From: Methylotenera sp. | Lineage (GTDB): Bacteria > Pseudomonadota > Gammaproteobacteria > Burkholderiales > Methylophilaceae | NCBI GenBank assembly: GCA_030652995.1 | Contig: JAUSAG010000036.1 | Coordinates: 104,163 to 168,162 of the forward strand | Length of the DNA stretch: 64,000 nt | Reading direction: 5' to 3' | Shown here: positions 1 through 64,000 of the stretch, one piece after another | How the letters are laid out: the number at the start of each line of letters is the position of its first letter | Position numbering within the stretch: the first letter of the stretch is position 1 | The notes under the pieces: model-generated | Told to the model about the DNA's origin: nothing | Seen by the model: the letters and a program-made list of their open reading frames with translations, nothing else | The model's database searches: none | Position numbers and translations under genes: made by a program

Positions 1-1
1 G

Positions 2-250
2 CGTGATTACCCAAAAATGAGTCCTGATAAACAAGTGTTAGTGAAAAAGCGGCTTTCAAATTGGAGTCGAATGACACCCTATGAGCGGGAGAATGCTAGA
101 AAAAGACATCAGCAGTTTCAAGCTTTACCCGCAGACAAAAAAAATGAATTGCGTAAAAAATGGCAAGAGTATCAAAAACTACCTGAATCAGAGCGCGCCA
201 GATTACGTGCAGAATCTCCCGACGCCTATACCGATGCTGATTTAGATTGA
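2..250 (+). CDS. DUF3106-family protein, 5' end outside window
   Basis: The frame is open from the first bases of the window, so this is the C-terminal part of a longer gene; the first ATG at 17 is probably internal. The residues RDYPKMSPDKQ followed by repeated 'W..M.P.ER...R...Q.F..LP.DKK.ELR..W..Y..LP..ER' helices match the DUF3106 family of proline/arginine-rich, probably periplasmic proteins of unknown function found in betaproteobacteria. The tail is acidic (DAYTDADLD). An RDD membrane protein follows 98 bp downstream, a pairing I recall from related genomes. The molecular role is unknown. Confidence 0.75.
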   Translation, partial: RDYPKMSPDKQVLVKKRLSNWSRMTPYERENARKRHQQFQALPADKKNELRKKWQEYQKLPESERARLRAESPDAYTDADLD

Positions 251-348
251 TGCAGTGGTGAAAGCTAATAGCTACTGATTAATTAAAAAGTGCAAAATCA
301 ATGTACGCATTTTTGCCGTCAGACTACTGTTCCTAACAGCCTTCTTAT

Positions 349-789
349 ATGAATAATCAGCCAATAGCACAATTAACTGCCCCTAGTTTACTCAAATTGG
401 GGGCTTGTTTTATTTATGAGGTGCTGACTGTCATCGCGATTAGTTTTGCATGCGTGGGTCTGTTTTTATGGTTGGTTGGTGATGCAACCAATGCCGTTAA
501 GCATTTTTTACTACAATTTTTTTTGTGGTCGCTAGTTGGTGCATATTTTGTGCGTTGCTGGGTCACGTGTGGGCAAACATTAGCAATGCAGGCTTGGAAT
601 ATTAAGGTAGTCAATCAGAAACACAAAACGCTTACATTGAACCAGGCCTTGATAAGGTACATGCTGGCAACACTGAGTTTATTACTGTGCGGTGTTGGAT
701 TTTTGTGGGCTATTTTTGATCGTGAGCAGCTTTTTTTGCATGACCGATTGTTAAGAAACCGAATAGTCACTGTAGCCAAAAGCAGTTAA
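349..789 (+). CDS. RDD family integral membrane protein
   Basis: The 146-residue protein has about three hydrophobic segments (roughly residues 18-45, 52-72 and 103-125) and the RDD signature: an arginine near the start of the second part (YFVRCWVTCGQTLAMQAW) and an Asp pair at the end (IFDREQLFLHDRLLRNR). RDD proteins are small inner-membrane proteins, mostly of unknown transport function. It follows the DUF3106 gene on the same strand and converges on lptG with only 11 bp between stops. The family assignment is firm, the function unassigned. Confidence 0.85.
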   Translation: MNNQPIAQLTAPSLLKLGACFIYEVLTVIAISFACVGLFLWLVGDATNAVKHFLLQFFLWSLVGAYFVRCWVTCGQTLAMQAWNIKVVNQKHKTLTLNQALIRYMLATLSLLLCGVGFLWAIFDREQLFLHDRLLRNRIVTVAKSS

Positions 790-800
790 CCTAATTACCG

Positions 801-1871
801 TTACCTTCTGTCGACTTGGTAGAGCATGAACAGACCTGCCAGCAAAAATAAAATGGTCGGCATAATGGCGCTAAAAAGAGGCGACCAGTCATTTAACAGG
901 CCTAAATGCACGAATGCGCGGTTAAGTATTTGGTAAAATACACCGAGCATAATCCCCACAAAAATTTTAGTGCTTGCACCGGTGGCGCGTTGCTGAATAA
1001 AGCCAAACGGTAGCGCTAAAATTACCATGACCAGGCAAGCCAGCGGGTAAATAATTTTTGCCCAAAGCGCCATTTCATAACGCGTAGTTTTTTGTTTATT
1101 AATCGACAAATGTTGTATGTAGGAATACAAATTCCAAGCGGACATTTTTTCTGGTAACACTAATAGTATATTAAGTAACTCTGGACGGATGAGCGAGCGC
1201 CAGGTGGCGTTTTCTAGCCGCACAACATGATTGGCATCTTTGTCAAAATGCGTTTGAGTCACCTCTTTTAAATGCCACTGATCTTTATCAAACTGCCCGC
1301 TTTTAGCATGGCTTGTGGTTCGCAGATGAAATTTCTGGTCAAATTCATAAATATGAACGTTGAGTAGCGTCGTATCTACCAACACTTCTTCTACATTCAC
1401 AAAATTGTTGCCGTCTTTCACCCAAAGCCCCGACATAAAATCCTGCACAATTACGGAGTCTGTTGCTTTTAACCGCATCCGTTGCGCCATTTTTTCACTT
1501 AATGGGGTGATGAGCTCACCTACAAAAAAGGTGAGCAGGGTAAATATTAAGCCTATTTTTAATAGCAAAAATACTAGATTTAACAGTGAAATGCCACTCA
1601 CTCTTAATACAATAAGTTCCGAATAGCGTGCAAACTGGCCCAAGGTCATCATGCAGCCGACCAAAACTGCAACCGGCATCACTTCATAGATGTGACCTGG
1701 TGCGCTAAGTAAAACAAATAGCGCTACTTGACTTAACCCGTAGTTACCTCTGCCTAGGCTCTCTAACTCTTGCAATAAATCAAAAAATGAAAACATAGCA
1801 ATGAGCGCAAGCGTAATGAGTAGCACATTAACTGTGATTTCTTTTAGCAAATATCGGGTGATAATTCTCAT
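801..1871 (-). CDS. lptG: LPS export ABC transporter permease LptG
   Basis: The 356-residue YjgP/YjgQ-family permease has the expected layout: membrane helices at the N terminus (residues 10-120), a periplasmic beta-jellyroll middle (about 130-265) and further helices at the C terminus (about 268-353). With LptF it forms the inner-membrane channel of the LptB2FG transporter that extracts lipopolysaccharide and passes it to LptC. It lies 21 bp downstream of lptF in a two-gene operon. LptG rather than LptF is assigned because it is second and starts MRIITRYLLKEI. Nothing is missing. Confidence 0.93.
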   Translation of the reverse strand: MRIITRYLLKEITVNVLLITLALIAMFSFFDLLQELESLGRGNYGLSQVALFVLLSAPGHIYEVMPVAVLVGCMMTLGQFARYSELIVLRVSGISLLNLVFLLLKIGLIFTLLTFFVGELITPLSEKMAQRMRLKATDSVIVQDFMSGLWVKDGNNFVNVEEVLVDTTLLNVHIYEFDQKFHLRTTSHAKSGQFDKDQWHLKEVTQTHFDKDANHVVRLENATWRSLIRPELLNILLVLPEKMSAWNLYSYIQHLSINKQKTTRYEMALWAKIIYPLACLVMVILALPFGFIQQRATGASTKIFVGIMLGVFYQILNRAFVHLGLLNDWSPLFSAIMPTILFLLAGLFMLYQVDRR

Positions 1872-1892
1872 GAGATGTTCGGCGCTATTAAC

Positions 1893-3005
1893 TTAATGTT
1901 TAGGTCTAAATTTAGACCAGGGCAGGGTGAAAATTTTTGGCAACATTGGCAGTTGTCTGCCCCTCCTATAAAACATGTAAATAGCTAGTGCTAAAAACAG
2001 TAAATGTACCGGCCACAGACCTATAATCTCATTGACCTTGCCTTGCGTAACCCAAGCCTGCATGATGCTTAGTAAATTGTTGTAGATGATGTAAATAATT
2101 AGCGCCAAAGCAAAATTAACCGAGCGGCCGGCACGAGGGTCTATTGCGCTTAATGGAATAGCAAGTAAAGATAGGATCAGTGCTGAAATAGGAATGGCGA
2201 AGCGCCATTGCAATTCGGCGTTATTGGCAATGTTTGCACTTTGCAATAACTCAAGGCTAGATTTTGATTGTGTGCTGGGCGGTGACTCCTCGACTTCTTT
2301 AGCTTCAACCCTAATGGCGTATTTTTCAAATTCAGTCGTTGAAAACTCTGCTGTTCCACGCAAACCTTGATAGCGCCGACCATTTTGCATGAGTAAAAAG
2401 TGGTCATTATTTTTTTCTATAAAACGACTGCCTTCAGCGGCAACAATAATACCTAACTTTTGATGCTGCATGGATTGGACGAATATGTTTTTTACGACAT
2501 TGCCAAGCTCATCAAAGCTTTCTATAAAAAATACGCGCTCGCCATTACCTGACTCTTTGAACACACCTGGGCTGATAGAGGCCAATTCATCTCGACTTTT
2601 AAGTTGCGTCAGAAAGCCTTCACCTTTACTAATCGCCCAAGGCATAATGAACAAGCTTAGTGCTGTAATCAGTAGAGTCACGGGCACAGCAAAACTAAGC
2701 ACAGGGCGAATCCAGCTGTTGATGCTTAAGCCGCTACTAAACCATACTACCATTTCAGAATCGCGATACCAGCGCGATAAAGTCATCAGCACGGCCAAAA
2801 AAATGGTCAATGATAGTATCATCGGTAGGTACTTAATCATATTAAAACCGAGCATGGTGATGATCGCGTCGTTTGGCAGCACACCTTTCGTCGCAAGGCG
2901 AATAAGGTTGCCGGCACGCTGGGCGATGATAACGCCCACCAAAATAAGGAACGCACCAACGGCGGTAGAAATAAGTTCTTGTAAGAGCGAGCGTTTAAAA
3001 AGCAT
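1893..3005 (-). CDS. lptF: LPS export ABC transporter permease LptF
   Basis: The 370-residue YjgP/YjgQ permease begins MLFKRSLLQELISTAVGAF, the usual LptF opening. It shows paired N-terminal helices, a periplasmic domain (about residues 125-260) and C-terminal helices (about 265-355). It pairs with LptG to form the LPS-extracting channel powered by LptB. The gene is transcribed divergently from pepA, from which it is separated by 186 bp, the arrangement common in gamma- and betaproteobacteria. That AT-rich gap should hold both promoters; I see no convincing -35/-10 pair there. Confidence 0.93.
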   Translation of the reverse strand: MLFKRSLLQELISTAVGAFLILVGVIIAQRAGNLIRLATKGVLPNDAIITMLGFNMIKYLPMILSLTIFLAVLMTLSRWYRDSEMVVWFSSGLSINSWIRPVLSFAVPVTLLITALSLFIMPWAISKGEGFLTQLKSRDELASISPGVFKESGNGERVFFIESFDELGNVVKNIFVQSMQHQKLGIIVAAEGSRFIEKNNDHFLLMQNGRRYQGLRGTAEFSTTEFEKYAIRVEAKEVEESPPSTQSKSSLELLQSANIANNAELQWRFAIPISALILSLLAIPLSAIDPRAGRSVNFALALIIYIIYNNLLSIMQAWVTQGKVNEIIGLWPVHLLFLALAIYMFYRRGRQLPMLPKIFTLPWSKFRPKH

Positions 3006-3191
3006 AGGATTTATTGACTAATTTATTTACGACTATGAATTACGTGTAAAACACGCGATAATTTAATTAAAATTAAACCGACATTAGAAATTTAGCTAGC
3101 GTGGTGGCGCACCTTAAATTTTTAACCTGTGCAACTAATCGTTATTATAGATTGATAAATGAAATAACCACAAAATCAAGGATGCAACTAA

Positions 3192-4706
3192 ATGGAATTT
3201 AACATAAAAACAGCACATGCGGAAAAAGAGCAGGGTCATTGTGCCATTGTAGGTGTTTATGAGTCACATCAGTTATCCAACGCGGCTCAAGCGATTGATG
3301 ATGCATCAAACGGTTATATTGCTAATATACTTAAGCGTGGTGATTTAGATGGAAAATTAGAGGCAACGTTGATGTTGCACAATGTGCCTGGTTCACAAGT
3401 TGAGCGTGTATTGCTGGTTGGGTTGGGTAAGCCGGCTGAATTTGCTGAAAAGCAATTCTGCAAAGCAGTACGCGCCTCTGTTAAGGCAGTCGCCGCGAGC
3501 GGCACTACTGAAGCTGTGAGTTTTTTAGCTGAGCTCCCAGTTAAAGCGTTGAGTGTTGGTTGGAAGGTTGCGCATTTGGTTGAAGTGGTGCTGGATGCCA
3601 CCTATCGTTTTGATGCGATTAAACGTAAAAAAACGGCCGCTGAAGAAAAAGAAGCTAAAAAAGAGTTAAAAGAGATCACCATTAGTATTGCTGATGCTAA
3701 TACATTTAACGAAGCCGAGTCAGCTGTGGCTGAAGGCCGTGCACTGGCTGCGGGCGTGAGTTTGGCAAAGGATTTAGGTAATTTACCGCCTAATGTCTGT
3801 ACGCCAACCTATCTTGCTGAGCAAGCGTTAGTCTTGGGTAAAGCTTATGGCTTGAAGGTTGAAGTTTTAGAGACTGATGCGTTAAAAGATTTAGGCATGG
3901 GTTCATTTTTAGGGGTGACACAAGGGAGTGAGGAGCCGCCAAAGTTTATCGTCATGCAACACCTAAAAGGCAACAAAGATCTAAAGCCTGTGGTGTTAGT
4001 CGGTAAGGGCGTTACCTTTGATACTGGCGGCATCTCATTGAAGCCCGGTGCTGAGATGGACGAAATGAAATATGACATGTGTGGCGCAGCAAGCGTGCTG
4101 GGCACGTTTAAAACCATCGCAGAAATGAAATTGCCAATGAATGTCATTGGCATTATCCCTGCTTGCGAAAATATGCCTGATGGCCGCGCAACCCGCCCCG
4201 GCGATGTGCTGACAAGTATGTCCGGGTTAACTATCGAGGTGTTAAATACCGATGCCGAAGGCCGCCTGATATTGTGTGATGCACTGACTTATGCTGAGCG
4301 GTTTGAGCCGAGTGCCGTAATTGATATTGCCACATTAACCGGTGCGTGTGTGATTGCACTCGGTCATCATGCTAGTGGTTTGTTTAGCAATAACGACGAC
4401 TTGGCAAAAGAATTGTTAAATGCGGGTGAGACAGCGCTAGACCGCGCTTGGCACATGCCGATGTGGGATGATTACCAACCGTTGTTAGATAGCAATTTTG
4501 CCGACATCGCCAATATTGGAGGTCGCGCGGGCGGCAGTATTACGGCCGCTTGTTTCTTATCAAGATTTGCTAAAAAATATGAGTGGGCACATTTGGATAT
4601 TGCAGGTACCGCTTGGAAGTCAGGTAAAGAAAAAGGGGGTACGGGCCGCCCGGTGCCATTGCTGACTGCGTTTTTGGTAGCGCGAGCAAACAAGTTGAAT
4701 GCTTAG
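3192..4706 (+). CDS. pepA: Leucyl aminopeptidase (M17)
   Basis: The 504-residue cytosolic M17 aminopeptidase A removes N-terminal residues from peptides using two metal ions. The metal-binding lysine region (VGKGVTFDTGGISLKPG) and the signature NTDAEGRLILCDAL are present, and the protein is of family-typical length. The N-terminal third is the variable domain, containing a lysine/glutamate-rich linker around residue 140. In some bacteria PepA also acts as a DNA-binding cofactor in Xer recombination. Divergent from lptFG and closely followed by holC. Confidence 0.95.
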   Translation: MEFNIKTAHAEKEQGHCAIVGVYESHQLSNAAQAIDDASNGYIANILKRGDLDGKLEATLMLHNVPGSQVERVLLVGLGKPAEFAEKQFCKAVRASVKAVAASGTTEAVSFLAELPVKALSVGWKVAHLVEVVLDATYRFDAIKRKKTAAEEKEAKKELKEITISIADANTFNEAESAVAEGRALAAGVSLAKDLGNLPPNVCTPTYLAEQALVLGKAYGLKVEVLETDALKDLGMGSFLGVTQGSEEPPKFIVMQHLKGNKDLKPVVLVGKGVTFDTGGISLKPGAEMDEMKYDMCGAASVLGTFKTIAEMKLPMNVIGIIPACENMPDGRATRPGDVLTSMSGLTIEVLNTDAEGRLILCDALTYAERFEPSAVIDIATLTGACVIALGHHASGLFSNNDDLAKELLNAGETALDRAWHMPMWDDYQPLLDSNFADIANIGGRAGGSITAACFLSRFAKKYEWAHLDIAGTAWKSGKEKGGTGRPVPLLTAFLVARANKLNA

Positions 4707-4716
4707 TTCTTGTGCG

Positions 4717-5166
4717 ATGACACGCGTAGAGTTTTTTTTTAATGTGCCAGATAAGCTGGTAAAAGTAGTTGAACTTAGTGAGAAAGCTGTGGTTCGCGGG
4801 CGTCGGTTGACTATTTTTACGCAAAATGATGCCATGGGACAGTTGTTGCAACAACGCCTTTGGCAACAATCCGCACCTAGTTTTTTACCGAGTAGCAGCA
4901 CGCCTTTTGATGCGTTAAGCCAATACGCACCTATTGTGATTGATGCTGATGGTCAACATTTAATTCAAGATGATATTTTGATCAACTTGCAAACGGTGCA
5001 TCCCCCATTTTTTAGTCGTTTTAGAGTGTTGGTGGAAATTGTTGGGGTTGATGAAGAAGATAAAGTAGCTGCTAGATCTCGTTTTAAGTTTTATCGGGAT
5101 CGCGGCTACCAAGTGAAATCAACGGATGTGGCTAGTAGCCAAGCGGTCATTAATCAAGATGACTAA
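4717..5166 (+). CDS. holC: DNA polymerase III chi subunit
   Basis: HolC bridges the clamp-loader complex and single-stranded DNA-binding protein during replication. The start at 4717 is preferred because the protein then begins MTRVEFFFNVPDK, the usual HolC opening; an in-frame start at 4699 would overlap pepA and add six unconserved residues. Conserved family features include the late segments PPFFSRFRVLVEIVG and the FYRDRGY helix. The pepA-holC pairing is conserved in proteobacteria, and only 10 bp separate the two genes. Confidence 0.92.
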   Translation: MTRVEFFFNVPDKLVKVVELSEKAVVRGRRLTIFTQNDAMGQLLQQRLWQQSAPSFLPSSSTPFDALSQYAPIVIDADGQHLIQDDILINLQTVHPPFFSRFRVLVEIVGVDEEDKVAARSRFKFYRDRGYQVKSTDVASSQAVINQDD

Positions 5167-5184
5167 ATTCAAGGGTTGAATACT

Positions 5185-6243
5185 ATGCAAGATGATGACA
5201 TACCGCTATTAACAGAAGTGCATGTAGCAACACAGTCGAGGTTAGCCCCAGCGCAGATTACGCCAGATATCATCGCGGCGATTGTTGCGCAAATCAGACC
5301 GCAATTAGAGGGTGAAATTGAAATAGCCATTACCCAAAAGCTTAGAAATAACATGCGTGAAGAACTGCTTGATCACTTGTTGAGCGAATCAGCCAACATT
5401 CAAAAAGCGAGCCAGGCTTATCTTTCTAGTGCTATCAATCAACAAACGGAGCTACTTGCGCAGAAATCAAATCTGGCACAAATCGCGCTGGAGGCTAATT
5501 TAAAGCAATATGTCAGCGGTGAAGTTATTCATGCGCAACAGGCCGTTATTGATCAAACCGCAGGGCTTGTGGATAAAGCGAGAGCCGACTTTGCAACAGA
5601 GATTCCAAAAATGTTGCAGGCTAATGTTGAAATCATTCAATCAGATTTAGACCAAACTTTTAACCAAATGCAGTTAGAAGGCACTACCGTGGTGCAGGAT
5701 AAGTTGAATGCTGCATTGCCGCAACTGCAACAAGCGCTCACTGATCAATTGCAAGCTGAGTTGTCAAATCTAGAAAAAGTGACGGTTGAGAATGCTACCC
5801 ATACTTTGCAAACAAAAATATCACGCCTGCACGAAGATATTTTAATGCAACATCAAGCTAATCTAGCATCGGAATTGGCGGCTGTTTATAAAGCGCTCAC
5901 GCAGCAAACGCAAGTGGAACTAAGTGTTTATCTAGATGCGCTGCAAATGCAATCTCAGCAACAATTGCAGCAAAAGCTAGGGGATACCTTCCCCACTTTG
6001 TATCAAGGTTTGTCTAATGAGTTAAGTGCTACTTTAAAAACAGATTTTGAAGCGTTGGCAGAAAGTGCAAAGGATGAATTTAAGCAAACTTTAAATGCTG
6101 AAATGCCCGCAGTTGAACAAGCCTTAGGCAACAAAGTGCATGAAATACTCGGCGGTGAAGTGCCGCGGATAGAGCAGGCAATGACTGCTAGCATTAAAGC
6201 AGAAGTGGAAAGACTAGTGGAGTCGGTGCGACTGGTATTTTAA
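5185..6243 (+). CDS. Glutamine-rich coiled-coil protein, unknown function
   Basis: The predicted protein of about 352 residues is almost entirely helical and rich in Q, A, E and L, with heptad-like spacing over most of its length. It has no membrane helix or signal peptide. The start is placed at ATG 5185 because the AAGGG at 5171-5175 is spaced correctly for it, whereas the upstream TTG at 5176 abuts that motif. The opening MQDDDIPLLTEV resembles proteins often found after holC in betaproteobacteria. A structural or scaffold role is only a guess. It ends just before a hairpin at 6258. Confidence 0.7.
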   Translation: MQDDDIPLLTEVHVATQSRLAPAQITPDIIAAIVAQIRPQLEGEIEIAITQKLRNNMREELLDHLLSESANIQKASQAYLSSAINQQTELLAQKSNLAQIALEANLKQYVSGEVIHAQQAVIDQTAGLVDKARADFATEIPKMLQANVEIIQSDLDQTFNQMQLEGTTVVQDKLNAALPQLQQALTDQLQAELSNLEKVTVENATHTLQTKISRLHEDILMQHQANLASELAAVYKALTQQTQVELSVYLDALQMQSQQQLQQKLGDTFPTLYQGLSNELSATLKTDFEALAESAKDEFKQTLNAEMPAVEQALGNKVHEILGGEVPRIEQAMTASIKAEVERLVESVRLVF

Positions 6244-6257
6244 AAGTGATGCACTTA

Positions 6258-6285
6258 CTCTAGTTTGAATTTTTTTAAACTAGAG
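6258..6285. terminator. Hairpin between convergent genes
   Basis: A perfect 9-bp stem (CTCTAGTTT/AAACTAGAG) encloses a 10-nt T-rich loop in the 49-bp gap between two convergent stop codons. No clear T-run follows on either strand, so it may act as a bidirectional hairpin stop or only as an mRNA 3'-end stabiliser. Confidence 0.5.
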
Positions 6286-6292
6286 CCTTATG

Positions 6293-6676
6293 CTACAAAG
6301 TACTTATCAATGTTTGATAAGCTTCAGTGGAAAGTAGTTTTTTTTCAACATCAGTATCGTGCGCTTTATATTTGAAGATCCAGGCTTTATAAGGATCTTC
6401 ATTGATTTGCTCAGGTGAGTTGATTAACGCTTGATTTATTTCCAGCACTTCGCCATCTACCAAGGCATGTAAGTCGGAGCCTGTTTTAACCGATTCTATC
6501 AAGCCGCAAGGCTGATCTGCTATAAGTTCGCTACCGACTAACGGCGCATCAATAAATACAATATCACCTAATAAATCTTGTGCATAATCCGTAATGCCTG
6601 CTTCCCAAATGCCATCAGTCGTTAGTTTTGTCCATAAATGTTTGGCGCTATAGTAAAGATGTGGTGGTGTACGCAT
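6293..6676 (-). CDS. gcvH: Glycine cleavage system H protein
   Basis: The 127-residue H protein carries the lipoyl-lysine motif ESVKTGSDL (lysine near residue 64) that shuttles the methylamine group between the P, T and L proteins. The fold region TDYAQDLLGDIVFIDAPLVG is typical. No gcvT or gcvP lies nearby, so the gene is separate from the rest of its pathway in this window. H-like proteins can also serve in lipoate transfer, but the sequence fits ordinary GcvH. Confidence 0.92.
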   Translation of the reverse strand: MRTPPHLYYSAKHLWTKLTTDGIWEAGITDYAQDLLGDIVFIDAPLVGSELIADQPCGLIESVKTGSDLHALVDGEVLEINQALINSPEQINEDPYKAWIFKYKAHDTDVEKKLLSTEAYQTLISTL

Positions 6677-6878
6677 GGCTATCTACTTTAAAGTCATTAA
6701 GTTAGGTGTCAGGATGAATTTTAACGTAATTTATATGGCGGGCATTAATAATTTAACGCGTGTTGCTGAGAAGGCCAATATAGCCAATATCTGATTTAAA
6801 TGAAAATATAAATTATTGATGACAAAGCTAAAGTTTTTATATAGTATTCAATCGTAACTACATGAGGTAGAACGAGTA

Positions 6879-7886
6879 ATGAAAAATTCCGCACGTAAAT
6901 TCTTTCTTTTTTATATCGCAGTGATGCTGAGTGCCGCACCAATGGCTTTGCATGCCGCCGAAAAAAAGTCTTCCAAGACTGCGACCTCAAGTAGCAAGGC
7001 TAAGGTTGTTAATAAGTATAAAAAAGTTAAATTTAAATCTAGTGCACCTAGGGTTCACAATCGGATCCATACACATAAAGCCATGGCAGTTGATGCCTAT
7101 GACGGCAGTACCCCACTAAAGCTAGCCTCACTTAAAGCGCTGGTCATCAACCAGCTTACAGGTGAAACCGTCTATGCAAAAAATACAGATTTACCTACAC
7201 CGATTGCCTCAGTTACCAAGTTGATGACGGCAATGGTGATGCTTGATGCTCATTTGCCAATGGATGATCTGCTCTATATTACGGATGAAGATGTTGATTA
7301 TCTTAAAGGCACCAAATCAAGGCTTGGCGTAGGCACTACACTTACACGCGGAGAATTACTGCAATTAGCTTTAATAGCCTCAGAGAACCGCGCAGCATCC
7401 GCATTAGGACGTAATTACCCGGGGGGCATTACTGCATTTGTCAATGCAATGAACCATAAAGCGCAATTGTTAGGGATGAAATCTACGCATTTTGTGGATT
7501 CTTCAGGTTTAAATAGCAACAATGTTTCTACGGCAGGGGATTTGGCTAAAATGGTCAATGCCGCATATGCCTACCCTGAAATCCGCCAAGTCAGTACGAC
7601 CGCCTCACAAGAGATTACTTTGTATGGGCGGCAAAATCCAATTAACTTTGTAAACACGAATGCATTAGTACGTGCTGGAAATTGGGTTATCGGTTTATCT
7701 AAAACTGGCTTTATCAATGAAGCCGGACGTTGCTTAGTGATGCAGGCTGAAATCTCTGGGCAACCAATGATTATCGTGTTGCTTGATTCTGCAGGAAAGA
7801 TGACCCGAGTTGGAGATGCTAATCGTATTCGTAAATGGGTGGAGCACAATGATATGGCTTCTTTGGGTCAACATGTCAGCGGTTGA
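6879..7886 (+). CDS. pbpG: D-alanyl-D-alanine endopeptidase (PBP7-type)
   Basis: The 335-residue penicillin-binding protein of the S11 family has a signal peptide (residues 1-27, cut near LHAAEKK) and a basic, low-complexity linker. The three active-site motifs are all present: SVTK at residue 111, SEN near 168 and KTG near 275. The family cleaves D-Ala-meso-DAP crosslinks in peptidoglycan in the periplasm. It is a monocistronic gene followed by a clear terminator. Confidence 0.9.
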   Translation: MKNSARKFFLFYIAVMLSAAPMALHAAEKKSSKTATSSSKAKVVNKYKKVKFKSSAPRVHNRIHTHKAMAVDAYDGSTPLKLASLKALVINQLTGETVYAKNTDLPTPIASVTKLMTAMVMLDAHLPMDDLLYITDEDVDYLKGTKSRLGVGTTLTRGELLQLALIASENRAASALGRNYPGGITAFVNAMNHKAQLLGMKSTHFVDSSGLNSNNVSTAGDLAKMVNAAYAYPEIRQVSTTASQEITLYGRQNPINFVNTNALVRAGNWVIGLSKTGFINEAGRCLVMQAEISGQPMIIVLLDSAGKMTRVGDANRIRKWVEHNDMASLGQHVSG

Positions 7887-7906
7887 TTTTCTTATAAGAT
7901 ATTTGT

Positions 7907-7934
7907 AAAAAAAGCGGCTCTAGGCCGCTTTTTT
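7907..7934. terminator. Rho-independent terminator (pbpG/topA)
   Basis: A stem AAAAGCGGC/GCCGCTTTT with a 5-nt loop is flanked by A-runs and T-runs, so it can stop transcription from both sides. It lies between the convergent ends of pbpG and topA. Confidence 0.85.
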
Positions 7935-7971
7935 ATGAGTGAAACAATAGCTTAAATTGGCGCTAGCATTT

Positions 7972-10596
7972 TTATTCCGCACCGTCAGTTTTTTTGCTTA
8001 CGGCTTTTTTGACCGGGGATTTTTTAACAGTTGTTTTAGCGTTTGAGGGCTTGGTAACTGTTTTTTTGGCGGCAGCAGGTTTTTTCGCACTGCCTTTCTT
8101 AACTACCGTTTTCTTCACAGTAGTTTTTTTGGTGCTCGTCTTTTTAGCGGGTGCTTCTTTTGCTGCCTTAGCATTTAATAACTCTAATGCTTCTTCTAGC
8201 GTGAGCGATTCAGGCTCTACACTTTTTGGAAGCGTTGCCCGAACTTTACCGTGCTGCACGTAGGGGCCGTAACGTCCGGCAAACACTTCAATTTGTCCGT
8301 CTTCAGTCGGGTGGCTACCAAGTGAGCATAATGGCGCAGGGCCAGTATGGGCGGCGGCGAGCAAGGCGACTGCACCTGCTAAATCAATCGTAAATACACT
8401 TTCTGTTTTTGGGATCGATTTAAATTTAGCATCATGGTTTACATAAGGACCAAAGCGACCAATGTTGGCGATTACCTTTTTATTGGTTTCAGGATGTAAA
8501 CCTAAATCACGCGGGAGCGACAGCACCATTTTTGCGGTTTCCAAGCTCATGTCAGTTAGCGGAATTTCTTTGGGTACGCTCACACGCTTTGGTTTCTTTT
8601 TATCACCTTCAATCGCCATGCCCAGCTGTAAATAGGGTCCATAAGGGCCATTCATCAACATAATTTCTTTGCTAGTTTCAACATCTGTGCCAATGATAAT
8701 TGGGTCGCCGCCTACTTGCGCCGCGCCATTGAGGCTACGTTTGTAGTCGCATTTAGGCGTATCGTTGTAACCTGTACAGCCAATAAATGTGCCGAAGCGG
8801 CTTAATTGTTTTTGTAGGGGCTTGCCACATTTAGGACAGGCTTCATCAATCAGCTCGTTGCCTGGGCGATCCACATCGGCTTTATTGAGTAATTGTTGGT
8901 TAAACCCCTGCCAAAATTCTGCCATCAATGGAATCCACTCGCGTTCGCCTTCAGCTACGCTATCAAGTGCATTTTCCAGGTTGGCGGTAAAGTCATAATC
9001 TACATATTTGGTGAAATGTTCAGTTAAAAACTTATTCACTACGCGCCCAACATCGGTTGGAGTAAAGCGCTTTTTGTCTAGGATTACATATTCACGGTCT
9101 TGCAATGTGCTGATAATACTTGCATAAGTTGAAGGGCGACCAATGCCGTATTCTTCTAAAATTTTAACTAAACTAGCTTCACCGTAACGTGGTGGTGGTT
9201 CAGTGAAATGTTGGTCACCGTAGATTTTTTCAACGGTCAGTACCTCACCAGTTTCCAGATGAGGTAATTTGCTTTCGCCTTCCTCTTCCTCGTCGTCAGA
9301 ACCTTCCATATAGACGGCAATAAAACCTGGGAACACCAGTGTTTGCCCAGTTGCGCGGAATAAATTTGCATCGCTACCTACGCTTAAATCTACACTTACA
9401 GCATCAAATTTAGCCGCAGACATTTGGCAAGCCAGTGCACGCTTCCAAATCATTTCGTACAGCTTAAACTGTTCGTCTGTTAAGTGTAGTCTTACACTTG
9501 CCGGGGTGCGGCTAATATCGGTTGGGCGAATGGCCTCATGCGCCTCTTGTGCACTTTTGGACTTAGTTTTGTACATGACGGCAGTTTTTGGCAAATATTC
9601 TGCGTCAAAATTCTTTTTCACGTAATCGCGAATTTGCGCAATCGCTTCAGTAGCCATGTTGAACGAGTCGGTACGCATGTAAGTAATTAAACCTACCGTA
9701 CCACCGCCTACATCCATCCCTTCATATAGTTGTTGGGCCACTCTCATCGCGCGTGCAGTGGTAAAGCTCAGTTTACGTACAGCCTCTTGTTGCAATGTGG
9801 ATGTGGTAAATGGAGCTGCCGGACTGCGACTGCGTTGTTTTTTCTCTACGCGAGACACGGTAGTTTTCCCCGCGCTTGCTAATAATAATTTGCCGACAAT
9901 GTCAGATTGCTGCTCATGATTGATAACCGTGAACTGCTCCACCTTTTGGTTATTTAGTTGCACTAATTTGGCACTAAAGCCGTGGCTGTGCTTCAACGCA
10001 TCCAAATGAATAGACCAGTATTCTTGCGATTTAAACGCTTCAATTTCTAGCTCGCGCTCAACAATGAGGCGCAATGCCGGGCTTTGAACACGGCCGGCTG
10101 ATAGCCCGCGACGGATTTTTTTCCAGAGTAGCGGCGATAAATTAAATCCCACCAAGTAATCTAGCGCACGGCGCGCTTGCTGCGCATTCACCATCGGCAT
10201 GGAAATATCACGCGGCTCGGCAATGGCGTGTTCTACCGCAGTTTTAGTAATTTCATGAAACACCACGCGTTTCATGAGTTTGTTTTTGAGTAAATTTTTA
10301 GATTTTAAAATTTCTGCAATATGCCATGAAATCGCCTCACCTTCGCGGTCCGGATCGGTTGCGAGGTAGATGCTGTCTGCGCTTTTTACCGCTTTGGCAA
10401 TGGCATCCACATGCTTACTGTTGCGTTCAATAATGTCGTACTTCATGGCAAAGTCATGTTCGGTATCAACCGCGCCATTTTTTGGAATTAAATCGCGTAC
10501 ATGCCCATAGGAAGCGAGTACCTCAAAATCACTGCCGAGGTATTTTTTGAGCGTTTTCGCTTTGGATGGAGATTCAACAATGAGTAGTTTGGACAT
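7972..10596 (-). CDS. topA: DNA topoisomerase I
   Basis: The 874-residue type IA topoisomerase relaxes negative supercoils. The TOPRIM domain (residues 1-140) begins IVESPSKAKTLKKYLG; the catalytic tyrosine lies in LITYMRTDSF (about residue 308); a four-cysteine zinc ribbon (CPKCG...C...C) occurs near residue 585. Two further topo-C repeats with FGPYV/YGPYV motifs follow. The last 50 or so residues are a lysine/alanine/threonine-rich tail, common in betaproteobacterial TopA and thought to bind DNA. The gene ends near the bidirectional terminator shared with pbpG. Confidence 0.95.
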   Translation of the reverse strand: MSKLLIVESPSKAKTLKKYLGSDFEVLASYGHVRDLIPKNGAVDTEHDFAMKYDIIERNSKHVDAIAKAVKSADSIYLATDPDREGEAISWHIAEILKSKNLLKNKLMKRVVFHEITKTAVEHAIAEPRDISMPMVNAQQARRALDYLVGFNLSPLLWKKIRRGLSAGRVQSPALRLIVERELEIEAFKSQEYWSIHLDALKHSHGFSAKLVQLNNQKVEQFTVINHEQQSDIVGKLLLASAGKTTVSRVEKKQRSRSPAAPFTTSTLQQEAVRKLSFTTARAMRVAQQLYEGMDVGGGTVGLITYMRTDSFNMATEAIAQIRDYVKKNFDAEYLPKTAVMYKTKSKSAQEAHEAIRPTDISRTPASVRLHLTDEQFKLYEMIWKRALACQMSAAKFDAVSVDLSVGSDANLFRATGQTLVFPGFIAVYMEGSDDEEEEGESKLPHLETGEVLTVEKIYGDQHFTEPPPRYGEASLVKILEEYGIGRPSTYASIISTLQDREYVILDKKRFTPTDVGRVVNKFLTEHFTKYVDYDFTANLENALDSVAEGEREWIPLMAEFWQGFNQQLLNKADVDRPGNELIDEACPKCGKPLQKQLSRFGTFIGCTGYNDTPKCDYKRSLNGAAQVGGDPIIIGTDVETSKEIMLMNGPYGPYLQLGMAIEGDKKKPKRVSVPKEIPLTDMSLETAKMVLSLPRDLGLHPETNKKVIANIGRFGPYVNHDAKFKSIPKTESVFTIDLAGAVALLAAAHTGPAPLCSLGSHPTEDGQIEVFAGRYGPYVQHGKVRATLPKSVEPESLTLEEALELLNAKAAKEAPAKKTSTKKTTVKKTVVKKGSAKKPAAAKKTVTKPSNAKTTVKKSPVKKAVSKKTDGAE

Positions 10597-10721
10597 GAAT
10601 GCCTAGAAAATAAGGTGAAAACTTAAGTTACAGTTCGGATAATAGCAAGGTCAATGCCTACAATACAATAACTTAACGTATATAGCGTGCAAATTTATTG
10701 GTAGTTCACTAATAGATACCT

Positions 10722-11486
10722 CTATTTATTACGAATAAATTCAATTCTTGCACCATCACTCTCGCTCAAGCTGAGTGCGGCACCTTCATTGGCGATGTCG
10801 CCGAATAACGGGTCTTCGTCATCAGCTTTGGCTTGGCTTAGATTTTTGAAATCATATAAATTAACATCAGCCAAGTGAGATGGCTCTACATTGGTAATTG
10901 CACGGAAGATATTATTGATGCGTCCAGGCTGCTCGCGCTCCCAGCTTTGCAGCATATCTTTTATTTTTTGGCGCTGCAGATTTTCTTGGCTACCACACAA
11001 ATCGCACGGGATAATTGGAAACTCCATTTGACGCGCATAGCTGGCAATGTCTTTTTCACTACAATAGGCAAGTGGGCGAATCACGATATTTTGCTTATCG
11101 TTAGTAGAAAGCTTAGGTGGCATGGCTTTCATTTTGGCGCCAAAAAACAAATTCAAAAATAGCGTTTCTACAATGTCATCACGATGATGACCTAAAGCAA
11201 TTTTGTTTGCACCAAGCGCTTTTGCTGTGGTGTAGATTACGCCACGACGTAAGCGTGAGCAAAGCGAGCAAGTGGTTTTGCCTTCAGGAATCTTTTCTTT
11301 CACGATCGAATAAGTGTCGGCTTCAACAATGCGGTAATCGATGCCTAGCTTTTCAAAGTAAGCTGGCAAAATGTCTGCAGGGAAACCTGGCTGCTTTTGA
11401 TCTAAATTCATCGCAATTAGCTTGAAGTTAATGGGTGCGCGCTCCTGTAAGGCTAGCAAAATCATGAGCATGGCGTGCGAGTCTTT
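10722..11486 (-). pseudogene. ttcA: Host ttcA, 3' portion (separated from its 5' end by the island)
   Basis: This stretch encodes the last 254 residues of tRNA 2-thiocytidine synthase, starting at the K-D-S of the PP-loop. It keeps both CxxC pairs (CSLC, CDLC) of the Fe-S site and the LGHHRDD motif. The open frame continues upstream to an ATG at 11558, but those first 24 residues (MNISFLYDF...MLIS) come from the inserted element and do not resemble TtcA: the SGG of the ATP-binding loop and the whole N-terminal domain are gone. The missing 5' part is intact at 29542-29688. Loss of ATP binding makes the fragment very probably inactive. Confidence 0.9.
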
Positions 11487-11501
11487 ACTTATTAGCATAA
11501 C
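11482..11501. other. Left attachment junction of the island
   Basis: Core TCTTT (11482-11486) is continuous with host ttcA to its left. The element side reads TCTTTACT followed by the arm TATTAGCATAAC (11490-11501). Joined to the right end, this would give two inverted 12-bp arms around an 8-bp spacer, the usual geometry of a tyrosine-recombinase core site. Confidence 0.75.
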
Positions 11502-11609
11502 TCCATAAGCTAATCTTGAAAAAAATACTATAAAATCATATAGAAAACTAATATTCATGTTTACATAATAATATAAATGTTAACTTTATGCACATTTTAA
11601 GCTCAATCT

Positions 11610-11828
11610 TTACATTAGTTGTGATTTAAAGTTTACTTGAAATATTAATTTCTTATTCTTGCACTGACCTAATGCAAATACATCCCATCTAGCAACAGGT
11701 ATCCAGTGTAATGGTCCCATATATGCAAAACCCTTGCCGAATTCTAGCCTAAATTTGGATATGTAATCTATAAGCCCAAGTTCAACATCTCGTTCAACGG
11801 CATCATGGGCAATTGTGCAACGGCGCAT
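11610..11828 (-). pseudogene. Fragment resembling a YhcG/DUF1016 nuclease C-terminal region
   Basis: A 72-residue open frame contains ERDVELGLIDYISKF and GKGFAYMG, which resemble the start of the DUF1016 (PDDEXK-type, YhcG-like) nuclease domain. The similarity stops after about 35 residues, and none of the catalytic part follows. It is best read as a decayed fragment inside the island's left end; a real small gene is less likely. The putative start lies inside a 12-bp inverted repeat. Confidence 0.3.
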
Positions 11829-11839
11829 TGCACAATTGC
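11809..11839. repeat. Perfect 12-bp inverted repeat
   Basis: GCAATTGTGCAA and TTGCACAATTGC are separated by the 7 bases CGGCGCA. No T-run follows on either strand, so it is not a typical terminator. It could be an operator, a recombinase-binding site or a relic of an older insertion. Confidence 0.7.
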
Positions 11840-11895
11840 AAGATCACTCCAAAAATTAACTACCATCAAAATTGATAATTAAAACTAATCCGGCA

Positions 11896-11930
11896 GAAAT
11901 ATCCGCATAGCTGACGGCCAGTTTAAATTT
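11896..11930 (+). repeat. Dispersed island repeat, copy 1
   Basis: This segment (GAAATATCCGC...CTGACG..CAGTTT) matches 17786-17820 in about 25 of the first 29 positions, in the same orientation, and more weakly 20032-20056. It lies 58 bp beyond the 3' end of the minus-strand SMR gene. Confidence 0.6.
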
Positions 11931-11987
11931 GAAATACACTACAACGGCCTCAAGTGAACGCTGCAGTTAACCTTGATTTTTACAGTT

Positions 11988-12317
11988 TCAGTGTCCTGAA
12001 CTGGAAAAAACATTCATCGTTACGACCCCAGCGATAATTAGACCAATGCCAATAAGTGCGGGAATATCTAGTTTCTGACCAAAAAATCCCCAGCCAATAA
12101 TAGTAATCAGAACAATTCCTACGCCTGACCAAATTGCATAAGCAATACCGACTGGAATCGAGCGTAAGGTTATTGAAAGAAAGTAAAATGCTATTCCATA
12201 TCCTATTATCACAACCGCAGAAGGAATTAGTTTCGTAAAGCCTTCACTTGACTTCAATGCCGCAGTAGCAATGGTTTCTGCAACAATTGCTGCACCTAAT
12301 ATTAACCATTTGTTCAT
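11988..12317 (-). CDS. Small multidrug resistance (SMR) family transporter
   Basis: The 109-residue protein has four membrane helices and the SMR signatures: the conserved membrane glutamate at residue 14 ([14 protein letters not shown]) and the [11 protein letters not shown] motif. The family works as antiparallel or paired dimers exporting cationic drugs, guanidinium-type metabolites or polyamine-like compounds in exchange for protons. Similarity extends to both EmrE/QacE and guanidinium exporters, so the substrate is not assigned. It is island cargo, a gene type often carried by mobile elements. Confidence 0.9.
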
Positions 12318-12455
12318 CTAATTTCCCAATATAAAATACATCTCAAGGCGTCAGATTATGACTTTATTATTGTATGCTGCACAGTCTAGACAAAAGCTTT
12401 AGCTTGTGGGCAAATTGCAGCACAAGTCGCATGCATCATTCATGTAACATCTCAA

Positions 12456-12489
12456 AATATAAAAGGCCGGAATTCCGGCCTTTTATATT
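12456..12489. terminator. Perfect 34-bp palindromic terminator
   Basis: A 15-bp stem (AATATAAAAGGCCGG and its complement) surrounds a 4-base centre AATT. It lies 11 bp beyond the stop of the minus-strand dehydrogenase gene, with a T-rich tail on that strand, so it probably ends that transcript. Confidence 0.85.
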
Positions 12490-12499
12490 GTTTTATCAA

Positions 12500-14455
12500 T
12501 TAACGAATTGAAATTGGAACCAATGTCCCGGCCTTCATATCGGGCATCAGTATCGTTCTACCATCGGCTGATAAGTTAATGTCTGCTGACGACTGATTTC
12601 CTTCGCTAATCAATTGCGGAGTCGCCTTGGGTTCGCTTAATTGCCAAACTTTGCCGCCAGCCCAATCGCTGATGTAGAGTACACCGCTAGGATCACGTAT
12701 CAAACCATCAGCAGCACCAAAGCCTTGATTCAGCAGCGTCAAATTAGACTTAACTTTGCCGTCTTGTTCAGAATAGTCTATGCGGAACAGTTTTCCTGTA
12801 CCAAAGTCTGCAACCAATAATGCATTGGGGCCATCCATTAATAAACCATTTGGGCGTTTTATGCCGGATTTATCGCTGATGAGTTGCACCACTTGCCCTT
12901 GAGACGTAATCTTGTAAATGGCAGCATGTTTACCATTATCTTCCCCGCTATCGGATACATACACGTTGCCTAAGCCATCGATTTCAATGTCATTCAGAAA
13001 AACTGGTTTGCTCTGGAAATCTGATGGTTTTGCAATTACCGTTTTATTACCTTGCAGATCAATACGTACTACCTGATCCATATCTGCAACATACAGCTGA
13101 TTATTGAACATATCGATTCCTTTTGGATCATTCAAACCATCAGCTAATGTAGATTTTGAACCGTTAGCATTAATCACAGTCACCTTACCGTCACCGCTCT
13201 TGCCGAATTCACCGATTTCCGTAACAAATATACGCCCATCCGGATGGGCAATCGAAGACTCAGGCATTTTCAAACCCGTTACAGTGCCAAGTGCTGTAGC
13301 AGTAGCTGGTGCTTTAGCGTCAGCATTACCTTCGCCATAACTAACGCGGTAAATCACGCCGTTGTAGTCATCAGATACCAGCAATGAGCCATCAGGCAAT
13401 TGCAGCACATCCGTTGGGCGTCCCCAGATTTCGCCATTATTCAACCAGCCATCAATGAACACCTCAGTTCCAGTCACGCGATGCTGGGCGTCGAATTTCA
13501 CCTTCATCAGTTGATAACCAACCGGCTTGCTGCGATTCCATGACCCATGTTGGGCGACAATTGCGCTACCTTGGTATTCCTCAGGAAACTGTTTACCACT
13601 ATAGAATTTAAAACCCAGGTTGGCGCTATGCGCCTGAAACTCAGCTGCCGGAAAAACGACATTCTTTGGTGGTGTTTTATCTTTCAACTGCGGGGAACGA
13701 GCGTCACCGCCAGCGTAGTAAGGAAAACCGAAGTGCTGGCCTGCTTTGACCGCTGCGTTTAATTCGTCATGCGGGATATCGTCGCCCATCATGTCGCCGC
13801 CGTTATCGGTGAAATAGACCACATTGGTGTCTGGCTGAAAATCGACACCTACCGAGTTGCGAACGCCTTTTGCAAAGGTTTCTACGTTACTGCCATCCGG
13901 ATCCATTCTGATGATAGAACCTTCAATCCCTTTTGTTTCACAAATATTGCAAGGCGCACCCACTGTTACATATAGCTTGTTGTCCGGACCGAAAGCGATA
14001 TATCGCCAGCCATGGTGAGCCTTATTCGGCAGCTTGTCATAGATGACTTCGCGCATTTGCTTGAATGGCAGTGTCAAATCAAAATCTGGCGCAGCATAAC
14101 GTGTAATACGGTTCTGTTCTGCCACGTACAGGTTACCCTTGTACATCGCCACACCATTACCAATGTTCAAATCGTCTAATATGGTAATTACTTGATCTGC
14201 TTTGTGATCTTTGTTCTTGTCAACGACTGCATAGACCTTATTGCCACGCGTGCCGACATATATATTTCCATTGGTACCTAATGCCATTTGGCGTGCATCT
14301 GGCACATCCGCATAGACTTCGATTTTAAAGCCTGCAGGGACGTTTAATTTACTTAAATTCGCCTGGGCATCTGCTGCTTCAGCATAAGTATTTAGCGATA
14401 CCGCACTAAATGCTGTTCCCAGCATGAATGCAAGTAGGTTTAATTGCACTTTCAT
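12500..14455 (-). CDS. Secreted sorbosone-dehydrogenase-like double beta-propeller protein
   Basis: The 651-residue protein has a signal peptide (residues 1-26, cut near TYAEAADA). The first part (about 32-375) resembles PQQ-dependent sorbosone/pyranose dehydrogenases: LNVPAGFKIEVYADVPDARQ, HHGWRYIAFGPDNKLYV, a CNIC pair, and AQHGSWNRSKPVGYQL. The second part (about 390-650) is a chain of NHL/SMP-30-like propeller blades (DPKGIDM, LNDIEIDGLGNVYVSDSG). The protein is thus probably a periplasmic sugar or alcohol oxidoreductase with an extra propeller; use of PQQ is inferred from the family. It is transcribed divergently from an AraC regulator, with an orphan pqqA in the same island. Confidence 0.8.
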   Translation of the reverse strand: MKVQLNLLAFMLGTAFSAVSLNTYAEAADAQANLSKLNVPAGFKIEVYADVPDARQMALGTNGNIYVGTRGNKVYAVVDKNKDHKADQVITILDDLNIGNGVAMYKGNLYVAEQNRITRYAAPDFDLTLPFKQMREVIYDKLPNKAHHGWRYIAFGPDNKLYVTVGAPCNICETKGIEGSIIRMDPDGSNVETFAKGVRNSVGVDFQPDTNVVYFTDNGGDMMGDDIPHDELNAAVKAGQHFGFPYYAGGDARSPQLKDKTPPKNVVFPAAEFQAHSANLGFKFYSGKQFPEEYQGSAIVAQHGSWNRSKPVGYQLMKVKFDAQHRVTGTEVFIDGWLNNGEIWGRPTDVLQLPDGSLLVSDDYNGVIYRVSYGEGNADAKAPATATALGTVTGLKMPESSIAHPDGRIFVTEIGEFGKSGDGKVTVINANGSKSTLADGLNDPKGIDMFNNQLYVADMDQVVRIDLQGNKTVIAKPSDFQSKPVFLNDIEIDGLGNVYVSDSGEDNGKHAAIYKITSQGQVVQLISDKSGIKRPNGLLMDGPNALLVADFGTGKLFRIDYSEQDGKVKSNLTLLNQGFGAADGLIRDPSGVLYISDWAGGKVWQLSEPKATPQLISEGNQSSADINLSADGRTILMPDMKAGTLVPISIR

Positions 14456-14612
14456 ATTTACTCCTTGTTATCGAAACTAGACCAATAGTAGTTTACTGAG
14501 GCAATGAGATTTTTTGAATACATAAAACTCCTTATTTATTGCCTAAAACTATTTATAAATATGAATTTATAGTTGATATAATATAGTTTTGTAACCTAAA
14601 TATATAATTTTT
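14456..14612. promoter_or_regulatory. Divergent control region of the dehydrogenase and araC genes
   Basis: The 157-bp AT-rich space between the divergent dehydrogenase and AraC-type regulator genes must hold both promoters and, by family habit, the regulator's binding sites. An ACTCCTTGTT element just upstream of the dehydrogenase start (14460-14469, plus strand) gives a ribosome-binding site AAGGAG on the minus strand. No individual operator can be named. Confidence 0.5.
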
Positions 14613-15566
14613 ATGACTAAGATGAACTGCTGGCAGGAGTCCGATCAAAGCGACATATGCGACCTCCTTAAGCGTTTGGCGCCGACTGAAGGCTTTACTC
14701 TCACCCCTTTAGAAGGTGTGAAGCTCATGCGCTGGAACCGCTCTTTGCCGCGCAGTCCGGTTTTATATGAACCAAGCATCGTGGTGATTTGCTCAGGTCG
14801 TAAAATTGGTTATTTAGGTCAAGAAGTTTTTCATTACAACCCGCAGCATTTTTTGGTGCTGTCGGTTCCACTGCCGTTTGAAAGCGAAACGATCGCCAGT
14901 GAAGAAGAGCCTTTAATGGGTATTTCGATTCGCATTAATATACCCATTCTCTCCGAGCTGATCTTGATGCTTGATCAAGGGTCTTCCCATTCTGAGCTTG
15001 GAACTCATGGGATGGTATCCACCCCATTGGATGCTAAGCTTTCTAATACAGTACTAAGACTGTTGCAAGCATTAACTTCGGCTAACGATACGGATATTCT
15101 TGGCCATTCAATCTTGCGGGAGATTCATTATCGGGTTTTAATCAGCAATCAAGGTGAAGCTATTCGCGCATTACTAAGCCAGCAAAATCACTTGGGTAAA
15201 ATCAGTAAGGCCTTGCGAAGGATACACTCTGATTTTGCAGATGATCTTAACGTCGCGAAACTGGCTGATGAAACCGGGATGAGTTTGGCTGCCTTTCATG
15301 CCAGTTTTAAAGCCGTGACTGCAACATCTCCAATACAATATCTGAAAACAACGCGGTTACATAAAGCCAGGTTACTCATGTTTCAAGACGGTACTTCAGC
15401 AGCGCATGCTTCCGCTAAAGTTGGCTATGAGAGTCCTTCACAATTTAGCCGTGAATTTAAACGACTGTTTGGTAAAACCCCAATGGAAGATATGGCTGCT
15501 ATGCGAGAATCACTCATCACATTACCCTTCGACCCGGCTTCTAAATATGTAACCGTTCAGCCGTGA
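14613..15566 (+). CDS. AraC-family transcriptional regulator
   Basis: The 317-residue protein has an N-terminal cupin-like sensing domain of the AraC_N (PF06719) type (residues 15-180, with RSPVLYEPSIVVICSGRK) and two C-terminal helix-turn-helix motifs (about 205-300: LNVAKLADETGMSLAAFHASFK and GYESPSQFSREFKRLFGKTP). Members of this subgroup commonly control an adjacent divergent oxidoreductase gene, here the dehydrogenase-like gene at 12500-14455. The inducer is unknown. A hairpin at 15691 may end the transcript. Confidence 0.88.
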   Translation: MTKMNCWQESDQSDICDLLKRLAPTEGFTLTPLEGVKLMRWNRSLPRSPVLYEPSIVVICSGRKIGYLGQEVFHYNPQHFLVLSVPLPFESETIASEEEPLMGISIRINIPILSELILMLDQGSSHSELGTHGMVSTPLDAKLSNTVLRLLQALTSANDTDILGHSILREIHYRVLISNQGEAIRALLSQQNHLGKISKALRRIHSDFADDLNVAKLADETGMSLAAFHASFKAVTATSPIQYLKTTRLHKARLLMFQDGTSAAHASAKVGYESPSQFSREFKRLFGKTPMEDMAAMRESLITLPFDPASKYVTVQP

Positions 15567-15690
15567 AGAGGAGCTTTGTCCCATATTCTGCTTAATCCGC
15601 AAAGCGGACTACCAAAACTCAAACTTTGTGGACTTTTAGGAAGAGTGGACAGAATCTTGGTGCTTTACAACTTATATCAACAGACAAACT

Positions 15691-15716
15691 AAACCCGATC
15701 AAAGATGGTCGGGTTT
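15691..15716. terminator. Probable bidirectional terminator
   Basis: AAACCCGATC and GGTCGGGTTT form a 10-bp stem with one G-U pair. It lies between the convergent ends of the AraC gene and the NTF2-like gene. Confidence 0.65.
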
Positions 15717-15754
15717 ATCATTTTGCAGAATGCTGCACTAGTCTCTTGAGGAGT

Positions 15755-16213
15755 TTAATTGCCGGCGTTCCAAATGTGAGTGCGAGCTACCCACTTACCA
15801 TTTCCATCTTTCTTAAAAACACTAGTCGTAATGCCGCTGTAAGTGACTGTTACACCATCCTTTTCAGCACCACTAGCGCTCCACTTTGCGACCTGATATA
15901 GCGTTTCATCATCACCATCAACTGTGACGATCTCCAATTGATGATTCTTCAAACCTGCTTCAAAAAAACTTTTAAATAAATTCTGAATCTCTGCACGTCC
16001 AGTCAGAACTTTGCCGTTGCCTGGGGAAAGTACAGCGTTTTCTGCATATAAACTCGCAAGTGAACTCGCATCTGAATTATTAAAGGCTTTATTCCAAGTA
16101 TTGTTTAATGACTCTACCGTTGTTTTGGCAGTCATTTCTTCAGCAAACGCAATACTTGTTGTTACAAGGCTAAAAGTTATTATCGCGAGTGTGTTTTTAA
16201 TCAGTGATTTCAT
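15755..16213 (-). CDS. Secreted SnoaL/DUF4440-like (NTF2-fold) protein
   Basis: The 152-residue protein has a clear signal peptide (residues 1-24, ending SIAFAEE). The remainder is an NTF2-like fold: LNNTWNKAFNNSDASSLASLYAENAVL, TGRAEIQNLFKSFFEAGLK, and a final VARTHIWN strand. This SgcJ/EcaC or DUF4440 group has varied, mostly unknown functions; no catalytic residue can be named. It sits alone within the island cargo and converges on the AraC gene. Confidence 0.8.
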   Translation of the reverse strand: MKSLIKNTLAIITFSLVTTSIAFAEEMTAKTTVESLNNTWNKAFNNSDASSLASLYAENAVLSPGNGKVLTGRAEIQNLFKSFFEAGLKNHQLEIVTVDGDDETLYQVAKWSASGAEKDGVTVTYSGITTSVFKKDGNGKWVARTHIWNAGN

Positions 16214-16675
16214 ATGGGGTAATCCTTAATTGAAGTGTAAAAAACCATGAAATAAATATTTTTTCATGTCGCTTGCAGCTAATTTGTCCAAGCATCATTA
16301 ATAACAGAACTTAGCAGTCATCAACTGAAATATGAAGATGATCCAAACTCTAGTTAGGCTCATTATAGTTAGCTGGCTAACTAAATGCAAATTTAATCTT
16401 TCAGCTTATGTATTAATTTTCTAAGGATTTGAAGCAATATATCTCTTGCCATTACTTAGCAGTTATTAATGTTTTGATAGCACGCATTAAAAAATCGCTA
16501 GGGACTGGAGTAGGTCGGCTTAAATGATAAGTTTGCTAAATTTTCTCTCGCTCATGATTTTACTGAGGGATCAATCATGAGTACCAATAGTGCTGTATTT
16601 TGAGGTGAGCGCATAATGAACTGGATCGAAAAGATATATCGTCAGTTCAAAACAGATAACACTTTGGAGAATATT
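16214..16675. other. Intergenic region upstream of pqqA with two inverted repeats
   Basis: I see no supported gene in these 460 bases. Two perfect inverted repeats stand out: TAGTTAGC-TG-GCTAACTA at 16366-16383, and CTCATGATT (16551-16559) with AATCATGAG (16573-16581). Either could be an operator: the first 153 bp upstream of the NTF2-like gene, the second 95 bp upstream of pqqA. Confidence 0.5.
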
Positions 16676-16747
16676 ATGTGGACAACACCAGCAGCGACTG
16701 AAATGCGTTTTGGCTTTGAAGTAACAATGTACGTCATGAATAAGTAA
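16676..16747 (+). CDS. pqqA: PqqA, peptide precursor of pyrroloquinoline quinone
   Basis: The 23-codon frame encodes MWTTPAATEMRFGFEVTMYVMNK in two halves: MWTTPAATEMR then FGFEVTMYVMNK. It matches PqqA throughout, including the Glu and Tyr (E-V-T-M-Y, residues 15 and 19) that PqqE crosslinks to make PQQ. A ribosome-binding site GGAGA at 16666-16670 sits 5 bases before this ATG, favouring it over an in-frame ATG at 16616 that would add 20 residues. A terminator follows at once, so the gene is monocistronic, with no pqqBCDE nearby. It may supply extra precursor for the periplasmic quinoprotein-like enzyme in the same island. Confidence 0.88.
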   Translation: MWTTPAATEMRFGFEVTMYVMNK

Positions 16748-16766
16748 TTCCTCAGCGGAATTCACA

Positions 16767-16788
16767 AAAGGGAGCTTATGCTCCCTTT
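16767..16788 (+). terminator. Terminator of pqqA
   Basis: A 9-bp stem AAAGGGAGC/GCTCCCTTT with loop TTAT lies 20 bp after the pqqA stop codon. Confidence 0.8.
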
Positions 16789-16904
16789 GTCATTTCTATG
16801 ACATATTAGATTTATATAGTTATCACTATATGCAAACTTTTTTTGAAGTTACCCACTTCAAACTTTTATAACAAAGAAATCAAAAGTTTCTTCAGGGGAT
16901 TTAA

Positions 16905-17069
16905 ATGAATACATATCCAAACTATAGAGATGAAAACCGCGATATTACGCTGTTTGAGACTAACAAGTTCCTACGCATACTCTTTACAGTAATGTTTGTT
17001 ACTGCAGTATTTATTGTACCCGTAGTAACTGCAATCCATTTTCTAGCATCTCCATTGTTACAGGCATAG
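16905..17069 (+). CDS. Possible small single-pass membrane protein
   Basis: This 54-codon frame starts MNTYPNYRDENRDITLFET and continues into one strongly hydrophobic helix (about residues 22-46, FLRILFTVMFVTAVFIVPVV). An AGGGGA at 16894-16899 is well placed for this ATG. The charge pattern suggests the N terminus stays in the cytoplasm. It follows pqqA after its terminator. I do not recognise a family; coding potential rests on the ribosome-binding site and amphipathic layout only. Confidence 0.45.
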   Translation: MNTYPNYRDENRDITLFETNKFLRILFTVMFVTAVFIVPVVTAIHFLASPLLQA

Positions 17070-17272
17070 TTAATTTTCATAGCAATATAGATCGCAGCTG
17101 ACGTCTCCGATTGATTAGTTTTACTAATCATAGGCATTGAAACAACCAATTGGATTAATTGATAAATGAAGCCTAATATGTTTTCTAACAAAACATCAAT
17201 TTAAGCTAACAATGAACTCATGGACAAAATTTTATCGATGGAAAACAAGTATCACTCGCTTTCTTAGGATAG

Positions 17273-17494
17273 ATACGCATATTTCTCTTAACAAGAAAAC
17301 GACTTATCACAAGAAGATTGCTGAAGAACAAAGTTGGCTTGGGATTGGTTAATGTGCGAGTTCTAGATAATAATCTGGTAAATGAAATCGTTACATCAAA
17401 TTTTTCTCACGTTCGTATATCTAATGCTTACAAAAACTTAGGAGAGTCTTATGGACTGGGTAACAGATTGCTATTAAGTGCAAGATTTAAATAA
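17273..17494 (+). pseudogene. Possible C-terminal remnant of a TonB-dependent receptor
   Basis: The frame has no proper start but encodes a segment (VGLGLVNVRVLDNNLVNEIV) and ends in NRLLLSARFK, alternating hydrophobic and polar residues with a terminal aromatic position, as in the last beta-strands of outer-membrane receptors. It could be what is left of a receptor gene deleted from the island. Similarity is weak and length short, so this is tentative. The remainder up to 17785 shows no supported gene. Confidence 0.3.
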
Positions 17495-17785
17495 GGTAGC
17501 AGAGACTCTCTTGTTTAATAAAAGGTTGTTCTATTCAGGAAAAAACACTCATTAGTGCCTCGCGTATTCATGGTATATAGACTTAGATACACAACAGCTG
17601 TCACTGTTGGAATGATGTAATCGCAACATGTTTTCGACATTAATTCGCATGTTTGAGTATTTTTGCCTAAGGGTGCTACCGATTATTATTTTAAAGTAGC
17701 CACAAATTAGTATTTCTGAGTCATGCATTTCTAAATAAACTACTGCATAGCATTGGCGTTTAATTACTATCGCTTACAGATGGCT

Positions 17786-17820
17786 GAAATATCCGCTTAA
17801 CTGACGTTCAGTTTTATTTA
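17786..17820 (+). repeat. Dispersed island repeat, copy 2
   Basis: Matches 11896-11930 (GAAATATCCGC...CTGACG..CAGTTT) in the same orientation. Like copy 1 it lies a short way (43 bp) beyond the 3' end of a minus-strand cargo gene. Confidence 0.6.
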
Positions 17821-17863
17821 AACATCGCCAGACATCAACCCAAAGTAGACCTTCAATATAAAG

Positions 17864-18526
17864 TTAAATAGCAATATCTAGTATTGGAACTGGATCATTT
17901 GCACCATTTGGAACACATGCAGCAACTGATGCAGTGATTCTGCCTGCAGTAATATCGCCATCATCTAATTTTGAATCAATAGTGCGTACTGTGTCGCATG
18001 ATAGGTTATTTATCTGTATTTCGTTTATTACAGATACTGGCAGGGAGCCTGCAGCTCTACGAGCTGTAATAAATACATCAGCCACATTGGAATTATTGCT
18101 TCTGGTGAATATCCCATTAATCGTGCCTTTAATCATTCCAGCACGCACTAGATGCTCAGCTACACACCCGACTTCTGTGGCTGTATCAATGCGGCCATTG
18201 CCTATTGATGCTGTATTTACTGCAAGGCTGCAACCAGCACTTACATTAGGAATATCATCACCGGCCAGAGGTAAGTCACCAGGTAAATAGTGATACTTAT
18301 TTTTAAAGCTGGAAGCTGCATCATTCAAGTCTTTAATTAAAGCAATGGTATCTGTAGTTTCTGAATTACCTATTAATGAGCTGCTGCGTGATGCTACGAA
18401 TCCTAAGATTAAGCCAATTATCATTACGACAATGGCCATTTCTATTAATGTGAATGCTTTGAAAGCTTTCAATTTATTTAACGATGATTTCTTTAACAAA
18501 AATCGTGACTGATAATGCAGCGCCAT
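17864..18526 (-). CDS. Type IV pilin-like protein (pseudopilin)
   Basis: The prepilin-type signal AFTLIEMAIVVMIIGLILG (from about residue 24) has the conserved Glu at +5 and a long hydrophobic helix; the cleavage site is A-F instead of the usual G-F. The rest is a globular part with several cysteines (GCSLAV, GCVAEH, LSCDTV, AACVP) that could form disulfides. The ATG at 18526 overlaps the upstream 62-residue gene by 53 bp; TTG codons at 18499 or 18472 are alternative starts giving shorter leaders. Probably a minor pseudopilin made together with the gene at 18678-19772. Confidence 0.75.
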   Translation of the reverse strand: MALHYQSRFLLKKSSLNKLKAFKAFTLIEMAIVVMIIGLILGFVASRSSSLIGNSETTDTIALIKDLNDAASSFKNKYHYLPGDLPLAGDDIPNVSAGCSLAVNTASIGNGRIDTATEVGCVAEHLVRAGMIKGTINGIFTRSNNSNVADVFITARRAAGSLPVSVINEIQINNLSCDTVRTIDSKLDDGDITAGRITASVAACVPNGANDPVPILDIAI

Positions 18527-18662
18527 AAGACATAAGTGCTGCCCATAGTGCTAACTTAACTAGACCAATGGTTGTTAGCAATACACTACTTGATAGGGCG
18601 AGTACCCAAATTGAAAGCATGAAAAATGCTGGCGTTAAAATTAGTGCTAATTTGAAATTCAT
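18474..18662 (-). CDS. Small two-helix membrane protein
   Basis: The 62-residue protein has two hydrophobic segments (about residues 4-25 and 28-55) and a basic end (VKEIIVK). It sits between two pseudopilin genes on the same strand, 15 bp after the first and overlapping the second, so it is probably part of the same transcript. I do not recognise a family. Confidence 0.55.
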   Translation of the reverse strand: MNFKLALILTPAFFMLSIWVLALSSSVLLTTIGLVKLALWAALMSYGAALSVTIFVKEIIVK

Positions 18663-18677
18663 TGAATAACTCCAAGT

Positions 18678-19772
18678 TTATGGACAAGTGTTTTCTATAA
18701 TTTTTTTATATTTACCATAGAAAGTTACTATGGTTGGATAATTCATAACCCTTCCAATGGTAGATAATGTGTATGGATTAATAGCTGCTCCAGGTGTTGT
18801 GTCGCCATCACTCTTTAAGCGCGTTATGACTTGAACATAAGTAATTGGATCTCCCCACGGATTAACTAAATTTATGTTGTTTGCTATCAATAAATTATTA
18901 AAATCCCCTTGAGTTGCTGGCGGATTACAATTTACTGTTCCTGGGTTTAACATAAAGCTTGCTAGAGCATCATTGATACTTTCAACTTGTTCAGCCCACT
19001 GCGCCTCTGTGGATTTAAGAGAACCATCTTTAACCAATGGCGCTAGTATTTCAGTAGGACTTAATCTTAATAAGACGTCATCAAAACCACCATATACAGC
19101 CACATCAATATCAGTATATTCACGATGGTAAAATGTAGCAGGAACTGCAAATCCTGCAGGGACCGCATTTGCAAGTTCATCTGTCCCGGCAACTGGCAGG
19201 TTTGTCTGCGTGCCTTTATTGGTGAATGCGCCTAATCCATTATGACCATGTGAGATTACTATTGCAGCATCATTGCCAAGAGGAGTTGCCACCGGATTAG
19301 TTGCAGGTGTTCTGGTACTAACTGGCAATGCCCCGGCATCGCCGGTATTAAAGGCAATGCCTGGATTACTTGATGAAGTGGCAGTAACTACGTTTGCATA
19401 AGCCAATGTCCACTGCGGTGAAACGGCATATGAAAATATATTTTCCCATCCATCAAGTGCAGCACTTTTTGGTAAATTTAGCGCTCGATAGGGCAATAAT
19501 CCAAAATATCCGGTGCATATGCTTGGTACTGCACCGTTATTTGCTTCAACCCCATTTTCATTGATGGCAGGGCATGGTAGGCGTTTATTGGTTCCAAGAT
19601 ACGCGATTAAAGCATCCTTAATCACTTCCTGCTTCTTTTTGGTATTACTGATGCTAGAGCTTGCAAGTAGGGCATTTGCAGCTGATAACCCCATTGTGGC
19701 TAGAATCCCTATTAAAAAGACCACAACGGCCATTTCTACAAGAGTGAAGCCTGGCTGGTATTTCGTTCGCAT
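18678..19772 (-). CDS. Large pseudopilin with prepilin N-terminal signal
   Basis: The start at 19772 gives MRTKYQPGFTLVEMAVVVF, a classic prepilin leader with G-F cleavage and Glu at +5; an AGGGG lies just before it. The longer frame from 19811 lacks that support. After the helix comes a large globular domain of about 325 residues, including TNKRLPCPAINENG, a motif seen in other long type IV pilin-like proteins, and a C-terminal NTCP. The role may be adhesion or a minor tip pilin. First gene of a three-gene minus-strand set inside the island. Confidence 0.75.
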   Translation of the reverse strand: MRTKYQPGFTLVEMAVVVFLIGILATMGLSAANALLASSSISNTKKKQEVIKDALIAYLGTNKRLPCPAINENGVEANNGAVPSICTGYFGLLPYRALNLPKSAALDGWENIFSYAVSPQWTLAYANVVTATSSSNPGIAFNTGDAGALPVSTRTPATNPVATPLGNDAAIVISHGHNGLGAFTNKGTQTNLPVAGTDELANAVPAGFAVPATFYHREYTDIDVAVYGGFDDVLLRLSPTEILAPLVKDGSLKSTEAQWAEQVESINDALASFMLNPGTVNCNPPATQGDFNNLLIANNINLVNPWGDPITYVQVITRLKSDGDTTPGAAINPYTLSTIGRVMNYPTIVTFYGKYKKIIENTCP

Positions 19773-20031
19773 ATTACCCCTATAAAACTGACCTAGATTT
19801 GAAGCACACATTTATCTACTAATATTATGCAGTAATTTTAAATAACGTTGCAAACTAGTTCTTCCTGTAGCAATTTCGGTAAATTAAAGGCAAGTATGAA
19901 TATCTGGTGCACTACATCGTTATCAAAAAATAATATTGATATAAATAGCTAAGGACAACTATTGGCTGGCTGCTAATATTGACGTGCCAAATCTGTATGG
20001 GACTTTGTCCCGCTAATTTGCCGAAGGCTTA

Positions 20032-20056
20032 TAAATCCCCTTAGCTGACGGTCGAA
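20032..20056 (+). repeat. Dispersed island repeat, copy 3 (diverged); intergenic 19773-20269
   Basis: The segment TCCCCTTAGCTGACGGTCG matches copies 1 and 2 in about 15 of 19 positions. It lies in a gap of almost 500 bp between the divergent pseudopilin and restriction-helicase genes; apart from this and the promoter at 20192 I see nothing else in that gap. Confidence 0.4.
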
Positions 20057-20191
20057 AAATACGCTGGGACTTCATAAGATTTAGAACATACTCGCTCGTA
20101 ATGACATCGAAATTAAACCTAAGAATCGTCATAATGAGCTAATGACATGTGCTAGAGGGTTTGAAGATGTAGCAATGAATCATAGGTATCT

Positions 20192-20220
20192 TTGCACTGG
20201 CACACCGTATGTTTTACACT
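20192..20220 (+). promoter_or_regulatory. Candidate sigma-70 promoter of the hsdR-like/ttcA operon
   Basis: TTGCAC (20192-20197) and TACACT (20215-20220) are 17 bp apart, each close to consensus. The start codon at 20270 lies about 50 bp downstream with AGGA at 20259-20262. Confidence 0.55.
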
Positions 20221-20269
20221 GTATCAAGAGTAAGCACCTTACTCAAAAATCATCGACCAGGAATCAAGC

Positions 20270-22906
20270 ATGGCAGTAAGTAATGAACTAACAAAACCAG
20301 AAAATGAAAGTGATTTTGAGGCGATGTGTCATGCTCTATACCGTCGGATGTGGAATGACTCCTCTTGCAGCAGAGTGGGAGGCCCAGGACAGTCCCAGTT
20401 CGGAATTGACATCCTCGGCCACGATGGCAAAATAAATGTAGGCATCCAGTGCAAGCACTACAACAAAAAGACGTTCACCCTGTCAACCGTAACGGATGAT
20501 GTCGCTCTAGCAGATGCTGTCGGCCTAGATATTGGCCATATGCTATTCGCGACAACTGCTGCGAACAAGAGCAAATTGGTGCTGGAAGTTCGTAAGCAGT
20601 TTCATGCAGTGCGTGCAGCGATTAACCAGGTCATAAATGCATCGCGTCCAGATGGCAATCATAAAGGCGGCGTAGTCTGGCATACGCAAGGCTCAGGCAA
20701 GAGCATTACCATGACATGCTTTGCAGCGCGTGTCATGACTGAAGCTGCAATGGAAAACCCGACCATTGTTGTGATTACTGACCGTAACGATTTAGACGGT
20801 CAACTATTCGGCGTATTCTCGCTCTCGCAGGACTTGCTACGTGAGCAGCCAGTACAAGGTGAAACGCGCCAAGATTTACGTGCAAAGCTAGCCAATCGTC
20901 CTTCCGGCGGTATCGTGTTCGCAACCATTCAGAAGTTCATGCCAGGCGAAGATGAAGATAGCTTCCCTGTATTATCAGACCGCTACAACATCGTTGTAAT
21001 TGCTGATGAAGCGCATCGAACCCAGTATGGCTTTGAAGCCAAATTCAAGGGCGATGCCAAAGGTTATCAGGTAGGCTACGCTCAACATTTACGTGATGCT
21101 CTGCCTAACGCTACCTTTGTTGCCTTTACTGGCACCCCGGTTTCAAGTGAAGACCGTGATACTCGCGCCGTCTTCGGTGATTACATCCACGTTTACGATA
21201 TGCAGCAAGCGCGGGATGATGGCGCTACAGTCGCAATTTACTTTGAGTCACGCCTTGCCAAGTTAGGACTGAATCAAGAAGCGTTACCTGAGATTGATGC
21301 TGAAGTAGATGAATTGGCCGAAGATGAAGAAGATGACCAGCAGGCTCGCTTAAAAAGCAAATGGGCTGCACTCGAAAGCATTGTTGGTGCTGCTCCACGC
21401 ATACAGCAAGTAGCCAAAGACCTCGTTGAGCATTTTGAAGAGCGTAACAAGGCACAAAGCGGCAAGGCTATGGTTGTCGCCATGAGTCGTGAGATTTGTG
21501 TACACCTCTACAACGCGATTACCGAACTGCGCCCGGACTGGCATGATGAAGATCCAGAAAAAGGTGCAATCAAAGTCGTTATGACTGGTTCAGCCAGCGA
21601 CAAACCATTACTCAGACCGCACGTATACTCCAAGCAAGTTAAAAAACGCCTTGAAAAACGCTTCAAAGACCCTGACGACCCGCTACAGCTAGTCATAGTA
21701 CGCGATATGTGGCTGACTGGTTTTGATGCGCCGTGCGTACATACGCTGTATGTCGACAAACCGATGAAGGGGCACAACCTGATGCAAGCGATTGCCAGGG
21801 TAAATCGTGTATTCCGCGACAAACAGGGTGGCCTGGTTGTAGATTACATCGGCATCGCAAACGATCTGAAACAGGCACTCAAAGAATATACCGCTAGTAA
21901 TGGCCGTGGCCGACCTACGGTTGATGCTCACGAAGCTTATGCAGTGCTGGAAGAGAAACTCGACGTACTTCGCGCGATGTTGCACGGCTTTGATTACAGC
22001 AACTTTCTATCAGGCGGGCATAGTGTTTTAGCAAAAACGGCTAACCATGTACTCGGCATTAAGGATGGAAAAAAACGCTTTGGCGATACTGCGCTGGCAA
22101 TGTCAAAAGCATTTACTTTGTGCTGCACTTTAGATGAGGCTAAGGCTGTACGTGAAGAAGTCGCTTTCTTCCAGGCAGTGAAAGTGCTGCTAACCAAAAA
22201 AGAAATCAGCATCAAGAAAAAAACCAACGAAGAACGCGACCTGGCAATACGGCAGATCATAGGCTCAGCCGTGGTGTCCGAGGAAGTAGTCGATATATTC
22301 GATGCTGCCGGACTGGATAAACCAAATATTGGTATCCTGGATGAAGACTTCTTAAACGAAGTGCGTAACCTGCCTGAGCGCAATCTTGCTGTAGAAATGC
22401 TGGAACGCCTGCTAGAAGGTGAAATTAAAACCCGCTTCGCTACAAACATCGTGCAACAAACTAAGTTCTCGGACTTGTTAGCTAACGTGGTTAATCGCTA
22501 CCAAAACCGCTCGATCGAAACTGCTCAAGTCATTGAAGAGCTCCTCGAAATGGCCAAGAAATTTAAAGAAGCGGCCGACAGAGGTGCTGATCTGGGATTG
22601 AGTAATGACGAATTGGCTTTCTACGATGCTCTAGCCAATAACGAAGAATCTGTGCGTGAACTAGGCGATGAAACGCTAAAGAAAATTGCACATGAACTAG
22701 CTGAAAGCTTGCGCAAAAATATAACTGTTGATTGGGCTATTAGGGACAGTGTACGTGCAAGTTTACGCTTGTTAGTTAAGCGCATACTGCGTAAATACAA
22801 GTATCCACCAGACCAACAGAATGAGGCTGTGGAGTTGGTTTTGCAACAAGCTCAAACTTTAGGTGATGCTTGGGTATATTCAAATAACTTTAGTGAAAAT
22901 AAATGA
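20270..22906 (+). CDS. Mrr-like nuclease domain fused to a type I restriction (HsdR) helicase
   Basis: Of 878 residues, the first 100 or so look like an Mrr-type PD-(D/E)xK domain ([15 protein letters not shown]; GxDILG with Asp 47; IQCK at 59-62). From about residue 107 it reads as the HsdR motor: Walker A TQGSGKS (139-145), DEAH, FTGTP, then the motif V/VI region [10 protein letters not shown] and [13 protein letters not shown], and the HsdR C-terminal domain. The usual HsdR N-terminal nuclease is absent, and no hsdM or hsdS gene is present, so this is an orphan chimera. It may restrict DNA by itself or be a deletion fusion. Its stop overlaps the start of the carried ttcA by 4 bp, implying co-translation. 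Confidence 0.8.
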
Positions 22907-23748
22907 ATCAATACAGTTTTAATAAGTTACAAAAAAGAATCCGTAGGGAAACTGGTAAAGCGATAATAGACTTTAACATGATTGAAGATGGAGATTTAGT
23001 CATGGTGTGTCTATCTGGAGGTGCTGATAGTTACACCATGTTGGATACGTTGGTGTATTTTTCTAAAATTGCCCCTATTAATTTCCAAGTAATTGCTGTA
23101 AATCTGGATCAGAAGCAACCCGGTTTTCCTGAAGAAGTTTTACCAAATTACTTAAAAAGTATTGGAGTAGATTTTAGAATTGTTGAACAAGATACATATA
23201 GCGTTGTAAAAGATAAAATACCAGAAGGTAAAACTACATGTTCATTGTGTTCTAGATTACGCAGAGGTATTCTTTATAAAACAGCAAAAGATTTAGGCGC
23301 CACTAAAATAGCACTTGGGCATCATAGGGATGATATTTTACAAACGCTATTATTAAATATGTTTTATGGTGGCAGTTTGAAAGCGATGCCGCCAAAATTG
23401 CGATCAGATAATGGAGAAAACGTTGTAATAAGACCTTTGGCTTATTGCGCAGAAAAAGATATAAAGAAGTACTCTGAGATGATGAGTTTTCCGATAATCC
23501 CATGCAACCTATGTGGATCACAACCAAATCTACAAAGACAGGTTATGAAAGAACTTTTAGTTAAGTGGAATAAAGAACATCCTGGAAGAGTTGAAAACAT
23601 GTTTAGAGCAGTTTGCAACGTAGCACCTTCGCATCTTCTGGATAGAGAAATGTTTGATTTTTCAACGTTCACTTCGAAATCTAAAGTTGCATACGATACA
23701 GATATGGTTGTGAAAGAAGATTTTAAAACAATTAACTTTGTAGATTAG
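22903..23748 (+). CDS. ttcA: Element-borne TtcA-type tRNA 2-thiocytidine synthase
   Basis: The complete 281-residue PP-loop protein carries both CxxC pairs (CSLC, CNLC) that bind the Fe-S cluster, LGHHRDD and the KAMPPKL segment. TtcA thiolates cytidine 32 of some tRNAs. The ATP loop reads SGGADS (residues 38-43, bases 23014-23031), where the host gene has SGGKDS; PP-loop enzymes tolerate variation at this position (other families use SGGVDS or SGGLDS), so activity is plausible. It is clearly diverged from the interrupted host copy (my estimate is somewhat over half identical) and more A+T rich. It overlaps the upstream helicase gene and converges onto the recombinase operon with a 4-bp overlap. 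Confidence 0.92.
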
Positions 23749-24170
23749 CCGGTTTGATTTTTCGTATTGTCTGGTAAAGGGTCATTTAACAAGTGATTAC
23801 CTTTTTCAATCAGAGAAACGTTGTATATCAACTGTGTATGCCTATGCAATAGGGTTTCATATTTAGTAGTTAGCTCTGCTAGTTCAGATTTAAGGCTTTG
23901 GATATTTTGTTCATATTCATTGATAGATTTTGGATTGGTTTTATGTGCATTACGACTTTCTTTTAGACGCCTTTTCGCTTCGTTAAACGATATGTGAATG
24001 TTCTCGTTTCGTGAAAGTGATTGGCGGGACCAGGTTGAGTCACCCTTTTTAAGAGTCTTTTCCAAATGCACCCTTAGGTCCTCCCATGATAGTAATTTAC
24101 TAGCTGGCCATTTACGCAATATCTGAAGTATTTCGTTTTCGTCTTTTATGGAAATCTTCTTAGCACCCAT
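23745..24170 (-). CDS. Small coiled-coil protein ending the recombinase operon (TnpC-like)
   Basis: The 141-residue protein is mainly helical, with a basic N-terminal half ([19 protein letters not shown]) and a heptad-patterned coiled coil at about residues 84-115 ([20 protein letters not shown]). In Tn554-type and related elements a small protein of this kind (TnpC) follows two recombinase genes and modulates transposition; GmtX of gamma-mobile-trio islands is another possible relative. It starts 2 bp after the 808-residue recombinase gene. The assignment is by position and layout rather than clear motif. Confidence 0.6.
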
Positions 24171-24172
24171 AT

Positions 24173-26599
24173 CTATTCCTTGCTACATTCACAATTTTCG
24201 ACTCTTAGTTTATTGGTTAATTCTGAAACGCTGAATGAACCAGTAGGCGCAGAAAAAGTAACGATAGTACCAACTTTCACAGACGCATCATTTTCAATAG
24301 CAAGTATTTGCTCACAACGTTCTAATGTGTCCTTGAATTGTTGTAAGTATTTCTTAACTGGGAGGTGCCCATTCCCTTCGGCTATTTTATAGTTAGCTTG
24401 TTCAATCATGTGAATGGAGTAATTCCGCATGTCATGAATTATTGGTAATCTTTTTTTATCACCTTTTTGCCACACTGATTTATTGCACCGCATGCAGTCA
24501 CCGAACATCTCGCATGGATTAATTGACCAATCACTTCTACACCCTCCTACTTCAGTGATGTGCTTTGGCGCCGCATTTTCATATAGAAATATTTTTCGTG
24601 CTATAACTTTTACTTTTGGAGGAGCTTCTAATGCGACTGGGCCGATTACGTTAAAATCAACATCAGGATCAAAAGTTTCTATAGATTGTGAAATTATTTC
24701 GTGTGGGGTGCGAAGGTCGTAATGTTCTGATTGCTTTCCATTTTTCCTACCGGCTAATTCATCGATAAATTTTTCATTTGCACCAGCTAATAATGCTTCT
24801 GTTTGATGATACTTTCTAGTTTTATGTAGAGTTATCGATGGGTATGATCCATCGCTCAATCGAATATTAAGATTGAAAAATAATTTAGCAGGTCCTTGGT
24901 TATATTGGCTAAGCCAAGCATTAATGACTTGTCCTGAGAGTGCCTCAGGACGCCACCATTGAGCTATCTCGTTGCCTGTGCCAATGCCTTTTGTATTATC
25001 TGGTAAGAATGAAACTAAAAGTGCGTTATCAAGTTTTGTCGATTTATCTTTTGAGGTGTACGGCCAATGCATAAATTTGCTTTGTTTAAATTGCATTAAT
25101 AAAAAATTATATAGGTCTTTAGATTTGATATAGCAACCTGGTTTAAGCGAGGCGCTAAAAATAGGATGAGATATTTTTAGATGGCTGTGTCCTTTTCCAA
25201 TATACTTTCTGGCCATTACGCAAGTTATATATTTAGTCTTATCAATATTTTGAGGCATATTTATGCTTAACTTATATTTTTGACTAGCTTTCTCGAACTC
25301 GTCAATCCGAATGTAAGGAGCGTTATGTTTTCTAAAATTTTTGCTTACAAGATTAGAAATGTCATTAGGTTCTTTTATAAAAATATGTACTGATAGTTTT
25401 GCTAATCGACTTGGGAAGTAATAGTAGGGAGAGTCTGGGCATGCTAGAACAAAAAGTACATCTTCTTTTGATAAATACTCCTTATTAAAAATATCTCTTA
25501 GGTGTAAGGGGATATATAGCTCGTTTACTTCTGAAAATGAGTTTGGAAATTTCGCTAGATAAAATTTAAATGCTTCATGTGCACCTTGTGAAAAATGCAG
25601 TATGTTTTCAAACATTTCCTTGGCTAAGTTTGATAGCTTGTGAGGTATCGGCAGGTTCTGTGATTCATCAATTTTAGGGCGCGTTAATCTAATTCGAGTA
25701 CGCTCTTTATTATCTTGGTCACTATAAAGTGCATCTCTACTTAATAGTAATGTTTCTGATATTCTCATTGAGACAGTTGTAAAAGAAAGCCCACAAATAG
25801 AAGCCATAAAGCTTGTCTTGCTTATTCCGCCATCTATATCAAGAGATTTGAAATAGGCTAAGCCAACGGCAGCAAGTTCCTCATTAGATATTCGTGATGA
25901 GGCTCTTTGATTAAATTCACTATCATCAACAGCGATAGCTTTTTTGCGCGATTTAGCTTGTATATCGGATACGAAAGAGAATGGTTTGTCTAGAAGATTA
26001 AATCCTTTGCCAGAAAATCTGAACGTCTTGGTGTGGTGTCCAGACTGTAACATTCCAGCAAGAGTTTCTAGTTCTTTGCCGGTGTCATACTTGATGCCTT
26101 GGCTGTAATTACTCTCTTGAATACATCTTAAAGCTTGCTGGAAGGTGATGAGTTTTATTTGGTTAAGATTATTGCTGTCGCAATTTAATACTCGCAGCGC
26201 TTTTTCAAGATAAATTAAAGCCAGTGAGATGCATTTTGGTTTTGACCTTAGGTTTCTGTAGAAAATCATTACGTTGATATAAGCTTTTGCAAACAATAAG
26301 TAGTTTTTGCTTGTGATGAAGTTATCTGCGTCAAGCAATCTTGTTGATAGTTTAGTCGTAGATAGTAAGCCATCTTTTAGAAACTCTTGTTTGAGAAAAA
26401 ATGATTTTGTTGAGTCGTGACTGTGAGGAATGAAACGTGATGAGTACTCAAAATATGGAAGTTCTTTTTCAAAGGTATCTGCATGGATGTTGTTAATATT
26501 TGCCGTACCAAATGGTAAACCCCAGTTGATGAATTTTTCAAACCTATCTAGAACATCCAGCTCGGAATGGACAAGGAATAAAGGTAAATTCTCAGCCAT
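24173..26599 (-). CDS. Large tyrosine-recombinase-family protein (third of three)
   Basis: The 808-residue protein has a long N-terminal region of unknown fold and a recombinase-like domain with MRISETLLL (Arg 279), HKTRKYHQT (His 592, Arg 595) and EHY (Tyr 627), so the catalytic pattern appears kept although stretched. Next is a cysteine cluster (C687, C696, C702, C705: GGCRSDWSINPCEMFGDCMRC then KGDK) typical of the long integrases of multi-recombinase elements. It overlaps the upstream recombinase gene by 8 bp. It could be the specificity or partner subunit of the complex. Confidence 0.75.
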   Translation of the reverse strand: MAENLPLFLVHSELDVLDRFEKFINWGLPFGTANINNIHADTFEKELPYFEYSSRFIPHSHDSTKSFFLKQEFLKDGLLSTTKLSTRLLDADNFITSKNYLLFAKAYINVMIFYRNLRSKPKCISLALIYLEKALRVLNCDSNNLNQIKLITFQQALRCIQESNYSQGIKYDTGKELETLAGMLQSGHHTKTFRFSGKGFNLLDKPFSFVSDIQAKSRKKAIAVDDSEFNQRASSRISNEELAAVGLAYFKSLDIDGGISKTSFMASICGLSFTTVSMRISETLLLSRDALYSDQDNKERTRIRLTRPKIDESQNLPIPHKLSNLAKEMFENILHFSQGAHEAFKFYLAKFPNSFSEVNELYIPLHLRDIFNKEYLSKEDVLFVLACPDSPYYYFPSRLAKLSVHIFIKEPNDISNLVSKNFRKHNAPYIRIDEFEKASQKYKLSINMPQNIDKTKYITCVMARKYIGKGHSHLKISHPIFSASLKPGCYIKSKDLYNFLLMQFKQSKFMHWPYTSKDKSTKLDNALLVSFLPDNTKGIGTGNEIAQWWRPEALSGQVINAWLSQYNQGPAKLFFNLNIRLSDGSYPSITLHKTRKYHQTEALLAGANEKFIDELAGRKNGKQSEHYDLRTPHEIISQSIETFDPDVDFNVIGPVALEAPPKVKVIARKIFLYENAAPKHITEVGGCRSDWSINPCEMFGDCMRCNKSVWQKGDKKRLPIIHDMRNYSIHMIEQANYKIAEGNGHLPVKKYLQQFKDTLERCEQILAIENDASVKVGTIVTFSAPTGSFSVSELTNKLRVENCECSKE

Positions 26600-28142
26600 T
26601 TTGTTCTTTGATACTAGAAATTACAGAACTGACGGCATCAATAAGGTAGTCATCTCTTGTAATAGCCTCAAGAGGAAGTTTCAGTTTTATTAATTTTTTC
26701 TTTTTGGAAAGTAAGCTATCCAGAACGGCCTGATGCGCCCCATCTTTAAATGCTTCAAAACGCGGACAAATATAACATCCAAATGGGGTAAGTACATTGC
26801 ATGGCTTAGTCGAGCAAGATCCAACATCTTTATCGATATCTGGATCTAAAATCCGGTGGTCTAGATCAGGATTTGTTGAGAAGTTTTTGTTAATTACTTT
26901 ACCTCTGAATGCTGATAGTAAGTTCTCATGATGGCTTGATAATTGATTTTCATAATTAACGAAAGCCTCTTCAGTTAAATTGACATAATGTGTTAGTGAT
27001 CCAGTGGACGTTTGAAATCCAGCCCTTGCTAAAACCTCTAGAGGCGCACCTAACATCGCTAAATGGGTTAGTTTCGTATGTTTAAACCTTCTAGTAAATA
27101 AGTTTAAATCTTGAGGCTCTTCATCAATACCAGCGATATATTTTCGACTATTCATGATTCGGCTAGTAATATTAATACCATTTTTGTTTACAAGAACCTG
27201 CTTTCCCGCACCTTTTCTTGCAATGCAAAATATTGGTAAAGTACGTTCTGGTTCTTTTTTTGTAATACTCGATATGTATTTTATATGCTCTACTACCGCT
27301 CTACCAATTGGCTCAGAAAGTGTGTATTCCATCATGTATTCTCGCGCCGGGGTGGCTTTTTGTTTAACTATGGGAACATTAACTTGAACTTTAACCAAGT
27401 TGCCATTTATATCCATATCAATTTTTAGGTCTCCAAATTCTAATAACTGTAATTGCGACGGTCGCATTGCTTCAGAAATAATTAATCTCCACATTAAATA
27501 ATCTTGTGGATTAAATTCACCTGATATGTATAAGCTTTCAACATTTGTAAGGATATTTCTGGTTTGCTGCATACTGAATGGACGCTCTTGCGGATTGGAA
27601 TTTTGGATGTTTATAGTGCTTTTGGGCTTGGGTGATTTTGATGATTTTATATAGCTCTTAAGGTCTAAATCAATTCCTGGGATATTGAGACCAATCCAAT
27701 ACTTTATAAACGATCTAAGCAACTTCTGTGATGAGGGAGATTTATCTTGGTTAAACCAATTAAACATTGCTAAATTGATACAGGATATTTGGTTTGGGAC
27801 TAATTCTTTTATGACTCTTATAAACATCGAGAATTGATTAATCCAACGTTTAACTGTCGATATTTTTCTTCTTCCATTTAATGCATGAATGACGACATAG
27901 TAAAAAATGCTACTGGTAGCTTTCGTTAAACCAACTGATAATTGGTTTAGTCTTATACTTGCGTCACCAGCATCTCCCTTTAATGTCATAAGATCGAAGT
28001 TGACATCAATTAACTTACCGCTATCAATCGGTCTGATTCTTTTAGGGAAATCTTCAGGAATAAGTTCATTGGAATAAACTATAAATGTGTCATATCCGCT
28101 AAATTTATTTGAGGCTGTCAAGGATGCGGTCTCTCTCTTCAA
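26592..28142 (-). CDS. Tyrosine recombinase (second of three) with C-terminal Cys cluster
   Basis: The 516-residue protein has an N-terminal core-binding region (about 70-170), then the catalytic domain: first Arg in EAMRPSQ (227), box II RRFKHTKLTH (351-360) and tyrosine in LTHY (386). At the position of the second catalytic arginine there is Lys 354, so cleavage activity may be weakened or lost. A C-terminal CSTKPC...GCYICPRF cluster (C443, C448, C456, C459) resembles TnpB of Tn554-type elements. It overlaps the first recombinase gene by 38 bp and the third by 8 bp, so the three are one translation-coupled unit. Confidence 0.85.
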   Translation of the reverse strand: MKRETASLTASNKFSGYDTFIVYSNELIPEDFPKRIRPIDSGKLIDVNFDLMTLKGDAGDASIRLNQLSVGLTKATSSIFYYVVIHALNGRRKISTVKRWINQFSMFIRVIKELVPNQISCINLAMFNWFNQDKSPSSQKLLRSFIKYWIGLNIPGIDLDLKSYIKSSKSPKPKSTINIQNSNPQERPFSMQQTRNILTNVESLYISGEFNPQDYLMWRLIISEAMRPSQLQLLEFGDLKIDMDINGNLVKVQVNVPIVKQKATPAREYMMEYTLSEPIGRAVVEHIKYISSITKKEPERTLPIFCIARKGAGKQVLVNKNGINITSRIMNSRKYIAGIDEEPQDLNLFTRRFKHTKLTHLAMLGAPLEVLARAGFQTSTGSLTHYVNLTEEAFVNYENQLSSHHENLLSAFRGKVINKNFSTNPDLDHRILDPDIDKDVGSCSTKPCNVLTPFGCYICPRFEAFKDGAHQAVLDSLLSKKKKLIKLKLPLEAITRDDYLIDAVSSVISSIKEQNG

Positions 28143-29397
28143 TTAGCTCTGCAGCTTGATCAATGATGTGTCTTTGGCTATATCTGGAAGGCATTGTGGA
28201 GGTGTTAGCCCATCGGCCACGTTGAATTAAAATGCTTCTTACATCTTTACCTTTTTCATGAGCAATGTTAGCTATCTCAGTTAAGTGCGTGTGCCTCAAA
28301 GAATGTGGTGTAAACCATGTTGGAAATTCTTTTAACGATTTGAGTTTTGAAATAATTCTATTCAAGTTGCGCTGTGAAATTGGTTCTCCAATACTTGGAC
28401 CACTTTGGCAAACAAATAGATAAGGATGTTCTTTTATATTAGAGCTTAATGAAATCGCAAGACGTCTTTCATTTGTAATATATTTGATTAAATCCGCGGT
28501 TAAGTTCTTGCTAACGGCTAGATCCCCAGAAAGAGTCTTAGATAAAGGCTCTTTAGTCCTCGGATCTGCATTATCATTTGGTTTATGTCTAACTCTTATT
28601 ATGTTTATAAATTTGCCAGGACGTATCTCGTAGTTATACTTAATGTCTGCGCAAGTTACTTTAAGGCATTCGCCTGCTCTCAGTCCAGTTTCATAAAGAA
28701 ATCTGGCAATTAATTTATCCCTATTACCATGATTGGTATTAGGAAAAATACTGTTAGAGCTAATTGCTTGTAAAAAAGTCGCTGTTTGATTTGAATCCAA
28801 AGAATACACTGGTGCAGGTTTTTTATCTGACTTATAGTTTTTTTCAAAGGCTTCGTAAATTATATTTTTATATTTTTCACTTTTAATAAGAGATTTGTCA
28901 TCTACATTCAGCGCACCTTCAATAAAGTCTTGAGTAAGCCATATTAAATAGTTGCATAAATTTCGTAAACGAGCGTTAGATGTGGAAATGTCTACTAAAA
29001 TACCAGATGGAATGCTATGAAGCTTAGGGTTGTCAATTGAACGAATTCTGGCTAACTCTTTAGAAGAGAAGTCGCACCAACCACTGAATTCATCAATTTC
29101 TCTTCTTGTTAATGCAAGTGAATTATTCTTCACCCGTGTTTCTGGTGCTATCCAATTAGGGTTTCTTGATTTTTTTATTAGTGACCATTCTAAGTAGAAT
29201 GCCAAATCTCTAAGGATTGCAAGGTGAGTATTATGGCTTTTTTGGCCTAAATTTCGATAGACATATAAAGTGGGCAACTCACATAGTAGACCGCTGCGAG
29301 TATCTAAAAGTACGGCTCTTCTGACTGAACGTTTGTTAACTCCAGAGCCGATATCTTCGATAATAATTCTTGTTTGCGCTGTAAGGTTTTCAATCAT
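28105..29397 (-). CDS. Tyrosine recombinase/integrase (first of three)
   Basis: From ATG 29397 the product is 430 residues; a TTG at 29427 would add ten residues rich in Cys and Leu. An N-terminal SAM-like DNA-binding region (about 55-165) precedes a complete catalytic domain: Arg 240 (TGLRAGE), HSLRHTH (His 365, Arg 368), Trp 396 in GRW in place of His III, and nucleophile Tyr 406 (SRYSQRH). It is thus the most likely strand-cleaving subunit of the element. It is the first gene of the minus-strand operon and begins about 145 bp inside the right end of the island. Confidence 0.88.
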   Translation of the reverse strand: MIENLTAQTRIIIEDIGSGVNKRSVRRAVLLDTRSGLLCELPTLYVYRNLGQKSHNTHLAILRDLAFYLEWSLIKKSRNPNWIAPETRVKNNSLALTRREIDEFSGWCDFSSKELARIRSIDNPKLHSIPSGILVDISTSNARLRNLCNYLIWLTQDFIEGALNVDDKSLIKSEKYKNIIYEAFEKNYKSDKKPAPVYSLDSNQTATFLQAISSNSIFPNTNHGNRDKLIARFLYETGLRAGECLKVTCADIKYNYEIRPGKFINIIRVRHKPNDNADPRTKEPLSKTLSGDLAVSKNLTADLIKYITNERRLAISLSSNIKEHPYLFVCQSGPSIGEPISQRNLNRIISKLKSLKEFPTWFTPHSLRHTHLTEIANIAHEKGKDVRSILIQRGRWANTSTMPSRYSQRHIIDQAAELIEERDRILDSLK

Positions 29398-29530
29398 TAA
29401 ATGTTTACATAAAATACATATGCTCAAATATATTATAAGGCATAATTTTATTTTTTTTAATATAAATTTTATTTAAACTTAACATCATGATTATATTATA
29501 TTTATTTATATTAAAGATTACATTGTTGTT

Positions 29531-29547
29531 GTTGTGCTAATATCTTT
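29531..29547. other. Right attachment junction of the island
   Basis: The element arm GTTGTGCTAATA (29531-29542) abuts the core TCTTT (29543-29547), which continues into host ttcA. It is the inverted counterpart of the left arm, with one mismatch in twelve. Confidence 0.75.
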
Positions 29548-29688
29548 TCCGCCACTCATGCACACCAGTACAGTATCGCCTTCTTCTATCATGTTGTAAT
29601 CGCCAATGGCTTTGCCGGTGGCGCTTATTAAGCTATTTCTAAGCTTGATGAAGTTGTTGGAATGGTTGAGTGGTAAGTGTTTTATCAT
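29542..29688 (-). pseudogene. ttcA: Host ttcA, 5' portion (49 codons)
   Basis: Read on the minus strand from ATG 29688, the frame encodes [18 protein letters not shown] then [19 protein letters not shown], the unmistakable N-terminal domain and PP-loop of TtcA. After the Asp it runs into element DNA, adding ISTTTTM and a stop at 29518. Its continuation, beginning K-D-S-H-A-M, is at 11486. It begins 26 bp after the SDR gene, so the host order was SDR-ttcA in one operon. The short product cannot be functional. Confidence 0.92.
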
Positions 29689-29714
29689 TTCGTAATTCTA
29701 TAATGTTTAGCGAG

Positions 29715-30464
29715 CTATAAGTTCAAAGAGCGGCCGCCATCAACAGCCAATACATGGCCGGTGATAAAAGGCGCATCAGCGATTAAAAATTTAACGGCTT
29801 TTGCCACATCTTCGGCTTCGCCAATGCGTTTGAGTAAGGTTTGGTTAATCACCCGCTGGCGATAAACTTCATCAAACTGCGGGTTGCTCTCAGGCCATTG
29901 TACAGCGCCGGGGGCAACTGCATTGACGCGTACTTCAGGGCTGAGTTCATGCGCTAAAGATTTAGTTAAGGTCACTAAACCTGCCTTTGCAACGCTATAT
30001 ATAATGTAGCCTTTTTTAGGACGTTCAATATGCATGTCGGTGATGTTCACAATACAGCCATGATTTTTGCGTAACTCAGGTGCAGCCGCTTGCGATAAAA
30101 ATAGCGGTGCTTTTAAGTTGCTACCCATTAAATCTTGCCACTTGGTTTCGTCAACATCACCAATCTCGCTCATGTAATAAGTTGAGGCGTTGTTGATCAG
30201 TACATCTAAACGTCCAAACTGACGCACGGTTTCGGCAACCAAGTTGGGTATTTCAGCAGTATTGAGTAAATCCCCTTGAATAATCGCCACAGAGTTAGCA
30301 CGTTGCAGATTTAGTTCGGCCTGAAGCGCGCGGGCTTCAGTGAATGAGCTTTTATAGTGCACCATAAGTGAATAGCCTTCCGCATGTAGTATGCGGCAAA
30401 TGGTTGCGCCCACGCGCTTTGCGCCACCAGTAATTAGCACTACTTTGTCTTTAATTATGATCAC
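29715..30464 (-). CDS. Pteridine-reductase-like SDR (FolM type)
   Basis: The 249-residue short-chain dehydrogenase has the NADPH-binding motif TGGAKRVG, where the Arg after the glycine-rich turn is typical of pteridine/dihydromonapterin reductases, an NNAS motif, and the catalytic YSVAK (Tyr in KGYIIYSVAKAG). It probably reduces dihydropterins in folate or monapterin metabolism. It was originally followed by ttcA in the same operon, which the island has now broken. Divergent from the MidA-like gene. Confidence 0.82.
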   Translation of the reverse strand: MIIIKDKVVLITGGAKRVGATICRILHAEGYSLMVHYKSSFTEARALQAELNLQRANSVAIIQGDLLNTAEIPNLVAETVRQFGRLDVLINNASTYYMSEIGDVDETKWQDLMGSNLKAPLFLSQAAAPELRKNHGCIVNITDMHIERPKKGYIIYSVAKAGLVTLTKSLAHELSPEVRVNAVAPGAVQWPESNPQFDEVYRQRVINQTLLKRIGEAEDVAKAVKFLIADAPFITGHVLAVDGGRSLNL

Positions 30465-30503
30465 AGATTGCTCATTTAATTTTAGCTAAGATTATAATGG
30501 CTT

Positions 30504-31682
30504 ATGTCAACATTACCTACTTCAGCATTACCCGTTCCTGATGCCGAGGCTCAGGCGCATAGCCTGCGGCTAACTTCGTTTATTCAAGATAAAATCAACC
30601 AACATGATGGCTGGCTGTCATTTGCAGATTTTATGCAGATGGCGCTTTATACACCCGATTTAGGTTATTACAGTGGCGGCGTTAAAAAGTTCGGCACAGG
30701 TGGGGATTTTGTTACCGCACCTGAAATTTCACCATTATTTGCCCAGACATTGGCTAATCAGGTCGCACAAGTGTTGGCGCAAACGCAAGGCGATATTCTA
30801 GAGTTAGGCGCAGGAACGGGTAAGTTAGCAAAAGACTTGCTACTTACGCTACAAGACGCTAATCAGTTGCCAGCACATTACTTTATATTGGAAGTTAGTG
30901 CTTACTTGCGGCAGGTGCAGCTTGAAGAAATGCAAACATATTTACCCGCTCATCTTATGCAGCGTGTGGTTTGGCTGGATGCTCTGCCAGAAAATTTTGT
31001 AGGTCTGATTTTAGGTAATGAAGTGTTGGATGCAATACCCGCACATTTAATTTATAAGCCGCGCGCCGATAGTTCATCGAGCTTAAGTGAGCGAGGCGTA
31101 GCATTTAATGAGCAATTTATCTGGCGAGATAAGCCATTGGTTGCAGGCGGTTTATTGGATTTAGTCAGTAGCTACGCGTTACCAACCGATTATTTAACTG
31201 AAGTAAATCCCTCAGCGATTGGCCTTTTGCAAAGCTTGGCACAGGCTTTAGCTCACGGCATCATCATCATGATAGATTACGGCTTTTCGGCGCGTGAGTA
31301 TTACCACCCACAGCGTAATCTAGGGACGCTTATGTGCCATTACCAGCATTATGCGCACACTAATCCACTGATTAATGTCGGGCTTCAAGATATTACCGCA
31401 CATGTGGACTTTACCAGTATTGCACGTGCTGGCGTAGATAAAGGTTTAGCGTTAGCTGGCTTTTGTAGCCAAGCGCAATTTTTAATGAACTGCGGCATTT
31501 TAGATGGATTAAGCCAAGTATCACCACACGATATGGCGCGTTACGCACCACTTGCAGCCGCTGCGCAAAAGTTACTGTCACCGGCTGAAATGGGTGATTT
31601 ATTTAAAGTGATTGCCTTGAGTAAAAATGTTGATGAGCCCTTGCTGGGGTTTTCATCAGGTGATAAATCTCATACGCTTTGA
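30504..31682 (+). CDS. SAM-dependent methyltransferase, MidA/NDUFAF7 family
   Basis: The 392-residue COG1565 protein has the family opening (MALYTPDLGYYSGG, GTGGDFVTAPEISP) and the SAM-binding motif ILELGAGTGKLAKDLL. A GNEVLDAIPAHL segment and late MIDYGF match the family. The mitochondrial relative methylates an arginine of a complex I subunit; whether bacterial members do the same is unproven. It is transcribed away from the SDR gene with a 39-bp gap. Confidence 0.88.
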   Translation: MSTLPTSALPVPDAEAQAHSLRLTSFIQDKINQHDGWLSFADFMQMALYTPDLGYYSGGVKKFGTGGDFVTAPEISPLFAQTLANQVAQVLAQTQGDILELGAGTGKLAKDLLLTLQDANQLPAHYFILEVSAYLRQVQLEEMQTYLPAHLMQRVVWLDALPENFVGLILGNEVLDAIPAHLIYKPRADSSSSLSERGVAFNEQFIWRDKPLVAGGLLDLVSSYALPTDYLTEVNPSAIGLLQSLAQALAHGIIIMIDYGFSAREYYHPQRNLGTLMCHYQHYAHTNPLINVGLQDITAHVDFTSIARAGVDKGLALAGFCSQAQFLMNCGILDGLSQVSPHDMARYAPLAAAAQKLLSPAEMGDLFKVIALSKNVDEPLLGFSSGDKSHTL

Positions 31683-31794
31683 TTTAAGTGTGCCACAGGC
31701 ACGCCATTCAGGGGAAACTGATAGGTACTACTAAGCCCGCTTCGCAGGCATGTATTACTAATTTTTTAAGCACTAAAGTGCTTGTGAAGAGCCT

Positions 31795-31850
31795 TACTGT
31801 AGGCGCGAATTTATTCGCGATTTGTAATGATACGCATCGCTCCTACAGTA
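31795..31850. repeat. REP-like palindrome directly before trmB
   Basis: The 9-bp ends TACTGTAGG and CCTACAGTA are perfect inverse complements and enclose CGCGAATTTATTCGCG, a nested palindrome. The GTAGGAGCGAATTTATTCGCGA style is that of repetitive extragenic palindromes in many proteobacteria. It ends 2 bp before the likely trmB start. Confidence 0.7.
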
Positions 31851-31852
31851 TA

Positions 31853-32590
31853 ATGCGCCGTATGAATGATACCAATCCGATAGAAAAAATAGTTGATCAA
31901 GAAGCCGACGCTCAAGGCGTAGTTCAGCGACGCATCCGCAGTTTTGTCTTGCGTCAGGGCCGCTTAACCAAAGGTCAGGCGCGTGCGTTAGAAACCGCCT
32001 TGCCTAAATTCGGCATTACCTATTCGCCAGAGTTGCTTGATTTAAATGCACGATTTAATCGGGTGGATAGTAAAAAGATTCTGGAAATTGGCTTTGGTAT
32101 GGGTGAAACTACTGCCAAGATTGCACAGACTTTACCTGACTGTGATTTTTTAGCTGCTGAGGTGCATACCCCAGGCGTTGGCGCATTACTTAAGTTAATT
32201 GAAGAGTCAGCGCTTACTAACATCCGTGTGATTCAGCATGATGTGGTGGAAGTGCTGCAAAATATGCTGGCAGAAGCAAGCCTGGACGGCGTGCATATTT
32301 TTTTCCCTGACCCGTGGCATAAAAAGCGTCACCACAAGCGCAGGTTGATACAAGGGGAGTTTGTAAAACTGCTTTGCAGTAAACTAAAAGTAGGCGGATA
32401 TTTGCATGTGGCCACTGATTGGCAGGAGTATGCGGAGTGGGTGTTGGAAGTGTTGAGTGCAGAGCCGCAGTTACAAAATACGGCAGAAAGCTATGCAGTA
32501 AAACCTACTTATCGTCCACTTACCAAGTTTGAAAACCGCGGGATCAAACTTGGGCATGGGGTTTGGGATTTGGTGTTCACCAAGAGGTAG
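31853..32590 (+). CDS. trmB: tRNA (guanine-N7)-methyltransferase
   Basis: TrmB methylates G46 of tRNAs. The SAM-binding [13 protein letters not shown] and the catalytic [16 protein letters not shown] are intact. The frame is open from 31688, but the first 55 residues would be encoded by a REP palindrome and are not protein-like, so the start is placed at ATG 31853 (MRRMND) or 31862. The resulting 245 or 242 residues suit the family. No good ribosome-binding site is seen. Confidence 0.9.
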
Positions 32591-32667
32591 GTTGTGTAAG
32601 AAAAGTCATTTTGTACTTAAGGCGCTTACTGGATTTACAAATCTGGTGATAGCTTGCTGGCTTATAG

Positions 32668-32688
32668 AATGTCATTTTTAATGACATT
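32668..32688. terminator. Hairpin between trmB and engB
   Basis: AATGTCATT and AATGACATT form a perfect 9-bp stem with a TTT loop in the gap between two convergent genes; there is no long T-run. Confidence 0.45.
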
Positions 32689-32694
32689 AAACAG

Positions 32695-33363
32695 CTAACT
32701 AACGTCTTTGCCACCCTCAAGATCAAACGACTTTCGCACCAAATCCTCAGGTTCTTCCGCAAACAGCCATTTCCCAATCACTTTCTCCGCCTCTTCAACG
32801 CCTAGTTTCTTTAAGCTGGAGAATAGCTGTATCGTGCACTCACTATGGTAATGGTTGCCCCAGGTTTCAATAAGCTCTTTGCGAACTCTGTTGAGCGTTA
32901 AGGAGGCTTCGCCTCGTGAGAGTTTGTCTGATTTGGTTAGGAGCACATGCACGGGTTTACCGCTGGGGCAAAACCAATCCAGCATCTGGCGGTCGAGTGG
33001 AGTAAGCGGGTGGCGGCTGTCCATCACTAGCACCAAGCCACCTAAACTTGAACGCTCGCTTAAATAGCGGGCAAGTACGTTTTGCCAGTGCGCGCGCATG
33101 GCTTCAGGTACCTTGGCGTAGCCGTAACCGGGTAAATCGACTAAGTGCCTGTCGTTACCCAGTGTAAAAAAGTTAATAAGCTGCGTGCGGCCAGGCTGCT
33201 TACTCACAAAGGCTAAACGATTATGGTTGGCTAACGTGTTGAGTGCACTTGATTTTCCGGCATTGGATCTGCCGGCAAAAGCAACTTCAATACCGCTGGC
33301 TGGTGGTAGATCACGTAGGTGGTGCGCAGAAATGAAAAATGTAGCGTTTTGAAACAATGGCAT
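32695..33363 (-). CDS. engB: Ribosome biogenesis GTP-binding protein EngB/YsxC
   Basis: The 222-residue TRAFAC GTPase has P-loop GRSNAGKSS, switch motif [22 protein letters not shown] (G3) and [10 protein letters not shown] (G4). EngB takes part in assembling the large ribosomal subunit and is usually essential. The gene is divergent from that of cytochrome c4, a conserved betaproteobacterial neighbour pair. Confidence 0.95.
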
Positions 33364-33569
33364 AGAAATCCGATTCTAGTTAACGGCTTCATTTGAAAAT
33401 CCAGGTGACTTTGTTTGCTTTTTTTTATAAGCTAGCCGCAATAGATAGCCTTGTCATTTCTGATTTATTAAATGAATTGATGTTACGGTGAAAAATGCTA
33501 TCACGAATAGTGGTTTTTAGCTAAAATAGAGCGTTAATTGGTTGAATAATTTAGATTTTAGGAGCAGTA

Positions 33570-34181
33570 ATGCAATTTCGTCACCTAGCATGGTTAATGT
33601 CCAGTGTAATATTGGTAGTGTCTGTTGAGGCGCTGGCTGAGGCCCCTTCAACAAGAACAGCAGAGCAGATTGTAAATACCGTATGTGCGGCATGCCACGC
33701 GCCAGATGGTAACAGTGCAATTAGCCTTAATCCTAAATTGGCAGGTCAGCATCCAGAGTATCTTCAAAAACAACTCACTGAGTATAAATCAGGTAAGCGC
33801 GCCAATGCGGTGATGTCTGGCATGGCTGCGGGTTTGAGTGATGAAGAAATGAAAGCGTTGGCTTATTATTTTTCAGCTAAAAAGCTTAATCTAGGCCAAG
33901 CAAAAACTAATGGTGCGGGTTCGCTGGGTGAAAAAATGTATCGTGCTGGTAATGCTGCAAATAACACACCAGCTTGCGCCGCATGTCATGGTCCAACAGG
34001 AGCGGGTTTGCCGATACAATTTCCACGTTTAGGTGGTCAGCATGCTGATTACACGCTGGCTCAGCTAAAGGCTTTCCGTACCGGTGAGCGTGGCAACGCA
34101 CCGATGATGATGGCAATTACGGCAAAAATGACTGATGCTGAAATGGCGGCAGTAGCTGATTACATTGAAGGCTTACGCTAA
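33570..34181 (+). CDS. Cytochrome c4, diheme
   Basis: A signal peptide (residues 1-24) is followed by two similar cytochrome c domains, each with CAACH (CAACHAPDGNS, CAACHGPTGAG) and a distal heme ligand Met (AVMSGMAAGL, APMMMAITAKM). This periplasmic electron carrier delivers electrons from the bc1 complex to terminal oxidases. Downstream resB-ccsB encode the heme-attachment machinery it needs. A strong terminator separates them. Confidence 0.9.
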   Translation: MQFRHLAWLMSSVILVVSVEALAEAPSTRTAEQIVNTVCAACHAPDGNSAISLNPKLAGQHPEYLQKQLTEYKSGKRANAVMSGMAAGLSDEEMKALAYYFSAKKLNLGQAKTNGAGSLGEKMYRAGNAANNTPACAACHGPTGAGLPIQFPRLGGQHADYTLAQLKAFRTGERGNAPMMMAITAKMTDAEMAAVADYIEGLR

Positions 34182-34192
34182 TTCAGTTGGTT

Positions 34193-34226
34193 AAAATAAG
34201 GGTGGCGGAAGCTACCCTTATTTTTT
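34193..34226 (+). terminator. Terminator of cytochrome c4 gene
   Basis: AAAATAAGGGT pairs with ACCCTTATTTT around a 10-nt loop, followed by T's, 12 bp after the stop codon. Confidence 0.85.
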
Positions 34227-34363
34227 GTCCTAACGTTTAGTAAAAGTTAATTTTTCTGATTTTAAATTTAGCTGCATGGCAACTAACCTTAGCCATATCT
34301 AGTCATAAATTACGCAAATAATCATCGTAAGGTTTAATGCCTTAATTTTAAGAGTGCCGTATT

Positions 34364-36328
34364 TTGAATCCAAAACTATCCTTAACTAAAAACCTTTTTG
34401 ACTTGCTAAGTTCAATGCGCTTTGCTGTCAGTTTGTTAAGTGTGCTGGGTGTAGCGTCTATTATTGGCACGGTGCTAAAGCAAAATGAGTCCTATGAAAA
34501 TTACATCATTAAATTCGGCCAATTTTGGTTTGGTTTGTTTGAGCACTTAGGTCTTTATGATGTCTATCATAGTGGCTGGTTTTTAGTTATTTTGCTGTTC
34601 TTGGTGGTGTCCACCAGCTTTTGTATTTATCGTAATGGCCCACATATGATTAAAGAGTGGCGAACTTTTAAAGAGCACGCCACTGAAAAATCGCTTAATG
34701 CATTTGGACACCAAGCTACGTATCAGCTGAATTCAGGTGCGGAAAACGCCAAGCAGCAACTCATACAGTTCTTGCAAGCTAAAGGCTTCAAATACAAGCT
34801 TAAACGACAGGCTGATGGCAGTGAGCTAATTGCCGCCAAAGCCGGTACACACCAACGTTGGGGTTATATTTTTACGCATGTAGCAATGGTCATTATTTTA
34901 CTTGGCGGACTTTTAGATGGTAACTTGCCGTTTAAAGTACAAGAGATTTTGGGGCATAAACGCATAGAGACCTTGGATATTCCAGAATCGCAAGTGCCAG
35001 ACATTAGTCGACTTGATACAAACAATCCATCATTTCGCGGCAATATGACGCTACCGGAAGGCTCGAGTGGTAATGTGGCATTTGTCCGTGTGCGCGACGG
35101 CTACTTGGTGCAAGAACTGCCTTTTAGAGTCGCGTTAAAAGACTTTCGTATCGAACATTACGCTACTGGTCAGCCCAAGTCGTTTGAGAGCGATTTGGTG
35201 ATTATTGACCCGGATTTAAAACAGCCTATTACCAAAACCATTAGCGTCAACCATCCTTGGACTTATAAAGGCATTGCTATTTATCAGTCCGACTTTCAGG
35301 ATGGCGGGACTAAGCTCGATTTTAAAGTGTGGGATCTATTTTCGCCCAACACACAAACTAAGCCATTAGCGGGTGCTATCTTTCAAATAGGCATTTTGGG
35401 TAATGGGGGCGATACACTAAAAGTTGAATATAACGACTTCCGTAAGTTTAATATCATCAATATGTCGCAAGATGGTAAAGGCAAGCCGCACAATGTTGGC
35501 CCTAATATCACGTACAAACTGCGCGACAACAAAGGTCAGGCCATTGAATATGTAACTTATATGCAACCTATGCAAATAGATGGCCGACATTATTTTATTT
35601 CCGGCATGCGTGAAACAGTGTCAGAAGATTTCCGTTATTTACGTATTCCTGTTGATGGTGATTTTGGTATTGATGGGTTTATGAACTTTAGAGCGGTCAT
35701 GCTAGATGCCTCTAAATATCCAGAAATAGCGCGAAGAATAGCGGCTATTTCGCTAGAAGGTAAAAAAGAGCCTGCGCTGAAAAAACAATTTGAAACTAGT
35801 GTGGTGCAATTATTAACAGTTTTTGCGCAGGGCGGTTATAGCCAAATAGCACAAGTGATAGAAAAAAGTGTGCCAGAGAAAGAGCGTGAGGGTGCCGCAG
35901 GCACTTACATTAAAATGCTCAGAGTTGCCGCGTATGAAGCCTACAATATGAGCTTGGCGGCTAACAACAAACCATTGTTACCCAGTGGTGATGACAGCGA
36001 AGCCTTATTGCGTGATAGTTTGAATTCATTTAGTGATATGTTTTTTTACGGCTCACCTTATTACTTACAGCTTGAGCAGTTTGAACATAAAGAAGCCAGT
36101 GGCTTGCAACTCACAAAATCACCCGGTCAAAAATGGGTGTATTTGGGTTCGGTTTTGTTAGTGCTAGGTATTTTTTCCATGATGTATATACGTGAGCGAC
36201 GTATTTGGTTGCTACTCAAACCAGCGAGCAATCAAGTGCTGTTTGCGATGGCGTCCAACCGTAAAAATTTAGATTTTGAACAAGAGTTTAATTTATATCG
36301 CGAACAGCTCAAAAGCTTGCTCGCTTAA
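34364..36328 (+). CDS. resB: Cytochrome c biogenesis protein ResB
   Basis: The 654-residue ResB/Ccs1 protein has three N-terminal membrane helices (near residues 18-36, 66-86 and 166-185), a large periplasmic domain and a C-terminal helix (about 590-612). With CcsB it exports heme and attaches it to apocytochromes c (System II). A TTG start is used: the sequence after it (MNPKLSLTKNLFDLLSSMRF) matches ResB beginnings, while the first ATG is 18 codons further in. Spaced 9 bp from ccsB. Confidence 0.9.
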   Translation: MNPKLSLTKNLFDLLSSMRFAVSLLSVLGVASIIGTVLKQNESYENYIIKFGQFWFGLFEHLGLYDVYHSGWFLVILLFLVVSTSFCIYRNGPHMIKEWRTFKEHATEKSLNAFGHQATYQLNSGAENAKQQLIQFLQAKGFKYKLKRQADGSELIAAKAGTHQRWGYIFTHVAMVIILLGGLLDGNLPFKVQEILGHKRIETLDIPESQVPDISRLDTNNPSFRGNMTLPEGSSGNVAFVRVRDGYLVQELPFRVALKDFRIEHYATGQPKSFESDLVIIDPDLKQPITKTISVNHPWTYKGIAIYQSDFQDGGTKLDFKVWDLFSPNTQTKPLAGAIFQIGILGNGGDTLKVEYNDFRKFNIINMSQDGKGKPHNVGPNITYKLRDNKGQAIEYVTYMQPMQIDGRHYFISGMRETVSEDFRYLRIPVDGDFGIDGFMNFRAVMLDASKYPEIARRIAAISLEGKKEPALKKQFETSVVQLLTVFAQGGYSQIAQVIEKSVPEKEREGAAGTYIKMLRVAAYEAYNMSLAANNKPLLPSGDDSEALLRDSLNSFSDMFFYGSPYYLQLEQFEHKEASGLQLTKSPGQKWVYLGSVLLVLGIFSMMYIRERRIWLLLKPASNQVLFAMASNRKNLDFEQEFNLYREQLKSLLA

Positions 36329-36337
36329 GGAATCGTT

Positions 36338-37483
36338 ATGAATAGCCACTCACTGGATTACCAACAAAAAACATTACTTCAACGCTTAAATTGGCAAGAC
36401 TGGCTGTATGCATTAATTATTATTGCAGGCTCAGTATTTGCCTATATTCAATACGCCCAGTACATGGATATTTACGAGGTTGGATTTTTGTTTGGCGCAG
36501 CGGCCTTATTTAGTTACTTAGGTTGGCAGTGGAAAAGATTAGCTAAGTTAGTGCTAATCGTAGGTGTCGTCAGCCTGTTTTCAATCACTTTGTATCATGG
36601 TGATCAGGCGCGCGCTACACAAGTATTTTTGCTTAAATATCTAGTCTCCAGCCAGTCTGCGGTGATGTGGATGAACGTGCTATTTGTATTGGCGATGGTA
36701 ACTTACTGGTTTGCTTTATTTAAACGCAGTGTGTTTGTCGGTAAGGTGGCTACCGCACTCACTTGGAGCGCGGTGTTATTTGGTTTTGTCGGCTTGATGG
36801 TACGTTGGTATGAGTCTTATTTAATCGCACCAGATGTTGGGCATATTCCAGTCAGTAACTTGTATGAAGTATTTATTCTATTTTGCTTAATTACCGCTTT
36901 GCTGTATTTACATTACGAACAAAAGCTCAATACTAAACAGCTGGGAGGCTTTGTGCTGCTAGTCATCAATGCGGCAGTTGGCTTTATCCTTTGGTACACC
37001 TTTGATCGTCAGGCACATAACATTCAACCTTTAGTGCCGGCACTACAAAGTTATTGGATGAAAATACATGTTCCCGCTAACTTCGTGGGCTATGGTGCTT
37101 TTTCATTAGCGGCCATGGTGGCAAGTGCTTATTTGCTCGCCAGTAAAGGCTTTTTGGCATCACGCCTGCCAAGTTTAGAAGTCATGGATGACTTAATGTA
37201 TAAGTCAATTGCGGTTGGTTTTGCGTTTTTTACCATTGCTACCATTTTGGGCGCAATGTGGGCGGCCGAAGCTTGGGGTGGTTATTGGAGCTGGGATCCA
37301 AAAGAAACATGGGCCCTTATTGTGTGGCTTAACTACGCAGCCTGGCTACATTTACGCATGGTTAAAGGCTTGCGTGGTGCCGTACTTGCTTGGTGGGCGC
37401 TAGTCGGTTTAATGGTGACTACCTTTGCATTTTTAGGCGTGAATATGTTTTTAAGCGGCCTGCATTCTTACGGCACACTTTAA
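36338..37483 (+). CDS. ccsB: Cytochrome c biogenesis protein CcsB/CcsA
   Basis: The 381-residue membrane protein has about eight helices and the heme-handling WWD signature GGYWSWDPKETWALI. Conserved histidines lie near the ends of neighbouring helices. It forms the System II heme-export and ligation complex with ResB. It is followed by a bidirectional terminator and a convergent histidine kinase gene. Confidence 0.93.
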   Translation: MNSHSLDYQQKTLLQRLNWQDWLYALIIIAGSVFAYIQYAQYMDIYEVGFLFGAAALFSYLGWQWKRLAKLVLIVGVVSLFSITLYHGDQARATQVFLLKYLVSSQSAVMWMNVLFVLAMVTYWFALFKRSVFVGKVATALTWSAVLFGFVGLMVRWYESYLIAPDVGHIPVSNLYEVFILFCLITALLYLHYEQKLNTKQLGGFVLLVINAAVGFILWYTFDRQAHNIQPLVPALQSYWMKIHVPANFVGYGAFSLAAMVASAYLLASKGFLASRLPSLEVMDDLMYKSIAVGFAFFTIATILGAMWAAEAWGGYWSWDPKETWALIVWLNYAAWLHLRMVKGLRGAVLAWWALVGLMVTTFAFLGVNMFLSGLHSYGTL

Positions 37484-37515
37484 AATAAAAAGGGGATTAA
37501 ATTCCCCTTTTTATT
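37484..37515. terminator. Bidirectional terminator between ccsB and the kinase gene
   Basis: AAAAAGGGGA pairs with TCCCCTTTTT around a short TTAAAT loop, with A's before and T's after. Confidence 0.85.
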
Positions 37516-37526
37516 TCGAAGCAGTA

Positions 37527-39230
37527 TCAATGCTGAGCAACCATTTCTAGTCTAAATCGTACCTCGCCATCACTATTGTCTATCAGGCTTAATTCATAGC
37601 CGGCATGCTTTGCTTGTTGTGCGGCATGGTACAAGCCAACCCCCAGGCCGTTTTTGGAGGTCACATGTGATTTAAACAAGCGGTCACTGATTTCTGCCGC
37701 TATGGCGGAACCAGTGTCGCAGACCTCTAGGCAAAAATGCTGTGATGGCATGAGTGCCACCGTAATCAGGACGTTGGCTTCAAGTTTTGCTTTTTCTAAC
37801 GCATTCTGTATTAAGTTATCCACCACACTATCAAGCACATCAGGGTCAATGTCAGCTTTTGGCATCGTAGCAGGTGCTTCAAACTGTATTTGATAATGTG
37901 TATTCAGTTGCTTAAAGCTTTTCCACCACACGCCTACTTTAGCCTGTATTTTTTTATCAATACTAGGCATTTCAAGTTTGGTGAGTGTGCTGGCTAAGCG
38001 CTGGCTTAAGCGCGGTAATTGCTTTTTAATGAGTTCAATTAGCCTTGCGTCGTCACTTGCATGACTGCTTTGCTCAACAGCGGCAGATAATGTGCCGAGT
38101 GATTGCAGTATGTTTTTAATATCATGCGTTAATCGAGAGCCGGTTTCATATAAAGTCTGCATGTAAGTATTTTGGCTAATAGTCTCCTCGCGTAGCTTGG
38201 CTTCATAAAATTCGCCAAGTATTTGGGTTAGAAGTTGCACATGCAGATACATGGCGGGGGTAAATTGCCAGCGCGAGTAAAGCGTTAAATGTAGTTGTTG
38301 AAAGCTAAACGTAGAAATAAAAGAGGTTGTTTCCCCTACCTGTTGCGATTGATTGCCTACTTGCCACACTACACCGCTTACCCAGTTGAGTGAGTCTAGT
38401 TCGCGCATTGCTGCCTGTAAAAAGGCATCGGCAGAGGGTTCATCCTCAGCATACATTGCAATTTTTCTAATCCATTGCTCAAAAGGCAGGCCAATACTTA
38501 ATAAGTAGCGTGACATGAGTAGTTCTAAACCAGAAAATGTTGCGCTTGGGTTCCATAGCCAGCTTAGCGCAACTAAAGTAGCTGCTAAGCCTAATACTGC
38601 AAAAATCAATAACTTAATGTAGTTAATTTGCCAGATTGTCCCAATAGCAAAGCTACCTAATATGACAATTAAAGTCAGTAGGAAGATCAAGAGTGTATAA
38701 AAAAAGTCAATGTTGGTGGTATAGCTGGCAGGCTTGTTTTTTGCGGCTAAAAATAAAATAGTAAGCGGTAAGAAAGGCAAGAAGTAAACGAGTAAAAACT
38801 CAGCCGCTGCAAGCTCATTGTTGGAGCCTAGTAATTTTGGCACTACCCACAATAGCAGAATGGCTAGTAAGTAAGTTGCAGCTAAAATATTTGGTAACCT
38901 GGAGCGAGTAGGGTCGCTTGAGAAAACACGCCCACCAATGAGTGCAAATAAGCCTGCAATCCAAAAAGCGGTTATCCACCAGTTCATATAAAACATGGAC
39001 AAATAGGCGCCGATGATAATCACTGCGGTGACTTGCCATGATAGTTTCGCGTTTTGGCGCAACACCGGTTGCCACAGTAAAAAGAAGCCGTAATGGCACA
39101 AAAGTAACGCACTATAAAGCTGGGTAGCCTCCCCCCACACGAGTAGCGCATGTAATGATAAAATCATCAATGCCATCAGTCGGTCGGTATCATCGAGAGC
39201 TAATCGGTAAAATTTATATAATGGCTGCAT
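37527..39230 (-). CDS. Membrane-bound sensor histidine kinase
   Basis: The 567-residue protein has about eight helices in residues 15-228, a linker or GAF-like region (about 255-345), a phospho-acceptor motif LTHDIKNILQSL (His 369), and an HATPase_c domain with VDNLIQNALEKA, EVCDTGSAI and GLGVGLY. The layout is that of PrsK-type kinases tied to PEP-CTERM/exosortase systems. No response regulator or exosortase gene lies nearby, so partner and signal are unknown. A G2 box reading GLGVGLY supports ATP binding. Confidence 0.82.
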   Translation of the reverse strand: MQPLYKFYRLALDDTDRLMALMILSLHALLVWGEATQLYSALLLCHYGFFLLWQPVLRQNAKLSWQVTAVIIIGAYLSMFYMNWWITAFWIAGLFALIGGRVFSSDPTRSRLPNILAATYLLAILLLWVVPKLLGSNNELAAAEFLLVYFLPFLPLTILFLAAKNKPASYTTNIDFFYTLLIFLLTLIVILGSFAIGTIWQINYIKLLIFAVLGLAATLVALSWLWNPSATFSGLELLMSRYLLSIGLPFEQWIRKIAMYAEDEPSADAFLQAAMRELDSLNWVSGVVWQVGNQSQQVGETTSFISTFSFQQLHLTLYSRWQFTPAMYLHVQLLTQILGEFYEAKLREETISQNTYMQTLYETGSRLTHDIKNILQSLGTLSAAVEQSSHASDDARLIELIKKQLPRLSQRLASTLTKLEMPSIDKKIQAKVGVWWKSFKQLNTHYQIQFEAPATMPKADIDPDVLDSVVDNLIQNALEKAKLEANVLITVALMPSQHFCLEVCDTGSAIAAEISDRLFKSHVTSKNGLGVGLYHAAQQAKHAGYELSLIDNSDGEVRFRLEMVAQH

Positions 39231-39517
39231 AGCACCTGTACTCGTGAATTATTTAGCGTTGTTTAATACGTTATTGTATGCGCAAGATGCAAATTTAATA
39301 AAATTTATATCGCACCAAGTGTTGGGGTTTGAACATAAGTGTCAACTTATCGACATTGAAATGGACGATTTTTAGCAATTTCTCATAGAATATTGATGAA
39401 GTCGTGGTAAATTGCTGGAAATTGCAATTGGTATAAAATTTGCATGCTAATAGCTAATATTGACGCGCGCATCAATCTAAATGCGCTTATTGGAAAAACC
39501 AAAGTTCGGGGATTTAA

Positions 39518-40180
39518 ATGAAAAAAACACAAACAGGCTTTACGTTAATTGAGTTGGCAATCGTGCTTGTGATTATCGGATTGCTGCTTGGTGGCGTATT
39601 GAAAGGTCAGGAGCTGATTAATAGTGCTAAAGTTAAAAACATGGCGACGGACTTTAAAAATATCCAGGTCTATATTTACGGGTATCAGGATAAATTTAGA
39701 GCGCTGCCAGGTGATGACAGATTGGCAAGTACTCATGTAACTGGCGGCACTAATGCAACCACAGGAGGCGCTCTTGGTAATGGGGTAATAGAGGGTGCAT
39801 ACAATAGCGTAACAGTAACTGACGAAGCCGCTCTTTTTTGGCAGCATGTAAGATTAGCAGGGCTTGCTGCAGGTCCAACGAGTACGGGAGACGCTAATTA
39901 TTTCCCTACTAATGCGGACGGTGGCAGGATAGGTGTTTCAAGTGTTGCTGGTAATACTGCGATTGAAGTACTTCCAACGGTTGGGGGTATATCGGGCGCA
40001 TTCATTATTTGTTCTGAGGGTGTTTTGGGTAAGTTTGCAAAACAGCTCGATACAGCATTAGACGATGGAAATACTCAGACTGGTTCGGTGCGTGTTGTAA
40101 CGGCAGGCGCGAAAACTATAGGTCTTACTAATGTCCAGACGTTGGATTCTAATCCTTATGTTGTTTGTATGGCGTTCTAA
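39518..40180 (+). CDS. Type IV pilin-like protein
   Basis: The 220-residue protein has a short leader MKKTQTG, cleavage G-F, Glu at +5 (FTLIELAIVLVIIGLLLGG) and a hydrophobic helix. The globular part contains the KNIQVYIYGYQDKFRALPGDD segment seen in pilins of the prepilin-type family, and cysteines near the end (FIICSEG, YVVCMAF) that may form a disulfide. It stands alone with its own terminator. It resembles the island pseudopilin at 17864-18526 (both have Y..LPGD) but is host-located. Confidence 0.82.
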   Translation: MKKTQTGFTLIELAIVLVIIGLLLGGVLKGQELINSAKVKNMATDFKNIQVYIYGYQDKFRALPGDDRLASTHVTGGTNATTGGALGNGVIEGAYNSVTVTDEAALFWQHVRLAGLAAGPTSTGDANYFPTNADGGRIGVSSVAGNTAIEVLPTVGGISGAFIICSEGVLGKFAKQLDTALDDGNTQTGSVRVVTAGAKTIGLTNVQTLDSNPYVVCMAF

Positions 40181-40218
40181 AAGGGCGAAATATTTAGAGT
40201 GAGGAAGTTTTTTCGAAT

Positions 40219-40243
40219 AAAAGGCCCGCTAGTCGGGCTTTTT
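40219..40243 (+). terminator. Terminator of the pilin-like gene
   Basis: GCCCG and CGGGC pair around CTAGT, extended by A's and five T's. Confidence 0.75.
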
Positions 40244-40369
40244 AGATGTCTGCAATATCATATGCTTGATGATAGAGCAAACTAAATTGCGATTTATTTA
40301 CAGCTTGCATAGCAGTCAAATTGTTTTAAAATGGTGCCTCAATAAAAGTAATAAAATATACCCCAACAC

Positions 40370-41173
40370 ATGACCTCTAATATCGTAGAAATTGACAACC
40401 TTTCCTTTGGTTACAAAGGCCGCTTGTTGCATAAAGGCATCAATATGGCGTTCCCACGTGGGAAAGTGGTAGCGATTATGGGCGGTAGCGGTAGCGGTAA
40501 AACCACTTTGTTGCGTTTAATCGGCGGGCAAATCAAACCCGCTCAGGGTAAAGTGCGTGTAGATGGCAAGGTGGTACACGAGCAAGACCGTGATGGTATC
40601 TATCAATTGCGCCGTAAAATGGGCATGTTGTTTCAGCACGGTGCGTTGTTTACCGATTTAAGTACGTTTGACAATGTTGCTTTTCCTATGCGTGAGTTGA
40701 CAGACTTGCCTGAATCCATGATTAGAGATTTAGTGTTAATGAAGTTGAATGCAGTTGGCTTACGCGGCGCGCATATGCTCATGCCTACCGAGCTTTCAGG
40801 CGGCATGGCGCGGCGTGTTGCTTTGGCGCGCGCTATTGCGCTAGACCCGTGCATTGTTATGTACGACGAGCCTTTTGCCGGCTTGGACCCTATTTCAATG
40901 GGCGTGATCTGCGGCTTAATTCGTAGTTTAAATGATGCCCTGGGTGCCACTTCAATTATTGTTTCGCATGATGTAAAAGAGACATTTATAATTGCAGATT
41001 ATGTTTATTTTGTGGCAGATGGCGTGGTCGCTGCCGAGGGTACACCGCATGACTTAATGCAATCTACCTTGCCATTTGTGCATCAGTTTGTACACGGTGA
41101 AAAAGATGGCCCAGTGCCTTTTCACTATCCGGCAGGCAATTATCAATCTGAGCTGTTAAATCAACAGTTATAA
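40370..41173 (+). CDS. mlaF: Phospholipid ABC transporter ATP-binding protein MlaF
   Basis: The 267-residue ATPase has Walker A GGSGSGKTT, signature LSGGMARRVALARA and Walker B CIVMYDEPFAGLDP. It powers the MlaFEDB complex that moves phospholipids between the membranes and keeps the outer leaflet free of them. It is the first gene of mlaFEDCB. Confidence 0.94.
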   Translation: MTSNIVEIDNLSFGYKGRLLHKGINMAFPRGKVVAIMGGSGSGKTTLLRLIGGQIKPAQGKVRVDGKVVHEQDRDGIYQLRRKMGMLFQHGALFTDLSTFDNVAFPMRELTDLPESMIRDLVLMKLNAVGLRGAHMLMPTELSGGMARRVALARAIALDPCIVMYDEPFAGLDPISMGVICGLIRSLNDALGATSIIVSHDVKETFIIADYVYFVADGVVAAEGTPHDLMQSTLPFVHQFVHGEKDGPVPFHYPAGNYQSELLNQQL

Positions 41174-41199
41174 TCAACAGTTAAACGAATTTAAAGCGA

Positions 41200-42006
41200 A
41201 TGATAAAATCAAACCTAATTATCAGTATTGCGCACTTCCTCAGAGGTATTGGGCATCGGATGATCTCGCGTGTATGGCGTTTGGGTGCAGGTACGCGACT
41301 TTTTTTATTAACGATAATGTACTCAGGCGAGAGTTTTAGGCGCTTTCATCTGACCTTGCGTGAAATTTACTTTACAGGCGTGATGTCGCTATTGATTATT
41401 ATCGTTTCGGCTTTTTTTGTCGGCATGGTATTAGCGTTGCAAGGCTATAACACTTTGCAGAAATATGGCTCATCTGAAGCTATCGGCGTGCTGGTGGCGC
41501 TTTCATTGGTGCGAGAATTAGGGCCTGTTGTTACAGCGTTGCTATTTGCGGGGCGTGCAGGCACTGCAATTACTGCTGAAATTGGCTTAATGAAAACAAC
41601 CGAGCAATTGTCCGCCATGGAGATGATGGCAGTAAACCCGATTGCACGCGTGGTCGCGCCTCGTTTTTGGGCTGGCGTGATATCCATGCCGATATTAGCG
41701 GCGTTATTCTCGATGGTTGGTGTATTAGGCGGCTATTTAGTAGCAGTGCCGTTAATCGGTGTTGATAGCGGCGCGTTTTGGTCACAAATGCAGGCCAATG
41801 TTGATGTGAGAGCCGATATTGTTAATGGTGTGATTAAAAGCGTGGTGTTTGCTGTGGCGTGTACCATGATTGCTCTATTTGAGGGGTTTGACGCGCCACC
41901 AACCGCAGAGGGCGTGAGTCACGCCACTACGCGCACGGTGGTCATTTCTTCACTCACGGTGTTAGGTTTAGATTTTGTTTTAACATCTTTTATGATGGTT
42001 GTATAA
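41200..42006 (+). CDS. mlaE: Phospholipid ABC transporter permease MlaE
   Basis: The 268-residue MlaE/YrbE permease has about five to six helices and the conserved cores ALSLVRELGPVVTALLFAGR and TAEIGLMKTTEQLSAM. It begins 26 bp after mlaF. It is the membrane core of the phospholipid transporter. Confidence 0.94.
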   Translation: MIKSNLIISIAHFLRGIGHRMISRVWRLGAGTRLFLLTIMYSGESFRRFHLTLREIYFTGVMSLLIIIVSAFFVGMVLALQGYNTLQKYGSSEAIGVLVALSLVRELGPVVTALLFAGRAGTAITAEIGLMKTTEQLSAMEMMAVNPIARVVAPRFWAGVISMPILAALFSMVGVLGGYLVAVPLIGVDSGAFWSQMQANVDVRADIVNGVIKSVVFAVACTMIALFEGFDAPPTAEGVSHATTRTVVISSLTVLGLDFVLTSFMMVV

Positions 42007-42075
42007 CTGTAGTTTTAATTTACAGGGTTTCAAGCGACGCTTAAGAATACGAATACGAATGCGAAGGGATATTGA

Positions 42076-42573
42076 ATGGAAAGAACAAAAATAGATTTGT
42101 GGGTAGGCATTTTTGTCGCGCTTGGCGTGGCCGCGTTATTGGGGCTTGCTATGAAAGTCGGAAATTTAACCTCTAACAATCTTGGTAAAACCTATAGTGT
42201 TAGCGCAGCTTTTGAGAACGTGGGCGGCTTAAAGCCGAATGCGCCAGTTAAAAGTGCGGGTGTTGTGGTTGGACGCGTGGCTGATATTAAATTTGATAGT
42301 AAAACTTATGAAGCGATTGTGAATATCAACATTGATCAGCGCTACGCTTTTCCTAAAGACACTTTTGCAAACATTTACACCGCAGGCTTGTTAGGTGAGC
42401 AATATGTAGGGCTTGAAGCAGGTGGTGAAGATGATTCATTGAAAAATGGTGATAAAATCACGCAGACGCAAGGTGCTGTTGTACTAGAGAAAATGATCAG
42501 TAAGTTCTTGTTTAGTAAGGCATCAGAGTCGGAATCTAATAGTGAGCCTGCCGCCGCAACGCCAGAAAACTAA
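42076..42573 (+). CDS. mlaD: MCE-domain protein MlaD
   Basis: The 165-residue protein has one N-terminal membrane anchor (residues 8-27) and one MCE domain (about 38-115: FENVGGLKPNAPVKSAGVVVG). MlaD forms a hexameric ring in the periplasm that channels phospholipid from MlaE to MlaC. The acidic serine-rich tail is variable in the family. A ribosome-binding site GAAGGG lies before the start. Confidence 0.93.
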   Translation: MERTKIDLWVGIFVALGVAALLGLAMKVGNLTSNNLGKTYSVSAAFENVGGLKPNAPVKSAGVVVGRVADIKFDSKTYEAIVNINIDQRYAFPKDTFANIYTAGLLGEQYVGLEAGGEDDSLKNGDKITQTQGAVVLEKMISKFLFSKASESESNSEPAAATPEN

Positions 42574-42595
42574 AACCTGCCTGCAACTAAATTGT

Positions 42596-42621
42596 CACCA
42601 ATTGCGTCAACTAAATTGGTG
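42596..42621. repeat. Hairpin in the mlaD-mlaC gap
   Basis: CACCAATT and AATTGGTG form an 8-bp stem with a 10-nt loop inside the mla operon, next to a repeated CAACTAAATTG. No T-run follows, so it may be an mRNA processing or stabilising structure. Confidence 0.45.
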
Positions 42622-42687
42622 GCGTACCGTTTTAAATGTTGTCGTGACATAAGTTAGCAGTTCTGTAACTATTTATCAGAGAGATCA

Positions 42688-43308
42688 ATGAAAAAATTTA
42701 TAAAATACATAGCAAATGCGGCGTTAGCTACATGTTTATTTGCAGGTGCAGGGCTAGCAAATGCTGAGCTCTCTGCAGACGAGCTTGTTAAGCAAACCGC
42801 TGAGGAAGTTTTAACCATTGTTAAGAATGACAAGGACATTCAAGCGGGTAGTCAGCAAAAGATTTATGCCTTAGCTGAGGAAAAAATCCTGCCAAACTTT
42901 GATTTTGACCGTGTAAGCCGTATGGTGTTAGGTAAAAATTGGAGAACAGCAACGCCTGAACAGCAAGCCAGCTTTCAAAAAGAGTTTCGCAGCCTTTTGT
43001 TGCGTACTTACGCCAGTGCATTAGGTAAGTATAAAGATCAAGTGATTGAATATAAGCCTATGCGCGCCGAGCCAGGTGCGAAAAATGTGAGTGTGAAAAC
43101 GCAAATTTTGCAACCGGGTGGCCAACCAATTGCTGTAGATTATAGCTTGGTTAAAGTAGAAAATGGCTGGAAAGTTTATGATATTGTGATTGAAGGCGTG
43201 AGTTTGGTAACAAACTACCGTAGCCAGTTTAGTAATGAAATACGTCAAAATGGCATTGATAGCTTGAATAAAAAACTGGCAGAGAAAAATAAAGCAGCTG
43301 GCGCATAA
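42688..43308 (+). CDS. mlaC: Periplasmic phospholipid-binding protein MlaC
   Basis: The 206-residue protein has a signal peptide (residues 1-26, ending GLANAE) and the Ttg2D/MlaC fold, with FDFDRVSRMVLGKNWRTATPEQ and DIVIEGVSLVTNYRSQF. It ferries phospholipids between the outer-membrane MlaA complex and MlaD. Its stop codon overlaps the start of mlaB. Confidence 0.93.
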   Translation: MKKFIKYIANAALATCLFAGAGLANAELSADELVKQTAEEVLTIVKNDKDIQAGSQQKIYALAEEKILPNFDFDRVSRMVLGKNWRTATPEQQASFQKEFRSLLLRTYASALGKYKDQVIEYKPMRAEPGAKNVSVKTQILQPGGQPIAVDYSLVKVENGWKVYDIVIEGVSLVTNYRSQFSNEIRQNGIDSLNKKLAEKNKAAGA

Positions 43309-43598
43309 TGACTATTAGCGTTAAAGAAAATCAATGGCATATTACAGGCGACATCCTGATGGATAACGCCAATGCTGTGTTGCAAGAAAGTAACACACTG
43401 GCGTTTGTTGATAACATGAAAATTGATTTTTCTGAAATTGGTGACGTTGACACTGCGGCTTTAAGTTTAATGCTGGAGTGGCAACGCCGTGCTGTTTCAT
43501 CTGGCAATGAAATACATTTTAGCCACCTGCCTGAAGGCCTTGTTAGTTTAGCAGAGCTTTATGGCGTGACTGATTTCATTTCATGTGGTGACAGCTAA
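43308..43598 (+). CDS. mlaB: STAS-domain protein MlaB
   Basis: The 96-residue STAS-domain protein contains the turn IDFSEIGDVDTAALSLMLEW, with the Thr of the STAS core. MlaB binds MlaF and stabilises the ATPase. The ATG overlaps the mlaC stop by one base, so translation is coupled. The next 217 bp hold no recognisable gene or signal. Confidence 0.85.
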   Translation: MTISVKENQWHITGDILMDNANAVLQESNTLAFVDNMKIDFSEIGDVDTAALSLMLEWQRRAVSSGNEIHFSHLPEGLVSLAELYGVTDFISCGDS

Positions 43599-43815
43599 AC
43601 TCAAAATACGTTTCGGTTTTTGCGTTGTGCTTTTATCATCAAGCTATTAAATTATTTATATGCCCATGATTTGTTTTTTACTTCCCGTTGCTTAAAAGCT
43701 AACTTTCAAGCGACGAGTACGGTTTTTAATACAGCTATCAGCCTATAAGCCCAGTGCGGTATCCGTCTATTCTCTTCAAATTATCAACCCCTTCAAACTA
43801 CGTTGAAAGCGCCAC

Positions 43816-44724
43816 TTGAGTCAGCCTGCAATTAAAATCAATGCTGTACATAAGAACTTTGGTGCACTACACGCACTTAAAGGGGTTGATTTAACCATCG
43901 AGCCAGGTGAGTTTTTTGCGTTACTTGGCCCAAATGGTGCAGGAAAATCAACGCTGATTAGCATCTTGGCGGGCTTGATTACACCAAGTTCTGGTAGCGC
44001 ATCTGTGATGGGCTTTGATGTGGTTAATCAATATCAACAAGCGCGCCAATTACTTGGTGTAGTACCGCAGGAGCTGGTGTTTGATCCATTTTTTAATGTG
44101 CGTGAGATGTTGCGCTTTCAGGCAGGTTATTTTGGCCGTGGCCGCGAAAATGACCCCTGGATAGATGAAATTCTTGAAGGTTTAGGATTAACCGATAAAG
44201 CGCATACCAATATGCGTAAACTCTCAGGCGGTATGAAGCGGCGTGCGCTGATTGCGCAAGCTTTGGCACACAAGCCGCCGGTTATCGTGCTAGATGAGCC
44301 AACTGCAGGGGTTGATGTAGAGCTACGCCAAATGTTGTGGGAGTTTATTAAAAAGCTTAATCGTGATGGGCACACTATTATTCTGACGACCCATTATTTA
44401 GAAGAGGCCGAAGCTTTATGTAGTCGCGTTGGCATGATGAAGCAGGGTGAAATTGTGGCCTTAGACAGCACGGCTAATTTACTCAATAAATTTTCTGGTA
44501 AGCATTTGCGTTTAACATTAGGTGATGTGGTTCTGCCTGCTGGTATTGGGTCGCTCATGCGTCATCATGAAAAAGGAATCTACACTTTTGCTTTAAGCGA
44601 TATGGCACAAATTGAGTATGTGCTCTCCACATTGCGGTCAGCTAATATCAAGGTGCTGGATATGCAATTAAGTGAAGCTGATTTGGAAGATGTATTTATG
44701 TCGCTAGTAGGTAAATCATCATGA
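43816..44724 (+). CDS. ABC-2 type exporter, ATP-binding subunit (YadG-like)
   Basis: The 302-residue ATPase has Walker A GPNGAGKST, signature KLSGGMKRRALIAQA and Walker B VIVLDEPTAGVD. It starts with TTG, preceded by GAAAG at 43804-43808. With the overlapping permease gene it forms a YadGH-like exporter whose substrate is unknown. The pair sits between mla and bolA-murA, a conserved betaproteobacterial neighbourhood. Confidence 0.9.
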   Translation: MSQPAIKINAVHKNFGALHALKGVDLTIEPGEFFALLGPNGAGKSTLISILAGLITPSSGSASVMGFDVVNQYQQARQLLGVVPQELVFDPFFNVREMLRFQAGYFGRGRENDPWIDEILEGLGLTDKAHTNMRKLSGGMKRRALIAQALAHKPPVIVLDEPTAGVDVELRQMLWEFIKKLNRDGHTIILTTHYLEEAEALCSRVGMMKQGEIVALDSTANLLNKFSGKHLRLTLGDVVLPAGIGSLMRHHEKGIYTFALSDMAQIEYVLSTLRSANIKVLDMQLSEADLEDVFMSLVGKSS

Positions 44725-45518
44725 GTGGCTTGAAGTTTTCCGACCAAGTCATTGTTAGCTCTTTTAGAGGTCCTTGGACGTTATTAAAAAAAGAGCTGTT
44801 GCGCTTTTGGCGAGTGGCGTTTCAGACCATTGCTGCACCGGTTATTACGGCTTTGCTGTATTTGCTTATTTTTTCACACGTGCTGGAAAGCCATGTGCAG
44901 GTTTATGATGGTGTGCCCTATACCGCGTTTTTGATTCCAGGCTTAATTATGATGTCTGTATTGCAAAACGCATTTGCGAACAGCTCGTCTAGCCTTATCC
45001 AGTCAAAAGTCATGGGCAATCTGGTGTTTGTGTTATTAACCCCGCTTACCCATTTACAGTTCTTTCTGGCTTTTTTAATTGCTGCCATTATTCGTGGCAT
45101 GGTCGTTGGGCTATGCATCTATTTAGTCGCAATGTGGTTTGTTGATTTGCAGCTTGCAAATCCTTGGATGATTATTGCATTTGCATTGTTAGGTAGCGCA
45201 TTATTGGGTACGTTCGGCATCATTGCTGGAATATGGGCTGATCGCTTTGATCAGATGGCCGCATTTCAAAATTTCATCATCATGCCACTGTCGTTTTTAT
45301 CTGGTGTGTTTTATTCCATACATTCTTTGCCGCCTTTCTGGCAAAAAGTGTCACAGTTAAACCCGTTTTTTTACATGATAGATGGCTTCAGATATGGTTT
45401 TTTTGGCAAAGGTGATGTGTCACCTCTGATTAGTTTGACTATCGTTGGTGCTTCGTTCTTAGTGTTAGCATGGATTACCCTAAGAATGTTAAAATCTGGC
45501 TATAAACTAAGGTCTTAA
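44721..45518 (+). CDS. ABC-2 type exporter, permease subunit (YadH-like)
   Basis: The 265-residue membrane protein has about six helices and the ABC-2 motif FQNFIIMPLSFLSGVFYSI near residue 190. It overlaps the ATPase gene by 4 bp (ATGA), so the subunits are made together. Substrate unknown. Confidence 0.9.
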   Translation: MSGLKFSDQVIVSSFRGPWTLLKKELLRFWRVAFQTIAAPVITALLYLLIFSHVLESHVQVYDGVPYTAFLIPGLIMMSVLQNAFANSSSSLIQSKVMGNLVFVLLTPLTHLQFFLAFLIAAIIRGMVVGLCIYLVAMWFVDLQLANPWMIIAFALLGSALLGTFGIIAGIWADRFDQMAAFQNFIIMPLSFLSGVFYSIHSLPPFWQKVSQLNPFFYMIDGFRYGFFGKGDVSPLISLTIVGASFLVLAWITLRMLKSGYKLRS

Positions 45519-45536
45519 TAAAAAGGGTAACGACAA

Positions 45537-45782
45537 TTGTTGAGTGCACAGCAGCTGGAAACTTACATCACACAAAATCTGGAGTGTGACTACATTAAAG
45601 TGTCAGGTGATGATGGCACTCATTTTGAGGCGCTGATTGTGAGCCCTGCCTTTGTAGGTAGGCCGATGGTGCAGCAGCATCAGCTCGTATATCAAGCATT
45701 AGGCGATAGAATGCGCGCAGAAATACACGCGCTGTCTATGAAAACCTTAACGCCAGAAGCTTGGTTAAAGTTAAATAGTTAA
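45537..45782 (+). CDS. BolA-family protein (IbaG-like)
   Basis: The 81-residue protein has the BolA/IbaG core: [35 protein letters not shown] and [15 protein letters not shown]. It starts with TTG at 45537 or 45540, preceded by AAAGGG. BolA proteins bind Fe-S clusters with monothiol glutaredoxins; the very next gene encodes such a glutaredoxin. Confidence 0.9.
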
Positions 45783-45828
45783 CTGGCTATATATAAACTA
45801 GAAATTAAAATTTTGTGAGAGAAAATAA

Positions 45829-46140
45829 ATGGACGTACAAGAACTAATTAAAAATCAAGTGACAACTAGCCCGGTAGTACTCTATATGAAGGGTAGCCCT
45901 AAGTTTCCGCAATGTGGTTTCTCGAATATGGCGACACAAATCCTGGATGCCTGTCATGCCAAGTATTTAGCAGTTGATGTGCTGGCGGACCAAAGTATTC
46001 GTGAAGGCATTAAGGTTTATGCAAACTGGCCTACTATTCCGCAGTTATATGTTGACGGTGAGTTCGTAGGCGGCTCAGATATTATGCGCGCTATGTACGA
46101 AAACGGCGAGCTTCAAACCTTGTTAGATGCGGCTAAATAA
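45829..46140 (+). CDS. grxD: Monothiol glutaredoxin
   Basis: The 103-residue protein carries the CGFS active site (SPKFPQCGFSNMATQ) and the glutathione-binding WPTIPQLYVDGEFVGGSDI. It carries Fe-S clusters, probably with the neighbouring BolA-type protein. The murA start codon directly follows its stop. Confidence 0.94.
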   Translation: MDVQELIKNQVTTSPVVLYMKGSPKFPQCGFSNMATQILDACHAKYLAVDVLADQSIREGIKVYANWPTIPQLYVDGEFVGGSDIMRAMYENGELQTLLDAAK

Positions 46141-47406
<1,266 letters not shown>

Positions 47407-47414
47407 ACATCGTT

Positions 47415-47496
47415 CTTCGATAAGTTCACGAGGTTGCTGGTTAACTATGGTATTTGCAGTCCGCATTAACTCACGCGCCCTGAGCATGTTGAAGGG
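47415..47496. repeat. Diverged REP-like inverted pair
   Basis: CTTCGATAAGTTCACGAG (47415-47432) and GCCCTGAGCATGTTGAAGGG (47477-47496) resemble the two halves of the widespread CCTTCGACA.GCTCAGGG palindrome, in inverse orientation; about 11 of 16 positions match. It occupies the gap between murA and hisG. Confidence 0.5.
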
Positions 47497-47519
47497 TGGC
47501 TAAAATTGACAATTAAATT

Positions 47520-48164
47520 ATGATTACTATCGCATTATCAAAAGGCCGAATCTTTGAAGAAACCGTACCTTTGTTGGCAGCGGCTGGCATACACGCGTCT
47601 GAAGACCCGGAAGCTTCACGCAAGCTCATTATTAGCACTAATCGTGAAGATGTCCGTTTAATTATTGTCCGCGCGTCCGATGTGCCAACCTATGTGCAAT
47701 ACGGTGCTGCTGATTTGGGCATTGCCGGTAAAGATGTATTAGATGAGCACGGTGGAGAAGGATTGTATCAGCCGATTGATTTGCAAATTGCCAAATGTAA
47801 AATGATGGTAGCGGTGCGTGATGATTTTGATTATTTTGCATCAATTCGCAGTGGCGCACGCTTAAAAGTAGTGACTAAATACGTAAAAACTGCGCGCGAA
47901 CACTTTGCAGCTAAAGGTATGCACGTGGATTTAATCAAGCTTTATGGCTCAATGGAGCTGGGACCATTAGTCGGGTTGGCAGATGTGATTGTTGATTTAG
48001 TAAGCACTGGCGGCACTTTGCGAGCTAATAATCTTAAGGCGGTAGAAGAGGTTGGTGAAATCAGCTCACGCTTGGTGGTAAATCAAGCCTCACTCAAGCT
48101 TAATCGTGCAAAAATTCAGCCGATTATGGATGCTTTTTTAACGGCAATTGCTAAAAATAAATAA
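47520..48164 (+). CDS. hisG: ATP phosphoribosyltransferase, short form
   Basis: The 214-residue HisG starts histidine synthesis from ATP and PRPP. It lacks the C-terminal regulatory domain of long HisG, so it should need HisZ as partner; no hisZ lies in the window. Motifs [15 protein letters not shown] and [15 protein letters not shown] are intact. First gene of hisGDC. Confidence 0.95.
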
Positions 48165-48188
48165 ATTTGGATTGATAGGCTTAATCGT

Positions 48189-49487
48189 ATGAAAATAAGA
48201 CGTTTTTCAACTTTAGATAGTGATTTTGACGCTAATCTTAAACAATTACTGGCATTTGAAACCGCGCAAGATGACAGCATCGATGTGGTCGTTGCCAACA
48301 TCTTAAAAGATGTTAAGCAGCGCGGTGATGCGGCCGTGCTTGAATACACTAATCGTTTTGATAAAACTAATGCTATGCACTTAAGCGAGCTTGAAATTAG
48401 TCAGGCTGAACTTCTTGCGGCGTTAAACGGCTTGCCGGTTGATCAGCGTGACGCCTTGCAAACTGCGGCAGACCGTGTCCGTAATTACCATGAAAAACAA
48501 TTGATGAGTTCATGGAGCTATACCGAGGCTGACGGTACGCTACTTGGGCAACAAGTCACGTCATTGGACCGAGTTGGCTTATATGTCCCAGGTGGTAAAG
48601 CCGCTTACCCTTCCTCTGTGCTGATGAATGCGATTCCTGCCAAAGTAGCTGGAGTTAAAGAGCTGATTATGGTGGTTCCAACGCCAAATGGTGAAAAAAA
48701 CCAATTGGTGTTAGCCGCAGCCGCAGTGTGTGGTGTAGATCGCGTGTTCTGCATCGGTGGTGCGCAAGCTGTGGGTGCGTTGGCTTATGGTACTGAGACT
48801 GTACCCCAAGTGGATAAGGTCGTGGGGCCAGGTAATGCTTATGTTGCCGCCGCAAAGCGCCGCGTATTTGGCGTGGTGGGCATCGACATGGTGGCAGGCC
48901 CGTCAGAGATTTTAGTCATTTGCGATGGCAAAACTAATCCTGACTGGATTGCGATGGATTTATTTTCTCAGGCCGAGCACGATGAATTAGCCCAGTCTAT
49001 ATTACTGAGCCCTGATGCTGACTTTTTGGATCAAGTTGCAGCAAGTATTCAGCGATTAGTAGAAGAAATGCCACGTAAGGACATTATTACTACTTCGCTA
49101 ACCGACAGAGGTGCCTTGATCCATGTGCGCGACTTAGATGAAGCGGTAGAAATCAGCAATTACATTGCCCCAGAGCATTTGGAATTATCGATTGATGAGC
49201 CGCTAGCATTCAGTAAAAAAATTAAACATGCAGGTGCTATTTTTATGGGTCGTGATACTTGTGAGGCGCTTGGTGATTACTGTGCAGGGCCAAATCATGT
49301 GTTACCAACCTCACGTACGGCAAGGTTTTCATCACCGCTCGGCGTTTATGATTTCCAAAAACGCTCCAGCTTGATTATGGTGTCTTCACAAGGTGCGCAA
49401 ACGCTAGGTAAAGTGGCTTCAATCCTGGCGCATGGCGAAGGATTGCAGGCACACGCCAGGTCAGCTGAATACCGTTTGAAAAAATGA
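48189..49487 (+). CDS. hisD: Histidinol dehydrogenase
   Basis: The 432-residue enzyme oxidises histidinol to histidine in two NAD steps with zinc. Present are [24 protein letters not shown], the zinc-ligand region [12 protein letters not shown] and the catalytic YIAPEHLEL. It overlaps hisC by 4 bp. Confidence 0.96.
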
Positions 49488-50545
49488 GTAAATACTGGAG
49501 TGATATCGTACATAAGCTCACACCTTATGTGCCGGGTGAGCAGCCTAAGCTAGATAACCTAGTGAAGCTTAACACCAATGAAAACCCTTACGGCCCTAGC
49601 CCTAAGGTGATAGCCGCGTTGAAGCTTGAGGCGGCTGATACCTTGCGTTTGTATCCTGACCCTAATTCAGATGCGTTAAAAGCTGCGATTGCAGAAGCGC
49701 ATCATTTAAATACAAATCAAGTTTTTGTAGGTAATGGTTCGGATGAAGTATTAGCCCATGTGTTTCAAGCTTTATTAAAACACAGCAGGCCGTTGCTGTT
49801 CCCCGATATTACTTACAGTTTTTACCCTGTATATTGCGGGTTGTACAACATTGAGTATCAAACCATACCTTTAGCAGAAGATTTTACAATCAATGTTGAT
49901 GACTACGACCAGCCGAATGGCGGTATCATTTTCCCAAACCCCAATGCGCCAACAGGCATTCCGCTGGCATTGGTTAAAATTGAAAAGATACTTAAAAATA
50001 ATACGCAATCCGTAGTGGTGGTAGATGAAGCTTATGTAGATTTCGGTACGGAGTCAGCGGTGAGTTTGATTAACAGTCACCCTAATTTATTGGTCACGCA
50101 TACTTTATCTAAAGCACGCTCATTGGCTGGTTTACGCGTAGGTTATGCACTAGGCTCGCCAGAGCTGATCGAAGCGTTGATCCGCGTTAAAGATAGCTTT
50201 AATTCATACCCAATTGATAGATTTGCCTCAGCAGGTGCTATAGCTGCTATGAAGGATACAGCATATTTTGAAAAAACCTGTAGCCAGGTGATTGCAACGC
50301 GTGAGCAACTAATTAAGAATTTGGTGACTTTGGGTTTTGAAGTGTTGCCATCAGGGGCAAACTTTATTTTTGCTAAACATAAAGCCCATGATGGCGCTGA
50401 ATTAAGCACGAAATTGCGCGAACATAATATCATTGTGCGTCATTTTAAATCGCCGAATAGAGTTGCACCTTACTTACGCATAACTATCGGTACTGATGCG
50501 CAGTCAGAAACTTTACTCACAGCCTTATCAGTAATTTTGGGTTAA
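49484..50545 (+). CDS. hisC: Histidinol-phosphate aminotransferase
   Basis: The 353-residue PLP-dependent transaminase (fold I) has [28 protein letters not shown] and the PLP lysine in [17 protein letters not shown]. It ends the first his block; the hps gene interrupts before hisB. Confidence 0.95.
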
Positions 50546-50624
50546 TTTCGCAAAATAAGGCTAAATTAAGCTGTAAGTAGCAATAATGCTAGCTCTTTGC
50601 ACAGAATCACTTAACAGCTAAGCT

Positions 50625-50661
50625 AATTTGAATGGGAAATGTATAAAAAAACATTCAAATT
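50625..50661. promoter_or_regulatory. Inverted repeat in the hps leader region
   Basis: AATTTGAATG and CATTCAAATT are perfect inverse copies 17 bp apart (50625-50634, 50652-50661), about 150 bp before the hps start. They could be an operator for hps or the hairpin ending the hisC transcript, though no T-run follows. Confidence 0.5.
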
Positions 50662-50806
50662 AAGCATTAAAGTTTGAATTTTCTCGCGATGTGCGGTTAT
50701 CATAGCGAAATGTGCGATTTGTGCACAAAATAATAATTATTTTCAATTCTGTATTTTTAACCTAAGTAAGTCATTATTTGATTTATTATTAGTTGGAGGA
50801 TGTATC

Positions 50807-51484
50807 GTGGCACAAACCCAAATGGCATTAGATTCACTAGATTTTGACGGCACCGTCGCTTTAGCAGCTAAAGTTGCACCACATGTAGATATTCTTGAAA
50901 TCGGTACCCCTTGCATTAAGCATAACGGTATTAAATTACTAGAAGTTTTACGTGCTAAATTCCCTAACAACAAAATCTTAGTTGATTTAAAAACAATGGA
51001 TGCCGGTTTCTACGAAGCTGAGCCATTCTTCAAAGCCGGTGCAGACATTGTAACTGTATTGGGCACTGCTGATATCGGTACAATCAAAGGTGTGATTGAC
51101 GTTGCCAACAAATATGGCAAAAAAGCACAAGTTGATTTAATCAATGTTGCAGATAAAAAAGCACGCACACAAGAAGTGGCTAAATTAGGCGCACACATCA
51201 TTGGCGTACACACTGGTTTGGATCAACAGGCTGCTGGCCAAACACCATTTGCTGACTTAGAATTGGTTGCTGGTTTGAATTTAGGTCTTGAAATTTCAGT
51301 TGCGGGTGGCGTTAAAGCTACAACAGCTGCTCAAGTACGTGATGCAGGTGCTACAATAATTGTTGCTGGTGCTGCTATCTACGGTGCTACTGACCCTGCT
51401 GCCGCAGCTGCTGAAATCACTGCGATCGCACATGGTGGTGCATCTGGCGGTTTGTTTGGCTGGGTTAAAAAATTATTTAGTTAA
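50807..51484 (+). CDS. hps: 3-hexulose-6-phosphate synthase
   Basis: Hps condenses formaldehyde with ribulose 5-phosphate, the key assimilation step of the RuMP pathway. The 225-residue OMP-decarboxylase-superfamily barrel shows EIGTPCIKHNG, the DLKTMDAG signature with its Asp-Lys-Asp set, and VAGGVKATTAAQ near the phosphate site. It starts with GTG under a strong GGAGGA at 50795-50800 and ends with a strong terminator, as expected of an abundant enzyme. A tail HGGASGGLFGWVKKLFS is additional. The isomerase gene (phi/hxlB) is not in the window. Confidence 0.95.
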   Translation: MAQTQMALDSLDFDGTVALAAKVAPHVDILEIGTPCIKHNGIKLLEVLRAKFPNNKILVDLKTMDAGFYEAEPFFKAGADIVTVLGTADIGTIKGVIDVANKYGKKAQVDLINVADKKARTQEVAKLGAHIIGVHTGLDQQAAGQTPFADLELVAGLNLGLEISVAGGVKATTAAQVRDAGATIIVAGAAIYGATDPAAAAAEITAIAHGGASGGLFGWVKKLFS

Positions 51485-51502
51485 TTTTGAAGTGATTTAA
51501 TT

Positions 51503-51534
51503 AAAAACCCCAGCCTTAAAGCTGGGGTTTTTTT
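51503..51534 (+). terminator. Terminator of hps
   Basis: An 8-bp stem ACCCCAGC/GCTGGGGT with a 6-nt loop is followed by seven T's; strong and close to the stop codon. Confidence 0.92.
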
Positions 51535-51632
51535 ACTTGTGCTCATGAGCAACTCAAAATTCATCATGTATTATGCGTTGCGTCCTTTTAATGGGGTAAA
51601 ATGTCATTAATCAACATTTAGTATAACTTTTT

Positions 51633-52220
51633 ATGCGTAGCGCTCAAATAACTAGAAACACCTTAGAAACCCAAATTACAGTAAGTATCAATTTAGATGG
51701 CACTGGTGTTTCTCAATTCAGCACAGGCTTAGGATTTTTGGATCATATGCTTGACCAAATAGCACGTCACGGCATGATGGATATTGAAGTGGATGCCAAA
51801 GGCGACTTGCATATTGATGCACATCATACTGTTGAAGATATTGGTATTACCCTTGGGCAAGCTTTTGCAAAAGCGGTAGGTGATAAAAAAGGTATTCGCC
51901 GTTACGGCCATGCTTATGTGCCGTTAGATGAGGCATTATCGCGCGTGGTGCTGGATATTTCCGGACGCCCGGGGTTGGAGTTTGGGTGCACATTTACCCG
52001 CGCAGCCATTGGCAACTTTGATGTTGATTTAATCCATGAGTTTTTTCAAGGATTTGTCAATCATGCTAATGTTACTTTGCATATTGATAACTTGAAAGGT
52101 CATAATGCGCATCATCAAGCTGAAACAATTTTCAAAGCTTTTGGGCGCGCATTGCGCGTAGCCGTTGAGCTGGATGCGCGTATGGCAGGCATTATGCCAT
52201 CTACAAAAGGTAGCCTTTAG
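51633..52220 (+). CDS. hisB: Imidazoleglycerol-phosphate dehydratase
   Basis: The 195-residue monofunctional HisB has the two metal-binding HH motifs ([11 protein letters not shown] and [13 protein letters not shown]). It starts the second his block, hisBHAFIE, beyond the hps terminator, so it probably has its own promoter in 51535-51632. Confidence 0.95.
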
Positions 52221-52293
52221 GCAGACTCCGCTGATGCTTTTATATCAATATCATTAGCACTTACAAACCGATCTAGAGCAACTTCAAAAAAGT

Positions 52294-52962
52294 ATGAGTA
52301 AAATAGATATTGCAGTCGTTGATTATGGCATGGGTAATTTGCGTTCAGTGTCTAAGGCATTGGAACATGTTGCCCCTTCAAAAAATGTTGTAGTGACAAG
52401 CAATCCTGCCGAAATTGTACAAGCAGAGCGAGTGGTGTTTCCAGGGCAAGGAGCTATGCCGGATTGTATGCGTGAACTGGATGCAAGAGGTTTGCGTGAT
52501 GCAGTTTTATACGCGGCACAACACAAGCCTTTTTTAGGAATATGCATCGGCCTGCAAATGCTGTTTGAGCACTCTGAAGAAGGCGACGCGGCAGGTTTAG
52601 GTTTATTCAAGGGTAACGTCAAACGTTTTCCATCACCAGATATGGTGGATAGCCATGGCGATAAATTAAAGGTTCCACACATGGGTTGGAACCAGGTTTA
52701 TCAGGTGAATAAAACAGGGTCTAGCCCCCATGCCTTATGGCATGGTATAGAAGATGGTGCTAGGTTTTATTACGTACATAGTTATTATGTGGAGCCGCAA
52801 GATAAGGGTGTAATCTCTGGGTTCAGCCTGTATCCAAAACAGTTTACTTGTGCGATTGCCGAAAACAATTTATTTGCAGTTCAGTTTCACCCGGAAAAAA
52901 GTGCTGACGCCGGTTTGCAACTATTAACTAATTTTGTTAATTGGATGCCTAACTCAGCGTAG
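52294..52962 (+). CDS. hisH: Imidazole glycerol phosphate synthase, glutaminase subunit
   Basis: The 222-residue class I glutamine amidotransferase has its nucleophile in GICIGLQMLFE and its His-Glu pair in FHPEKS. It feeds ammonia to HisF. Confidence 0.95.
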   Translation: MSKIDIAVVDYGMGNLRSVSKALEHVAPSKNVVVTSNPAEIVQAERVVFPGQGAMPDCMRELDARGLRDAVLYAAQHKPFLGICIGLQMLFEHSEEGDAAGLGLFKGNVKRFPSPDMVDSHGDKLKVPHMGWNQVYQVNKTGSSPHALWHGIEDGARFYYVHSYYVEPQDKGVISGFSLYPKQFTCAIAENNLFAVQFHPEKSADAGLQLLTNFVNWMPNSA

Positions 52963-53024
52963 CGTTACGCTTTGCTTAAGCTTTTTATTTTATAATTTTT
53001 TATTTATTAAACTTCATATTCACT

Positions 53025-53762
53025 ATGTTAATTATCCCAGCAATTGATCTCAAAGACGGCCATTGTGTCAGGCTAAAACAAGGCTTAATGGAAGAGTCAA
53101 CGGTGTTTTCTGAAGACCCGGGCGCTATGGCTCGCCATTGGGTGGACCAAGGCGGCAAGCGCTTACATTTAGTAGATTTAAACGGTGCGTTTGCAGGTAA
53201 ACCTGTCAATGAAGGCGCAATAAAATCCATTGTTAGCGCTGTAGGTGGAGATATTCCCATTCAGCTAGGAGGCGGAATAAGAGATTTAGAAACCATTGAG
53301 CGTTATTTGGATAATGGCATTGACTATGTAATTATTGGCACGGCAGCAGTAAAAACGCCAGGCTTTTTACATGAGGCCTGTGATGCTTTTCCTGGGCAGA
53401 TTATAGTGGGTCTTGATGCTAAGGATGGCAAAGTTGCGATTGATGGCTGGTCAAAGCTTACAGGTCACGATGTGATTGATTTAGCTAAGAAATTTGAAGG
53501 GTATGGCGTTAATGCAATCGTTTATACCGATATCGGCCGTGACGGTATGTTGACGGGCGTTAACATTGAGGCCACCGTTGCCTTGGCGCAGGCTTTGACG
53601 ATCCCAGTGATTGCCTCTGGCGGTGTAACTAACTTAGACGATGTGCGAAAATTATGTGCGGTTGCCCGTGAGGGAATTATTGGCACTATTACTGGGCGTG
53701 CAATTTACGAAGGTACCTTAGACTTTGCGGCAGCACAAAAACTTGCCGATGAACTAAGTTGA
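53025..53762 (+). CDS. hisA: ProFAR isomerase
   Basis: The 245-residue (beta/alpha)8 barrel opens with [15 protein letters not shown], where the first Asp is the catalytic base, and has [12 protein letters not shown] with the catalytic acid. Two phosphate-binding half-barrel motifs (LGGGI, ASGGV) are present. It is followed 13 bp later by hisF. Confidence 0.95.
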
Positions 53763-53775
53763 TGGAGTTGTTCTA

Positions 53776-54543
53776 ATGGGCTTGGCAAAACGCATTATCC
53801 CGTGTTTAGATGTTACCAATGGTCGCGTGGTGAAAGGCGTTAATTTTCTTGAATTACGTGATGCTGGCGACCCGGTAGAAATCGCGAGACGTTATAATGA
53901 GCAAGGCGCGGATGAGCTCACATTTTTAGATATCACGGCCAGCTCAGATGATCGTGGACTGATTTTACATATCATTGAAGAAGTCGCTAGCCAGGTATTT
54001 ATTCCGCTTACAGTTGGTGGTGGCGTGCGAGAGGTGGAAGATGTGCGGCGTCTGCTTAATGCTGGTGCAGATAAAGTGAGCATTAACACAACTGCCGTGC
54101 TAAACCCAAAGATCGTGCAAGCGGCAGCGGCTAAATTTGGATCACAGTGTATTGTGGTGGCGATTGATGCCAAAAAAGTAGAAAACCAGTCCTTCGAGTG
54201 GGAGGTGTTCACGCATGGTGGCCGTAGGGCAACGGGATTAGATGCGATCAAGTGGGCTGAATATATGGTGAGTCTTGGTGCAGGCGAATTGCTTGTGACG
54301 AGTATGGATAGAGATGGCACCAAAGTCGGCTTTAATAACCCACTTAATAAAGCGATTAGTGATGCCGTTGAGGTGCCCATTATTGCCTCTGGTGGCGTTG
54401 GGAACTTACAGCATTTGGTGGATGGCGTGAAGCAAGGTGGCGCAGATGCCGTACTTGCCGCGAGTATTTTTCACTATGGTGAGTATACAGTTAAACAAGC
54501 CAAGGAATATATGGCGCAACACGGTATAGAGGTGCGACTGTGA
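53776..54543 (+). CDS. hisF: Imidazole glycerol phosphate synthase, cyclase subunit
   Basis: The 255-residue barrel begins with [15 protein letters not shown] (catalytic Asp 11) and has TVGGGVR and ASGGVGN phosphate sites. It works with HisH. The hisI start overlaps its stop. Confidence 0.96.
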
Positions 54544-54926
54544 ATTGGCTGGATGAAGTTAAATGGGATGCCAATGGCTTGGTGCCAGTTATCGCACAAG
54601 AACATGACACAGGACATGTTTTAATGTTTGCCTGGATGAGCCGTGAAGCCTTGCAGTTAAGTAGTGAGGCCATGCAAGCGGTTTATTGGTCACGCTCACG
54701 TAATAGATTATGGCGCAAAGGCGAAGAGTCCGGCCACGTACAAAAAATACATGAAATTCGTATTGATTGTGATGAAGACGTGATTTTGCTGAAGGTAGAA
54801 CAAGTGGGTGGCATAGCGTGTCACACTGGCCGTCACAATTGTTTTTTTAAGAAGCTGGATAATAGCAAGTGGCTAATTGATCAGCCTGTGATTAAAGATC
54901 CTGAAGAAATATATAAACATGAATGA
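54540..54926 (+). CDS. hisI: Phosphoribosyl-AMP cyclohydrolase
   Basis: The 128-residue protein has [18 protein letters not shown] and the metal-binding [11 protein letters not shown] and [11 protein letters not shown]. It starts with GTG overlapping the hisF stop by 4 bp. HisI and HisE are separate proteins here, unlike in enterobacteria. Confidence 0.95.
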
Positions 54927-55236
54927 TGTGCTAAACCGATTATCCGAGTTGTTGGAACAGCGCAAATCTGCGGATCCTGCGTCATCCTATGTAGCGAAAC
55001 TGTATGCTAAAGGCATGGATACCATTCTTAAAAAAATTGGCGAAGAGGCGACTGAAACCGTAATAGCGGCAAAAGGCGGCAATAAAGAGGAAATTATTTA
55101 TGAAACGGCTGATTTGTGGTTTCATACCTTAATTATGTTGGCAAAAGCAGGCTTGAAGCCGCAAGATGTGTTGGATGAGTTGGCTAGACGCGAAGGCCTT
55201 TCCGGTATAGATGAGAAGGCTGCACGCCCCGAATAG
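54919..55236 (+). CDS. hisE: Phosphoribosyl-ATP pyrophosphatase
   Basis: The 105-residue MazG-like helical hydrolase has [16 protein letters not shown] and ETADLWFH, the metal-binding acidic motifs. It overlaps hisI by 8 bp and is the last histidine gene. Confidence 0.95.
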
Positions 55237-55285
55237 CGATTAGCCATCAATAGGCTGAGATCAATCAAGTGATGAGAGTCAAAAA

Positions 55286-55624
55286 ATGAGTGCAGATTGT
55301 ATTTTTTGTAAAATAGCGAGCGGGGATATTTCCTCAAAAAAAATCTATGAAGATGATGATGTCATTGTTTTTAATGACATACACCCAATCGCACCAGTAC
55401 ATTTTTTGATCGTGCCTAAATTACATATTGAGAGCTTGCTCAATTGTGATGAGCAACATCAGGTCTTGTTAGGTAAGATGTTACTGCTTGCACCAAAGCT
55501 GGCGAAAGAGCAGGGTTTGTCGGGCTTTCGCACCATGATAAATACTGGACATGAAGGTGGGCAAGAGGTGTTTCATCTACACGTACATGTGTTCGGTGGT
55601 GGCGATAAGCTACCAAAAACTTAG
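55286..55624 (+). CDS. hinT: HIT-family protein (HinT-like)
   Basis: The 112-residue purine nucleotide phosphoramidase homologue has [11 protein letters not shown] at the start and the histidine triad in [10 protein letters not shown]. Commonly placed between hisE and tatA in betaproteobacteria. Confidence 0.92.
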
Positions 55625-55647
55625 CCATAATCAATCAGGAGAGTAAC

Positions 55648-56037
55648 ATGGGATCGTTCAGCATTTGGCATTGGTTAATCGTTTTGTTGGTGGTAGTGCT
55701 GATATTTGGCACCAAGAAATTACGTAATATAGGTGGAGATGTTGGTGGTGCTGTCAAAAACTTCAAAGAAGCGTTAGATGAAAGTAAAAGCGGCTCTGAT
55801 GCTGCTAAATATAATCAAGAAGCATCATCTCAGAAGGTTCAGGCAGCAAATTTGATTGAGACTGAGATTGTCGACTTGCCTGCATCAAAAACAGCGCCTA
55901 AAAAGAGAGTTACGGCAACCGTTAAAAAACCGACCGTAGCTAAAGCTGTTACGCCAAAACCTAAAGCGGCTAGTGTTAAAAAAGCTACCACAGCTAAACC
56001 TAAAGCCACCGCGCCTAAAAAAGTTAGCGCGGATTAG
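55648..56037 (+). CDS. tatA: Twin-arginine translocase subunit TatA
   Basis: One N-terminal helix ([17 protein letters not shown]) precedes the [21 protein letters not shown] amphipathic hinge. The protein is long for TatA (129 residues) because of a lysine/alanine/threonine-rich tail from about residue 85, much like the TopA tail in this genome. It forms the pore component for folded proteins. Confidence 0.93.
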
Positions 56038-56074
56038 ATCTTACTCCGCCTTACCTTAATTAGCGTTAACTAGC

Positions 56075-56437
56075 ATGTTTGATATTGCATTCTCTGAGCT
56101 GGTCATCATTGCAGTTGTCGCGTTAATTGTAATTGGGCCTGAAAAGCTGCCTAAAGTGGCACGCACAATAGGCACAGTCATGGGTCGCATGCAGCGTTAT
56201 ATGACGCAAATTAAAGAAGAAGTAAATCGTGAGTCGCGTTTTGCACAATTACAACAATTGCAGCAAGAGGTGCAAGAAGCGGCCAGTAGTGCGCAAACTG
56301 GACTACGAAGTCAAGTTAACAATCTCGCACATGATATTGCCGATGTTGGCAGTGAAATAGATCGCCAGTTTAAGGATACGTCTATTGGTGCTACCAAGCC
56401 ATTGCCAGATAAAAACCAAAACGAACAAAAAAGTTAA
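56075..56437 (+). CDS. tatB: Twin-arginine translocase subunit TatB
   Basis: The 120-residue protein starts MFDIAFSELVIIAVVALIVIG with the conserved Glu 8 and GPEKLPKVART hinge, followed by a long amphipathic helix. With TatC it recognises Tat signal peptides. Confidence 0.94.
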   Translation: MFDIAFSELVIIAVVALIVIGPEKLPKVARTIGTVMGRMQRYMTQIKEEVNRESRFAQLQQLQQEVQEAASSAQTGLRSQVNNLAHDIADVGSEIDRQFKDTSIGATKPLPDKNQNEQKS

Positions 56438-56451
56438 GGCAATATATAGTT

Positions 56452-57180
56452 GTGACGCCAACAGAAAATTTCATTTCACACTTGATCGAGTTAAGAGGTC
56501 GCTTACTGCGCGTCGTGATTGGTTTTTTGCTGGTATTTATCGCTTTTTTCCCTTTTGCCAATAAAATCTATGCACTACTTGCATCCCCTTTATTAAGTAA
56601 ACTACCCGAAGGCGGACAAATGATTGCAACTGCGGTGACTACGCCATTTTTTGTGCCGATGAAAGTTGCGATGATGGCGGCTTTTGTTGTTTCTTTGCCG
56701 CATACGCTGTACCAGATTTGGACTTTTGTAGCGCCAGGGCTATATGCGCATGAAAAGAAGCTGATGGTCCCATTGATTGTAGCGAGTAGTTTGCTGTTTT
56801 TAGCTGGCATGGCCTTCGCGTACTTTTTGGTGTTTCCGGTAGTTTTCGGGTTTATCGTTGGTACTGCACCGCAGGGCGTGGCAGTGATGACAGATATAGG
56901 CAATTATCTTGATTTTGTCATGACATTGTTTTTTGCCTTTGGTTTGGCATTTGAGGTGCCTATTGCGGTGGTGATGGCTGTGCGTTTTGGTTGGGTAACG
57001 ATTGCTCAGCTGAAAGAAGTGCGCGGCTATGTTGTTGTAGGGGCATTCGTCATCGGCGCAATATTTACGCCGCCTGACATTATTTCTCAATTTATGTTGG
57101 CCGTGCCTATGTGGTTATTATATGAGTTGGGTATTGTGGTGGCAAAGTTCACTGGTCAAAAATTGCCACCTACTCTTTAG
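56452..57180 (+). CDS. tatC: Twin-arginine translocase subunit TatC
   Basis: The 242-residue protein has six helices, with HLIELRGRLLR at the N terminus and FALSLP-like YQIWTFVAPGLYAHEKK. It starts with GTG. It converges with the protease gene, sharing 4 bp at the stops. A likely client, the Rieske protein, is encoded 2 kb downstream. Confidence 0.95.
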   Translation: MTPTENFISHLIELRGRLLRVVIGFLLVFIAFFPFANKIYALLASPLLSKLPEGGQMIATAVTTPFFVPMKVAMMAAFVVSLPHTLYQIWTFVAPGLYAHEKKLMVPLIVASSLLFLAGMAFAYFLVFPVVFGFIVGTAPQGVAVMTDIGNYLDFVMTLFFAFGLAFEVPIAVVMAVRFGWVTIAQLKEVRGYVVVGAFVIGAIFTPPDIISQFMLAVPMWLLYELGIVVAKFTGQKLPPTL

Positions 57181-58349
57181 TCGCTTGCAACAGCCGGTTT
57201 TGGCCGCTTACCGATTAAAATTGAAACGCTAATAATTTCTCCTGCGCGCGCAATCTGTACGGTGGCTTTTTGGTTTGGTTTTAATGCTGCAATTAAATTT
57301 AACATACTGCCACTATCTATAACAGGTTTTCCCTCTATGGCTAGTAAAATATCGCCTGCACGCAAGCCCGCTCTTTCTGCCGGGCTGCCACGTAAAACAC
57401 CTGCAACGAGCGCTCCTTGGACTTTACTTAATCTGAAAGAATCGGCTAATGCAGGCGTAATATCCTGCGCTTCAATGCCTATCCAGCCGCGCGTGACGTT
57501 TCCTTGCGCTACGATCTGCTCCATCACTTGACGTGCCAATGAGGCTGGAATCGCAAAACCGATACCCATAGAGCCACCGCTACGCGAGTAGATAGCACTG
57601 TTGATGCCGACTAAGTTGCCGTCCGCATCAATGAGTGCGCCTCCAGAGTTGCCAGGGTTAATAGAGGCGTCAGTTTGAATAAAGTTTTCATAAATATTGA
57701 TCCCTAGATGGCTACGCCCAAGCGCACTGACAATGCCTTGTGTCACGGTTTGGCCTACGCCAAAAGGGTTGCCAATTGCCAATACAACATCGCCAACATT
57801 GAGTTTATCTGAGCTGGCAAACGTAATGGCTGGAAGGTGGTCTGCATCTACTTTAATCAGTGCTAAATCTGTATCAGGGTCGGTGCCTACTACTTTGGCC
57901 GACATCTTACGACCATCAGATAGCGCTATTTCAATTTCATCAGCGGTAGCAATGACGTGATTGTTGGTTAAAATTAAACCTTGATCGCTTACAATAACAC
58001 CAGAACCCAAACTGTTTTCCGGCTGGGATGGAGGCTCCATATCATCGAACTGATCCCCGAAAAACTGGCGAAACGCTGGGTCGTCCAAGTATTTTTGATG
58101 TGGGTTGAGCTCTGCTTTTTTACTGGTGAAAATATTAACAACGGCAGGCATCGCTTTTTTAGCGGCATAGCTGTAAGAACCTAAGGTTACTACCGAAGCG
58201 GCTGGATCTAAAAGGACAGCAGAACGCGGAGGCTCCCTTTGACTCAAAAAATCAGGGTAGAAAATACGCAAAACAAAAAGTATTGCCATACAAACGGTAG
58301 CGGTTTGTGCAAAAATAAGCCATATTTTTTTATGTAACTGATTATTCAT
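57177..58349 (-). CDS. Membrane-anchored DegQ/DegS-like serine protease
   Basis: The 390-residue S1C protease has one N-terminal membrane anchor (about residues 10-28), trypsin fold with His in LTNNHVIA, Asp in DTDLALIKV and Ser in INPGNSGGAL, then a single PDZ domain (about 285-375: GWIGIEAQDI, SPAERAGLRAGDILLAI). A single PDZ and a membrane anchor make it closest to DegS/AlgW or HtrA-type quality-control proteases. Substrate not deducible. Confidence 0.9.
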   Translation of the reverse strand: MNNQLHKKIWLIFAQTATVCMAILFVLRIFYPDFLSQREPPRSAVLLDPAASVVTLGSYSYAAKKAMPAVVNIFTSKKAELNPHQKYLDDPAFRQFFGDQFDDMEPPSQPENSLGSGVIVSDQGLILTNNHVIATADEIEIALSDGRKMSAKVVGTDPDTDLALIKVDADHLPAITFASSDKLNVGDVVLAIGNPFGVGQTVTQGIVSALGRSHLGINIYENFIQTDASINPGNSGGALIDADGNLVGINSAIYSRSGGSMGIGFAIPASLARQVMEQIVAQGNVTRGWIGIEAQDITPALADSFRLSKVQGALVAGVLRGSPAERAGLRAGDILLAIEGKPVIDSGSMLNLIAALKPNQKATVQIARAGEIISVSILIGKRPKPAVASD

Positions 58350-58455
58350 GTTGTATTTCAGTGTGTTATTTATCAGGGTGTGTAGTTTACTGCTTCGATA
58401 TTAGGTTGCAGTATCAAAAAAACAATAGCTATTAAATGATTAAGGAGGCCAGCTT

Positions 58456-59205
58456 ATGGTAAGAATCAATGAGTTAACGCATTATACCCAACAACTGATG
58501 CAAGTTGAGAGATTCAAAGATTACTGCCCCAATGGCCTGCAGGTTGAAGGCCGAGCTGAAATACGAAAAATTGTCACAGGTGTCACTGCAAGCATGGCGT
58601 TATTAGAGGCTGGGTATTTAGCTGGGGCTGATTTAATTTTAGTACATCATGGCTATTTTTGGAAAAACGAAGATGCCAGGATTTTAGGGATTAAACGTAA
58701 ACGTATTGCCTATCTATTAAAATACGATTTAAATTTAATGGCTTACCACCTACCTTTAGATGCGCACGCTGAGCTTGGCAACAACGTTCAGCTTGGTAGA
58801 GTGTTAGGCATTTTACCTATTAGCTATGTAGGTGAATCTAATCTGGTGGCATATGGTGAATTAGATCAAACGTTATCACTTGGCGTATTCACAAAGCTTA
58901 TAGAAAATCGCCTGCAACGCGCGCCACTGGTGATTGGCAATCCGCAACAACAGATTAAAAAAATAGCTTGGTGTACAGGTGCGGCACAGGATTATATGGA
59001 TGAGGCAATACAATTAGGTGCTGACGTATTTATCAGCGGTGAAATTTCCGAGCAAACAACACACCAGGCCCTTGAAACCGGCGTGGCTTACATTTCTGCT
59101 GGACATCACGCCACTGAGCGTTATGGTATTCAGGCCTTAGGTGAGCATTTGGCTGAAAAATTTAATTTAATACATGAGTTTGTTGATATTAAAAATCCAG
59201 TTTAA
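58456..59205 (+). CDS. Nif3-like dinuclear metal centre protein
   Basis: The 249-residue YbgI/Nif3-family protein has DYCPNGLQVEG, VHHGYFWKN and SAGHHATERYGI, the histidines of its bimetal site. Some members act on GTP-related compounds; here the role is unknown. Lies between the protease gene and the bc1 operon. Confidence 0.9.
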   Translation: MVRINELTHYTQQLMQVERFKDYCPNGLQVEGRAEIRKIVTGVTASMALLEAGYLAGADLILVHHGYFWKNEDARILGIKRKRIAYLLKYDLNLMAYHLPLDAHAELGNNVQLGRVLGILPISYVGESNLVAYGELDQTLSLGVFTKLIENRLQRAPLVIGNPQQQIKKIAWCTGAAQDYMDEAIQLGADVFISGEISEQTTHQALETGVAYISAGHHATERYGIQALGEHLAEKFNLIHEFVDIKNPV

Positions 59206-59418
59206 TTGTTTTATTTCAGTTACTTATTAAATAAAGCTTTAATTGGCTATCAAAAAAATGTATAATTCGGCGCTGTAAAGATAGGCAAAATTTATTGATA
59301 CATGCGGTTGTTAGCGTGACTGCATGATAATCTTTAATGTTGCAAAGCTAATGATGGTACTAGTCTCAAAAAGACGAAATATCACCTTCAACTAATCCTT
59401 TTCGTGCATGAGGAAAAC

Positions 59419-60057
59419 ATGTCAGACAAGCAAAATGATCAGCATAAAGCTGATACGCAAACTGGTGCCAGCTACCAACCAAATCTATCCGCACAGGTGA
59501 ATTTAGAAAAGCGAAATTTTCTAATTGCAACTTCAGCAGTGGGCGCGATCGGGTGTGCGGTTGTTGCTGTACCCTTTGTTAAAAGCATGACGCCAAGCGA
59601 GCGTGCAAAAGCCGCTGGTGCGCCAGTTGAAGTGGATATTAGCAAAATCGCCCCTGGCGATATGATGGTTTCAGAATATCGTGGACAGCCACTTTGGGTG
59701 ATTCATCGCACTGATGAGCAAATAGCCAGTCTCGGTAATCATAATGCACAGTTAATCGATCCGGATTTGGACGTGCCGCAACAACCTGAATACTGTAAAA
59801 ATAAAGAGCGGGCAATTAACCCTAAATATGCGGTGATGCTGGGAACCTGTACGCACTTAGGTTGCTCACCTGGGCAAAACTTTACAGTGACCCCAGATTG
59901 GAATGGCGGCTTCATCTGTGCATGCCATGGTTCAAAATTTGATTTGTCTGGCCGTGTATTTAAAGGTTCTCCTGCGCCAACCAATTTAGTTGTCCCAAAA
60001 CACCAGTACTTAACTGAAACAACGCTGTTGATTGGTGAAGATAAGGAGTCTGCATAA
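59419..60057 (+). CDS. petA: Ubiquinol-cytochrome c reductase Rieske subunit
   Basis: The [2Fe-2S] motifs GTCTHLGCSPG and CACHGSKFD are intact, giving the cluster ligands of the bc1 complex. Start 59419 (MSDKQN) is chosen because GAGGA lies 7 bases upstream; an earlier in-frame ATG at 59404 lacks this. The signal before the membrane helix is EKRNFLIATSAVG, with a Lys-Arg rather than Arg-Arg pair; Tat export is typical for Rieske proteins. It overlaps petB by 1 bp. Confidence 0.95.
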   Translation: MSDKQNDQHKADTQTGASYQPNLSAQVNLEKRNFLIATSAVGAIGCAVVAVPFVKSMTPSERAKAAGAPVEVDISKIAPGDMMVSEYRGQPLWVIHRTDEQIASLGNHNAQLIDPDLDVPQQPEYCKNKERAINPKYAVMLGTCTHLGCSPGQNFTVTPDWNGGFICACHGSKFDLSGRVFKGSPAPTNLVVPKHQYLTETTLLIGEDKESA

Positions 60058-61340
60058 TGAGTTTATTCACTAAAAAAACAGAGGAATTGTTAGGTTGGGT
60101 TGATGCGCGCTTTCCGCTGACCAGCAATGTTAAAGCGCACCTAACAGAATATTACGCGCCAAAAAACTTCAATTTCTGGTATTTTTTCGGCTCGTTAGCG
60201 CTATTGGTGCTAGTGCTACAAATTGTTACGGGCATCTTCTTAACGATGCACTATAAGCCTGAGGCTGATCTGGCTTTTGCTTCGGTAGAGTACATTATGC
60301 GTGATGTGCCGTGGGGATGGCTCATTCGTTATATGCATTCTACCGGTGCTTCATTGTTTTTTGTAGTAGTGTATTTGCACATGTTCCGTGGTTTGCTGTA
60401 TGGATCTTATCGAAACCCGCGTGAGCTTATTTGGCTGTTCGGTGTGGGTATTTTCTTGGCATTAATGGGCGAAGCGTTTTTTGGCTACCTACTGCCTTGG
60501 GGTCAAATGTCCTACTGGGGTGCGCAAGTAATTACCAGTTTATTTGGTACCGTGCCATTTATCGGTCCCGACATTGCTGAGTGGTTACGTGGGGATTATT
60601 TAACCTCAGATGCCACCTTAAATCGTTTTTTTGCCTTTCATGTGATCGCACTACCGTTGGTGATTTTAGGGTTGGTGGCAGCGCATATTCTTGCATTGCA
60701 TGAAGTGGGTTCAAATAATCCAGACGGCATTGAAATTAAAAAGCTTAAAGACAAAAAAACCGGTATACCATTAGATGGCATCCCTTTCCATCCTTATTAT
60801 TCTGTAAAAGATCTAGTGGGCGTAGTGGTGTTCTTGATGGTATTTGCCGCGATTATTTTCTTCGCACCGGATATGGGAGGCTACTTTTTAGAGGCAAACA
60901 ATTTCGTGCCGGCAGATCCGCTGGTAACGCCAGCGCATATTGCACCTACTTGGTATTTCACGCCTTATTACTCCATTCTGCGCGCTGTACCGCCAATTGG
61001 TATTTCACAATTTCCAGGTGTGGCAGCAATGGGCTTATCCGTTGTAATATTTGCGTTGTTGCCGTGGTTGGATAGAAGTCCAGTTAAATCAATTCGTTAT
61101 AAAGGTAATTTGTACAAAGCTTGGCTGGCGGCTTTTGTGGTTAGCTTTTTAATCTTGGGTTATCTAGGCACAATTCCGGCTGACACCTACGGTCAGTTTG
61201 GTGCTTGGCTAGGTAAAGCCGATATTGCAACTGTCGTAGCGCGCATTTGCTCTGTTGTTTACTTTGCGTTTTTCTTTTTAATGCCTTGGTATTCAAAAAA
61301 AGACAAAACTAAACCAGTGCCAGAAAGAGTGACGGGGTAA
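60057..61340 (+). CDS. petB: Cytochrome b subunit of the bc1 complex
   Basis: The 427-residue membrane protein has the heme-binding His pairs (MHSTGASLFF...HMFRG and FFAFHVIALP...AHILALHEVG) and the PEWY-like loop in which TWYF follows PAHIAP. It oxidises ubiquinol together with the Rieske and c1 subunits. Eight helices fit the family. Confidence 0.96.
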   Translation: MSLFTKKTEELLGWVDARFPLTSNVKAHLTEYYAPKNFNFWYFFGSLALLVLVLQIVTGIFLTMHYKPEADLAFASVEYIMRDVPWGWLIRYMHSTGASLFFVVVYLHMFRGLLYGSYRNPRELIWLFGVGIFLALMGEAFFGYLLPWGQMSYWGAQVITSLFGTVPFIGPDIAEWLRGDYLTSDATLNRFFAFHVIALPLVILGLVAAHILALHEVGSNNPDGIEIKKLKDKKTGIPLDGIPFHPYYSVKDLVGVVVFLMVFAAIIFFAPDMGGYFLEANNFVPADPLVTPAHIAPTWYFTPYYSILRAVPPIGISQFPGVAAMGLSVVIFALLPWLDRSPVKSIRYKGNLYKAWLAAFVVSFLILGYLGTIPADTYGQFGAWLGKADIATVVARICSVVYFAFFFLMPWYSKKDKTKPVPERVTG

Positions 61341-61345
61341 TAGCG

Positions 61346-62056
61346 ATGAAAACTATCAATCACATAAAAAAAGTATTATTGACGCTAGCGCTATTGCCAT
61401 TATTGGCAGTTGCTAGTGAAGGAGTCAACTTGGACAAAGCGCCAATTGATATGTCAGATCATGGGTCATTGCAGCGAGGTGCACGGACCTTTGTGAACTA
61501 CTGCTTAAATTGCCATAGCGCCAATTACATGCGCTATAACCGACTGTTGGATATCGGCTTGACCGAGAAGCAAATTAAAGAAAATCTACTTTTGGCTGGT
61601 GATAAAATAGGCGGAACCATGAAAGTTGCCATCAATAAAAAAGATGCGGCTAAATGGCTGGGCGTTGCACCGCCTGATTTGTCGGTAGAAGTGCGCGCTC
61701 GCGGAGCAGATTGGGTTTATACCTACATGCGCGGTTTTTACCGTGATAGCACGCGTCCCACAGGTTGGAATAATACAGTATTTGATAAAGTAGGTATGCC
61801 GCATGTGCTGTATGAGTTGCAGGGTGAGCAGGTGCTTGATCATGATACGCATGAACTTAAGCTTGCTAAGCCGGGTCGTCTATCAATAGAGGAATACGAC
61901 ACTTTAGTTGGCGATTTAACCAATTTCATGGCTTATATGGCTGAACCCGTTAAGCAACAACGTAACCAATTGGGCTGGTTTGTTTTGTTGTTTCTAGGTG
62001 TGCTGTTGGTGCTGACATACAAACTTAAAAAAGCCTACTGGAAGGATATACACTAA
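61346..62056 (+). CDS. petC: Cytochrome c1
   Basis: The 236-residue protein has a signal peptide (about 1-23), heme site YCLNCHSANYMRYNR, the distal Met region near GMPHVL and a C-terminal anchor (about 211-228). It passes electrons to soluble cytochromes such as c4. Last gene of petABC, immediately followed by sspA. Confidence 0.95.
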   Translation: MKTINHIKKVLLTLALLPLLAVASEGVNLDKAPIDMSDHGSLQRGARTFVNYCLNCHSANYMRYNRLLDIGLTEKQIKENLLLAGDKIGGTMKVAINKKDAAKWLGVAPPDLSVEVRARGADWVYTYMRGFYRDSTRPTGWNNTVFDKVGMPHVLYELQGEQVLDHDTHELKLAKPGRLSIEEYDTLVGDLTNFMAYMAEPVKQQRNQLGWFVLLFLGVLLVLTYKLKKAYWKDIH

Positions 62057-62656
62057 ATGATGACTTTATACTCGGGGACAACCTGTCCCTATAGCCACCG
62101 TTGCCGCATTGTGTTGTTTGAAAAAGGCATGGACTTTCAAGTCATTGACGTTGACCTTGCCAACAAGCCTGAAGACTTGGCTGTGATCAATCCGTATAAT
62201 CAAGTGCCGGTGCTAGTAGAGCGTGACTTGGTGTTATCTGAAGCGAACATTATTAATGAGTATATTGATGAGCGCTTTCCACATCCGCAGTTGATGCCGC
62301 CTGATCCTGTGATGCGCGCGCGCGCTAGATTATTTTTATATAGTTTTGAAAAAGATTTGTTTAGTCATATTGCTGATGTTGAGTCAGGTGATGCAGAAAA
62401 GGCAGATAAAGCCCGTGCAGCTATTCGTGATAATTTAACGCAATTAGTGCCTATTTTTTCAAAACAAAATTATTTACTAGGTGATGAATACTCAATGTTA
62501 GATGTTGCTGTAACGCCTCTATTGTGGCGTTTGGGGCATTACGGTATTGATTTACCAAATCAGGCTGCGCCAATTTTGAAATATGCCGAACGCTTGTTTT
62601 CAAGACCGTTATATGCGGATGCAATGACGCCTTCAGAAAAGGCGATGCGTAAGTAA
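62057..62656 (+). CDS. sspA: Stringent starvation protein A (GST fold)
   Basis: The 199-residue GST-like protein begins MMTLYSGTTCPYSHRCRIVL, with the thioredoxin-fold N domain (VPVLVERDLVLSEANIINEY) and an all-helical C domain. SspA binds RNA polymerase in stationary phase in E. coli. It abuts petC, and sspB follows. Confidence 0.9.
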   Translation: MMTLYSGTTCPYSHRCRIVLFEKGMDFQVIDVDLANKPEDLAVINPYNQVPVLVERDLVLSEANIINEYIDERFPHPQLMPPDPVMRARARLFLYSFEKDLFSHIADVESGDAEKADKARAAIRDNLTQLVPIFSKQNYLLGDEYSMLDVAVTPLLWRLGHYGIDLPNQAAPILKYAERLFSRPLYADAMTPSEKAMRK

Positions 62657-62765
62657 GTTAACATAAGCTTGCGATATATAAGCGCGTAGCGAGTGGTTGA
62701 TTAAATCGTGACTACTTTATTACAGTAGTGAAGCTAATTGGAAGCTAAATATTTGAGTGCAAATA

Positions 62766-63194
62766 ATGACTGAAATGATTTCTACAAAACCTTATATGCT
62801 ACGCGCAATTCATGAGTGGTGTGTAGATGGTAATCTCACGCCGCATATAATTGTGGTAGTTAATCGTCAAACGCGAGTGCCGATGGCGTATGTTAAAGAT
62901 GGGGAAATTGTTTTAAATGTTAATTATGGCGCGACAAAAGATTTGCATATCGACAACGAATCTGTTGTTTTTTCTGCGCGCTTTGGTGGGGTTTCACAAA
63001 ATATATATATTCCAATGAATGCTATTAAAGGTATTTTTGCGCGCGAAAACGGCCAGGGTATGTTTTTTGAAGTAAGCGCTGATCAAAATGATGTAGATAA
63101 TGCAGAAAAAACCTCGTCAGAGGCTGGTAATTCGCCAATTGAAGTGGATAAAAAGAGAAATATTAAAAAACCTAGCTTAACTATCGTAAAATAG
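62766..63194 (+). CDS. sspB: ClpXP specificity-enhancing factor SspB
   Basis: The SspB core is present (STKPYMLRAIHEWCVDGNLTPH; FSARFGGVSQNIYIPM), with a C-terminal tail ending in KKPSLTIVK, the ClpX-binding module. It delivers ssrA-tagged proteins to ClpXP. Start 62766 (MTEMIS) is chosen over an upstream GTG at 62757. Pairing with sspA is conserved. Confidence 0.92.
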   Translation: MTEMISTKPYMLRAIHEWCVDGNLTPHIIVVVNRQTRVPMAYVKDGEIVLNVNYGATKDLHIDNESVVFSARFGGVSQNIYIPMNAIKGIFARENGQGMFFEVSADQNDVDNAEKTSSEAGNSPIEVDKKRNIKKPSLTIVK

Positions 63195-63195
63195 C

Positions 63196-63223
63196 TTAAC
63201 TTTTTCTCAAAGTTGAGTATAAT
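63196..63223 (+). promoter_or_regulatory. Candidate promoter of the tRNA-tuf operon
   Basis: TATAAT at 63218-63223 matches the -10 consensus, with a weaker TTAACT (63196-63201) 16 bp upstream. The first tRNA begins 17 bp after it. Confidence 0.6.
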
Positions 63224-63239
63224 ACGCAACTCACAAAAC

Positions 63240-63315
63240 GCCGGATTAGCTCAGTTGGTAGAGCAGCGCACTTGTAATGCGAAGGTCGTCAGTTCGATTC
63301 CGACATCCGGCACCA
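63240..63315 (+). tRNA. tRNA-Thr (TGT)
   Basis: A full cloverleaf: acceptor GCCGGAT/ATCCGGC, anticodon loop CTTGTAA with TGT, T-loop TTCGATT and encoded CCA. Confidence 0.96.
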
Positions 63316-63390
63316 AATTCTTAAAGTTTTTACCCCCTTTTATGTATTTGACAGCAAGTCAGGTATTCATCATAATCGCGGGTCCGGTTT

Positions 63391-63475
63391 GGAGGGGTGG
63401 CCGAGTGGTTAAAGGCGACGGACTGTAAATCCGTTCTCTCAGAGTACGAAGGTTCGAATCCTTCCCCCTCCACCA
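63391..63475 (+). tRNA. tRNA-Tyr (GTA)
   Basis: Acceptor GGAGGGG/CCCCCTCC, anticodon GTA in CTGTAAA, long variable arm as expected for tRNA-Tyr, encoded CCA. Confidence 0.96.
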
Positions 63476-63547
63476 ATATGTAATAAAAGGTTTAAGTAGC
63501 AAAGTGTTCATTGAGATGGTGATGTAAGTTTTGGTTTGTATTGATAC

Positions 63548-63623
63548 GCGGGTGTAGCTCAGCTGGTAGAGCACTTGCCTTCCAAGCAAGATGTCGCGAG
63601 TTCGAACCTCGTCGCCCGCTCCA
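63548..63623 (+). tRNA. tRNA-Gly (TCC)
   Basis: Acceptor GCGGGTG/CGCCCGC, anticodon TCC in the CTTCCAA loop, T-loop TTCGAAC, encoded CCA. Confidence 0.96.
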
Positions 63624-63647
63624 TGTGGCTGAGTTAGGTATATAAAT

Positions 63648-63722
<75 letters not shown>

Positions 63723-63860
63723 TGAAGTTATAAATTGTAATTTTGTTGAGGTGTGTCGGTTTTCCGGCAAATGGCACCAGTTTAAATTCAGAAATTTGAA
63801 CAAGTTTTATTAATTCTAATAAAACTTACGGTTAATAAAATATTGTAAAGGAATAAAGCA

Positions 63861-64000
63861 ATGGCAAAAGGTAAATTTGAACGGACCAAACCGCACGTCA
63901 ACGTAGGTACGATTGGCCACGTAGATCACGGTAAAACGACATTAACAGCAGCGATTACAACGGTATTGACCAAGAAATATGGCGGCGAAGCAAAGAATTT
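63861..64000 (+). CDS. tuf: Elongation factor Tu, 3' end outside window
   Basis: The first 46 codons start [20 protein letters not shown] and contain the P-loop [15 protein letters not shown]-Tu brings aminoacyl-tRNA to the ribosome. An AAAGGA at 63847-63852 precedes the ATG. Co-transcription with the four tRNAs upstream is likely. Confidence 0.97.

What the first reader, a model, noticed from the sequence alone, without database searches (positions are those of the whole stretch)
11482..29547. An 18-kb element interrupts the tRNA-thiolation gene ttcA and carries a complete replacement ttcA
The 5' 49 codons of the host ttcA (29542-29688) and its 3' 254 codons (10722-11486) lie on the same strand on the two sides of the island, and join in frame within the shared TCTTT core to give a normal-length protein. 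Between them the element carries an intact, diverged ttcA (22903-23748), right against its recombinase operon. Seen: both halves, the junctions and the second gene. Inferred: insertion kills the host copy and the element restores the function, so a conserved housekeeping gene can be a tolerated target. Most elements that insert in genes restore only a gene end; carrying a whole divergent substitute is unusual. I do not know a named family with this habit.
Basis: partly seen in the sequence, partly recalled or inferred. Interest (0 to 1): 0.95.

Follow-up and report, generated by a model that had tools for sequence, protein, structure and literature searches.

The report
Islands that replace genes they break
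An 18-kb mobile island sits inside the active-site codons of the tRNA-modifying gene ttcA and carries a complete ttcA of its own, coded differently exactly where the island inserts, which likely does the broken gene's job; related islands break ttcA or the DNA-repair gene recJ and bring a whole substitute too, so a mobile element can apparently use a conserved housekeeping gene as its landing site.

Summary
Observation confirmed. An 18,053-bp element (11490-29542) splits host ttcA within its PP-loop codons (SGGK|DS) and carries a full-length divergent ttcA tail-to-tail with its recombinase operon. By organisation it is a GInt (ginABCD), a known kind; the habit of hitting a catalytic motif and bringing a whole substitute I did not find in print. 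The same 18,053 bp, without a mismatch, sits in the same site in Methylotenera mobilis 13 and a Methylophilus MAG, whose flanks are 74-80% identical. Diverged versions do the same; in a one-contig genome of another family (G1103) the carried copy is the only full-length TtcA although ginA is gone. A close relative has the empty site. The carried TtcA reads SGGADS; the 54 such rows of a tree form one clade apart from the hosts; dN/dS is 0.015-0.035. Two other GInts (GinB 21-29% identical) split recJ at two catalytic motifs and carry complete RecJs, 83% identical to each other; a third recJ motif is hit by another element type. Seventeen GInts found beside ssb showed no such break. Function and target immunity are inferred; ttcA itself is missing in some relatives.

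The parts
11490..29542 (.). GInt element between its terminal inverted repeats, 18,053 bp
   Evidence: 0 mismatches of 18,053 in G478 and G447, 0 of 14,082 in G508; flanks 74-80% identical
29543..29688 (-). 5' part of host ttcA (49 codons, ends in SGGKD); 29543-29547 is the core AAAGA copy
10722..11486 (-). 3' part of host ttcA; 11482-11486 is the second AAAGA core copy
29531..29542 (-). gin-side terminal repeat TATTAGCACAAC
11490..11501 (+). distal terminal repeat TATTAGCATAAC, inverted relative to the gin-side copy
28105..29427 (-). ginA: tyrosine recombinase, 440 aa
   Evidence: PF00589 50.5 bits
26592..28142 (-). ginB: tyrosine recombinase, 516 aa, overlaps ginA
   Evidence: NF041502 172.7 bits, below its 350-bit cut-off; 103 homologues
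24173..26599 (-). ginC: large third recombinase-like protein, 808 aa
   Evidence: no profile match; aligned with ginC of other operons at 17-25%
23745..24170 (-). ginD: small protein, 141 aa, end of operon
   Evidence: position; 27% match to the fourth gene of the G414 operon
22903..23748 (+). carried ttcA (SGGADS), 281 aa, stop codon overlapping that of ginD
   Evidence: NF007972 470.7 bits; clade; dN/dS
11988..22906 (.). cargo: SMR efflux gene, sugar dehydrogenase-like, AraC-type regulator, SgcJ-like, two N-methylation pseudopilin-like ORFs, lone HsdR-like
11490..11987 (.). distal AT-rich end (GC 0.33; whole element 0.39)

Best explanation
The element is a GInt that integrates inside the codons of the ATP-binding PP-loop motif (SGGK|DS) of ttcA, splitting the host gene, and carries a full-length TtcA that likely supplies the lost tRNA C32 thiolation. 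The DNA of a catalytic motif varies little between species, so it is predicted to be a broad landing site. The GinABCD proteins are predicted to recombine the circular element with that site within the AAAGA core. The carried copy is recoded there (SGGADS, GCT in place of AAA), which would also make it a poor target for the element's own recombinases. Precise excision would restore the host gene. If the element decays in place, the substitute can become the only copy, as seen in G1103. Shown: split, empty sites, identical element in different hosts, linkage of ttcA to the operon, one clade of SGGADS proteins, purifying selection, recurrence with recJ. Inferred: enzymatic activity, fitness effect, immunity, circular form.
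For: Same site, same operon, carried ttcA beside it: window, G478 (M. mobilis 13), G447, G508, G494, G483; in G506 the contig ends inside ginB. 18,053 bp identical across hosts whose flanks are 74-80% identical. Empty ttcA in 12 of 12 fetched loci, between sdr and topA in 11. In 187 Methylophilaceae the carried-type TtcA (93-100%) is listed for 6 of the 7 genomes with a strong GinB hit and for 0 of 180 others. The 54 SGGADS rows of a 161-row tree form one clade, SH-aLRT 95. dN/dS of carried ttcA 0.015-0.035; ginA, ginB and ginD 0.11-0.21. G1103, one 6.55-Mb contig: host ttcA ends at SGGK, its 3' remnant matches from residue 91-98 on, ginA and the start of ginB were not found, carried TtcA is the only full-length one. 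recJ split with a full carried RecJ in G526 and G489.
Against: No activity, transcript or circle was measured, and I did not scan for a promoter of the carried gene; about 20 bp upstream are shared by three elements. Several members are the same element, so independent cases are few: four diverged ttcA versions and two recJ GInts. Between window and G494 the synonymous divergence of ttcA (0.69) exceeds that of ginA, ginB and ginD (0.19-0.32), so ttcA and gin have not always travelled as one piece. ttcA is not universal: of 187 genomes 5 have no match and 16 only weak ones as expected of TilS (best E from 4.5e-13 to 7.7e-4; G380, one contig, among them), and laboratory E. coli lives without it (deletion strain in PMC4632033), so disruption need not be costly. 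G507, G459, G465, G405 and G383 have only partial or weaker best TtcA matches without a strong GinB hit; whether these are contig breaks or splits without a substitute was not resolved. Two in-frame stops lie in ginC of G494. Two TtcA homologues whose contig lengths coincide with GinB contigs carry K, not A (P0134, P0204; short contigs).
Confidence: 0.8

Rival explanations
1. Addiction first: the element breaks a conserved gene and holds the only working copy, so cells that lose the island by imprecise deletion lose TtcA. The substitute exists mainly to lock the island in, not to soften the insertion.
For: Carried copy is the only full-length TtcA in the window genome and in G1103, where it outlasted ginA. 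Known GInts often carry addiction modules (PMC5385486).
Against: Precise excision by the same recombinases would restore the host gene, a weak addiction. GInts beside ssb persist without a substitute seen. It predicts the same anatomy, so it is not excluded and may act together with replacement.
Confidence: 0.1
2. The carried TtcA is ordinary cargo with another role (for example other tRNAs), and its presence in an island that hits ttcA is a coincidence of descent.
For: About 58-69% identity to host TtcA; K to A change in the PP-loop; ttcA and gin differ in synonymous divergence between window and G494.
Against: Next to ginD in three elements with different neighbouring cargo, and beside the gin remnant in G1103; SGGxDS core and both CxxC motifs kept; two recJ islands repeat the rule with another gene; the only full TtcA in G1103.
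Confidence: 0.06
3. The host gene still works: the 278-aa ORF started by the element's end makes an active TtcA.
For: The in-frame start is conserved in G483.
Against: That product lacks SGG of the PP-loop and 47 residues; 10 of 72 bases of the leader differ between the two elements and 6 of 24 residues, so it may simply be end DNA kept for recombination.
Confidence: 0.02
4. Assembly or binning artefact.
For: Several carriers are MAGs.
Against: G478 (M. mobilis 13), G483 and G1103 (one contig each) show it; junctions are continuous with species-specific flanks.
Confidence: 0.01

Closest known systems
[quoted passage not shown] Bardaji et al. 2017, PMC5385486; called Tn6571 family in PMC10121019)
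   Same: Operon order and gene sizes, operon at one end, cargo starting at the ginD stop, AT-rich other end, strict site specificity, spread between species.
   Different: [quoted passage not shown] Here the catalytic motif is hit and a whole substitute is carried. 'ttcA' and 'replacement' do not occur in the paper's main text; its supplementary tables were not read.
Rac prophage of Escherichia coli at ttcA (PMC4632033, passages)
   Same: Same target gene.
   Different: Rac enters near the 5' end and rebuilds the N-terminus with four changed residues; the passages mention no second complete ttcA, only a pseudogene ttcC' at the other end.
e14 at icd (PMC6379469, passage); tRNA-gene islands and SXT-type ICE at prfC (last two recalled)
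   Same: An element compensates for damage to its target gene.
   Different: They restore one gene end, not a complete divergent gene.
Tn554 and strand-biased circularizing elements (SEs; PMC10214605, passages)
   Same: Several tyrosine recombinases plus a small protein, site-specific, 6-bp footprint.
   Different: Separate protein groups; no replacement gene mentioned in the passages seen.

Membership tests
GInt | ginABCD operon: three recombinase genes and a small fourth gene, same strand, at one end | tested here: met
   Four overlapping or abutting ORFs 29427-23745; ginA Pfam integrase, ginB NF041502 below cut-off, ginB and ginC alignable with ssb-type operons. Not compared with the published Gin sequences themselves.
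GInt | Cargo begins at the ginD stop codon; short AT-rich distal end | tested here: met
   ttcA and ginD stops overlap; distal 498 bp GC 0.33
GInt | Flanked by 10-17 nt imperfect direct repeats | tested here: inconclusive
   Only a 5-nt exact core (AAAGA) with a loose GNAAAGA context, plus 12-nt inverted terminal repeats
GInt | Site-specific insertion, exchanged between species | tested here: met
   Same 5' junction in 8 genomes; identical element in different hosts
GInt | Excision as a circle dependent on all four gin genes | not testable with these tools
   needs PCR and mutants
GInt | Target gene not fully inactivated (described property, not a definition) | tested here: not met
   PP-loop split between SGGKD and the rest
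tRNA 2-thiocytidine(32) synthetase TtcA (carried gene) | Equivalog profile score above cut-off, PP-loop, cysteine motifs | tested here: met
   470.7 bits vs 272; SGGADS, CSLC, CNLC
RecJ (carried genes in G489 and G526) | TIGR00644 above cut-off; DHH, DHHA1 and RecJ_OB domains | tested here: inconclusive
   G489 copy: all three Pfam domains, TIGR00644 358.6 bits vs cut-off 396.9; G526 copy 345.9 bits

The most novel reading that the evidence does not exclude
A general lifestyle: site-specific islands use the conserved catalytic-motif codons of housekeeping genes as landing sites (PP-loop of ttcA; DYDADG, DHH and LNAAGR of recJ) and pay for it with complete substitute genes. The substitutes are mobile patches: RecJs at least 83% identical to the G489 copy serve unrelated recombinase systems that hit different motifs, and substitutes can permanently displace the host gene (TtcA in G1103, possibly RecJ in G528).
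Probability: 0.65. Interest if true: 0.92.

Novelty: new variant of a known kind. Interest (0 to 1): 0.88.

Why it matters
Integration sites are thought to be chosen so that the host gene survives (tRNA 3' ends, last codons, first codons). Here the most conserved, function-critical codons are the target and the element brings a whole replacement. That would offer a mobile element a broad host range, a way to avoid its own copy, and a hold on its host. It is also a route by which conserved housekeeping genes could be displaced by foreign versions, which may explain odd gene trees of ttcA and recJ. It can be tested in harmless laboratory strains.

Tried and rejected
Gamma-mobile-trio: considered from a weak GmtY hit (21.9 bits vs cut-off 340); rejected, no GmtX or GmtZ match. 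Defence role of the gin genes: no PADLOC match. Viral origin: no relative confirmed among 52 pattern matches in viral contigs; phrogs gives generic integrase only. Plasmids: 10 records, all under 60% identity. Linkage of ginB and TtcA in contigs I could not read: 5 exact contig-length coincidences against 0.43 expected, 3 of them with SGGADS proteins (P0005/P0117, P0007/P0155, P0101/P0212). Targets of G210, G907, G894, G1163, G279, G608, G320 and G507 stayed unresolved. Splits of recJ without a carried copy were not searched for systematically. The ginC dN/dS values with G494 are invalid (two internal stops) and are not used. Papers: ten searches, open-licence library only. On checking, I lowered the main confidence from 0.82 to 0.80 because, recounted, shows ttcA missing in some relatives and the values show different ages of ttcA and gin in one pair.
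Full report
WHAT IS THERE. The window lies in a 2.66-Mb genome in 48 contigs whose relatives include Methylotenera and Methylophilus (Methylophilaceae). On the minus strand the order is sdr, 5' part of ttcA, ginA, ginB, ginC, ginD; then on the plus strand, tail to tail with ginD, a complete ttcA; then about 11 kb of cargo, an AT-rich end, the 3' part of ttcA and topA. The 5' part reads to ...CMSGGKD and stops seven codons later; the 3' part starts KDSHAML. The break is therefore inside the PP-loop motif SGGKDS. The ends share AAAGA and the element's termini are imperfect inverted repeats TATTAGCAyAAC. Own genome: TtcA matches only at the carried gene and the two host parts.

EMPTY SITES. Twelve TtcA loci fetched from other family members are all uninterrupted; topA is on one side in 12 of 12 and sdr on the other in 11 of 12 (the exception, G526, has no sdr match in the 6 kb fetched). 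G497, the closest, is 99.0% identical to the joined host TtcA, and 97% in topA and SDR. Of 187 family genomes 182 have some match to the carried TtcA at E up to 0.001, but by my count of that table 16 of these are weak (best E between 4.5e-13 and 7.7e-4), as expected of the paralogue TilS; 166 have a match better than 1e-60. So ttcA is common in the family but not universal. Partial or weaker best matches without a strong GinB hit in G507, G459, G465, G405 and G383 were not resolved.

SAME ELEMENT, DIFFERENT HOSTS. A genome scan with GinB gave four loci: JAKQIT (G508), a Methylophilus MAG (G447), Methylotenera mobilis 13 (G478) and a Methylotenera MAG (G494), all with the ttcA 5' half, the operon and the carried ttcA. 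Both host halves lie on the fetched stretches in G478 and G447. The 18,053-bp element has 0 mismatches in G478 and in G447 and 0 of 14,082 in G508, while flanks are 74-80% identical: this implies very recent transfer, in at least two genera (g1 and g286). G494 (91% in GinB) and G483 (76%, 30.0-kb island, other cargo) are diverged versions at the same site. G506 has the 5' half and ginA-ginB up to the contig end, and no carried-type TtcA was listed for it. Profile A1 found these seven strong GinB hits in 187 genomes; the carried-type TtcA (93-100%) was listed for six of the seven and for none of the other 180 (the list is cut, but from the weak end; Fisher 1.3e-10, which ignores that four are one element).

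A DISTANT CASE. Of 284 genomes of another family in the order, ten have a GinB match at E up to 1e-10 and one, G1103, has a GinB of this subfamily (E 1.2e-190). It is one 6.55-Mb contig. Host ttcA again ends at ...CMSGGK followed by TTATTGGAACAG, like the end TTATTAGCACAAG of G483. About 32 kb away lie a 3' remnant matching from residue 91-98 on, and next to it the carried TtcA (70% identical to the window's, SGGADS, 459.5 bits), then a ginB lacking its start, ginC and a ginD match; no ginA match was found, and the order differs from the window's, since ttcA here precedes the ginB remnant. The carried gene is the only full-length TtcA of that genome. I read this as an old, rearranged, immobile insertion in which the substitute has taken over.

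THE CARRIED GENE. It passes the TtcA equivalog cut-off (470.7 vs 272 bits) and keeps both CxxC motifs. Among the 120 best homologues listed 49 read SGGADS and 71 SGGKDS. In a tree of 161 rows (107 K, 54 A) the A rows form one clade with SH-aLRT 95, apart from all 36 Methylophilaceae host rows, which come from 32 genomes (quick method, several long branches). At the target the host reads GGCGGCAAAGAC (empty site) and the carried gene GGAGGTGCTGAT in three diverged elements. dN/dS is 0.015-0.035 for ttcA against 0.11-0.21 for ginA, ginB and ginD in the same three pairs. Against strict co-descent: between window and G494 dS is 0.69 for ttcA but 0.20, 0.32 and 0.19 for ginA, ginB and ginD, so one of them was probably exchanged at some time. 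About 20 bp before its start codon are shared although the upstream sequence differs, so ttcA belongs to the constant module with gin. That SGGADS is active is inferred; in related ATPases that position varies (recalled).

THE RULE RECURS WITH recJ. GInt operons with GinB about 21-29% identical to the window's exist in the family. In G526, recJ is split at the DHH motif (the two parts meet at host residues 158-162), the parts 49.5 kb apart, and a complete RecJ (591 aa, 28% identical to the host's) lies close to the 3' part. In G489, recJ is split at GDYD (residues 79-80) and a complete 591-aa RecJ lies near the 5' part. The two carried RecJs are 83% identical, the two GinBs 22%. RecJs of this type (66-100% to the G489 copy) occur in 5 of 187 genomes. 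Two more, G508 and G550, have recJ broken at LNAAGR with the carried copy 282 and 254 bp from the 3' part; in G508 the 5' part, on another contig, is followed by four genes that match no gin profile, so probably an element of another type; no recombinase was seen on the 16-kb contig of G550, and no 5' part. In the fifth, G528 (87% complete), it is the only RecJ and no gin gene was seen. I did not search the family for recJ splits without a carried copy. At the G489 target the carried RecJ reads CDHDMDG where the host reads GDYDADG; at the G526 target both keep DHH, so recoding is less clear than in TtcA. In G483 (ttcA island) and G489 (recJ island) 10.5 kb of cargo are shared at 96.4%.

CONTRAST. 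GInts beside ssb: G519, G533, G534, G497, G414, G436, G415, G441, G252, G656, G972, G1156, G964, G1171, G975, G1129, G997: 17, and G882 by gene order only. In the first ten ssb reads as an ORF of 152-186 aa; in G441 and G656 other DNA lies between ssb and ginA; in the last seven ssb was seen as a tblastn match only. One, G1069, follows a 973-aa nrdA. ssb and nrdA were confirmed by profile in one example each. In the seven regions (6.7-40 kb) a single ssb match was found, so no substitute was seen, though not all islands were read to the end. Of evaluable mid-gene GInts, seven of seven at ttcA (window, G478, G447, G508, G494, G483, G1103; four diverged versions) and two of two at recJ carry a whole substitute; G506 is not evaluable and eight GInt-like hits have no resolved target. 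In G508 and G494 the 3' half was not on the contig that holds the gin operon.

RELATION TO WHAT IS KNOWN. GInts (PMC5385486; first three of six parts read, and a term search) are defined by ginABCD; described targets are gene ends or intergenic, and the authors expect no full inactivation. They note two P. aeruginosa GInts at the ends of a duplicated ribonucleotide reductase gene, which may deserve another look. SEs and Tn554 are related in organisation (PMC10214605, passages). Rac enters near the 5' end of ttcA and changes four residues there (PMC4632033, passages). Phrase searches: 13 papers for ttcA, of which I saw passages of four, all on Rac or other prophages, the rest only as a listing; none for recJ. 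'Not described' means only these searches in an open-licence library.

VERDICT. The anatomy is certain and recurrent. Replacement of function is the most economical reading; retention of the island may be a second benefit. It is a GInt by organisation, and a new variant by strategy.

Noticed in passing
window 10722-11558; L041:5622-6458: The distal element end provides an ATG and 24 codons in frame with the host ttcA 3' half in two diverged elements (10 of 72 bases differ); the 3' half of recJ in G508 and G550 also starts from element-borne ATG codons. Unexplained.
   Followed up: partly
window 20270-22906: A lone HsdR-like protein, no hsdM or hsdS recognised among the element's ORFs; its last codons lie in the leader shared by the carried ttcA modules, as if it had been joined there.
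   Followed up: partly
L040/L041 (G483) and L098/L108 (G489): 10.5 kb of cargo including metal-efflux-like genes (named by eye) shared at 96.4% between a ttcA-GInt and a recJ-GInt.
   Followed up: partly
L165/L166 (G528:C1:252628-254385): Carried-type RecJ is the only RecJ of this 87%-complete genome, with no gin match in the 37.7 kb fetched: possible completed takeover.
   Followed up: partly
L177 (G508:C49:116116-121316): Four-gene operon (612, 786, 206, 132 aa) at a recJ break, no Pfam match for the first three; the last has a weak VPA1267-family hit. Possibly an undescribed mobile element type.
   Followed up: partly
L007:8848-11268: ginC of G494 has two in-frame stops (codons 436 and 440 of the matched stretch); that copy may be immobile or hold sequence errors.
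   Followed up: no
L202:242-4550 (G1069): GInt directly after a 973-aa nrdA, as in the P. aeruginosa GInts of PMC5385486 that sit at a duplicated ribonucleotide reductase gene.
   Followed up: no
G380, G378, G550-G552 and others: Several Methylophilaceae, one of them a single-contig genome, show no TtcA beyond a weak, TilS-like match: possible natural loss of ttcA in some lineages.
   Followed up: no
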